DNA of 36,721 nucleotides from a virus, in IMG/VR virus record IMGVR_UViG_3300029908_000081, positions 1-36,721 of that record; one strand, given 5' to 3'. The notes below the pieces were generated by a model, which was given only the letters and a program-made list of their open reading frames with translations, did not search any database and had not been told where the DNA came from. Positions 1 to 36,721 of this stretch are shown here, piece by piece. Position numbers and translations under genes: made by a program. The stretch's first letter is position 1. The number at the start of each line of letters is the position of its first letter.

Positions 1-316
1 TTTTAACAGAGTCATCAGGTAATTCGTTCGCTTCCTTGATGATCGTTTCTTCATTAAAGAGGGTAGTTTCTGGATGAACAAAGGGATTTACCGCATTGAT
101 AGTAAATGATTTTTGAGTAGTCGTGTTAAATTCATTTATAGGAATGCTTCCATTATTACCAAAATATTGGTCGGTAATGACTTGCACTAATGAATTGAAT
201 GTATACAAATCATTACGCACATGGGTTCCGCCCCCGAAACCACCAATGATATCCGATGGTGCGGAGGAAGAAGCTCTAGACGCTGCCGTTTTATATTGAA
301 ATAAGGTAGTAGCCAT
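1..316 (-). CDS. Partial structural protein, N-terminal 105 residues
   Basis: An open frame runs from an ATG at 316 to the left edge without a stop, so the C-terminus is missing. The visible part starts MATTLFQYKTAASRASSS, followed by a Gly-rich turn (residues 25-30, GGFGGG). It has no signal peptide or membrane segment that I can see and I do not recognise the family. It lies directly downstream of the spike gene on the same strand, and an exact T4-type late box (TATAAATA) ends 6 bases before the ATG, so a late virion or baseplate role is likely by context. No Shine-Dalgarno sequence precedes the ATG; if the promoter is real the mRNA is essentially leaderless. Confidence 0.75.
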   Translation of the reverse strand, partial: MATTLFQYKTAASRASSSAPSDIIGGFGGGTHVRNDLYTFNSLVQVITDQYFGNNGSIPINEFNTTTQKSFTINAVNPFVHPETTLFNEETIIKEANELPDDSVK

Positions 317-322
317 GAAAGA

Positions 323-330
323 TATTTATA
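323..330 (-). promoter_or_regulatory. T4-type late promoter box TATAAATA
   Basis: Exact TATAAATA on the minus strand in the 27-base gap between the spike gene and the next minus-strand gene. The T4 late consensus is TATAAATA around -10, recognised by gp55-type sigma, and a gp55-like gene is present at 6692. Only 6 bases (tctttc) separate the box from the ATG at 316, which puts the predicted start of transcription at the start codon. Confidence 0.6.
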
Positions 331-343
331 ACCTTGTTTTTTA

Positions 344-2470
344 TCAATTGGAGATAGTATAAAATTGTGAACCGCCCTCTGGACCAGCTTTCGAAAATGG
401 TATAGTTCTAATTGTAGCAGGAACATAGACTGATTGATCTAATACTTGTATACCATTAGCATCTTGTCCCAGATATATTGCGGCATGTGAAGAGCCGTAG
501 GTGTTAGTGTAATCACCGTTAGAATTAAAGGTAGCGATAGCTGTACCCGGCTGTATGCTTTGATTACCCATAACTTGGTCACCTTGTGTCCAGCTTGAAG
601 TGGGACCCACGGGAGCGAGCGCTTTTACCAAGCTCACACATTGATCAGAACCCGGATCAGTTGACGCATTAATCCACCCAGTTTTAGAATTATCTATTGC
701 TTGTTGTGCAGAATCAGCGGAGTTAACAGTAGAGGATTGTATATAATTACTATTACTCGCACCACCATCACTGGTAGAGGGGGTAGTAGATGGCGCTGCT
801 TGTGTTGCCGAAGAATTAGCACCCGCCGCTGTTGAACCATTTCCAGTTCCTTGTTGTTGTGGAGCGACTCCACCATTAGTACCCGGTGTCACGGAATTAT
901 TAGGAGAATTTGGGTCTGGTTGGTGCTGTGGGACGCGCGATGGTAACATTTTACTTTTTTGGTTTGGAGGATTCCCTTGTAAAATATCAGTTTTGGCAGG
1001 AGCATTTGATTTTTCAGAAACTTTTTTAAATTTGGCAAAAGTTGGCGCGCTCGGCGCGGCTGGCTCAACGGAAGAACCACAATTCAATAATATACTTCCA
1101 GTGGTATCAACAGCAAATGTTGAAGCTTGGATAGATACCATATCTGATTTTAAAGCAACTCGTGTTTTAGTGGTAATATCATAATTTTGTTTTGAGCTTA
1201 TAGCACCATTCTTCATAAGAAGATTATAATTACCTTTAACTTCTTTTTTATCATCACCTAAAACATTGACATTAGAAGCTTGTGCATAAACTGCACTATA
1301 GTCACCATTGACAGCAACATTATAATCTTTATTAGATGTTAAATTAATACCATTTGCTAACAAGTTTAATTCTTTACCAGCCTGAAAATTAACATCACCA
1401 TCAGAAGAAAAGTTCAAGTCATTTTCCGTGTGAATGCTCATACCAGCTTTTCCATATATTTCAAGTTTACCTTGACTATCCATCGAGATATATGTTTTAC
1501 CATTACCTGTTTGTAAATGTATAAATGGGTTGGCGGCACTATCATTTATAACTAATCCGGCATTATGCCCAGACTTTAAAATAACGCCAGAACTATCTGG
1601 ACTATCGTCCATAGTAAGGTGGTGACCATTATTAATATGTCTTCTAACGTTAGACCCACGATTTTTCCATTGCTGCCCAGTTGCGTCCTTATTATTCTGA
1701 TCGCGAGAATAATTCCACCCATTTGATTTTTGCCCGCGAACAAGAGAAGGGAATTCCCGTTTAGCATGAGCGCCCATCCCGCCACGATGAATATCTTTAG
1801 CAGTTCCTGATTTAATAATATGGTTCGCATGAGGGACGTTAATACCGCGTTTTGTACCTCCCGGATCGTCTTTCGACGGACGTTTCTCGGTGTATGGCAA
1901 ACACGCATCTGATGATGTTTTATCAGTAAAAGGACTTTTAGCCTTTCCGGTTAAGGTGGATTTAGCTGCGCTTCCTCCGTGAGGAACAGTTACGCCTGCC
2001 CCCGGTGGAGGAACTGCCCCAGTTATAACACCTTTACGGGGATCGCCCCCAGTAAACACCACACTTACCACATGTCCATTTCTGGGCGCGGCACCAATAT
2101 CACCAGAGCGTACGGTTTCGCCACTATGTGAATCTCTACCATCAATACTTTGACCGGTATTATGGCTATCGTCACCACCACTAGCTTGTCCTATCGTGAC
2201 AGGATGCCATCCGGGTCTATTTGCTTGTTGTGGTGACCCATCGGATGTTTGGCGATCAGGGGCGGTTCCTTGAAAAGTAAAAATTTTAGTAGGGTCAGTG
2301 ACTAATGCCGAAAGTGCTGGAATATAAACCCAAACCTGTTCACGACTATCGTCTACTACATAACCCATATGGACGCCATGAAAGGAATTTTTAGTTGCAT
2401 TTCCGGCAACTTTGCCATAAAAATGGTCGTGTCCTTTTTCGGAATACCCGTCTGTTCTAAATTCACTCAT
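344..2470 (-). CDS. gp5-like baseplate central spike with C-terminal peptidoglycan amidase domain
   Basis: Predicted trimeric membrane-piercing spike at the centre of the baseplate, 708 residues. Residues about 1-150 look like the OB-fold of gp5-type spikes (NRPGWHPVTIGQASGG, then RNGHVVSVVFTGGDPRKG). Residues about 290-480 are a beta-prism or helix region with repeated short strands (LKSGHNAGLVINDS, then many N/D-rich repeats). A Pro/Gln/Ser/Thr-rich linker follows. The last ~125 residues resemble the BPSL0067/CHAP-like amidase family: Cys611 in DQCVSLVKAL, then GTAIATF, His662 in SHAAIYLG, and VLDQ. T4 gp5 instead carries an internal lysozyme domain; here the hydrolase is at the C-terminus. 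It begins 10 bases after the hub gene, so the two are co-transcribed. The fold calls are from motif memory; the Cys/His order is seen directly. Confidence 0.85.
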   Translation of the reverse strand: MSEFRTDGYSEKGHDHFYGKVAGNATKNSFHGVHMGYVVDDSREQVWVYIPALSALVTDPTKIFTFQGTAPDRQTSDGSPQQANRPGWHPVTIGQASGGDDSHNTGQSIDGRDSHSGETVRSGDIGAAPRNGHVVSVVFTGGDPRKGVITGAVPPPGAGVTVPHGGSAAKSTLTGKAKSPFTDKTSSDACLPYTEKRPSKDDPGGTKRGINVPHANHIIKSGTAKDIHRGGMGAHAKREFPSLVRGQKSNGWNYSRDQNNKDATGQQWKNRGSNVRRHINNGHHLTMDDSPDSSGVILKSGHNAGLVINDSAANPFIHLQTGNGKTYISMDSQGKLEIYGKAGMSIHTENDLNFSSDGDVNFQAGKELNLLANGINLTSNKDYNVAVNGDYSAVYAQASNVNVLGDDKKEVKGNYNLLMKNGAISSKQNYDITTKTRVALKSDMVSIQASTFAVDTTGSILLNCGSSVEPAAPSAPTFAKFKKVSEKSNAPAKTDILQGNPPNQKSKMLPSRVPQHQPDPNSPNNSVTPGTNGGVAPQQQGTGNGSTAAGANSSATQAAPSTTPSTSDGGASNSNYIQSSTVNSADSAQQAIDNSKTGWINASTDPGSDQCVSLVKALAPVGPTSSWTQGDQVMGNQSIQPGTAIATFNSNGDYTNTYGSSHAAIYLGQDANGIQVLDQSVYVPATIRTIPFSKAGPEGGSQFYTISN

Positions 2471-2480
2471 TATATGTTAC

Positions 2481-5216
2481 TTACCTAGTCGTAGTGGGCA
2501 AAGGTGCCCCAAATGTTGGAACTTGCTGTTGTGTTTGATTAGTAGCACTAGCTTGATTGTTAACGGATTGCATAAATGAAGTAGGACTGGTTCCAGACTG
2601 CGATGCAAGGGTATTAATATAATCCATATGATTTAGTTTTACCCCTTGTAAACTCTGGGTGAATTGCCCATTGGCAAATGTGTTTCTAACAACAATCACC
2701 TCAAAGAAACCACCTAGATAAGCACCATTACGTGTGTCTGTTTTACCACTCTGAATAAATTGTGCATTCATATAATTACTCTGATTTGGAGTAAAAATAT
2801 TAATTAATATCACTCTACCAAGGCGTTCGACAGGCGTTGCACCTACTTTGAGTCCTCCTGATTGGTCAATATCATCTGAACCATAAGCGCTTAATAACCA
2901 GATGGGGTCACCTTTAACTTCAAAATTATTTAATTCTAATAAATCGTTTCTTAGATAGTCGGTTTTAGCGATTTCGTAAGCAAAATGATCACGCTTGGAT
3001 GAGGCTCCATCAGACGCACTACCAGCGTTTAGCTTTTGCGCATCATATGGATAATTCTCATCCATACCTCCTTGAAATCTTGATCCTGCTGTTAGGTCAG
3101 TACCAGACACTGCGCCGCCAGAAGAAGATGAACCAGAAGCAGCGCTAATGATCGACTGTATAGCACCACTTGTTGTCGCGGATAATCCAAACATCGAACT
3201 TAGTAATCCAGTAGAGCCATTATTATTAATCGGTGGTATCGCGCTCTGTGCGCCGGAAGTAAGTCCGTGTGCTGCAACCGGTTTGGTATCTCCACCATTC
3301 CCACCGCGAATAAATGTATTCAATGCAGTATTATAGAATGCTGATAAGACAGCATCATAATTTAGCACCTCGGAATTTTGTCCAGTGAATAAATAGTTAT
3401 AAGTGCGAACCCACATACCACGTTTTTTAATATCTTGCATACGCTTTAACTGATTGTTAGGGCTGACGTAAGTTCCAATGTCTCCCACTTTTAAAGAATA
3501 TTTCGAATAACTGGTAAATGGTTCAACAATATATGTAACAGTATTATCATTCCATGTTTGTAATTTAGTATCAAAAGTACCTCTATCATATATAAATCTT
3601 ATAGTATAATCCGTTAACGGGGTAGTGAAGTTAGGATCATATGACCCGGTTGGATATAAAAACTTATCTTGAGAATATTTTACGTTGGCTAAAGCCATTT
3701 TTATTATTTTTAATACATCTGTTTTTCCTGTTGGTAAATTTGACGGTGCCCCACCTTGCGCACCCTCCGATTGTAAAGCTTCCTGAAATCCACTACCATT
3801 AAATGGTGATTGACCAAGTTCTTTTGGATATTTGAAAACATACTTTCTTCTAATATTATTATCAGTTCTTTGTTTTTTATCATTTGTCAATGCTGTCGCT
3901 AATCCATCACAAAAATCACCAAAAGAATTTGTTTTTAAATTTGCTAAGGTTGTAGGCATTATTATCATTTCGCGCATTATATAACTGTAATGATCAGCAA
4001 AAACCAAATCAAAGTCGTATAAGGTACCTTCGGCATTTGTTTGTGCTTGAACATTAGCCACAGCAACTGCATATTCAACCTGTGTTATGTTTTTGTTAGC
4101 GATAAAGGGTATTGGATAAACCCATTTCCCGGAGTTTGGATCATACCCGCCGAAATTAATTCTTACAAAATAATCTATGACCCCAAGTCCGGCTGTTTGA
4201 TAACCACATTTTTTTCCCATTGCGATGACATCTTCAATGAAATTGAAACCACAAGGTTCTTGAATGGTTAGCCGCATCTTAACTTGCTGACTTACGACTG
4301 GGTTCCCTTCGGTAGGGGTCAATATTGTATCAACAGCGAGTTTTACAATATTATAATAGGATGCTTTTTGTGTACTATCATTTATACCGCCAGTCGAGGC
4401 TAAGACATAATTATTACTAGATGTTGATTTAATAGTCGTGGACGCCGCTGTGGACGCTGCCGCTATTGAGGACGTGCCAGCGGCATTCGCTGAAGTGTTG
4501 CCAGAATTATTACCAACAGTGCTGGCTCCTGAAGTTTTACTATTAAGCGGCAACATACCAAACGTTATATAATATTGGGTTAATATATAAGGATTTAATG
4601 GATTTTCTGCTGACCCCTGACATATTGTAGCTGCTTTAGACGGAATATAAGTGGTACCACCACTACCACCGCTTCCCGAAGCGGAAGAAGATGGGGATGC
4701 TGCCGATGCAGATGTTGGCGATCCGCTTCCACCACCACCGGTTGATGTTTTATTAGCCGCTGTCGTGCCTGATGTTCCTGCCACGTTACCACCAGCATAT
4801 TGGGGAGCAACGAATCCGGCTGTTGGTGCGCCGAAGTTATCCGAAAAATAATTACCACCGATATTAGTGCCATTACTAATCATCGCCGCTGTGGATGGTC
4901 CAGACGCGCCATTAACGCCACCATAAGAACTATTGGCTAGCCCCACGAAATTAACTGCATTACCTGTGTTACCACCCGGAGGCGGTTGCCCGGCGTCTAA
5001 TGCTGTTGCTAGCGCAATGGCATTATCATTTGGGGTTTGTCCTGTACCGAAACCTTCAAATTGCCCCGATTGTGAGACAACCCCATACGCGTCAGACGGA
5101 AATCCATCTGTTTGCATCCTATTATAAATTACGGATGCAACACCAAATTGTCCTGATGGACTCCCTGCTTCACCTTGGATAGTGCTTGCAATTGCGTATA
5201 TATTACTCGAAACCAT
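2481..5216 (-). CDS. Baseplate hub protein with N-terminal SleB-like cell wall hydrolase domain
   Basis: A 911-residue protein. Residues 1-~130 match the SleB/CwlJ hydrolase pattern: ASTIQGEAGS with Glu16 as likely catalytic acid, VASVIYNRM, a FPSD segment, VVSQSGQF, and a downstream NYFSDNFG. A low-complexity Gly/Ser/Ala/Thr linker follows. The rest looks like a hub structural protein: a stretch around residue 610 (LKRMQDIKKRGMWVRTYNYL, then FTGQNSEVLNYD) resembles a tail protein class common in T4-superfamily phages. The predicted job is local murein digestion during tail penetration. The ATG is one base after the gp53-like stop, so translation is probably coupled. Together with the downstream spike this gives the hub two unrelated murein hydrolases. 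The hub role rests on context plus that motif. Confidence 0.8.
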   Translation of the reverse strand: MVSSNIYAIASTIQGEAGSPSGQFGVASVIYNRMQTDGFPSDAYGVVSQSGQFEGFGTGQTPNDNAIALATALDAGQPPPGGNTGNAVNFVGLANSSYGGVNGASGPSTAAMISNGTNIGGNYFSDNFGAPTAGFVAPQYAGGNVAGTSGTTAANKTSTGGGGSGSPTSASAASPSSSASGSGGSGGTTYIPSKAATICQGSAENPLNPYILTQYYITFGMLPLNSKTSGASTVGNNSGNTSANAAGTSSIAAASTAASTTIKSTSSNNYVLASTGGINDSTQKASYYNIVKLAVDTILTPTEGNPVVSQQVKMRLTIQEPCGFNFIEDVIAMGKKCGYQTAGLGVIDYFVRINFGGYDPNSGKWVYPIPFIANKNITQVEYAVAVANVQAQTNAEGTLYDFDLVFADHYSYIMREMIIMPTTLANLKTNSFGDFCDGLATALTNDKKQRTDNNIRRKYVFKYPKELGQSPFNGSGFQEALQSEGAQGGAPSNLPTGKTDVLKIIKMALANVKYSQDKFLYPTGSYDPNFTTPLTDYTIRFIYDRGTFDTKLQTWNDNTVTYIVEPFTSYSKYSLKVGDIGTYVSPNNQLKRMQDIKKRGMWVRTYNYLFTGQNSEVLNYDAVLSAFYNTALNTFIRGGNGGDTKPVAAHGLTSGAQSAIPPINNNGSTGLLSSMFGLSATTSGAIQSIISAASGSSSSGGAVSGTDLTAGSRFQGGMDENYPYDAQKLNAGSASDGASSKRDHFAYEIAKTDYLRNDLLELNNFEVKGDPIWLLSAYGSDDIDQSGGLKVGATPVERLGRVILINIFTPNQSNYMNAQFIQSGKTDTRNGAYLGGFFEVIVVRNTFANGQFTQSLQGVKLNHMDYINTLASQSGTSPTSFMQSVNNQASATNQTQQQVPTFGAPLPTTTR

Positions 5217-5217
5217 T

Positions 5218-5571
5218 TTATATCCCGTTTATAACTGTTAGTGATGGTACGATTAATAATGTTCCTAATTTTAGGTCAAAAATTGGGTCTTCTAATCCGT
5301 TACGGACTCCAAAAACCCACCACCACGATCTATCTCCATATATATCATTTGCTAAAGTGTCTGGGCGATTCACATAACTCACCTCTGTTATAAGAAACAC
5401 TTTATCATCAGAGGAAGGGGGTATGGTTCTATTAATATATATATCAAGATACCTATCTAATAGTACAGGAGTATAATACCACGGATCGCTAATTTTATAG
5501 CTTATAGGACTGAATATAACTGGGGCTACCGAAGGAGTGATTGTTGTCAATTTATATTTTCCTTTAATCAA
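5218..5571 (-). CDS. gp53-like baseplate wedge subunit
   Basis: A 117-residue protein with the gp53-family core: a tyrosine-rich start (PWYYTPVLLDRYLD), then VNRPDTLANDIYGDRSWWWV, FGVRNGLEDP and a C-terminal GTLLIVPSL that looks like the end of a LysM-like fold. The N-to-C order RPD..LA..IYGD..WWW...N...D....G....IP is the family signature as I know it. The start is a TTG at 5571 that overlaps the end of the upstream gene (stop at 5564-5566); no ATG exists nearby in this frame, so translation by coupling is likely. It is shorter than T4 gp53 (about 196 residues). It joins wedge arms around the hub in T4-type baseplates. Confidence 0.8.
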   Translation of the reverse strand: MIKGKYKLTTITPSVAPVIFSPISYKISDPWYYTPVLLDRYLDIYINRTIPPSSDDKVFLITEVSYVNRPDTLANDIYGDRSWWWVFGVRNGLEDPIFDLKLGTLLIVPSLTVINGI

Positions 5572-6601
5572 ACTCAGAAACGGATTTACCGCTTGTTACT
5601 GGTAGAGTTTCTGTAGGTGCTGGTGAAACAAGCGGAAATGCTTGCCCAAATCCTGTTTGTGGATTTAACCCACTACCTGTGGGAGCCAATGTCGGGGATG
5701 GTCCAGTCGTCGATGGTCCAGTCGTCGATGTTGTTGGAGTAACCGCAGGAGAAGCAGTTGCAGACCCCGATAATGCCTGCGCCGCCGTTCCAATAGCATT
5801 AGTGGCTCCGCTAGTGGAAGTAGCACCAGCAGTGGGTGTTGAAAAACTTATTTTCCCTAATTTAAATTGAGCTAAATCAAAAGTCCCTAACCAATAATTT
5901 GGAGCATGTTGAACCCTTAATTTTATTCCAGATATAGTAAACTTCATTGGCACCCAATTCACGCCGCCCATCGCATCAGTTACGGGCACATAATCTACAT
6001 TTGGGGGTAATACAAAATCATATCCTTCTAATAATACTGGAACTTTGCTATACAGACTTGAACCATAAGCAGTAAACCACATAGGCGACGGTGGTTTTCC
6101 GCTCTTATTGCGTCCAAAATCCATTAATGAATATGATCTAAAAAAATGAATTACTCCTAATAGATAAAGAGCATTTTCTTGGGTATCGGCAGTCCATGTT
6201 AGCTCACCAAGACTTATGATAGCATTGTCTGTTTTTACGTAAGAATTATAACTTTCATTAGAGTGCGTTAAATCATAACCTTTATATTGGATAGATACTG
6301 TTTCTGAAATTTGTGGGGTGTATGGGAAAATTAAACCGCCTGTCTGTTGAATAACAGCTAATGGACCGGTAGTCGGAAGAACATCAAATGGTATTAATTT
6401 TGGGGTATTATTTTCAAGTGCTGAAGAATTAGTTGTTGAAGAAAGTTGCGTTGATGTTGGAGCGACATTATTTAAACCAGATGCCAAGGTGTTGGTATTA
6501 ACGGTTGAAAGTATGTTGTTAATGATGTTGGTATTCTGATAAGCTGTATTAGCAGATGACACTGCACCGATAAATGTAGATAAATCCCCTAAAAAACTCA
6601 T
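5564..6601 (-). CDS. Baseplate/tail-tube-proximal structural protein
   Basis: A 345-residue protein, first gene of the minus-strand baseplate operon. Residues about 90-240 form a conserved-looking block: LIFPYTPQISETVSIQYKGY, THSNESYNSYVKTDNA, ENALYLLGVIHFFRSYSLMD, FGRNKSGKPPSPM, and LPPNVDYVPV. I associate this pattern with a class of myovirus baseplate proteins near the tube initiator (T4 gp48/gp54 position), but the assignment is tentative. N- and C-terminal ends are Ser/Thr/Ala/Pro-rich and include a duplicated pentapeptide. The ATG has a good ribosome site (AGAGGG, 7-8 bases upstream) and a late-type box 20 bases upstream. Confidence 0.7.
   Translation of the reverse strand: MSFLGDLSTFIGAVSSANTAYQNTNIINNILSTVNTNTLASGLNNVAPTSTQLSSTTNSSALENNTPKLIPFDVLPTTGPLAVIQQTGGLIFPYTPQISETVSIQYKGYDLTHSNESYNSYVKTDNAIISLGELTWTADTQENALYLLGVIHFFRSYSLMDFGRNKSGKPPSPMWFTAYGSSLYSKVPVLLEGYDFVLPPNVDYVPVTDAMGGVNWVPMKFTISGIKLRVQHAPNYWLGTFDLAQFKLGKISFSTPTAGATSTSGATNAIGTAAQALSGSATASPAVTPTTSTTGPSTTGPSPTLAPTGSGLNPQTGFGQAFPLVSPAPTETLPVTSGKSVSEFD
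5697..5726. repeat. Tandem duplication of a 15-base unit inside a coding region
   Basis: Two perfect copies of gatggtccagtcgtc followed by a third partial copy (gatg). In the minus-strand protein it duplicates the pentapeptide STTGP in a Thr/Pro/Ser-rich tail. The unit is a multiple of three, so reading frame is kept. It looks like a recent slippage event in a flexible linker. Confidence 0.9.
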
Positions 6602-6621
6602 TAATATTACCCTCTTAGAAT

Positions 6622-6629
6622 TATTTAAG
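6622..6629 (-). promoter_or_regulatory. Late-type promoter box CTTAAATA
   Basis: On the minus strand CTTAAATA lies 20 bases before the ATG at 6601, with the ribosome site between them. It shares the TAAATA core and the ~20-base spacing seen before five plus-strand virion genes. It differs from the T4 consensus at the first two positions. It would drive the baseplate operon running to 344. Confidence 0.5.
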
Positions 6630-6639
6630 GTTTTAAATA

Positions 6640-6668
6640 TTGATTTTTATTGAATATAAACTTATATA
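6640..6668 (+). promoter_or_regulatory. Possible host sigma-70-type promoter for the gp55-like operon
   Basis: TTGATT at 6640-6645, 17-base spacer, TATATA at 6663-6668. It precedes the gp55-like, gp47-like and gp46-like genes, which in T4 are pre-replicative. The surrounding DNA is very AT-rich, so chance matches are likely and confidence is modest. A TTTAAATA late-like box at 6632-6639 overlaps the region. Confidence 0.35.
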
Positions 6669-6672
6669 AATT

Positions 6673-6692
6673 TTAATAAAGGGATTTATTAA
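6673..6692 (+). promoter_or_regulatory. Start-site stem-loop with ribosome site in the loop
   Basis: TTAATAAA (6673-6680), loop GGGA (6681-6684), TTTATTAA (6685-6692): eight perfect pairs, all A/T. The loop is the only Shine-Dalgarno-like sequence for the gp55-like gene, and the 3' arm ends on the A of its ATG. The stem would shorten the effective distance between ribosome site and start. The all-A/T stem is weak. Confidence 0.4.
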
Positions 6693-7207
6693 TGATTAAA
6701 TTAAAAAGTAAAGATTATTTAAAAAATGAATTTTTGTTAAAAGAGATATCTAAGAGTAAGGAAAACGTTAAAAATTATCCAGAACGATTACTCTCGGAAT
6801 GTTTAACTCCCGGCTTAGTCAATTCAATAGTGTTGTTAACTGAAAAGTATGCACAAAAGTTTAATTGGCGTGGGTATTCTTGGATTGAGGATATGAAAGC
6901 AGACGCCGTTGCGTCTTTATGCCAGATCGCTTTAAAATTTGACGAAACAAAATCAATTAATCCTTTCGGTTATTATACCCAGTGTATCACTCGTAGTTTT
7001 GTTAACTATATCAATAATGAGAAAAAGCAATCGAGAATTAAAGACGACTTGATTGAATTCTCGGTTGGTGATATGGAACCATCATGGACCCGCCAAAATG
7101 AAGAGAATGATGCTCATTTGGACGGAACGAAAAGAATACCGTCCGACCCATTGATCCGCCGTCGAAATAAGAAAAGAGAGCGGATAGAATATTTGCCCAA
7201 AATTTAA
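6692..7207 (+). CDS. gp55-like late-transcription sigma factor
   Basis: A 171-residue protein resembling T4 gp55, the small sigma that directs host RNA polymerase to late promoters. The diagnostic part is a region-2-like segment: SWIEDMKADAVASLCQIALK, FDETKSINPFGYYTQCITRS and FVNYINNEKKQSRIKDDLIE (residues about 68-128). There is no region 4 helix-turn-helix, as expected for gp55, which reads only the -10 box. The C-terminus is basic (IRRRNKKRERIEYLPKI), whereas T4 gp55 ends in a sliding-clamp-binding motif; I cannot say whether this tail does the same. It is followed by the gp47/gp46 pair, a T4-like grouping. TATAAATA-type boxes before virion genes in this window support its function. Confidence 0.9.
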   Translation: MIKLKSKDYLKNEFLLKEISKSKENVKNYPERLLSECLTPGLVNSIVLLTEKYAQKFNWRGYSWIEDMKADAVASLCQIALKFDETKSINPFGYYTQCITRSFVNYINNEKKQSRIKDDLIEFSVGDMEPSWTRQNEENDAHLDGTKRIPSDPLIRRRNKKRERIEYLPKI

Positions 7208-7235
7208 TAACTTATAATCCCTTCCAATTTAGCAC

Positions 7236-7265
7236 ATTTCCCATATATGAATCGATATGGGAAAT
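7236..7265 (+). promoter_or_regulatory. Inverted repeat enclosing the start codon of the gp47-like gene
   Basis: Arms ATTTCCCATAT (7236-7246) and ATATGGGAAAT (7255-7265) are perfectly complementary (11 pairs) with an 8-base loop ATGAATCG. The start codon ATG (7257-7259) is inside the 3' arm and no Shine-Dalgarno sequence precedes it. In an RNA starting upstream the start codon would be paired, so initiation is probably weak or regulated. An ATG in the loop (7247) is out of frame and followed by only a few codons. Confidence 0.55.
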
Positions 7266-8291
7266 TTCTTTAAAAAAGTGGCATGTTTTTCTGATATTCA
7301 TTGGGGGCGGCGCGGCGACTCCGAGGTTCATAACGATGATTGCTTACAATACATTGACTGGTTTTGTGAACAGGTATTAGAACATAAATGCGATAAAATA
7401 TTCTTTCTTGGTGATTGGTTTGACAATCAGGTAAGAATTCGTATAGACACACAGTGGTATGCTAATACCGCGCTAAGGAAGCTTAAGAAACTTAAAGTTC
7501 CGATTTACGTGTTGGTAGGTAATCATGATCTATTTTTTAAGCGCAACCGCACTGTCCATTCGTTGGACCATATTAATGACGATCCTGATATTAATCTTAT
7601 CAACGAAATAACGACTATTGATGGAATCTCGTTTTTACCATTTTTAGTAGGAGAGGAATTTGTCAGAATTCCAGAGATACAGTCCAAATATATATTTGGA
7701 CATCTGGAGTTGCCATTATTCTTAACTAACCAAGTTAAGGAGATGGAAGATCATGGCGGATTACACGCTGACCACTTCTTATATCAAGACTATGTTTTTT
7801 CTGGACACTTTCATAAGCGCCAATTAAAAGTTAACAAGCATAACGTATCTGTATGTTACATAGGCAACGGATTCGGGCTTGATATGAATGATGTCAATGA
7901 TTTTGAAAAAGGGTGTATGATCCTCGAATGGGGTGGGCAGCCGCAATTTTTAAATTATGATGTAGGACCGAAGTTCATCAGAACCAATCTGTCATTATTA
8001 GATGATTCTGTATTCACCCACGGAAATAACACAACGATAGAAATTCTCAATGATATTGACCTTTCCCTAGAAGAAATTCAAGGAATGAAAACAGAATTAT
8101 CAGAATTTTTTAGACAAATACATATAAGAAATATTAAGTCTGAAACGGTTGTTAATAAGTTAGTTACTGAAACTATGGAAAATCAATCGATAGAAGAGAT
8201 GGTAGAAGAAAATCTTGCGCGCTTTGATGTGCGGAACACGGCGATTAGACCACAAAAATTATTATCCATATTCAAAGGAAACCAAAAATAA
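7257..8291 (+). CDS. gp47-like (SbcD/Mre11-type) recombination nuclease subunit
   Basis: Metallophosphoesterase of 344 residues that would pair with the gp46-like ATPase in double-strand end resection and recombination-dependent replication. Motifs in order: Asp13 and His15 in FSDIHWG, GDWFDN (52-57), GNHD (88-91), GHLELP (148-153) and SGHFHKRQ (182-189). This is the full di-metal set of the family, and length matches T4 gp47 (about 339). An in-frame stop (TGA at 7248-7250) forces a start at or after 7257; ATG 7257 keeps the whole first motif. No ribosome site is visible and the start codon sits in an inverted repeat. The stop touches the ATG of the next gene, so the pair is one operon. Confidence 0.92.
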   Translation: MGNFFKKVACFSDIHWGRRGDSEVHNDDCLQYIDWFCEQVLEHKCDKIFFLGDWFDNQVRIRIDTQWYANTALRKLKKLKVPIYVLVGNHDLFFKRNRTVHSLDHINDDPDINLINEITTIDGISFLPFLVGEEFVRIPEIQSKYIFGHLELPLFLTNQVKEMEDHGGLHADHFLYQDYVFSGHFHKRQLKVNKHNVSVCYIGNGFGLDMNDVNDFEKGCMILEWGGQPQFLNYDVGPKFIRTNLSLLDDSVFTHGNNTTIEILNDIDLSLEEIQGMKTELSEFFRQIHIRNIKSETVVNKLVTETMENQSIEEMVEENLARFDVRNTAIRPQKLLSIFKGNQK

Positions 8292-10205
8292 ATGTCTCAT
8301 TTAGAATTTGACCAATTAACCCTGCGAAACTTTATGTCATTCGCTAATGACACAACCACGATATCATTGGGCGGTTCTTCAATAACTGCGATCATTGGGG
8401 TTAACTATGACATGGGTGGTGAAGAGAGCAGGAACGGTTCTGGAAAATCCAGTATTATGGACTCGCTAGCTTATGTGTTATTTGGAAAAAGCTTGCGTCA
8501 GGGCGGGGTATCTAATCAGAAATTGATTCATAAATGGATCAAGCGAAACGAGGCAATGGTCGTATCCCTTACAATCAGGAAAAATAATATACATTATCTT
8601 ATAGAGCGCGGGGAAAAACCGTCTATTTTACGGTTATTTGCCAAGCCGATGGAGGATGATCGTGATTTTAAAACCCGCGTAGATGGGAAATCTATCTTTG
8701 ATAGGTCCCGTTCTAAACCCCAAACAACCGAAGATATAGAAGAAATAGTTGGCTTCGACTATGTTATGTTACAGTTCTTAGTGGTCAATGGTTCTGAAAC
8801 ACAGTCTTTCATGAACATGGATGGACCGACCAGAAAAGATGTCATGGAGAGAATGTTTGGTTTCTCTGTGCTTTCTGAACGCGCGAAAACTCTTGGTGAG
8901 GAACGCAAGGCTTTAAAGTCAAATTTAGTGGCGCTAACGACTGAGTTTGAAACCAATAAAAAGGCGAATGAGCGGATAACATTACAAATTAATGATATGA
9001 TTAAGAAGTCAAATCAGTGGAGAGATAGCACTGATATTAAAATAAAAGAGCTTTCGGAACAGATTGAATTGTTGTCAACCGTGAACTTGGAAGAGCAAGC
9101 GGACCTCATTGAAAAATTAGGAGCGTTGAATGAACTATCTGTAGAGAATAAACAACAACAGCGTGAAATATCCTTGGAGCTTCAGGGCAAAACAACCGAA
9201 TTGAACAGCAAACGCCGGGAACTCGATTCTTTGAAGCGTGAAAAACAGAAGTTTGAAACAGATATTGCGTCCCTAAAAAAGTCGGTATGTCCGACATGCA
9301 ACCAACATTGGCTTTCCGCCAAAGATAAAATTGTAGAATTTGAGGCACATGTTTTAGAATGTAATAGTGATATACAAACAGTTGATAGGGCTATTACCGA
9401 AGCGCAAGCCGTTGTACAGGAGTTTAATAAACTGAAAGATGAAAAACTTTTAGAAAATAAAGAAATTATGACTGCTATAAATTCCGATGAGTTTGAAAGG
9501 CTTATGTTTGATTCTCTGGATGAAATATCTAAGACGACTTCTTTAGTTAATAGCTATGTGAAAGAGACTGATCAACTTAAGAATAGTGAGAATCCTTTCA
9601 ACAGTTCTATTGTTAAGCTTGAAAATGAAGCAATAGTGGAATTAGATGATACTACGATAAAGGAAACTAAGGATGATATTGCCCATTATGATGTGCTGAT
9701 AGAATTACTGACGGATAAAGAATCCTTCCTTCGTCAAGCCATTATCAACAAATGGTTATCGGGATTAAACTCACGAATTCAGCATTATTTGGATAGGCTA
9801 TCACTACCATTCGACATTGCTATAACTGGCGATTTATCAATCGAAATCATTGAGGATGGTATGGAGTTTGATTGGGGCAATCTGTCGAAGGGACAAAGAC
9901 AGCGCGTCACGATTGCTCTTAATCTTGCATTTATTGATTTATTTGAAATAATGCATGATTCCATCAATTTGTTGATGGTTGATGAGCTTATTGATAATGG
10001 TATTTGCTCTCTCGGTGCTGAACAAGTATTGGAAATTTTAGAAGATATTGCCAAACGTAAAAATAAGCATATTTTCATCGCCACTCACCGTATGGATATT
10101 GTGGATAGAATTCCAGAATCTATGTTTGTTGAGTTGACTGATAAGGTATCGACTGTCCGTTATAGTAATGAGGAAGACTTTGACGTTGACATTCATATGG
10201 AATAA
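8292..10205 (+). CDS. gp46-like (SbcC/Rad50-type) recombination nuclease ATPase subunit
   Basis: SMC-like ATPase of 637 residues, partner of the gp47-like nuclease. The N-terminal lobe has an extended P-loop (IIGVNYDMGG, then SRNGSGKSS, residues about 35-54). Two charged coiled-coil segments flank a zinc hook CPTC (Cys333 and Cys336). The C-terminal lobe has the ABC signature NLSKGQRQR (about 529-537), Walker B LLMVDEL (about 559-565) and an ATHR switch. The insertion before the GKS is typical of phage gp46 as I recall it. The length exceeds T4 gp46 (560) mainly in the coils. The ATG directly follows the gp47-like stop; the likely ribosome site AAAGGA is inside the upstream gene. Confidence 0.93.
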   Translation: MSHLEFDQLTLRNFMSFANDTTTISLGGSSITAIIGVNYDMGGEESRNGSGKSSIMDSLAYVLFGKSLRQGGVSNQKLIHKWIKRNEAMVVSLTIRKNNIHYLIERGEKPSILRLFAKPMEDDRDFKTRVDGKSIFDRSRSKPQTTEDIEEIVGFDYVMLQFLVVNGSETQSFMNMDGPTRKDVMERMFGFSVLSERAKTLGEERKALKSNLVALTTEFETNKKANERITLQINDMIKKSNQWRDSTDIKIKELSEQIELLSTVNLEEQADLIEKLGALNELSVENKQQQREISLELQGKTTELNSKRRELDSLKREKQKFETDIASLKKSVCPTCNQHWLSAKDKIVEFEAHVLECNSDIQTVDRAITEAQAVVQEFNKLKDEKLLENKEIMTAINSDEFERLMFDSLDEISKTTSLVNSYVKETDQLKNSENPFNSSIVKLENEAIVELDDTTIKETKDDIAHYDVLIELLTDKESFLRQAIINKWLSGLNSRIQHYLDRLSLPFDIAITGDLSIEIIEDGMEFDWGNLSKGQRQRVTIALNLAFIDLFEIMHDSINLLMVDELIDNGICSLGAEQVLEILEDIAKRKNKHIFIATHRMDIVDRIPESMFVELTDKVSTVRYSNEEDFDVDIHME

Positions 10206-10207
10206 AA

Positions 10208-10231
10208 AAAGGGGGGCTTTCGCCCCCCTTT
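10208..10231. terminator. Bidirectional terminator between convergent genes
   Basis: Perfect 10-bp stem: AAAGGGGGGC (10208-10217), loop TTTC, GCCCCCCTTT (10222-10231). On the minus strand the hairpin is followed by a run of seven T, a strong intrinsic terminator for the sigma-70-like gene. On the plus strand only three T follow, so it should be weaker for the gp46-like operon. Confidence 0.9.
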
Positions 10232-10232
10232 C

Positions 10233-11120
10233 CTACATTCCCATCAATTCATCATACCGTATGCCCTTTTTATGCATAATTCGTTTAATAGCGCCAGCCA
10301 GTTTGCTTAAACTTTTTTCTCGTATCTGGCGCACTCGTTCTTTAGAAATATTGTAATTTTTTGCTATATTGATCAGAGTTTCTTCCTCGTCATCTTCACA
10401 ATAAATTTGTTTCTTAATGATGAAATTTTCTCGGTCATCTAATACAGTCAATGCTTCCGAGAGAATTTCTATGGTCACTCTATCTTTGCTGGCATTTAGT
10501 AAATTCTGAAAAACATCAACACCATCACCGATAGTATCACCGATAGTACCACGTGATTGATCATCGGACGACCCATTCGCCCATGCCGGTTTATCAAGAG
10601 GAACTGTGTTATTTTCCATAATAAACAATAAGTCTTTTACCCGATCAGGAGTAGTTCCATTTTTTTCAGCTATCAAATTTAACACTTCATTGGTGACGAT
10701 GGTGCTTCCGGTTTCCTGTAAGATTTCAGCCAGTTGGCGTTTCAGGGAAAAGAACATTTTTTTATTAAGGCTATTAGCTGATACCGTTACGGGGAACACT
10801 TCTTTCATAATCAAGGTAAAAAGCATTCCTCTCACATATGACTGTAGGTAAGTGGAAAATCTGAATCCCTGTGATAAGTCAAATCTTTTTACAGCTTCAA
10901 GAAACGCAACGGTAGCCTCCGACATTAAAATCTCTTGATCGATTCCATAACCAGCGTTTTTTCTGACAATTTTCTTGATAAGCGGTTCGAACTTATAAAA
11001 AATTTCCATAATCACCAATTCGGCTTTTTTAACGTCCGTTTTTAGCAACTCACCCACTTTTATAAAAATTTCTTCTTCTTCTTCTTTTGTATAAAATCTC
11101 AAGTTTTTGCGAGGATTCAT
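10233..11120 (-). CDS. Phage-encoded sigma-70-family factor (regions 2 to 4)
   Basis: A 295-residue sigma-70-family protein, unlike the gp55-like one because it keeps region 4. Region 2 is at about 45-105: MSEATVAFLEAVKRFDLSQG then FRFSTYLQSYVRGML, a core-binding and -10 recognition helix pattern of the RpoH/RpoS type. A region 3-like part (about 135-170) has LNLIAEKNGTTPDRVKDLL. Region 4 at about 225-277 has LTVLDDRENFIIKKQ and a helix-turn-helix TLINIAKNYNISKERVRQIR, so it should also read a -35 element. There is no clear region 1.1. It is transcribed alone from a host-type promoter (11140-11168), with ribosome site AAAGGA before the ATG and a strong terminator behind. Its target promoters are unknown; it could serve a middle class or compete with host sigma. 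Confidence 0.9.
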   Translation of the reverse strand: MNPRKNLRFYTKEEEEEIFIKVGELLKTDVKKAELVIMEIFYKFEPLIKKIVRKNAGYGIDQEILMSEATVAFLEAVKRFDLSQGFRFSTYLQSYVRGMLFTLIMKEVFPVTVSANSLNKKMFFSLKRQLAEILQETGSTIVTNEVLNLIAEKNGTTPDRVKDLLFIMENNTVPLDKPAWANGSSDDQSRGTIGDTIGDGVDVFQNLLNASKDRVTIEILSEALTVLDDRENFIIKKQIYCEDDEEETLINIAKNYNISKERVRQIREKSLSKLAGAIKRIMHKKGIRYDELMGM

Positions 11121-11139
11121 TTATTTTGTCCTTTCGTTA

Positions 11140-11168
11140 GTCATACTATGATGAAATGTAGAAGTCAA
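11140..11168 (-). promoter_or_regulatory. Host sigma-70-type promoter of the phage sigma-70-like gene
   Basis: On the minus strand: TTGACT (11168-11163), 17-base spacer, TATGAC (11145-11140). The predicted transcript starts about 13 bases before the ribosome site AAAGGA and the ATG at 11120. Five of six and four of six consensus positions match, with ideal spacing. This suggests early expression by host polymerase. Confidence 0.55.
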
Positions 11169-11194
11169 GTTAATGTTTTTAATAAAAAAATATT

Positions 11195-11202
11195 AATAAA
11201 TA
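11195..11202 (+). promoter_or_regulatory. Late-type promoter box AATAAATA
   Basis: AATAAATA lies 5 bases (ttaga) before the ATG at 11208. It matches T4 TATAAATA at seven of eight positions. With usual T4 spacing the transcript would begin at the start codon, giving a leaderless mRNA. This also supports 11208 over the upstream in-frame ATG at 11148. Confidence 0.5.
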
Positions 11203-11207
11203 TTAGA

Positions 11208-11567
11208 ATGAGCAATCCTTTATATCGCGGTTATTCGACAGTAGGAAATAAGAAAAATACCAGCCTATATGATATAGCACTGGTGAAACGAGATTTATTA
11301 AACCATTTTAATACCAGACGCAACGATAGAGTCGGAAGACCGGGGTGGGGATGCATTATATGGGATTTATTGTTTGATTTATCAGACGCCGGTACCGAGG
11401 CGGCAATTTTTAATGATGTCAACCGTATTATTGCAGAAGACCCACGGGTAGAATTACAATCCTTTACCCATGTGGTGGATGTGGACGCACATTCAATCAC
11501 AGTTGAGGTCACATGTTTGTATTTAGAATTACAAATAATAGATACCATGACAATTACATTTTCATAG
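11208..11567 (+). CDS. gp25-like baseplate wedge protein
   Basis: A 119-residue member of the gp25/lysozyme-like wedge family. Features: an N-terminal segment with SLYDIALVKRDLLNHFNT, then RVGRPGWGCIIWDLLFD, the region NDVNRIIAEDPRVELQSF that matches the family EPR motif (here DPR), and a C-terminal beta strand pair VEVTCLYLELQIIDTMTI. The protein sits at the sheath-baseplate junction, where the family is thought to nucleate sheath assembly. An open extension to ATG 11148 exists but adds 20 residues not usual in the family and would span the promoter box, so 11208 is chosen. No Shine-Dalgarno sequence precedes it. It is followed by the gp6-like gene, the usual order. Confidence 0.85.
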   Translation: MSNPLYRGYSTVGNKKNTSLYDIALVKRDLLNHFNTRRNDRVGRPGWGCIIWDLLFDLSDAGTEAAIFNDVNRIIAEDPRVELQSFTHVVDVDAHSITVEVTCLYLELQIIDTMTITFS

Positions 11568-11568
11568 T

Positions 11569-11576
11569 AATAAATA
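11569..11576 (+). promoter_or_regulatory. Late-type promoter box AATAAATA
   Basis: AATAAATA just after the gp25-like stop, 32 bases before the ATG at 11609. A ribosome site (TAGGAA) lies between box and start, so this transcript would carry a conventional short leader. It shares the TAAATA core with the other virion-gene boxes. Confidence 0.45.
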
Positions 11577-11608
11577 GTTTGATAACCGTGGTAGGAATTA
11601 CATAGTTT

Positions 11609-14600
11609 ATGAGCACAATTTCACGTCAGAACGCATTATTTGTAGCAGAAGATTGGTCGGCAATATATGAGGCGTTGAATTACGTCGATTTTAGAGCCTA
11701 TAGTTTTGAAACTTTAGTACAAAGTATAGTAGACTATTGTAAAATTAATTATCCAGATGATTTTAATGATTGGATCGCATCATCTGAATTTATTATGCAC
11801 GTTGAAACTTTAGCATGGTTGAGCCAAAACCTTGCATTTAGAATTGATCTTAACACAAGAGAGAATTTTTTACCCACCGCTGAAAGACGTAATAGTATTT
11901 TACGTCTTGCGTCCCTAATTGCTTATAAAGCAAACCGGGTACAGGGGCTTGATGGGTTTATCCAACTTAATAGCATTTCAACAACACAACCTTATACAGA
12001 TGTGAACGGAACAAATTTACAGAATAGGATTATCAATTGGAATGATCAACAAAATGAAGATTGGTATGATCAATTCATAACTATCTTAAATCTGGCATTT
12101 ATTAATAGAACACAGTTTGGGAACCCGTTTGTCGGAACAACAATAGATAGCGAAAGAACAGAACAATATGTGTTCAATTCATACGCCCCGGCAACTGGTG
12201 TGTATCCGTTTGAATCTTCCATTAATGGGGTTACCCTTAATATGGAAGTGTATAACGGTACATTAAGTGCTGTTGACGGCACAGTCACAGAAGTTGCACC
12301 AAATGTACAGAATGCATTAAATGTGTTTTATAAGTCAGATGGTTTGGGGTATGGATCATCTGGTACTGGTTTCTTTTTCCCATTAAAACAAGGAACTATG
12401 GCGTTTCAAACAGTTAATTTCCCAGACCCTGTAAGTTTACAGGTGGTGGATATTAATGTATCAAATATCGATAATAGTGATATTTGGATTCAGCAGGTGG
12501 ATGCAAGTGGCAACGTTATATCTCAATGGAATGAGGTAGACACGGTATTTGGTGAAGGAGTTGCATTCAACACGTTAGACACCCCCATAACATCCACAAA
12601 TAACCCACAACAAATATTCGAAGTTGATACATTGATAAATGATCAAGTTAGAATCCGATTTGGCGATGGTTCATTTGGGCAAATTCCACAAGGAAATTTT
12701 ATAATTTGGTACCGGACGGTAAACCCGGTACCACTGGTTGCTATGCCAACGGATATACAGAATGTTTCAGTGACTATTCCATATGCATATGGCAATCAAA
12801 TTTATTATCTGTCAATGAATCTGTCTCTTACTAATAATATTAATAATGGTTCATTCAGTGAAACTAATATGGATATTAAAACCAGAGCCGGTAAATTCTT
12901 TTATACCCAAAACAGAATGGTTACTGGGCAGGATTATACAAATTATTTTTTAAATGATAATTCTATTCGCAAGGTTAAGACGATAAATCGTACTTTCTCC
13001 GGTGCTTCACGTTATGCTAAACTACACGACCCAACGTCATTATATGAGAACGTTAAACAATATGCGGAAGATGGTAGACTATATCAAGATGTTACTACCT
13101 CGGTAGCGTTGGTTGATGGAAACCCTTCCACGATGCCACTATCATACTTGATTAGTAATTATATTTCTCCATTGTTGGTTAAGGAGGATAAAAACTTTTT
13201 ATATGTTACCGAGTATCCAGAAATTATGATGGATAGTTATAACTACACATGGAATAATGATTCGGTTGTTTCTGGTACTTCTAGAGGTAGAGTATTATTA
13301 TATAACAATACACAAGCAGTTGGGTCCACGTTAGCTAATACATCCCCACTATTTTATGTAATGGCGGATAGTATTATTAGATTTAGTGATCGCTTGGGAG
13401 ACACCGCTACGGTAGATAGAGTGGTTAATAATGGTAGTGCATTGAATGGTATATGGTTAAAACAAGATGTGATACCAGCAGCAGCCCCATTGTACTCCAT
13501 TGTTCCCCCACTAAGAACGACATTTTTAGTTAATGAAATATCAACTATTACTAATGCACTTTCCCAATTACTGACGTTTGGATTGAGTTGGAATCAAACT
13601 ACATTGTCTTGGAATATTATTAATAATAAAAATATTAATATTTCTGGTGAATTTTCCCTACAGTATCAGGGGGACACTACAAATACTAATGCAGATTGCT
13701 CGTGGTTGATTATGTGTGAATATTCATCAAACAACGGAAATCCCCAATGGTCGATCACAGATCGAGGGATTAGTTTATTTTTTGAATCTGCTCAAGAAGT
13801 AGAATTTATTTTCGTGAATGATGCTTTGGTAAATAATACATCTATAAGTAGCGCTGTTCAAGATCAGGTAACGATTTTAGAAATTAATGAATCAAGAGAT
13901 TCTGCGCGCCGTCGTGGTATTGTTCCTCAAACGGTTGGTGGATGTCCTCCCATTATTTTAAATGGGGTTCTTAGTACGGGAACCACGGTCATTCCAACCA
14001 ATTATATAGATTTAGATGTTACTAAAGTTTTAGTATATATTGATGATCAATTGATGGTCCCAAACGTAGAATATGTTATAAATCCATTGAATACTGGTAA
14101 TCAGATACAGTTTATTATCGCGCTCCCAGCTAATTGTTCTTATGAGGTATGGTTGAGTAGCGATATGGCGCTAGCAACCCCTCAGGCAACCAGATTAGTT
14201 GGCGACGATAACACTGCTATCTATACCTTCGGTGCAAGTGGGGTGTCTAGTGCCAATACTTTCTCGTTCTGGGATGGTATATATCAGAATATGTTGGATG
14301 ATTATTATGTGTATGATGATACAGTGACAACCAGTCTTATTGCGTTTAAAGAAAATATACCACTTAATACTGTTTGTGTAATTAATTATTTTTCTGGTAC
14401 TATTAGTCCGTCATTTATTAGAAATAATTTTATTGGAGATGGAGTAACACAGGTATTTACTGTGGCTACTGAAACTGTGTTATTACCGATTCCATTAATA
14501 TCGTTAGATGGTGTAATACAGACCACTTCTGATTATACATTATCAATGAGTGAAACTAATTTAGTGATTACTTTTGGTACTGCTCCGGCTATAGGTGTAC

Positions 14601-16042
14601 ACTTCAGAATTATTGTTCCTAGAAGCTATAGAACTGCACGAGTGGCATTACAAAGTTTTGTTACAGATGGAGCTACCAACTCGTTTACGTTGAATTACTC
14701 GAATTTAGTACCAGAACAAATTATAGTATCGTTAGACGGGGTGACGCAAGTCGGGCAATATTATACTAATTATGACTGGACTCTTATAGGTAATAAGTTG
14801 GTGTTTAGAAACACCCCGTTAACTAATATGAATTTAAATGTTTATATAATATTGGCAGTAGCTGGACAAGCTTATAAATCTCCATTAAATCTAAAATCAT
14901 TTAGTTCTGGTAATATAGGAGATAATTCTACTGTTTCTTGTTATATTTCATATTTGGATTCTCCATATTCATTAACACCTGTGGATATGATAAGGTATGA
15001 GGATGGGTATACCAATACCAACGGGTTAATAGTAAAACCGTCAGATTTGAATATGGATGGAATATATGATAAACCAAACACATTTAGAGATTTGGTTATA
15101 CAGGATGGGGTAACGGATTTAGTGTTGTGGACTAAAACACAACAATATGGTTTTGACTTGTGGCAGCCTATTGATAGGCTGACTCCAATAAAAGGCACCT
15201 ATGGGGCAACGACCTCTGTTTTGCCTGTGTCTGGCTTCGCTGATCCAATGAATGATGTATATCCTACAGTTGGTTCATTATTTGATCCGAATGTTACGAA
15301 TATTGGTGATATTAATTTCAATACCTCTTCTAAGCAGTGGCTTATAGCTGATGGTATTTCTCAGGCGTGGATTCTCGCACCTGACCAAACAATATATAAA
15401 TTTAGAATAGGTAGGGACCATCTCAAATTTGTCTGGACACACGTTGCTATTGATGAAACTATAATCGATCCATGCCCAACCAATATAATGAATGCGTATA
15501 TATTAACACAAAATTTCTTGAATGTTTATAATGCATGGCTCCAGTCAAATCAGGCTGGAATAGAGCCTGTGGCTGAAACAAGCGCGCAGTTAAAGTTAGA
15601 ATATCAAAATTATGGTAATTTTAAGATGATGTCTGATAGTCTTGTATTTTATCCTGCTAGATTTAAAAAACTTTTTGGAACAAATGCCCTACCGCAAAAT
15701 CAGGTGTTGTTTAAAGTTATTCAGTCTCCGGGGTCATCTATGTCTGAGAATGATTTGAAATTAAATATATTAAACTTGATTGATTCTTATTTTGATGTTA
15801 GTAATTGGGATTTTGGAGAAACATTCTATTTTACTGAGTTAGCTGCGTATGTACATCAGAAATTGGCTCCAAATATTCAGGCGATTGTTCCTGTTCCATA
15901 TCTATCAAATTACTCCTTTGGTAATGCCTTCCAGATTAGGGCAGAACCGGACGAGTTATTTGTAAGCACGGCTACTGTCGATACAATACAACTTATTTCA
16001 ACATTTACAGACGAAGACTTAAAAATCGTTTCTTTATTATGA
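11609..16042 (+). CDS. gp6-like baseplate wedge protein, enlarged
   Basis: A 1477-residue wedge protein; T4 gp6 has 660. The N-terminus carries the gp6 signature: FETLVQSIVDYCKINYPDDF followed by NDWIASSEFIMHVETLAWLS and QNLAFRIDLNTRENFLPTAE, then RRNSILRLASLIAYK. A J-like core follows (IRFGDGSFGQIPQGN near residue 350). The extra length in the second half includes repeated modules of the form LDGV-x-Q-x(3)-DYT at about 800-1080 (14020-14860), also found in neighbouring fibre proteins. The C-terminal part (SMSENDLKLNILNLIDSYFD, then ELAAYVHQKLAPNIQ) again looks gp6-like. It would form the wedge ring that controls the dome-to-star switch. The gene follows gp25-like and precedes a giant baseplate gene. 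Confidence 0.85.
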   Translation: MSTISRQNALFVAEDWSAIYEALNYVDFRAYSFETLVQSIVDYCKINYPDDFNDWIASSEFIMHVETLAWLSQNLAFRIDLNTRENFLPTAERRNSILRLASLIAYKANRVQGLDGFIQLNSISTTQPYTDVNGTNLQNRIINWNDQQNEDWYDQFITILNLAFINRTQFGNPFVGTTIDSERTEQYVFNSYAPATGVYPFESSINGVTLNMEVYNGTLSAVDGTVTEVAPNVQNALNVFYKSDGLGYGSSGTGFFFPLKQGTMAFQTVNFPDPVSLQVVDINVSNIDNSDIWIQQVDASGNVISQWNEVDTVFGEGVAFNTLDTPITSTNNPQQIFEVDTLINDQVRIRFGDGSFGQIPQGNFIIWYRTVNPVPLVAMPTDIQNVSVTIPYAYGNQIYYLSMNLSLTNNINNGSFSETNMDIKTRAGKFFYTQNRMVTGQDYTNYFLNDNSIRKVKTINRTFSGASRYAKLHDPTSLYENVKQYAEDGRLYQDVTTSVALVDGNPSTMPLSYLISNYISPLLVKEDKNFLYVTEYPEIMMDSYNYTWNNDSVVSGTSRGRVLLYNNTQAVGSTLANTSPLFYVMADSIIRFSDRLGDTATVDRVVNNGSALNGIWLKQDVIPAAAPLYSIVPPLRTTFLVNEISTITNALSQLLTFGLSWNQTTLSWNIINNKNINISGEFSLQYQGDTTNTNADCSWLIMCEYSSNNGNPQWSITDRGISLFFESAQEVEFIFVNDALVNNTSISSAVQDQVTILEINESRDSARRRGIVPQTVGGCPPIILNGVLSTGTTVIPTNYIDLDVTKVLVYIDDQLMVPNVEYVINPLNTGNQIQFIIALPANCSYEVWLSSDMALATPQATRLVGDDNTAIYTFGASGVSSANTFSFWDGIYQNMLDDYYVYDDTVTTSLIAFKENIPLNTVCVINYFSGTISPSFIRNNFIGDGVTQVFTVATETVLLPIPLISLDGVIQTTSDYTLSMSETNLVITFGTAPAIGVHFRIIVPRSYRTARVALQSFVTDGATNSFTLNYSNLVPEQIIVSLDGVTQVGQYYTNYDWTLIGNKLVFRNTPLTNMNLNVYIILAVAGQAYKSPLNLKSFSSGNIGDNSTVSCYISYLDSPYSLTPVDMIRYEDGYTNTNGLIVKPSDLNMDGIYDKPNTFRDLVIQDGVTDLVLWTKTQQYGFDLWQPIDRLTPIKGTYGATTSVLPVSGFADPMNDVYPTVGSLFDPNVTNIGDINFNTSSKQWLIADGISQAWILAPDQTIYKFRIGRDHLKFVWTHVAIDETIIDPCPTNIMNAYILTQNFLNVYNAWLQSNQAGIEPVAETSAQLKLEYQNYGNFKMMSDSLVFYPARFKKLFGTNALPQNQVLFKVIQSPGSSMSENDLKLNILNLIDSYFDVSNWDFGETFYFTELAAYVHQKLAPNIQAIVPVPYLSNYSFGNAFQIRAEPDELFVSTATVDTIQLISTFTDEDLKIVSLL

Positions 16043-16057
16043 AATAAACTTGCGGAT

Positions 16058-16103
16058 TATGTTATCCATCAGGCATAAATATTATGACCTGATGGATAAC
16101 ATA
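16058..16103 (+). promoter_or_regulatory. 16-bp perfect inverted repeat around a late promoter, ending on the start codon
   Basis: Arms TATGTTATCCATCAGG (16058-16073) and CCTGATGGATAACATA (16088-16103) are perfectly complementary. The 14-base loop starts with CATAAATA, a late-type box. The 3' arm contains the only ribosome-site-like sequence (GATGGA) and ends on the A of the ATG at 16103. RNA reading through from the gp6-like gene would fold and hide the start; RNA begun at the late box would carry only the 3' arm. There is no T-run, so it is not a typical terminator. Confidence 0.8.
16074..16081 (+). promoter_or_regulatory. Late-type promoter box CATAAATA
   Basis: Seven of eight positions match T4 TATAAATA. 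It is the first eight bases of the loop of the 16058-16103 inverted repeat, 21 bases before the ATG of the giant gene. The predicted start of transcription is about 16087-16089, at the beginning of the 3' arm. Confidence 0.5.
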
Positions 16104-19100
16104 TGACTCAAGAACGTAGAGTATGGAACTTTATACCCCCCGAATTACAGACGCCCCGCGCCGACAAAATTATCGCTTCTGCCGGTGATATCATGTTTGA
16201 ACCGGAAGAAGCCGGTTTTATAAACGGATATATTGGCGATACGTCATTATTAACTACTATTGATGCTTTACGTACCCCCAAAATAATAGAAAATAGCGCA
16301 AGCCGCCAAAAATATCAATTGTCAGTAGCCGCTGTTGTGTCTGATAATTCAGATAATATTATTGATGGGGTTTTTTATGATGATTTAGTTAGATTTTTAT
16401 CAATTAATGGAGCATTAACCAATGATGAGAATAGATTATTTTCAACCCCATTTTATTCATGGTCGCCCCCCATCGATTATGATAAGAATGTAAATTATGC
16501 CAAATATTATTGGTTGGGTGATGGTGATGCTATAGCTAATGGTAACTACGTAGTTAAAGAAATGTACGGATCACAACTGTTTGTCAATGTCGTGACTAAT
16601 GGTGAGTTTATTAACACCCCAGTTCGGATAGTAAATGGATTTCCTTCTACTGGTAATATTGGGGAATTAATTGAGGATGCATCTTCAGTTAATAGAATGA
16701 TTTATCGGTATAATGGTTTTGACTGGATACTGGTTAATTACAAGATATTAGCTGTAGGCACTACCGTTGCAGATTTTAATGAGGGTGATGTTGTTTATAT
16801 TCCTCAAACCGGAAAATACAATAACAGATTTTCATTGTTACGTTACTCAACAGAAAATGGTAGATGGTTAGTATTTCATCCTATTATTTCCGATACGTTA
16901 CCTGAAAATCCAGTATCAGGGATGATATGGGAAGATATTACAAACGCACCACAAAGAATTTTTCGTATCTTCTCTGGTAATAGTTGGCAAGCGCTGACAT
17001 TTTCAACGATTACTAATTTAAGTGGGGTAGCCGATCCCAATTTATGGTTTTATGATATAAGAATGATTAGTCCAATTACGGCTGATAATAACACATCAAT
17101 CGCCAATGATTATTGGGGACAAGATAATTGGTGGGTACATTATAATGATATGGGTGCCGCCGACAAGGCAGCGCTTGGCTCTAATGAACAAGCAATCCGT
17201 ATCATATTAGAATACTGGGCTGGTATTGAGTCCGGTTCAATATTATATGCCAATTATAGCAGAAACACTGCTCCAAATTTTAAACTGTATACAGTAGATG
17301 TGACTGATAATACTATTAAAGGGTTTGAAGTATTAGATTCAAATTTAGGTCCTCAATACTCACCAATATATTATTATGCTCTAGGTTCTGGTACCGCTGA
17401 TACAGTGCTAGGGTTTCCATTATCTTACAATACTAATGGGGAGTATAATTTTGATATTAACATCGAAAGTATGAATATTACATCAAACACAGTTAATATC
17501 ACTGGATATAGATATTTCAAAGACGTGATAACTGGTATTTATCATTCTATTTGGAGAAAGTCAACAGTATTAACACATCAAAATGTTGACGCTAATGGTG
17601 TTTTTGATGTACCAGCTAATATCAAATCTAACGCGAACCATATTAATCCATTAGAAACATCTAGATCACAAACATTATCACATATGGCATCTGTAATCGC
17701 GGCACAAGCGAATGTGTCTGGTAACGAATATGGTATCAACAGTTATAGATGGACAGAAAAAAATGTTGATCTTGGTGCCGTAATAATTGACTGTGAGAAC
17801 TCGTTATTACGTACTATGGCTTTATTAACATCGAATGATACTAACTTACCAGATACTATTAGATATTATTCTAGAGAGTATAACAGAGCTATCTTTAGAT
17901 TTCTTACTAAATTAGCTAGTAGATTTGAAGATGGTGTATTTTTTGATGTGACTGGTAAACTGATTGTTTCCCCCGTGGATGCGGTTGATGATATATGCAC
18001 TGAATTATTTTTTGCGAAGAGTGATCAATTTCCATATTATTATTCAGGTATGGGAACATATATCGAAAAGAATGTAGGTATTGGGGGAGTCGCCATTATT
18101 GGCTCTGCTCCCCGTCCTATTATGGTACCAACCAGTGCTGCGGTGGTTGGTACTTCTGCCACTTATAAGCCAGAAATATTTGTCGATTATGATGGTATTA
18201 CTAAAATAAGAGGTCATGACGGATCACTATATATTGCTTATAATGATGGTAGAGATGCGCTCATCATTGAATTAGAAAATAGATTTTTTAGTCAGGTACC
18301 GGATTATTTTAAAACAGAAAGTTTGACATTCAGTTCAAGGTTTGCATTATCCAATTTTGCATTGAGGAATTATTATGGTAATTTTATACCGACTACTTCT
18401 ATAGTTGCTGTCGATAAAATAGTAGATAATTATTTAACTCTCACTGGGATGCAAGCTGGCACACGAGTATTTTCTAATAATGGATGTGTTTATGCTGATT
18501 GGTCAGGAAATTCGTGGTATTCTACAGCGGCATCAGTTGATGATGTATTTTTGAATAAAAGCGACAACTCGTACTACATTTTTAATGGGTTTATAACAAA
18601 CAAAATCAATTATTGGAATTTCAACAATACGTTTGATTATTCTTATAATGAATATTTGTCTATAATCAGGCGCGACTTTGAAAGATGGTCCATCTCACAA
18701 AATTTAAATTTTGTTGAAAATAATAATTTTGACCAGAATAATAGATTTACATGGAATTACCGCACTTCTGGATTAGAAGGATATTATGCAGGAATTTATT
18801 CTAGAATTTTTAGAACCCCAAGAATAAATTCTCATCCTTGGGAAGTATTCGGATATACCATTCAACCCGGTTGGTGGACAGTCACTTATCCACCAACCAC
18901 GGTAAAAAGTGATGGGACGCCAAGATATTCAAACACTCATCCTATGTGGGATGATTTAAGAAATGGTGTTTATAATCGACCACAAAATTTAACAAATATC
19001 GCATTGGGTATCACGGCACCATTTCCTATTGATATTAATGGTGAATTGGTAGACCCTATTACTGCGGGAATTGTTTCTATTGAATCTTTGGATATGGAGA

Positions 19101-22100
19101 GGATTTCAGAAAATTGGGTATTCGGAGACGGTTCCCCTACCGAACAGTCATTTATTTCCTCTGTTGCTTATCCATTTTCTGTATCTCTTGCTGGTTATCT
19201 TATGAAACCCGGTGTGTGGTTAGATGTTAATTGGGCACATCTATATATAGATGTTGGACAAAATCAAGTATGGAATGGACCATATGTGGTCTATAACGAG
19301 ACATTAACTAGGGTGCCAATTGCTGATATTCCTATTTCCTTAGGATTGGATTCTAATGGAAGTGTTATAACAACTCCCGGCGTCCAGATGTGGTTGGCGG
19401 AATATGTAAAAAGAACGGGACAAAACACTAATACCGTTATAGGAAATATTGTTAATAACTCGCTTGTCCAACTCGGATGGAGGGCGTCAGGATTTCTTAA
19501 TAACAATAGAACGGTTGTTCAAAAACTTTCTGGTACTCGTATACCATTTGAAGACATGAATACTATTATTCATACAACGCCTCCAATTGAGGCTTATTTT
19601 TCCTCTGGTATGGTTATAGTGAGGGACGGTACCGGTTACCGTGTCTATGGGTATGACCTTTTCAATCCATTTTTTACCATAGACGAACCTAATGTTCCAT
19701 TGGTCGGAGGCTTGACCGAGGTCAGACAGGAGTTTACAGCCACGGTTAATCAAAATGTGTTTACAATGACACAATTATCGTTACCATTACCAAACTTATT
19801 TGGTGAAACGGCGTCGTTGGCTGTCATTCTAAATGGCGTTAATTTACAACCAATATATTATACTGTTAATAGTTCGACAACGTTAACATTAAATCCTAAT
19901 ATGAAGATAAACGCTGGTGACGTGTTGGTAGTGGTGGTATTGACTACGATGTCAAATCCTTCTACCCGATTAAAAACATTTAAAGTCAAAGGGGTAACTT
20001 TCACATATGCATCTGAAGGGACAGGAAATTACGTAAATTACGAGTATGGACATTATTTCGATACAGCCCCTCAAGTGATTAATTTCATGATTGGCTACGG
20101 AAGATACCTACAAAAACAAGGATGGGTTTTTGAAGATATGAATGCTGGTAGCCCATTGGATTGGATCAATGGAGCGAAACAATTTGCGACGTGGGTGTTG
20201 AGTAGTGATATTGCTTTGGTTCAAGGCGACATCCCGACGACCGAATTTTTCTTTAGTCCAATCGCGAAGAAGGCAAAATTCTCCGCTTCGTTCGGAACCG
20301 TGACGAATATTCAGTCTTTCCAGAATGGTGCATATGGTATACTAAACAGCAATGCATTACCAGTCAATAGTAATAAAATAGATATTAAAAGAATTAACGA
20401 TACTATTACTATAAATTCAACGCCTGATAATGAAGATATCTATGGAATAAGATTATATGTAGTTGAAACACAACATGCAGTGTTCTTTTCCAATATTACT
20501 AAATTCGGTGATTTGATCTATGATCCGTTACTCTCACTTGAAGTAAGCGCATTGAAAGTGAATGCATACAGAACTAAAAATTGGACAGGTAAATTTGAAG
20601 CGAATGGCTTTGTAATTCAACAAAATAGTTTAATTCCTAATTTTGAAAAACAAGTCACCGACATAAACAGATATTATGACCGTATCGATACTGTGGATGA
20701 CCCAGTGAAGCGGGATTCCGCCCGCGCCTTAGTGGGATGGGTACCAAATGATGTTTATATGGACCCAATCGGAGCCGAAGACAGATCGAGATTTGATTAC
20801 TTTGTTGGTATGATTAAGGCTAAAGGAACAACACGTCCTATTTTAGCATTCGCTAAAGGCACTCCTATGGGGACGAGTAATGTGGAAATATCGGAAAATT
20901 GGTTATGGAAAATTGGTGACTTCGGTGACACAAGGAAAGCTATTTCTGAATTCGTGGTAAAACCTACTGAAATAATGGATGATGTTCAAGTTATTAGATT
21001 TATTGATACGGCGTCTTCTGATAATAGAATATTAACAATTAATTCATTTAATAGAAATAGTCCTTCGACTACTCGGTGGGTGTATCCCCCCACCACATCA
21101 ACGGACGGGCTATCCAACGTGGAATTTCCAACTAATAAAAATTGCGTTCCACAAACAAAAGGTGTTAATTATAATATTAAAATAATTGATAGAAGTGCGG
21201 ATGAAATAATAGCAGAGTTATTTCATTATGATCCACAAATTGGTAAATTTGATCCAGAAACATTGACACAAATAGACTATTGGGGTCCTAGCGATCCCGC
21301 TCGGTACACCGATGGGTATGGTGCTACTTATTCTCCTAATGATAATTGGGGGGAAACCCAAATCGGTAAAATTTGGTGGGATGTTACTAATTTAGGATTT
21401 GCTGATTATACCACGTTGTTACCAGATTACAGATCGGTTGCGAAGGAATGGGGTAGGCTGAAATATTTTAAGGTCGTAGCGTCCCTTAATGGCGACGTAC
21501 TCACCTTACAAACGTTAGATGCATATACCGGATTACCGGCAGCACACGGGTTTGTTTATGATGGGTTTACAGTTACTATCTCTGATATGAACCCTGTTTC
21601 TCTAAATGGTATATATGCGGTAACCGTAGTAGATACTACAACCTTACAGACTGTAACGAATGCTGGTGTTTCGCTAGTGGCGAACACGGGTACCATGACG
21701 GTTGGTTCTGTTGATGTATACCAATGGGTTAGATCATCGTTAACCCCGGCGCAATACATTGCACAGGGTGTACAACAAGGAACCTTAACAGCATTACCAT
21801 ATGGGTTAGAAAACGCTTCTTATGTTACTAGTGTAGTAAATGGACAGGCTGGTAATTCTACTGTATATTACTATTATTGGGTTAAATCGTTAGGCGCTCT
21901 TAGCACCAATAAGGAGTTTACCGCACAAAATATTGCCGCTAGATTACAAGACCCTACGGGGGCTGGTTTATCATGGTTCGCACCAATTAATGAAAATTCT
22001 TTGTTATTACATTTAGGTGGACTAAAATTTGAAAATGGATATTCAATTCAAGTTACAGTGGATAGTAGAAAATGGGATTCTCACGATGAGTGGCTGGTTT

Positions 22101-24403
22101 CTTCTGAAACCAGTAGTAGTATAACACCACCTATACAGATTCTCAATAAGATTGTTGATAGTATTTTAGGTAGTGATGTTTCGGGAAATCCGGTCCCATG
22201 TGCTAAACTAGGTAGATTTGAACGCTATGGAATGTCAACATTCCCCGCGCAGAGCTTATTTTCTAATGTCAATTCAGCGAGAAATATATTTTTGAATACT
22301 ATAAATAGTATTTTAACAACTTATTATATTAATGATAATATTTTATTAAAGGAAATTGTAGCTAGACTGCCTGATAATTATTGGACGTATTCAAATTATA
22401 TTAACCCGTTATATACCAACCCAGTGCTTGTGGATACAGTCATATCTATTGGCGAGTTGAACAGACGGACTTCACTTAAGTATTTCATAAATGGGGATAT
22501 TGTAAAAGTAGTTCAGTCTGGAATAACTTCTCCATGGACAAACACTCAAACACCAATATGGTTCATATTAGAAAATAAAATATGGACTCCAATTGTATAT
22601 GAGAAGTGTGCTGTTCAATTACAACCGGTATTACTTAATGACCCAGTTAAAACACGCGAGTTGATACTGACTATTTTTGGTTATTTTTCTATTCTACAAC
22701 GAAATGAACTGATATCTAACTGTTTGTATGAGATGTTATACCAAAATCCGAAGTGTGATTGGGTTGAAAAATCTTCTTACGTTGATATGCGGATTGCTAC
22801 TGAAATTTCAACAGCACCGTATGTTCAGCCAGATTATATACAAGCTGTGGTAGATAATTTTTCAGACGTGAAACCGTTTCATACTAAACTGAGAAATTTG
22901 AATGTTATTGAGAGCGTATTAGACAACGCGGAGGTTATAATTACTGAAGAACCTATTATTAAAATTAATGAGTTAGTCAATAGACTTAATTGTGATGTTG
23001 CTGAAGAGGGTGGGGCAGACGGATTCCCAGCCGATGTTAGACCATCTGATTACACACATCCATATTTCAATAATTTTGGTATTGATGAGTATTATTATGA
23101 TCAAACAATAGTTTGTGATGCCACGGCTATTTACACAGTGGTTACAAAATATCCCCCATTTTTGTACAAATCTAAAATTGATCTGTACTATAAAGGGGTG
23201 CTTACTCAATTAGACGCATTTGGTCTTTCGATGAGTAAAAAGGCTTTTGATAATGCTTTAGTCATAACATTCTCATCTGCTCTTTCTAGTGATTTTAGTT
23301 TTGTCCTATCAATAGGTAGATCATTTTATCCTGATCTTCCTGCTGATTTTGAACATGATCCAGATAACGTTTTTATAAACTATTATGGTAAAGATTTAGA
23401 ACACCGTACATACACTTATATGCAAAATGGATTTGGTTATCCCTGTCAGGACGGTCCCTCTGAAGAACGGGTTGAATCGGCAATAACAGATAATGCATTT
23501 ATATCGCTAAAAACAAATTACACGAATGCCTTTGCTGGCGCTGACGGGATGCCAGCGGATTTGTACGGAGCCGATGTTGGTCTAACTGATAATGGGGTTA
23601 AAGATTATTTTATGTCCACTACTCCTAATACCGTTTACCCTGCCGGAACGTATGCATATCCGACTTCTACAGTGATATTGTCGATAGATGGCATCGTCTT
23701 TGAGGACTTTGTTGATTTCACCCTCGTTGAGGTAATTTATCAGGGTCAACAATTAGTACTCGGGGTAGATTATAATATAGAATTTTCTTCACCATATAAC
23801 AGGGTTGTTTTAACAAATGGAGTGAATCCACTTGAAAGTTTAACATTTGTATATAATGGATGGAATGTTGGAGATATTGGGGGATGGGTTTATGTATCTT
23901 CTCCTTCAATGATAAACTACAATGAAGGATGCCTAACACTAACAACACCAACCATTCCATTGAATCAATTCATTATATTAGACTATAAAAATAGCAGACC
24001 CGGTAATCAACAATTGATATCATTTACTAATGTTATGATTGTAAATGATGAACTCACATCTGCTACCATAAACAATATTACATATACCAATTTACCAGTT
24101 AACACATATAATATATTATTAACAGACACTGGCTCTATTGTAATGTGGAATGGTACTGTATGGGATGAAACGCAAGGATTATCAGATTGGACATCTGTAT
24201 ATGTTATAAACTCTGGTAATTTTTATATCAGTTCTGGAGGTCAGGTAATACAAAGTGACTTAACATCGGTTGGACAAGCAGTAGAGTATAATAATTTCGG
24301 GCGCGGTATTGTATCGGCAACTTATGCATATGGACAAAATCCACAAGGATCAATAGATACACCATCTGCATGTCAAATTTATAACGGTACCTCTGTTTTC
24401 TGA
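16103..24403 (+). CDS. Giant baseplate structural protein, 2766 residues
   Basis: One uninterrupted frame of 8.3 kb, the largest gene in the window. I do not recognise a catalytic domain. The composition is that of an extracellular virion protein: rich in Asn, Asp, Tyr and Trp, poor in Cys, no signal peptide. Its position directly after the gp6-like gene corresponds to gp7 (T4, 1032 residues) in the gene order gp6-gp7-gp8, so a wedge-periphery role is the best guess. Short FP-T-x-WxxDA-type segments recur in the first third (SVAAVVSDNSDNIIDGVFYD near 75; YAKYYWLGDGDAI near 135). NGV/DGI-type beta modules occur near residues 1240-1280 and 2525-2600, like those in the gp6-like and fibre proteins. 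It might be several wedge proteins fused. Confidence 0.75.
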   Translation: MTQERRVWNFIPPELQTPRADKIIASAGDIMFEPEEAGFINGYIGDTSLLTTIDALRTPKIIENSASRQKYQLSVAAVVSDNSDNIIDGVFYDDLVRFLSINGALTNDENRLFSTPFYSWSPPIDYDKNVNYAKYYWLGDGDAIANGNYVVKEMYGSQLFVNVVTNGEFINTPVRIVNGFPSTGNIGELIEDASSVNRMIYRYNGFDWILVNYKILAVGTTVADFNEGDVVYIPQTGKYNNRFSLLRYSTENGRWLVFHPIISDTLPENPVSGMIWEDITNAPQRIFRIFSGNSWQALTFSTITNLSGVADPNLWFYDIRMISPITADNNTSIANDYWGQDNWWVHYNDMGAADKAALGSNEQAIRIILEYWAGIESGSILYANYSRNTAPNFKLYTVDVTDNTIKGFEVLDSNLGPQYSPIYYYALGSGTADTVLGFPLSYNTNGEYNFDINIESMNITSNTVNITGYRYFKDVITGIYHSIWRKSTVLTHQNVDANGVFDVPANIKSNANHINPLETSRSQTLSHMASVIAAQANVSGNEYGINSYRWTEKNVDLGAVIIDCENSLLRTMALLTSNDTNLPDTIRYYSREYNRAIFRFLTKLASRFEDGVFFDVTGKLIVSPVDAVDDICTELFFAKSDQFPYYYSGMGTYIEKNVGIGGVAIIGSAPRPIMVPTSAAVVGTSATYKPEIFVDYDGITKIRGHDGSLYIAYNDGRDALIIELENRFFSQVPDYFKTESLTFSSRFALSNFALRNYYGNFIPTTSIVAVDKIVDNYLTLTGMQAGTRVFSNNGCVYADWSGNSWYSTAASVDDVFLNKSDNSYYIFNGFITNKINYWNFNNTFDYSYNEYLSIIRRDFERWSISQNLNFVENNNFDQNNRFTWNYRTSGLEGYYAGIYSRIFRTPRINSHPWEVFGYTIQPGWWTVTYPPTTVKSDGTPRYSNTHPMWDDLRNGVYNRPQNLTNIALGITAPFPIDINGELVDPITAGIVSIESLDMERISENWVFGDGSPTEQSFISSVAYPFSVSLAGYLMKPGVWLDVNWAHLYIDVGQNQVWNGPYVVYNETLTRVPIADIPISLGLDSNGSVITTPGVQMWLAEYVKRTGQNTNTVIGNIVNNSLVQLGWRASGFLNNNRTVVQKLSGTRIPFEDMNTIIHTTPPIEAYFSSGMVIVRDGTGYRVYGYDLFNPFFTIDEPNVPLVGGLTEVRQEFTATVNQNVFTMTQLSLPLPNLFGETASLAVILNGVNLQPIYYTVNSSTTLTLNPNMKINAGDVLVVVVLTTMSNPSTRLKTFKVKGVTFTYASEGTGNYVNYEYGHYFDTAPQVINFMIGYGRYLQKQGWVFEDMNAGSPLDWINGAKQFATWVLSSDIALVQGDIPTTEFFFSPIAKKAKFSASFGTVTNIQSFQNGAYGILNSNALPVNSNKIDIKRINDTITINSTPDNEDIYGIRLYVVETQHAVFFSNITKFGDLIYDPLLSLEVSALKVNAYRTKNWTGKFEANGFVIQQNSLIPNFEKQVTDINRYYDRIDTVDDPVKRDSARALVGWVPNDVYMDPIGAEDRSRFDYFVGMIKAKGTTRPILAFAKGTPMGTSNVEISENWLWKIGDFGDTRKAISEFVVKPTEIMDDVQVIRFIDTASSDNRILTINSFNRNSPSTTRWVYPPTTSTDGLSNVEFPTNKNCVPQTKGVNYNIKIIDRSADEIIAELFHYDPQIGKFDPETLTQIDYWGPSDPARYTDGYGATYSPNDNWGETQIGKIWWDVTNLGFADYTTLLPDYRSVAKEWGRLKYFKVVASLNGDVLTLQTLDAYTGLPAAHGFVYDGFTVTISDMNPVSLNGIYAVTVVDTTTLQTVTNAGVSLVANTGTMTVGSVDVYQWVRSSLTPAQYIAQGVQQGTLTALPYGLENASYVTSVVNGQAGNSTVYYYYWVKSLGALSTNKEFTAQNIAARLQDPTGAGLSWFAPINENSLLLHLGGLKFENGYSIQVTVDSRKWDSHDEWLVSSETSSSITPPIQILNKIVDSILGSDVSGNPVPCAKLGRFERYGMSTFPAQSLFSNVNSARNIFLNTINSILTTYYINDNILLKEIVARLPDNYWTYSNYINPLYTNPVLVDTVISIGELNRRTSLKYFINGDIVKVVQSGITSPWTNTQTPIWFILENKIWTPIVYEKCAVQLQPVLLNDPVKTRELILTIFGYFSILQRNELISNCLYEMLYQNPKCDWVEKSSYVDMRIATEISTAPYVQPDYIQAVVDNFSDVKPFHTKLRNLNVIESVLDNAEVIITEEPIIKINELVNRLNCDVAEEGGADGFPADVRPSDYTHPYFNNFGIDEYYYDQTIVCDATAIYTVVTKYPPFLYKSKIDLYYKGVLTQLDAFGLSMSKKAFDNALVITFSSALSSDFSFVLSIGRSFYPDLPADFEHDPDNVFINYYGKDLEHRTYTYMQNGFGYPCQDGPSEERVESAITDNAFISLKTNYTNAFAGADGMPADLYGADVGLTDNGVKDYFMSTTPNTVYPAGTYAYPTSTVILSIDGIVFEDFVDFTLVEVIYQGQQLVLGVDYNIEFSSPYNRVVLTNGVNPLESLTFVYNGWNVGDIGGWVYVSSPSMINYNEGCLTLTTPTIPLNQFIILDYKNSRPGNQQLISFTNVMIVNDELTSATINNITYTNLPVNTYNILLTDTGSIVMWNGTVWDETQGLSDWTSVYVINSGNFYISSGGQVIQSDLTSVGQAVEYNNFGRGIVSATYAYGQNPQGSIDTPSACQIYNGTSVF

Positions 24404-24404
24404 T

Positions 24405-24412
24405 AGTAAATA
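24405..24412 (+). promoter_or_regulatory. Late-type promoter box AGTAAATA
   Basis: AGTAAATA directly after the giant gene, 19 bases before the ATG at 24432. A ribosome site TAGGAA sits between. TAAATAT (24407-24413) can pair with ATATTTA (24424-24430), placing the ribosome site in the loop of a weak A/T stem. Confidence 0.45.
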
Positions 24413-24431
24413 TAGAATAGGAAATATTTAA

Positions 24432-25031
24432 ATGAAATTTATGGATAATACCGGAATCTATATGGAAGGTCATGTTAAGATTAAAGAATTCTTAACAATG
24501 GAAGACCGTGAATTAGATAACCCGTGCCGGATTCTTCTTGACAAACGCAATAGTGTTAATCCCGAAAATCTTTCAATAGTTATTGCGCGAGGCTTGTCTA
24601 ATCAAAATAATGGAAGCATTTATAGTATGGCTTTTGGTACAGGAGGTGCCACTATAGATAACGCTGGAAATATTCAATATGCTACTCCTAATACATTGGG
24701 TAATGCTTCTTTAAATAATCAGGTTTATTTTAAAGTGGTTAATGATAATAGTGCATTGACTAATAACAACATTATCATTATCCGACACATAAATGGAGTG
24801 TCATTCTCGGATGTGGAAATACACTGTGTTCTTGGAAAAAACGAGCCTTATGGTCAAATAGCGACAGATAGTACTGGACCAACGTCAACATCAACCCAAT
24901 TTACTTTTAATGAAATTGGTCTTAAAAGTGCAGATGGGTTGTTATTGACTCATATAACATTCAATCCCATACTCAAATCGAGTAACAGAATTTTTGAAGT
25001 TGTTTACACCATTCGTTGTAATGTGAATTAA
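24432..25031 (+). CDS. Baseplate or fibre-attachment structural protein, unidentified
   Basis: A 199-residue protein I do not recognise. It has no membrane segment or signal peptide. The composition (Asn/Thr/Ser-rich, few Lys and Arg after residue 60) and alternating hydrophobic pattern suggest a beta-rich virion protein. The N-terminus is more charged (GHVKIKEFLTMEDRELDNPC). It sits between the giant baseplate gene and fibre-like genes, where T4 has gp8 to gp11, so a connector between baseplate rim and fibres is plausible by position only. Ribosome site AGGAAA precedes the ATG. The next gene starts 10 bases after the stop, so they are co-transcribed. Confidence 0.7.
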   Translation: MKFMDNTGIYMEGHVKIKEFLTMEDRELDNPCRILLDKRNSVNPENLSIVIARGLSNQNNGSIYSMAFGTGGATIDNAGNIQYATPNTLGNASLNNQVYFKVVNDNSALTNNNIIIIRHINGVSFSDVEIHCVLGKNEPYGQIATDSTGPTSTSTQFTFNEIGLKSADGLLLTHITFNPILKSSNRIFEVVYTIRCNVN

Positions 25032-25041
25032 AGGATATAAA

Positions 25042-25692
25042 ATGAGTTTCCCATATATTATTGATAACACCGCAGGACAAACCGTCGCTACAATCACACC
25101 AGCTACAAATACCGGCGCAACTTTCCCGATAACGATGTACGGATATGGCTGGTCGCCGTGGTCACCTGTATTATTACAAAATGATTATCAGCTTATGGAA
25201 AATTTTGCAAGTGCGACACCTCCTACTAATCCGGTTCCGGGAATGTGGAATTTTTCAACCACTACGAAAGAAATGTATTTTAACGACTCGGTAACTTGGC
25301 AACAAGTTGTTACCGCGAGTAATAGCATTTCCGCTGGTTTTAATATGGATGTTGCTGCGATAAATATTGATTTTACTCAAACTGGATCAACAGTTATATT
25401 TACCTATCCTAATGATGGTAAAAAATATCATCCTGTTAGTATTATGTTGATACCAACCACAACACCGACAAACACTCTCCCACCCACATTTAATTTGAAT
25501 GTACATGATTTGGACGATGTTATGGAAAATGTAAGTATCATCAATCCTAATGTTAATTCCCACACGATATTTCCGATAGAAGGAACCACTAGATTTTTAT
25601 ACACTGCTGGGGATCAATTGAAATTAAATATAACAACCCCTGCAAATAATACTTTAAATATGCAGGTGTTAATTTTCGGTCTTATAAACTAA
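25042..25692 (+). CDS. Tail fibre or fibre-adaptor-like structural protein
   Basis: A 216-residue protein. Residues about 30-95 (MYGYGWSPWSPVLLQNDYQL, then MENFASATPPTNPVPGMWNF, then MYFNDSVTWQQV) follow the pattern of phage fibre N-terminal modules of the form PPxNPVPGQLWYDxxxxxxxxxxGTxW, which occur at baseplate-attachment ends. The rest is beta-rich with no known motif to me. It is translated from ribosome site AAAGGA, 6 bases before the ATG, and is followed by a strong hairpin terminator whose 5' arm begins at the last base of the stop codon. Confidence 0.7.
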   Translation: MSFPYIIDNTAGQTVATITPATNTGATFPITMYGYGWSPWSPVLLQNDYQLMENFASATPPTNPVPGMWNFSTTTKEMYFNDSVTWQQVVTASNSISAGFNMDVAAINIDFTQTGSTVIFTYPNDGKKYHPVSIMLIPTTTPTNTLPPTFNLNVHDLDDVMENVSIINPNVNSHTIFPIEGTTRFLYTAGDQLKLNITTPANNTLNMQVLIFGLIN

Positions 25693-25729
25693 AAGTGCGT
25701 TCATACCCACTCAGGTATGAACGCACTTT
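25692..25729. terminator. Bidirectional hairpin terminator between convergent genes
   Basis: Perfect 16-bp stem AAAGTGCGTTCATACC (25692-25707) with GGTATGAACGCACTTT (25714-25729), 6-base loop CACTCA. The loop holds the stop codon of the minus-strand 64-residue gene (25711-25713), so one arm is coding. T-rich DNA flanks both sides, though neither run is long. Confidence 0.85.
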
Positions 25730-25905
25730 GTCTTTCTGCGCATTTGTTCTCTGAAAAATTTACCCGTGTATTCACAAGTTTCTCTACTTTGGAAACCGCT
25801 GATAGATTCAAACGTAACAGTATGAGGTGGCATCGCGTATGGATTTTCCGTTGGAAATTGCAATGGCAACGTTGATGTTGCAATAATTATTAATATCCAA
25901 GTCAT
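25711..25905 (-). CDS. Small exported or membrane-anchored protein, 64 residues
   Basis: A short minus-strand gene set between two plus-strand tail genes. It is supported by a strong ribosome site (AAGGAG, 8 bases before the ATG), by its own terminator, and by near-complete filling of the gap. The N-terminus is hydrophobic (MTWILIIIATSTLPLQF), a possible signal peptide or anchor. Two cysteines (in RETCEYTGKFF and RRKTKCVHT) could form a disulfide outside the cytoplasm. I recall small phage proteins of this shape (MTWxLI start, Cys and basic tail) but know no function. The overlapping 60-residue frame at 25701-25883 lacks a ribosome site. A function in the host envelope is a guess. Confidence 0.7.
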   Translation of the reverse strand: MTWILIIIATSTLPLQFPTENPYAMPPHTVTFESISGFQSRETCEYTGKFFREQMRRKTKCVHT

Positions 25906-25939
25906 ATAAAATTCTCCTTCCTTATAAAGTATGCAATTT

Positions 25940-25947
25940 TATAAATA
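25940..25947 (+). promoter_or_regulatory. T4-type late promoter box TATAAATA
   Basis: Exact match to the T4 late box, 20 bases before the ATG at 25968, with ribosome site TAGGAA between. It would start a transcript for the tail fibre gene. It abuts a minus-strand TAAATA box; the joint sequence TAAATATATTTA (25942-25953) is a perfect palindrome. Confidence 0.7.
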
Positions 25948-25955
25948 TATTTAGT
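25948..25955 (-). promoter_or_regulatory. Possible divergent late-type box ACTAAATA
   Basis: On the minus strand ACTAAATA lies back to back with the plus-strand TATAAATA. It is 42 bases before the ATG of the 64-residue gene, which has its own ribosome site. It may be real or a by-product of the palindrome. Confidence 0.3.
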
Positions 25956-25967
25956 AGGAAATAAATA

Positions 25968-27533
25968 ATGGGATCGTTCATACCTCAAGGATTAAATACG
26001 TCAACCGGACAATATGGAGTTAATATTGACCCTGTAACCGGATTGCCTTTGGCAGCAGTAGTAGAAGTATTAAACGTATTACCTAGCACAACAGATGCTG
26101 CAAATTTTAGCGGTAGGACAATTTATGTTCCGTCAGCATCAGCGCTGTATGTCTTTAATAAGAATATAAATAATTGGTTAGTTTTAAATGGCACGAGTGT
26201 TATTATTGGGGCAGTTAATGGTTCTCCACCAACTACACCAACTCCTAGTGCAGGACAATTATATTTTGATACTGATACACAGGTGGTATTTTTATGGAAT
26301 GGTGTTATATGGTTGGCGATTGGCGGGGCGCTTGCAGCGGCTATTAAAACACAAGTTTATACTTCTGGCGGCACAGTATTTGCACTTGGTCAAACACAGC
26401 CCATTAGTAATGACTATGTAGAATTATTTTTAGATGGTATCAGACAAACTCCATCTTCTGATTATAACATCACTGGAAATACATTAATTACTACATCCAC
26501 GGTTCCTGTGGGTGTTACTGTATTGATTAGGGTTATGCAAACTGCCCCATTAGTACAAAATTCTCAAGTTTATTCAACTAGTGTTGTTGTTAATTATCCA
26601 ACCACCCCAAATACCACTTTTCCTTTGAGTGCGGTTGGCGTTGATCCTGCCTCGGTATTGGTATTCGTTAACGGGTCATTAAAAACATTATCTACAGATT
26701 ATTCAATTGTATCACAAAACACTTCGATTATATCCATTTTACAAATTGGAACAAGTGGAACATCTATTATTTTTAGAGCAACGACTTCTGTTCCTCATGG
26801 ACTGATTAATGGAAATCAAACAATGATTGTGGGGGGCATTACCCCGTTTAATAATAATGTTGTTACGATTACTAATGTGTCTTCTTCAGTAACTTTTGAT
26901 TTTATATTATCAACAATGGTGACAAGCGCCACCCCTTCACCGGCATTATATTTTTATCCGCCTACTCAATCTGATGCTATTGTGTTTACTAGCGCATTAA
27001 GTAATGGTAATAAATTTATTGCGAAATATTTTAAGTCGGTTGTTCCGGGTGGAAATGTTGGTGAGATTAATATCTTGCAAAGCACCGGAAGTGGTATTTC
27101 GCTCAATGCCGGTAAAACTGGAGCCTCACTATTGGTTAAATCATTAGTTCAAGGAACTAATGTGTCATTAATAGATAGTGGTACTAGTATTCAAATAAAT
27201 GCCGAACTAAACAGTGGGTATCTTAACCGGGTTGGGATAAATGTAAATTATTATACACCGAGTTCAAATACCGATTATGTCGGAGTAGCTAATACAACAT
27301 CTCAGGTTATTATTGATTTATCAAGTATTATTACTGGTTCGCCAGTTTCTTCTGGACGAACCCTAACAATCAAGGATGAAAGCGGCGGCGCTGGCACTAA
27401 TAATATAGTAATTAATTTTGGTGCTAATGTACATCTCGATGGGCTTAGTTCTTATAGTATCACCCAAAATTATGGATATGTTAAATTAATAACTGACGGA
27501 TACAATTGGTTTAAAATTGGCGATGGTAATTAA
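25968..27533 (+). CDS. Tail fibre protein with repeated beta modules
   Basis: A 521-residue virion protein. The N-terminal ~115 residues are fibre-like (VPSASALYVFNKNINNWLVL, then TPSAGQLYFDTDTQVVFLWN). The middle has at least two modules of the type seen in the gp6-like and giant proteins: FLDGIRQTPSSDYNITGNTL near 151-170 and VFVNGSLKTLSTDYSIVSQN near 229-248. Near 365 there is a beta stretch (LQSTGSGISLNAGKTGASLL) and the C-terminus ends with INFGANVHLDGLSSYSITQN, then YNWFKIGDGN, a form common at the ends of fibre proteins. It probably acts in adsorption; no lysis or lyase motif is seen. Late box and good ribosome site precede it. Confidence 0.75.
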   Translation: MGSFIPQGLNTSTGQYGVNIDPVTGLPLAAVVEVLNVLPSTTDAANFSGRTIYVPSASALYVFNKNINNWLVLNGTSVIIGAVNGSPPTTPTPSAGQLYFDTDTQVVFLWNGVIWLAIGGALAAAIKTQVYTSGGTVFALGQTQPISNDYVELFLDGIRQTPSSDYNITGNTLITTSTVPVGVTVLIRVMQTAPLVQNSQVYSTSVVVNYPTTPNTTFPLSAVGVDPASVLVFVNGSLKTLSTDYSIVSQNTSIISILQIGTSGTSIIFRATTSVPHGLINGNQTMIVGGITPFNNNVVTITNVSSSVTFDFILSTMVTSATPSPALYFYPPTQSDAIVFTSALSNGNKFIAKYFKSVVPGGNVGEINILQSTGSGISLNAGKTGASLLVKSLVQGTNVSLIDSGTSIQINAELNSGYLNRVGINVNYYTPSSNTDYVGVANTTSQVIIDLSSIITGSPVSSGRTLTIKDESGGAGTNNIVINFGANVHLDGLSSYSITQNYGYVKLITDGYNWFKIGDGN

Positions 27534-27534
27534 T

Positions 27535-27542
27535 AATAAATA
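27535..27542 (+). promoter_or_regulatory. Late-type promoter box AATAAATA
   Basis: AATAAATA two bases after the fibre stop, 17 bases before the ATG at 27560, with ribosome site AAGGAAA between. Same core and spacing as the boxes at 24405, 25940 and 28805. Confidence 0.5.
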
Positions 27543-27559
27543 GATATAAGGAAATTAAT

Positions 27560-28795
27560 ATGACGACTCGCGCATCTGGCTCTGTTTTAAACTTAACCAA
27601 CCCAACCATCACCGATATTAAAATAGTTGGTCCAAATTCTTATATTGATAATACCGTTATTGGTAGCACTGTTCCAAATTCAGGAACCTTTTCAAGCAAT
27701 AATATTACGGGCGCTGCTGGCACTGTTAGAGGAACAGTAATGTCAACGATAGTGTATTCTGCTAATCTTGCTAGATGGAGTGTTTGTGCTAATTCCGATG
27801 CAGAAACCGGTTCAAATACCGGGTCTAATTTCATTTTATCGCGATACAATGATGCTGGTGTTTTTATTGATAACCCATTAACTATTAATAGAGCAACCGG
27901 AATTGTTAACTTTTCTAACCCCCCGACTGTAGCGGGGGGTCCTTATCTTCAAACTATTACTCTTGTTTTCCCGCCGCAGACGACATATTACGTGGACTTT
28001 AATGCTGGTAGTGATCTTACTGGGGACGGACTGACATCTAGCACCCCTTGGAGAAGCTTACAACATGCAATTAATACTGTTTCGAGCCGTTATGTCTATT
28101 CTGGTTTAATAACTATCCAATGTGCCAATGGTACATATACATGTGCGCCAGAGGAGATGGCTTGTGAAATTGGTCCCTCCCAAATCGCTGAGTGGAAAAT
28201 CACCGGTAATCCCACAAATCCGTCCTATTGTTATATTGATGCATCTGCCGTCGGCGCGCGGGGATTTTCATCAACACATGGTTTCGTGTTGATTGATGGA
28301 TTTCAGGTAAAAGTCTACTATGAAGCTTACGTTGCCAACACTGGATCATTAGTGATAGTATCAAATTGTAATGCTATCGGAACACAACCCCTTCAATCGG
28401 CAGCTTTTGTAGCGTATGCTAACGGGCAATTGTGTTTGCAGGGCGTTGATGGCGGAACTGTCCTTTCAACACTTACCATGTCAGGAAGTTTTTTGTGCGG
28501 GATTCTTGCTTCTGAAGCAGGATTTGTCCAAGTTGGATGGAATGATGTTTCCGTCGCGAGTCCTGTTAACTTTGTACTTTCATCACCTTCTTTTACAACG
28601 GCATTTGCTCAAGCGCAATCAAATGGTTTTATTGCTTTTCAACCGGGGATGGTCTCATTCTATGGTGCAGCTACAGGACCAAAATTTTTTGTTTCGTCGA
28701 ATGGGGTTGTGGGTACTAATGGACAATCGACGGGCTATTTGCCGGGAAGTGTTACCCCGGTAGGACCATGGTCCACTGGCGGTCAATATGTTTAA
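27560..28795 (+). CDS. Tailspike-like protein with right-handed beta-helix domain
   Basis: A 411-residue protein. Residues 1-~125 are an attachment-type region. At about 139 begins a motif typical of parallel beta-helix proteins of the DUF1565 or pectate-lyase-like type: YYVDFNAGSDLTGDGLTSST, then PWRSLQHAINTV. Short alternating strands follow to the end (ITIQCANGTYTC, GFVLIDGFQVKVY, GSLVIVSNCNA), and the C-terminus STGYLPGSVTPVGPWSTGGQ is a common last segment of such spikes. The likely role is binding or cleaving a host surface glycan; I cannot identify catalytic residues. Seven or more cysteines are unusual next to the Cys-poor neighbours. It lies between the fibre and an assembly-like gene. 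Confidence 0.8.
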   Translation: MTTRASGSVLNLTNPTITDIKIVGPNSYIDNTVIGSTVPNSGTFSSNNITGAAGTVRGTVMSTIVYSANLARWSVCANSDAETGSNTGSNFILSRYNDAGVFIDNPLTINRATGIVNFSNPPTVAGGPYLQTITLVFPPQTTYYVDFNAGSDLTGDGLTSSTPWRSLQHAINTVSSRYVYSGLITIQCANGTYTCAPEEMACEIGPSQIAEWKITGNPTNPSYCYIDASAVGARGFSSTHGFVLIDGFQVKVYYEAYVANTGSLVIVSNCNAIGTQPLQSAAFVAYANGQLCLQGVDGGTVLSTLTMSGSFLCGILASEAGFVQVGWNDVSVASPVNFVLSSPSFTTAFAQAQSNGFIAFQPGMVSFYGAATGPKFFVSSNGVVGTNGQSTGYLPGSVTPVGPWSTGGQYV

Positions 28796-28804
28796 AAATA
28801 TGGA

Positions 28805-28812
28805 TTTAAATA
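28805..28812 (+). promoter_or_regulatory. Late-type promoter box TTTAAATA
   Basis: TTTAAATA 19 bases before the ATG at 28832, ribosome site AAAAAGGA between. It matches the T4 box at seven of eight positions. Confidence 0.45.
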
Positions 28813-28831
28813 GAAATAAAAAGGACGATAA

Positions 28832-29425
28832 ATGAGAACACCTACTAACATTTACACACCCCTCGCGTGGTATTGGAAAGGTCCAATTGGCATATTTTCG
28901 TCAGCAGATATGAGGTTAGTACCTGAAACTGATGCTAATTATCAAGCATTTCTTAGTGCCAGAGGGGGAGTATCACCATGGCCCACGGACAGTAATGGTG
29001 AGCAAACCATTGCGGCGCTTGATGGAGTGCTTGCCCAATACGGGCTTTCGACGGGATTGGCGATTGCTACTCTATCACAACTTCAAGATTATGCAGGTAG
29101 TAAAGTTTTATCTCTTTTGTCTGCAATGAGACTTTATACAGTGGATGGTGCAACGATTAAATCAGACAGTACTGTTGGAACTATTACCCACTTACTCGCT
29201 TTATCAACGTGGGGACAAAGCAATCCGACTGCTACTGACAATTGGATTGCTAACGATTGGAGCAGCACTCCTGTTACTGGGGCACAATTTGTAGCGTTAG
29301 CGCCACTTGTAGGGGCTTATGCGCAATTGATTTATGGCACCGAACTTAACATGGTATTGGCACAAATTACCGCAGGAACAATCACTACTACCGCCCAAAT
29401 CGATAGTTTCGCGTGGACCTTGTGA
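28832..29425 (+). CDS. Tail fibre assembly-like protein
   Basis: A 197-residue protein following the fibre and spike genes, the usual place of fibre chaperones. The N-terminal part fits fibre-assembly-type proteins: VPETDANYQAFLSARGGVSP, WPTDSNGEQTIAALDGVLAQ, then YGLSTGLAIATLSQLQDYAG with the K of SKVLSLL. The order 'vP.tdanYqaFla.Gg.p..P...g..T..ald.vL..yGL' and the following LQDYA..K helix recall DUF4376-like proteins. The C-terminal half is helical and Ala-rich. It is probably needed to fold or attach the spike or fibre; it could instead be a virion subunit. It shares the late-box arrangement of its neighbours. Confidence 0.65.
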   Translation: MRTPTNIYTPLAWYWKGPIGIFSSADMRLVPETDANYQAFLSARGGVSPWPTDSNGEQTIAALDGVLAQYGLSTGLAIATLSQLQDYAGSKVLSLLSAMRLYTVDGATIKSDSTVGTITHLLALSTWGQSNPTATDNWIANDWSSTPVTGAQFVALAPLVGAYAQLIYGTELNMVLAQITAGTITTTAQIDSFAWTL

Positions 29426-29432
29426 TTTTTAA

Positions 29433-29461
29433 TTGACATCAGATAGAATTTGACATACAAT
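29433..29461 (+). promoter_or_regulatory. Strong host sigma-70-type promoter
   Basis: TTGACA (29433-29438), 17-base spacer, TACAAT (29456-29461). The -35 is the perfect consensus and the -10 matches five of six, with ideal spacing. The -10 box ends 6 bases before the ATG at 29468, so transcription should begin at the start codon. No ribosome site exists upstream of the ATG. Confidence 0.75.
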
Positions 29462-29467
29462 AGTAAT

Positions 29468-30763
29468 ATGTCAAATTCTATCATTATTTCACAGGGAAAT
29501 TGTTTAATTTTAATGATTGGTCCATCCGGCTCTGGTAAATCTACCATGGCGGCTGATTTATTTTATCCATTTGAGATAATTTCTCCCGACAATTTACGTC
29601 TTGAACTCACTTACGATTTTAAAAGACAGGACAAAAACGAGGAAGTGTTCATAGAGGTGCGCCGACGCCTTGAAACGCGCCTTAAATTAGGATTGCGCGC
29701 AATGATTGATGCAACTAATTTAAGTTTTAAAGAGCGTAAGCCGTTTGTAGAGTTGGCAAACCAATTCAATTGCGACATATTTTATATCGTTGTCAACCGT
29801 CCTCTTATAGAAAAAGAGGCTACGGCGGGTTGGCGTGAAAATGTTATGAACGAGAATGGGGTCAGTCTTATAGTGAGGCATGAAGAAAAGTTTGTTAATA
29901 ATGAGGTTAACATTCTGAATGGTGATAATATTGCGGGTATTAGAGTGATTGATACCCGTGTTGATGCAGTAAAGGCGATTGATATGAAAAAGTACCACCC
30001 GGATTACACCGAATTGCTAAAAGAGTATAACACCGTTCGTATTATCGCGGACGTTCATGGTAACATTGATGGTCTTAATCAGGTATTGGACGCGCCGGAA
30101 GGAACGTTCTTTATCTTTTTAGGAGATATTGTTGACTACGGTGATAATATCATTGAGTGTCTCGATAAGGTTTATGATTTGGTTAATCGTGGTCGCGCAC
30201 TGTCTGTGCGTGGCAACCATGAGAAGAAGATTGCAGTTCTTATCAAATATCATAAAGAACATGGTGATTTTGGTAAGAAGCAAGTGTCTACCGGAGTTAA
30301 AGCAACTTTTGACCAAGTATGGACATTGGATAAAGACGCTTCTGATCGGTGGTTCTCAAATGCTCTGGCGTTTGAGAATCTTTGCCCTGACTATATCAGG
30401 TTTGCAAACGTCCTGTTAACGCATGGCGCTTGTCATCCTGATATGTGGAAAAACAATAGTTTTAGATTGTTTCAGGGATCGAAAGCTGAAAGCTTCGCTA
30501 TGTATGGTCAAACTACCGGTGAATTTATCGACGGATATCCTGTTAGAATCTATGATTGGGTTGATCTTATTCCGCCTGATCACAAAGTTATCGTTGGACA
30601 TGATATTCGTAGCAAGGAAGCTCCTTTAACTTATAAAGGAGCGCTCGGTGGCGAAGTCACTTTTCTTGATACCGGTAGCTCGAAAGGCGGAAAGTTAAGC
30701 TGGATTGATGGTTTTATTGATGAATCGAATAAATTTGTTGTGAAGGGTATGGAAAGCGTTTAA
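29468..30763 (+). CDS. Polynucleotide kinase / calcineurin-like phosphatase (bacterial Pnkp-type end-healing enzyme without ligase)
   Basis: A 431-residue bifunctional nucleic-acid repair protein. The N-terminal kinase has Walker A GPSGSGKST (18-26), SPDNLR (39-44) and DATNLSF (81-87), the set of 5' polynucleotide kinases. The C-terminal metallophosphoesterase has Asp195 and His197 in IADVHGN, GDIVDYG (219-225), RGNHEK (248-253), THGACHP (318-324), VGHDIR (376-381) and FLDTG (399-403). Kinase plus calcineurin-type phosphatase is the arrangement of bacterial Pnkp; T4 Pnkp instead uses a HAD phosphatase. It would heal RNA or DNA ends (3' phosphate removed, 5' OH phosphorylated). A TTG frame start at 29450 lies inside the promoter, so ATG 29468 is preferred. 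No ligase gene is visible in the window. Confidence 0.88.
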   Translation: MSNSIIISQGNCLILMIGPSGSGKSTMAADLFYPFEIISPDNLRLELTYDFKRQDKNEEVFIEVRRRLETRLKLGLRAMIDATNLSFKERKPFVELANQFNCDIFYIVVNRPLIEKEATAGWRENVMNENGVSLIVRHEEKFVNNEVNILNGDNIAGIRVIDTRVDAVKAIDMKKYHPDYTELLKEYNTVRIIADVHGNIDGLNQVLDAPEGTFFIFLGDIVDYGDNIIECLDKVYDLVNRGRALSVRGNHEKKIAVLIKYHKEHGDFGKKQVSTGVKATFDQVWTLDKDASDRWFSNALAFENLCPDYIRFANVLLTHGACHPDMWKNNSFRLFQGSKAESFAMYGQTTGEFIDGYPVRIYDWVDLIPPDHKVIVGHDIRSKEAPLTYKGALGGEVTFLDTGSSKGGKLSWIDGFIDESNKFVVKGMESV

Positions 30764-30769
30764 ACCGGG

Positions 30770-30801
30770 TTTTAATTTATATAAATATATATAAATTAAA
30801 A
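30770..30801 (+). promoter_or_regulatory. Inverted repeat overlapping a late promoter
   Basis: TTTTAATTTATAT (30770-30782) and ATATAAATTAAAA (30789-30801) pair perfectly (13 bp, all A/T), loop AAATAT. The TATAAATA box spans arm and loop, so RNA started there lacks the 5' arm, like the arrangement at 16058-16103. The stem is weak in A/T only, and simple low complexity could explain it. Confidence 0.45.
30780..30787 (+). promoter_or_regulatory. T4-type late promoter box TATAAATA
   Basis: Exact T4 late box, 29 bases before the ATG at 30817, with ribosome site AAAAAGGA between. It suggests late expression of the small DNA-binding-like protein. Confidence 0.6.
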
Positions 30802-30816
30802 TAAAAAGGAATTTAA

Positions 30817-31119
30817 ATGGCGTACTCATATGCAACAGAAAGAAAGATTAAGGCTATAGAACAACATCATGGCGAAGACTGGAAAACTGTAATAGGTGAT
30901 CTGAGCATTGATGCGGCATACAATCTTTTGGTTAATGATAACCGTAAGCATTTGTATTGCCGCATCTCTTCAGATACTAAAAAACAGTTAGATGAAATGA
31001 CAGATAGTTATGGTGTAAAAATTGCACATTTTATAGAAGTCTTGGTTGAAAAAGAATATAAAAATTTCAAAGATAAGAAACAAAAAGAAATGTCTAACAT
31101 GCTCGAACAATTTACTTAA
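30817..31119 (+). CDS. Small protein with ribbon-helix-helix-like C-terminal half
   Basis: A 100-residue protein. Residues about 47-85 fit a ribbon-helix-helix fold: a strand (LYCRISS), a helix (DTKKQLDEMTDSYG) and a second helix (KIAHFIEVLVEKEYKNF), the Arc/MetJ plan of DNA-binding dimers. The first 45 residues are a separate helical part (KIKAIEQHHGEDWKTVIGDL). The C-terminus is charged and likely exposed. It might be a transcription regulator, sitting just upstream of the MoxR/VWA pair. The fold call comes from pattern only; sequence identity to a known family is not claimed. Start is supported by ribosome site AAAAAGGA 7 bases upstream. Confidence 0.65.
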   Translation: MAYSYATERKIKAIEQHHGEDWKTVIGDLSIDAAYNLLVNDNRKHLYCRISSDTKKQLDEMTDSYGVKIAHFIEVLVEKEYKNFKDKKQKEMSNMLEQFT

Positions 31120-31175
31120 AAGAGATTATGTATTTGGGATTGTGGTAAAAAAAGATGGTTATGGAATAATGGTAG

Positions 31176-31203
31176 TTGACTTAGTTATATAAAGCGTGAT
31201 ACT
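31176..31203 (+). promoter_or_regulatory. Host sigma-70-type promoter of the MoxR/VWA genes
   Basis: TTGACT (31176-31181), 16-base spacer, GATACT (31198-31203). The -35 matches five of six and the -10 four of six. It is the only candidate in the 106-base gap, and no TAAATA box is present there, in contrast to the virion genes. Confidence 0.45.
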
Positions 31204-31218
31204 CTATTTTTAATAGAG
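31202..31218 (+). promoter_or_regulatory. Leader hairpin overlapping the ribosome site of the MoxR gene
   Basis: CTCTATT (31202-31208), loop TTT, AATAGAG (31212-31218): seven perfect pairs. The ribosome site AGAGGA (31215-31220) is partly inside the 3' arm, 5 bases before ATG 31226. The predicted RNA start, about 31209-31210, may exclude the 5' arm, so only RNA from further upstream would be affected. Confidence 0.4.
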
Positions 31219-31225
31219 GATCACA

Positions 31226-31450
31226 ATGGTAAAAAAGACTCCCACTGAGAAAGAACAATCAAAAACTACAGTTTCTCCTTCTGAATTATTACAAATTATT
31301 GATTATATTTGCTCCCCATACGATAAAGCGGATCGGAAGTTTAAAAAAAGCGCCGCCGTAATGATTTGGGGTAAGCCCGGCATTGGAAAAACGGATATTG
31401 TTAAAACGTATGCAGCCGCACGTGGTAGACGGTTGGTTGCCTCAATTTGA
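31226..31450 (+). CDS. MoxR-like AAA+ ATPase, N-terminal fragment before a frameshift
   Basis: The first 74 codons of a MoxR-type ATPase. It carries the Walker A loop (MIWGKPGIGKTDIVK, GKPGIGKT at 49-56) and the following helix TYAAARGRRLV, then stops at TGA 31448-31450. The rest of the ATPase continues in the +1 frame without a new start or ribosome site. The ribosome site AGAGGA and the upstream promoter look intact. MoxR ATPases act as chaperone-like remodelers, usually with a VWA protein, and one follows here. Whether the break is a mutation, an assembly error or a programmed frameshift is open (see the next entry). Confidence 0.8.
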   Translation: MVKKTPTEKEQSKTTVSPSELLQIIDYICSPYDKADRKFKKSAAVMIWGKPGIGKTDIVKTYAAARGRRLVASI

Positions 31451-32669
31451 CCCGGTTGATATTAAAGGCATTCCGATAAGATTTCCCGATGGTACCGTAA
31501 AATGGGTGCCCTCATCATACTTGCCGCAAATGCGTACTGTATTGGTTAATGCGAATAATATCAAACATGAAATTAAATTACCTTGGAAATATGCAGAAGA
31601 TTTACAAATCTTGGTGTACAACGAAGCCAATGAATTGGTTTTTTCCGAAAATGATGGAGACGTGCCGAATTTTGACACGGCTGAATTTTCAGCTAATGTG
31701 CATTGGGAATATAATGGTGAGGAATGGGTAGTCTCGGTATTAGTGAAAAACGAATTACCTGAACACAAAACCTATAGAGTTGTCATAGCTGATAAAGCTG
31801 TGATATTCTTGGATGAATTGAGCGCCGCTGATCCCGCTACGCAAAACGCAGCGCTTCAATTAGTGTTAGATAAACGCATCAATGAATATGAAGTTCCTTA
31901 TAATGTTCCTATGATCGGTGCTGGTAACGGTGAAGGTGATGGCGCGTTTGTTCAAGGAATGTCGTTACCATTAGCAAACCGCTTCGGTCATTTCACTTTA
32001 GTCGAAGACCTTGAGGATTGGTTGGCTTGGGCTATGTATGCTGGAATCTCTCCTGCTATATGGGGTTATATAAAATGGCGTGGTAAAAGCGCTCTTATGG
32101 ACTTTAATCCAGAAACTATCACTAATGAAGAATACGGGTTCCGAACCCCTCGCTCTTGGGCGTCTTTCTCGGCACAGTTGATGTCAGGTAAAAAAGGCGA
32201 AGGATTGCGTAGTCTGCCTGATAATTGTGTTAACGCGGTTGCTACAGGATTTATTGGAAGGATAGGAGCTACTGAATTTAAGGCATACTTAGACACCCAC
32301 GATTTACTTCCTGATACCGATGATGTTTTAGATGGTAAAATCATAGAAATTGATGAAAAAGTAAGAAAGAGTCACATGTGGGGATTTGTTGTTGCGCTTG
32401 GGCAAAAACTCAAAGATAGGTATGACAAATATTATGATAAAACCAAGGGCGCTAAAGGACAATGTAAAGAATGGAATGATACTGCTGCCAATGTGATTTA
32501 TTTTATAAATCATGGTTTGGAAGGCGATATCGCAAGTTTTTTTCTATATCTAGTCACGGTAGTTTATGAAATAAGAGCGGCAACTTTTAATCAAGCAAAT
32601 CCTCCAGAATTTGACCGGTTCACTGATCGATATGGGCTTGTTTTCGCGAGGGCGGTAAAGGCACGATAA
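31431..32669 (+). CDS. MoxR-like AAA+ ATPase, main part in the +1 frame
   Basis: The +1 frame is open from 31383, but family-like sequence begins near 31431: WLPQFDPVDIKGIPIRFPDG (in MoxR proteins this follows the Walker A helix by about ten residues). Later come Walker B AVIFLDELSAADPATQNA, QLVLDKRINEYEVP, sensor 1 MIGAGNGEGDG and an arginine-finger-type PLANRFGHF, then a helical lid and C-terminus to about residue 428 of the frame. No credible start lies near the beginning; the first ATG is at 31530. With the N-terminal fragment it would make a protein of about 481 residues. GGTTGGTTG (31431-31439) at the junction is a short direct repeat, a likely deletion point. The stop is one base before the VWA gene. 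Confidence 0.8.
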   Translation, partial: GWLPQFDPVDIKGIPIRFPDGTVKWVPSSYLPQMRTVLVNANNIKHEIKLPWKYAEDLQILVYNEANELVFSENDGDVPNFDTAEFSANVHWEYNGEEWVVSVLVKNELPEHKTYRVVIADKAVIFLDELSAADPATQNAALQLVLDKRINEYEVPYNVPMIGAGNGEGDGAFVQGMSLPLANRFGHFTLVEDLEDWLAWAMYAGISPAIWGYIKWRGKSALMDFNPETITNEEYGFRTPRSWASFSAQLMSGKKGEGLRSLPDNCVNAVATGFIGRIGATEFKAYLDTHDLLPDTDDVLDGKIIEIDEKVRKSHMWGFVVALGQKLKDRYDKYYDKTKGAKGQCKEWNDTAANVIYFINHGLEGDIASFFLYLVTVVYEIRAATFNQANPPEFDRFTDRYGLVFARAVKAR

Positions 32670-32670
32670 T

Positions 32671-34068
32671 ATGAGTGATTTCGACGATCATCCTTTAGTA
32701 AAAAGATATAATAGGGATACTTATTATGACGAGGAAGCATATAAAAAATTAATAAGTGCTAAGGTTGAGTTGATGACAACTTTTCCCTTTTGGGGAGTCA
32801 TTGCGTGTGATTTAGTATTGGTCGAAGAGATAGGGTTTAAAACTCCTATAGGAGACATTAACTTAGTGCCAACATTAGGCACCGATGGGCGACATATCAT
32901 TTATAATGCTAAATTTGTCAACTCTTTGAGAATTGGCGAGGTTACATTCGCTGTTGCGCATGAAATACGTCATTGTCTCGATGCCCATGTTGGAAAGAAT
33001 AACCGTCTTGGTGATAGGGACCCGAAATTATTTAATAAAGCTGGGGATTATTGTATTAATCAAGAACTAAAAGATGCTGATATTGGAGAATTTATTACCA
33101 CAATTAAAATATTGTATGATAAAAAATTTGATAAGATGTATACTGAAGAGGTATACGATATTATTGAAAAAGACCCAAAATACCAGAACGGTAATCCATT
33201 TGATGTTCATATCGGAGTTTCTTCTAAACAACCCGGTTCAGACAAAGGGGAAGTGATTCATAAAACAGATGATGTCACTATTATAAAGAATAGTGACGGA
33301 TCAATAACTGTTGTTAAATCTGGCGACGTTATAGATACTGAAAATTCTGAAATGGGTGATTTGATTAAACGTGCGGTAAATGCTCAGTACGAAGCGGAGA
33401 AAAAAGGTTATATTAAAAATAATGGTGCGAGCGCCATTCCCGGCGATGTTCTTAGATATTTTGAAAAGTTAAGTCAACCAAAAATTGATTGGCGCACTGC
33501 CCTCAAGAGATTTATTTTTACGGTCAGTAGTACGGGTTATTCCTTTTCATCCCCTAACAAAGCGTTGTTTAATTCTGGATTTACCTTACCGGGATTCCGC
33601 CGCCGCGATAAATGCTTGGAATTGGCGCTGGCATTTGATACCTCCGGGTCAGTGTCAAAGAAATTTAGTGAAACATTCTTATCTGAATTCATGGGAATTT
33701 TAAGTATAGTGCCGAAATTTAAAATTCACGTGTGGTGTTTTGATGGACATGTACATGAAGTATCTCATCATATATTAACGAAAACTTCTAATAAAAATAT
33801 TGCTACCATAGTTAAACCATTTTTCGAAAACTATGTTGGTGGTGGGGGAACAGTATTTGAATCTAATTGGCAATTCATGAAAGCAAAGAATATACATCCT
33901 AAGGCATTCCTTGTATTATCAGATGGTTACCCGTGTCAAGGATATGGAGATTCTAAATATTGCCCAACGTTATTTTTATTTGGTGTTAATGAAGGCGCGG
34001 ATGAAGAAAATTTCCCCAAAAAAGCCGATTTTGGGAAAACAATTTATGTAGAAGTATCAGCGGATTAA
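32671..34068 (+). CDS. VWA-domain protein with metallopeptidase-like N-terminus (MoxR partner)
   Basis: A 465-residue protein of the DUF2201/VWA-like type. The N-terminal part has HEIRH (97-101), fitting an HExxH zinc site, followed by AHVGKNNRLGDRDPKLFNKA and GDYCINQELKD, the usual 'A.D..iN..L' segment. The C-terminal VWA domain has a metal-dependent adhesion site: DTSGSVS (from about 323), a Gly-rich YVGGGGTVFES (about 389-399) and LSDGYP (about 417-422). MoxR ATPases and VWA proteins form paired systems, for example RavA/ViaA in E. coli, often inserting metals or remodeling complexes. The ATG follows the ATPase stop by one base, so they form one operon. The function in a phage is unknown to me. 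Its stop overlaps that of the convergent neighbour. Confidence 0.85.
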   Translation: MSDFDDHPLVKRYNRDTYYDEEAYKKLISAKVELMTTFPFWGVIACDLVLVEEIGFKTPIGDINLVPTLGTDGRHIIYNAKFVNSLRIGEVTFAVAHEIRHCLDAHVGKNNRLGDRDPKLFNKAGDYCINQELKDADIGEFITTIKILYDKKFDKMYTEEVYDIIEKDPKYQNGNPFDVHIGVSSKQPGSDKGEVIHKTDDVTIIKNSDGSITVVKSGDVIDTENSEMGDLIKRAVNAQYEAEKKGYIKNNGASAIPGDVLRYFEKLSQPKIDWRTALKRFIFTVSSTGYSFSSPNKALFNSGFTLPGFRRRDKCLELALAFDTSGSVSKKFSETFLSEFMGILSIVPKFKIHVWCFDGHVHEVSHHILTKTSNKNIATIVKPFFENYVGGGGTVFESNWQFMKAKNIHPKAFLVLSDGYPCQGYGDSKYCPTLFLFGVNEGADEENFPKKADFGKTIYVEVSAD

Positions 34069-34082
34069 CACCGTCCGCTGAT
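34056..34082. terminator. Hairpin at overlapping convergent stop codons
   Basis: ATCAGCGGA (34056-34064) pairs perfectly with TCCGCTGAT (34074-34082), 9-base loop TTAACACCG. The loop starts with TTAA, which contains the stops of both convergent genes (plus 34066-34068, minus 34065-34067). No T-run follows on either side, so termination is less certain than for the other hairpins. Confidence 0.5.
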
Positions 34083-35249
34083 GGAATTATCTGGGGTGCG
34101 ACTTTCTCCGGTTTGGGTTGGTTGAGTGGTTTGACCACCAACAACAGAGCCGGGGACAGCCCCGCTTATGGAAGTTTGTGTATCAACAAATGGTTGTTCA
34201 TTTGTTAATGGTACTTTTATGAGTTGTGGCGAATCAAAACCAACAACCGGACCTAATGCTGCCGTTGTTGCTACATTCAATGGTGGCGCTTTACTACCAG
34301 TACTTGAATCAGGCACTAGTGAGGCTTGTAATAGATTTTGAATAGCCGTAGTTGTAGGAGTTGTTTGAACTCCTTGGGTATTATATGATACGCCAGAAAC
34401 TGGTGGCACGGTAGTTGTAGCTGGCGGATTGCTATCTACGAAAATATTTGCTAAAGCATTTTGTAATGCAGGAGTACCAACGGCACTCATTAAAGGAAGC
34501 GAACATGCGTTTAAAAAATTATTAGCAACGTTATGCGCAATTATGAAATTCATAGCGGTGTTCAATAAGGAGGCAAATCCCCCCAACTCAGATGTAATTT
34601 TACTTGTTATTTGACTTGCTACAGACGACATACCACTCATAGCAGCGGTAGCCTGTGACATTAACCCACTTATACCGGCAGTGAGCGCGCTGGCTCCTTT
34701 ACTTATTAATGACTGTGCGCCGCTTATTAGTGACCCTATTGCCCCCATTTGGGATGTTGCTCCACTTACCAACGACGCACCCGCCCCCAATAGAGAGCCA
34801 AAAAATTGACTTAGATTAGTACACCCTGCTGGTACAGGTAAGGCATTGAAACCATATAAGAAATTTTTAATTCCTGTTCCACTTAACATTTGTTGTAAAT
34901 TGTTCATCAGTCCCCCGGATAATATTGAGGAACCACCTCCTGATATTAAGGAATTGGTATGATCTAACAATGATCCCATACTTGAACCCATTGAAGATAA
35001 TGAACTTCCTAGTGAGCCTAATTGGGAAACCAAACTTGCACCATTTGATCCTAAGAGGGATGAAACATTACTGGATAATGAAGTTAAAGAAGATGATAAA
35101 TTTGGTATTTGTGCGGTCGCGCTCGTGATAGAGCTAGCCACTGGATTTGTGAAAAGAGCAGCACCAGAACTCATTAAATTACTAATTGTCGCAGCACCGG
35201 CTGTTGTTAAATTTGTTGGTAAAGTAGGAATTTGTAGTGCGTCAGTCAT
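34065..35249 (-). CDS. Ser/Gly/Ala-rich structural protein downstream of the PAAR gene
   Basis: A 394-residue low-complexity protein I cannot assign. Residues 1-~235 are rich in Ser, Gly, Ala and Leu in heptad-like repeats (SSLTSLSSNVSSLLGSNGAS, then SLVSQLGSLGSSLSSMGSSM), which could form long amphipathic helices as in tape-measure or tail-tip proteins. A middle stretch is more ordered (KNFLYGFNALPVPAGCTNLS). The C-terminal ~120 residues are Pro/Thr-rich and probably disordered. The gene follows the PAAR gene by 9 bases and so belongs to the same late operon; a tail-tip, hub or tip-associated role is inferred. There is no signal peptide. Length and composition alone do not distinguish it from a cargo or an internal protein. 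Confidence 0.65.
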   Translation of the reverse strand: MTDALQIPTLPTNLTTAGAATISNLMSSGAALFTNPVASSITSATAQIPNLSSSLTSLSSNVSSLLGSNGASLVSQLGSLGSSLSSMGSSMGSLLDHTNSLISGGGSSILSGGLMNNLQQMLSGTGIKNFLYGFNALPVPAGCTNLSQFFGSLLGAGASLVSGATSQMGAIGSLISGAQSLISKGASALTAGISGLMSQATAAMSGMSSVASQITSKITSELGGFASLLNTAMNFIIAHNVANNFLNACSLPLMSAVGTPALQNALANIFVDSNPPATTTVPPVSGVSYNTQGVQTTPTTTAIQNLLQASLVPDSSTGSKAPPLNVATTAALGPVVGFDSPQLIKVPLTNEQPFVDTQTSISGAVPGSVVGGQTTQPTQTGESRTPDNSISGRC

Positions 35250-35258
35250 ATGAATAAT

Positions 35259-35600
35259 TTACCCTATAAATAATTTTGATGAACCGCCGATACGAACGTG
35301 CAAACACGAATCCGTGTCGCCTTCTGCAACCACCGGTTTCCCCCCGATAAAAACTTTGGAACCGGCATTGCCAATGGTAGTCCATATATTTTGGTCATGG
35401 GCGGCGTCAGCCGCAGGAGGAAGACCGGGAAGACCTAGTTCAGCCCAACCGCCGTCAAGACCGCCCGCGTCATGTGTTGTGCCGAAGTCACCACTGGTAC
35501 TAACCAGTTTACTTTCTGAAAAAACTTTTGATTGATGAACAACGTTAATAACACCTTGTCCATTATTTTGGTCGCCCATAGTGTGTACACGTCTAGTCAT
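35259..35600 (-). CDS. PAAR-like spike tip protein
   Basis: A 113-residue protein that would cap the gp5-like spike and sharpen it for membrane piercing (T4 gp5.4 analogue). Signs are the Gly/Ser/Val-rich short-strand composition, an early GDQNNGQGVINV, the segment SGDFGTTHDAGG, and the C-terminal SKVFIGGKPVVAEGDTDSCL followed by HVRIGGSSKLFIG, the typical V-x-GKP-x-(A)-x-GD-x3-C-x4-GG pattern. ATG 35600 is preferred over ATG 35579 because an exact late box lies 6 bases before it and neither has a ribosome site. The zinc-binding residues probably include His44, Cys101 and His103. The gene is apart from the spike gene by 33 kb, unlike in many phages. Confidence 0.85.
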   Translation of the reverse strand: MTRRVHTMGDQNNGQGVINVVHQSKVFSESKLVSTSGDFGTTHDAGGLDGGWAELGLPGLPPAADAAHDQNIWTTIGNAGSKVFIGGKPVVAEGDTDSCLHVRIGGSSKLFIG

Positions 35601-35606
35601 AAAATA

Positions 35607-35614
35607 TATTTATA
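35607..35614 (-). promoter_or_regulatory. T4-type late promoter box TATAAATA
   Basis: Exact late box on the minus strand, 6 bases (tatttt) before the ATG at 35600, and directly downstream of the terminator of the HNH gene. The predicted start of transcription is at the ATG, so the mRNA should be leaderless. Confidence 0.7.
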
Positions 35615-35618
35615 ATGT

Positions 35619-35654
35619 AATAAGGGGATGAATCATACGATTCATCCCCTTATT
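35619..35654. terminator. Hairpin terminator of the HNH gene
   Basis: Perfect 16-bp stem AATAAGGGGATGAATC (35619-35634) with GATTCATCCCCTTATT (35639-35654), loop ATAC. The stop codon of the HNH gene (35655-35657) touches the hairpin. It insulates the late PAAR promoter from HNH transcription. Confidence 0.85.
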
Positions 35655-36368
35655 TTATTCTTCTAATTCTGCTCCCCAATAAAGATAATCTTCCCATTCT
35701 TTACAGAGTATGGCAGGGGGGTGTTTTTTTGACTTTTCCCTGATTTCATAAACATCAGGAATATAAGGTTTTTTAATTAACCGTAATCCAGCTTCTTTAG
35801 GAGTGCGGTTTGCCTTAAATCCATTTATGTCTTTGGAACAGGTAACAATATTATCCCAAGTCGTTTTTCCCCCGCGCGATGCAGGAAGCACGTGATCGAA
35901 GGTTAATTCAATAGGTGGTAATTTCTTACCACTGTACATACATGTGAAATCATCTCGCAGATACACATTTTTTCTAGTGAACGGGACCTTTTTTGGTAAA
36001 GGAATCATGCGAGTATGTGCAATCACCGCAGGTAATTTTATTCTACCGCTAGGATAATTTACATACTCATCATATTCTTCTAGCACGGTGATAATAGGTG
36101 GTTTCCCATCTTCTTCCCGCGCCCACCCCTTCGCTAGGAAAAAGACGACTTTTGTCCACGGCAAGCTGCTCACTGGGTAATAAGACAATGGTTGAAAATC
36201 CGCGTTAAGCTCTAACGTGCGCAGCTTCGCAAGGCGCGGAATCGTCAGCGCCTGATCTTCAAAAATCTTTTCATCGATAGTGTGGGTACCGAAAAACCCG
36301 GTGTGTGGATTTGTTACAGGTTGCATACGCGTTAGCTTATATAGATAAAGGAGACATCCGTCAATCAT
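35655..36368 (-). CDS. HNH endonuclease
   Basis: A 237-residue HNH nuclease of a type common in proteobacterial genomes and phages. The N-terminal half has LTIPRLAKLRTLELNADFQP, LPWTKVVFFLAKGWA and VIAHTRMIPLPKKVPFTRKN. The nuclease part is RDDFTCMYSGKKLPPIELTF, then DHVLPASRGGKTTWDNIVTC: catalytic Asp158-His159 and Asn173, then SKDINGFKANRTPKEAGLRL. Usual zinc cysteines are partly absent: C143-x-x-S146 in place of CxxC, and C177 without its pair, as in one known subfamily. It may be a free-standing homing-like or packaging-related nuclease. ATG 36368 is the longest start; ATG 36326 (MQPVTNPHTG) is equally reasonable. No good ribosome site is seen before either. Confidence 0.85.
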   Translation of the reverse strand: MIDGCLLYLYKLTRMQPVTNPHTGFFGTHTIDEKIFEDQALTIPRLAKLRTLELNADFQPLSYYPVSSLPWTKVVFFLAKGWAREEDGKPPIITVLEEYDEYVNYPSGRIKLPAVIAHTRMIPLPKKVPFTRKNVYLRDDFTCMYSGKKLPPIELTFDHVLPASRGGKTTWDNIVTCSKDINGFKANRTPKEAGLRLIKKPYIPDVYEIREKSKKHPPAILCKEWEDYLYWGAELEE

Positions 36369-36379
36369 TAAATGTGATA

Positions 36380-36387
36380 TATTTATT
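36380..36387 (-). promoter_or_regulatory. Late-type promoter box AATAAATA
   Basis: AATAAATA on the minus strand, 11 bases before the ATG at 36368. The predicted RNA would have a leader of about 5 bases if that ATG is used. Confidence 0.35.
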
Positions 36388-36411
36388 ACTAAGAAGGCGG
36401 CGTGTGCTAAT

Positions 36412-36439
36412 GATATAAGGGCGTCCCTCTTAAAATCAA
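36412..36439 (-). promoter_or_regulatory. Possible host-type promoter of the HNH gene
   Basis: On the minus strand TTGATT (36439-36434), 16-base spacer, TATATC (36417-36412). It matches the consensus at five and four of six positions and would give a leader of about 37 bases. It may act together with, or instead of, the late-type box. Confidence 0.35.
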
Positions 36440-36446
36440 TTACCGA

Positions 36447-36559
36447 TACCGCACTTAAGTTATAATTTAATAAAGCATAAAAAGTGATCCGTACATCAGG
36501 TTTCCGGTTATAACTTTTTTATCAAAACTGATAGTTGCTTTTAACAAAAGGGTGCGGTA
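36447..36559. repeat. Nested inverted repeat in the divergent intergenic region
   Basis: The 244-base gap between the HNH gene and the right-hand gene holds two nested inverted pairs: TACCGCAC (36447-36454) with GTGCGGTA (36552-36559), and AAGTTATAA (36457-36465) with TTATAACTT (36508-36516). A TATAAT (36461-36466) overlaps the inner left arm. I see no open frame or RNA gene here. It could be a regulatory or operator region, or a remnant. Confidence 0.5.
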
Positions 36560-36612
36560 AAAGAGAGCATCAGACACACCGAACGTGTTGAAACAGATAG
36601 GGAAATATATCA

Positions 36613-36721
36613 ATGCTTTTTTTGTCACAGAAATCTTTTCACCGCTCTCATAACCGTGAACAGATCGAAGATTTTTTCACTCGCTACGGGCTGCACTTCG
36701 CATTCATGCCCGCGTTCATTC
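36613..36721 (+). CDS. Partial gene, N-terminal 36 residues, unidentified
   Basis: An open frame begins with ATG 36613 and runs off the right edge. A ribosome site (AGGGA, about 11 bases upstream) is reasonable. The visible product, MLFLSQKSFHRSHNREQIED then FFTRYGLHFAFM, has a short hydrophobic start but no clear signal. There is not enough sequence to assign a function. Divergent from the HNH gene, so it is probably the first gene of a new plus-strand unit. Confidence 0.5.
   Translation, partial: MLFLSQKSFHRSHNREQIEDFFTRYGLHFAFMPAFI

Follow-up and report, generated by a model that had tools for sequence, protein, structure and literature searches.

Leaderless mRNAs, which have a 5'-terminal AUG, no Shine-Dalgarno (SD) sequence and near-exclusive use of AUG as the start codon, are known from bacteria and phages. 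The cI mRNA that phage lambda makes from PRM is leaderless. In Sinorhizobium meliloti, 171 such mRNAs have been described (PMC3616915), and the AR9 paper does no more than remark on the frequent lack of leaders in phage transcripts. For T4-like phages, SD leaders are the basis on which gene expression is modelled. T4 late promoters, which depend on gp55, carry the box TATAAATA, spanning -13 to -6 (PMC1524935); with the box ending at -6, the first base transcribed is the sixth one downstream of it. In the related giant (jumbo) phage CBB the same late motif, ATAAATA, precedes structural genes, and the passages on this motif in that paper are silent on start-codon spacing and on leaderless genes (PMC5259590). 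RNA structure provides a further level of control in T4, where the starts of genes e, soc, 49 and I-TevI are hidden by a hairpin in long RNA and are open in RNA begun inside the hairpin (PMC3014915). Leaderless mRNA and T4-type promoters are thus both known, but a search of the available literature turned up neither their regular combination nor a leaderless late gene in a T4-like phage.

The window analysed here is a linear viral record of 36.7 kb (36,721 nt), in which an earlier note had proposed leaderless mRNAs at four places. In this study we establish the spacing between promoter and start codon, its bimodality, the absence of SD sequences, the preference for AUG and the recurrence of all this across relatives. 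We conclude, with high though not complete confidence, that a minority of genes in this T4-like giant-phage lineage is expressed as leaderless or near-leaderless mRNAs; RNA 5' ends and translation are inferred, and host tolerance of leaderless mRNA is unknown. The window probably carries four predicted members of this class. Because RNA 5' ends are unavailable, the leaderless reading remains a prediction from DNA.

Four box-adjacent starts in the window

The closest matches of the gp6 and gp25 proteins of the window are the giant T4-like phages Phosso, Atu_ph07, RaK2 and XacN1, with identities to named phages of roughly 33-41% (50-52% for gp25 in IMG/VR). At the nucleotide level, positions 24400-36721 have no relatives among named phages, and Rfam and tRNA scans of the window returned no matches. 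A gp55-like late sigma factor is encoded at 6692-7207 (plus; phrog_234, E 1.7e-29) and presumably reads the late boxes. Another phage sigma factor, which contains sigma70 regions 2 and 4, lies at 10233-11120 (minus; PF04542, PF04545), divergent from gp25. Separately, a phrog_1297 ATPase (31226-32669) is split over two frames, with 31226-31450 matching profile positions 16-54 and 31383-32669 positions 49-305; a frameshift, a sequencing error and a programmed event are the alternatives.

Coordinates and spacing at the four places proved exactly as described, each box ending 5 or 6 bases before an ATG (a distance called the gap below). On the minus strand, TATAAATA (323-330), recognized from the sequence and by pattern scan, is followed by TCTTTC and the ATG at 316, a gap of 6. 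This start opens the N-terminal part of an unknown protein that runs off the window end (2-316, minus), predicted to be near-leaderless with a 1-nt leader; the protein has no PHROG or Pfam match and no close relative in viral contigs. On the plus strand, AATAAATA (11195-11202), supported by sequence and by the spacing at gp25 loci, is followed after TTAGA (gap 5) by the ATG at 11208 of a gp25-like baseplate wedge gene that is predicted to be leaderless (11208-11567; PF04965, E 4.9e-7; PHROG baseplate wedge). A further TATAAATA (35607-35614, minus) stands with TATTTT, a gap of 6, before the ATG at 35600 of a PAAR-like gene (35259-35600, minus; phrog_281, E 4.3e-6), for which a near-leaderless mRNA with a 1-nt leader is again predicted; its protein has no close relatives in viral contigs, and the PAAR promoter is separated from the HNH gene by a terminator-like hairpin (35619-35654). 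The fourth start follows a promoter of the host type, with a -35 element TTGACA (29433-29438, plus), 17 bases, a -10 element TACAAT (29456-29461), AGTAAT and the ATG at 29468, again a gap of 6. It is the sole 11/12 sigma70-type match within 24000-36721. The gene it precedes, predicted to be leaderless, encodes a polynucleotide kinase/calcineurin-like phosphatase (29468-30763, plus; PF13671, PF00149; phrog_246, phrog_505).

The four sites had been said to lack an SD sequence, and no usable one lies between the predicted RNA start and the ATG at any of them. The anti-SD duplex energy is +1.6 kcal/mol at both 11208 and 35600 and -0.7 at 29468, and the value of -3.8 at 316 is due only to an AAGG that precedes the box and would not be part of the predicted mRNA. 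The companion claim, that genes with boxes 17-32 bases away have good SD sequences, holds for those with energies of -4.2 to -6.2 kcal/mol, which have late boxes 32 bases before the gp6-like ATG at 11609 (11570-11576), 20 bases before 25968 (25941-25947), 17 bases before 27560 (27536-27542) and 29 bases before 30817 (30781-30787), all on the plus strand; the exception is 16103, which has its box 21 bases upstream (16075-16081, plus) and a weaker energy of -3.1. An exception that was overlooked is a second ATAAATA abutting the ATG at 25968. Another is the HNH gene at 36368 (minus), which has a late box 11 bases before its annotated start and no SD sequence (36368-36386); its real start may be further in.

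Promoter spacing in the relatives

Relatives were gathered via gp25, and the distance from ATAAATA to the next in-frame ATG was measured in eight T4-like records, namely the window, five IMG/VR contigs (G001, G003, G005, G006 and G008), Xanthomonas phage XacN1 and Stenotrophomonas phage CM1. Genes were called with a simple ORF finder, which may have misplaced a minority of starts. The gap was bimodal (n=175), with 42 boxes at 4-7 (27 at exactly 5, 7 at 6 and 4 at 7), only 6 at 8-13 and 118 at 16-38, such that boxes leaving a leader too short for an SD sequence were depleted. Median SD energy was +1.6 for the 42 near boxes versus -4.8 for the 118 far ones (p 1e-20), and the start codons at gap 5 were 27 ATG versus 2 GTG.

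Sigma70-type promoters, called at 10 or more of 12 matches, divided likewise: 26 had gaps of 5-8 (14 at 6, 8 at 7), 9 had gaps of 9-17 and 109 had gaps of 18-40, and median SD energy was -0.9 near versus -5.4 far (p 1.6e-10). Permuted hexamers gave a mean of 2.1 and a maximum of 8 at gaps 5-8, and the comparison set described below had 4 of 125 sigma70-type promoters there. The near class came mostly from XacN1 (9), G003 (5) and CM1 (4); in both XacN1 and CM1 it included genes, related to each other, that carry the motif CYCEVCGDGS, reminiscent of the zinc-binding end of a DNA primase.

Could AT-rich intergenic DNA simply place box-like words near ATGs by chance? Over the whole window ATAAATA shows no excess (16 found versus 24 expected), as such an explanation would have it. 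For the class, however, chance is refuted and can hardly be credited at all: 20 permuted heptamers of the same composition gave 0-2 occurrences at gap 5 against 27 for ATAAATA, the one that reached 12 at gaps 5-7 had no more than 2 at gap 5, and in G001, with 53% GC, permuted heptamers gave 0 at gaps 4-7. Any single window site could still be accidental. The TATAAATA-type box was also enriched before genes relative to 20 permuted words, and an unbiased scan of 6-mers by distance placed TAAATA at gap 5 in one of the top two ranks of the non-SD signals for G001, G003, G006 and G008; it was not first in XacN1, CM1 and G005, which have 8, 6 and 7 near-class boxes, respectively. The argument that a spacing common to two promoter classes speaks against chance is weak on four sites alone and strong across relatives, where both classes have a sharp near peak at the distance that would set +1 on the A of ATG or beside it, a depleted zone beyond, and no SD sequences at the near members.

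A comparison set (T4, Syn9, PA5oct, Atu_ph07, G007 and G002) had no excess of late boxes at near gaps. The near peak was absent from Syn9, and in T4 all 25 late boxes stood 12 or more bases from a called gene start, so that all T4 late genes found have leaders. This contrast between sets is descriptive because they were sorted after the pattern counts had been seen; the sorting has no bearing on the permuted-word control or the per-genome scan.

Individual genes keep the short gap to a varying extent. XacN1 and CM1 share it at orthologous pairs of 430/347, 275/282 and 108/114 aa and at a 530-aa protein. A terminase-like gene of G003 has gap 5, and several relatives differ. The PAAR relative in G001 has a gap of 16 with an SD sequence, so the spacing at the PAAR site is not conserved, and no relative of the 316 gene turned up; both sites consequently rest on the class and not on conservation of their own. 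The short gap recurs across the group, and the expectation that repeated leaderless starts would be unusual in a T4-like phage was not met: they are regular in this group, and the window is not an oddity.

The position of the near peak agrees with the inferred start of transcription. Of the 118 far-class boxes, 70 have an A as the sixth base downstream, and pyrimidine-purine steps peak at bases 5/6. With RNA starting at that sixth base, a box at gap 5 makes the A of the ATG the first transcribed base. The -10 element of sigma70 promoters ends at -7, so that gap 6 does the same for that class. An ATG stands at gap 5 in only 1 of the 118 far-class leaders, so initiation does not favour ATG. Near-class gaps of 6-7 may give leaders of 1-2 nt. 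In the mechanism we propose, the -10 element (the late box via the gp55-like sigma, or the sigma70-type -10) would position RNA polymerase to start on the A of the start codon where the gap is 5 (late promoters) or 6 (sigma70 promoters), or otherwise 1-2 bases upstream; the 5'-terminal AUG would be bound directly by ribosomes, with no SD sequence involved, and farther promoters of both classes would yield ordinary SD leaders.

The gp25 locus and the hairpin at 29468

At gp25, TAAATA stands at exactly gap 5 in 36 of 67 non-redundant loci and at gaps 4-6 in 39 of 67; permuted hexamers gave 0-4 at gaps 4-7. More than half of these loci belong to one tight clade. On the gp25 tree, built from few columns, the short-gap label is nonetheless scattered and needs 8 changes, at least 4 of them forced by well-supported branches. 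Within the clade that holds the window, the gp25 relatives either have an SD-led start or lack a box, so the nearest sampled kin of the window do not have a leaderless gp25. In the large clade L027-L083, GGTAAATAGGTGT or close variants precede the gp25 ATG, with a late-box variant (GGTAAATA) at gap 5.

A further concern is that the ATG at +1 might not be the working start, translation beginning at a later, SD-preceded codon. The gp25 locus of G001 (L095; 56,742-56,756, minus) offers an instance, in which the gap-5 ATG opens a three-codon ORF (ATG AAG AGG TAG) ahead of an SD-led start. As a general account we hold this to be very improbable: stray ATGs at gap 5 are as rare as the far-class leaders indicate, deposited XacN1 starts were the box-adjacent ATG in both of the two cases checked, and the alignment of gp25 homologs begins at the +1 Met. 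Relatives of gp25 with 50-52% identity to the window protein align from the Met at 11208, which makes the start codons credible.

The kinase start at 29468 has a feature that the earlier note overlooked, a perfect inverted repeat (29442-29482, plus) with 16-nt arms (29442-29457 and 29467-29482) and a 9-nt loop. The -10 element lies partly in the 5' arm and partly in the loop, and RNA is predicted to start at base 2 of the 3' arm; the local fold of 29400-29520 (121 nt) has an energy of -32 kcal/mol (z -5). With the AUG in the stem and the 5' arm upstream of the local start site, the geometry is that of a hairpin gate. Read-through RNA from upstream genes would bury the AUG in the stem, while RNA begun at the local promoter could not form the hairpin, which would leave the AUG free. 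By eye and without folding, the full-length relatives of the kinase gene in G001 and Atu_ph07 showed no comparable 16-bp stem, so conservation of the hairpin is not shown.

At this site only, the palindrome may be the operator at which a dimeric repressor blocks the promoter, and not an RNA switch, a serious possibility that falls somewhat short of probable. The dyad overlaps the -10 element, and the leaderless class overall has no enrichment of hairpins over the ATG; however, a perfect 16-bp stem exceeds the length that most operators need, and only one base of the 3' arm precedes the predicted RNA start, as in the hairpin-gated genes of T4 (PMC3014915). The operator and RNA-hairpin readings are mutually compatible.

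The stem also bears on whether the boxes matter for these genes at all. The mRNAs could be longer, made by read-through or from distant promoters and translated independently of SD sequences at AU-rich sites, the box being incidental or serving downstream genes. Several of the genes do follow a co-directional gene (316 starts 27 bases after 344-2470), and starts with neither box nor SD occur in the window, as at 7257. Yet longer RNAs do not predict a peak at 5 for late and 6-7 for sigma70 promoters, nor the depletion beyond; gp25 at 11208 has no co-directional gene directly upstream because its neighbour is divergent; and the 29468 AUG would sit in a 16-bp stem of the read-through RNA. We regard longer RNAs as improbable, and leaderless mRNAs remain the best-supported, if still predicted, reading of the four sites.

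A general coupling of leaderless starts to hairpins was considered and is not supported, since the class has no enrichment over the ATG. Among box-led genes overall, stems crossing the start site were in modest excess (29 of 172 versus 113 of 1236 controls), alike in the eight records and the comparison set. Three other repeats were observed in the window. A hairpin with 25-nt arms (16049-16112) holds the late box of the 2766-aa structural gene 16103 in its loop, has the predicted start at the edge of the 3' arm and covers the ATG, resembling the control of T4 genes e and 49. An 11-bp perfect inverted repeat (7236-7265) lies over the ATG at 7257 of an SbcD-like gene, and a 14-bp one (30770-30801) surrounds the late box of gene 30817.

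Relation to known systems and consequences for T4-like phages

The window group shares with T4 the late box and an inferred start at the sixth base after the box, with a gp55-like sigma factor encoded in the window, and differs from it in having near boxes. Bacterial leaderless mRNAs and lambda cI are alike in the features predicted for the window group, namely the 5'-terminal AUG, the lack of an SD sequence and the near-exclusive AUG; the difference is that here they would form a recurring class in T4-like phages, served by both phage late and sigma70-type promoters. The T4 hairpin-gated genes, whose starts are hidden in long RNA, are closely matched by 16103, whereas 29468 has a sigma70-type promoter and a predicted local transcript without any leader.

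The leaderless set may be used in both infection phases, so that some phage mRNAs would take a different route of ribosome entry, possibly one favoured by late-infection ribosomes, and at 29468 the choice of start site may also switch translation through the hairpin; this is a tentative suggestion, which we are more inclined to doubt than to accept. A repeated leaderless class, if true, bears on start-site annotation, as for gp25 in many phages, and XacN1 and CM1 are cultured phages in which phage leaderless translation can be studied. If the class is real, a single T4 late promoter element can fix both the start of transcription and the start of translation.
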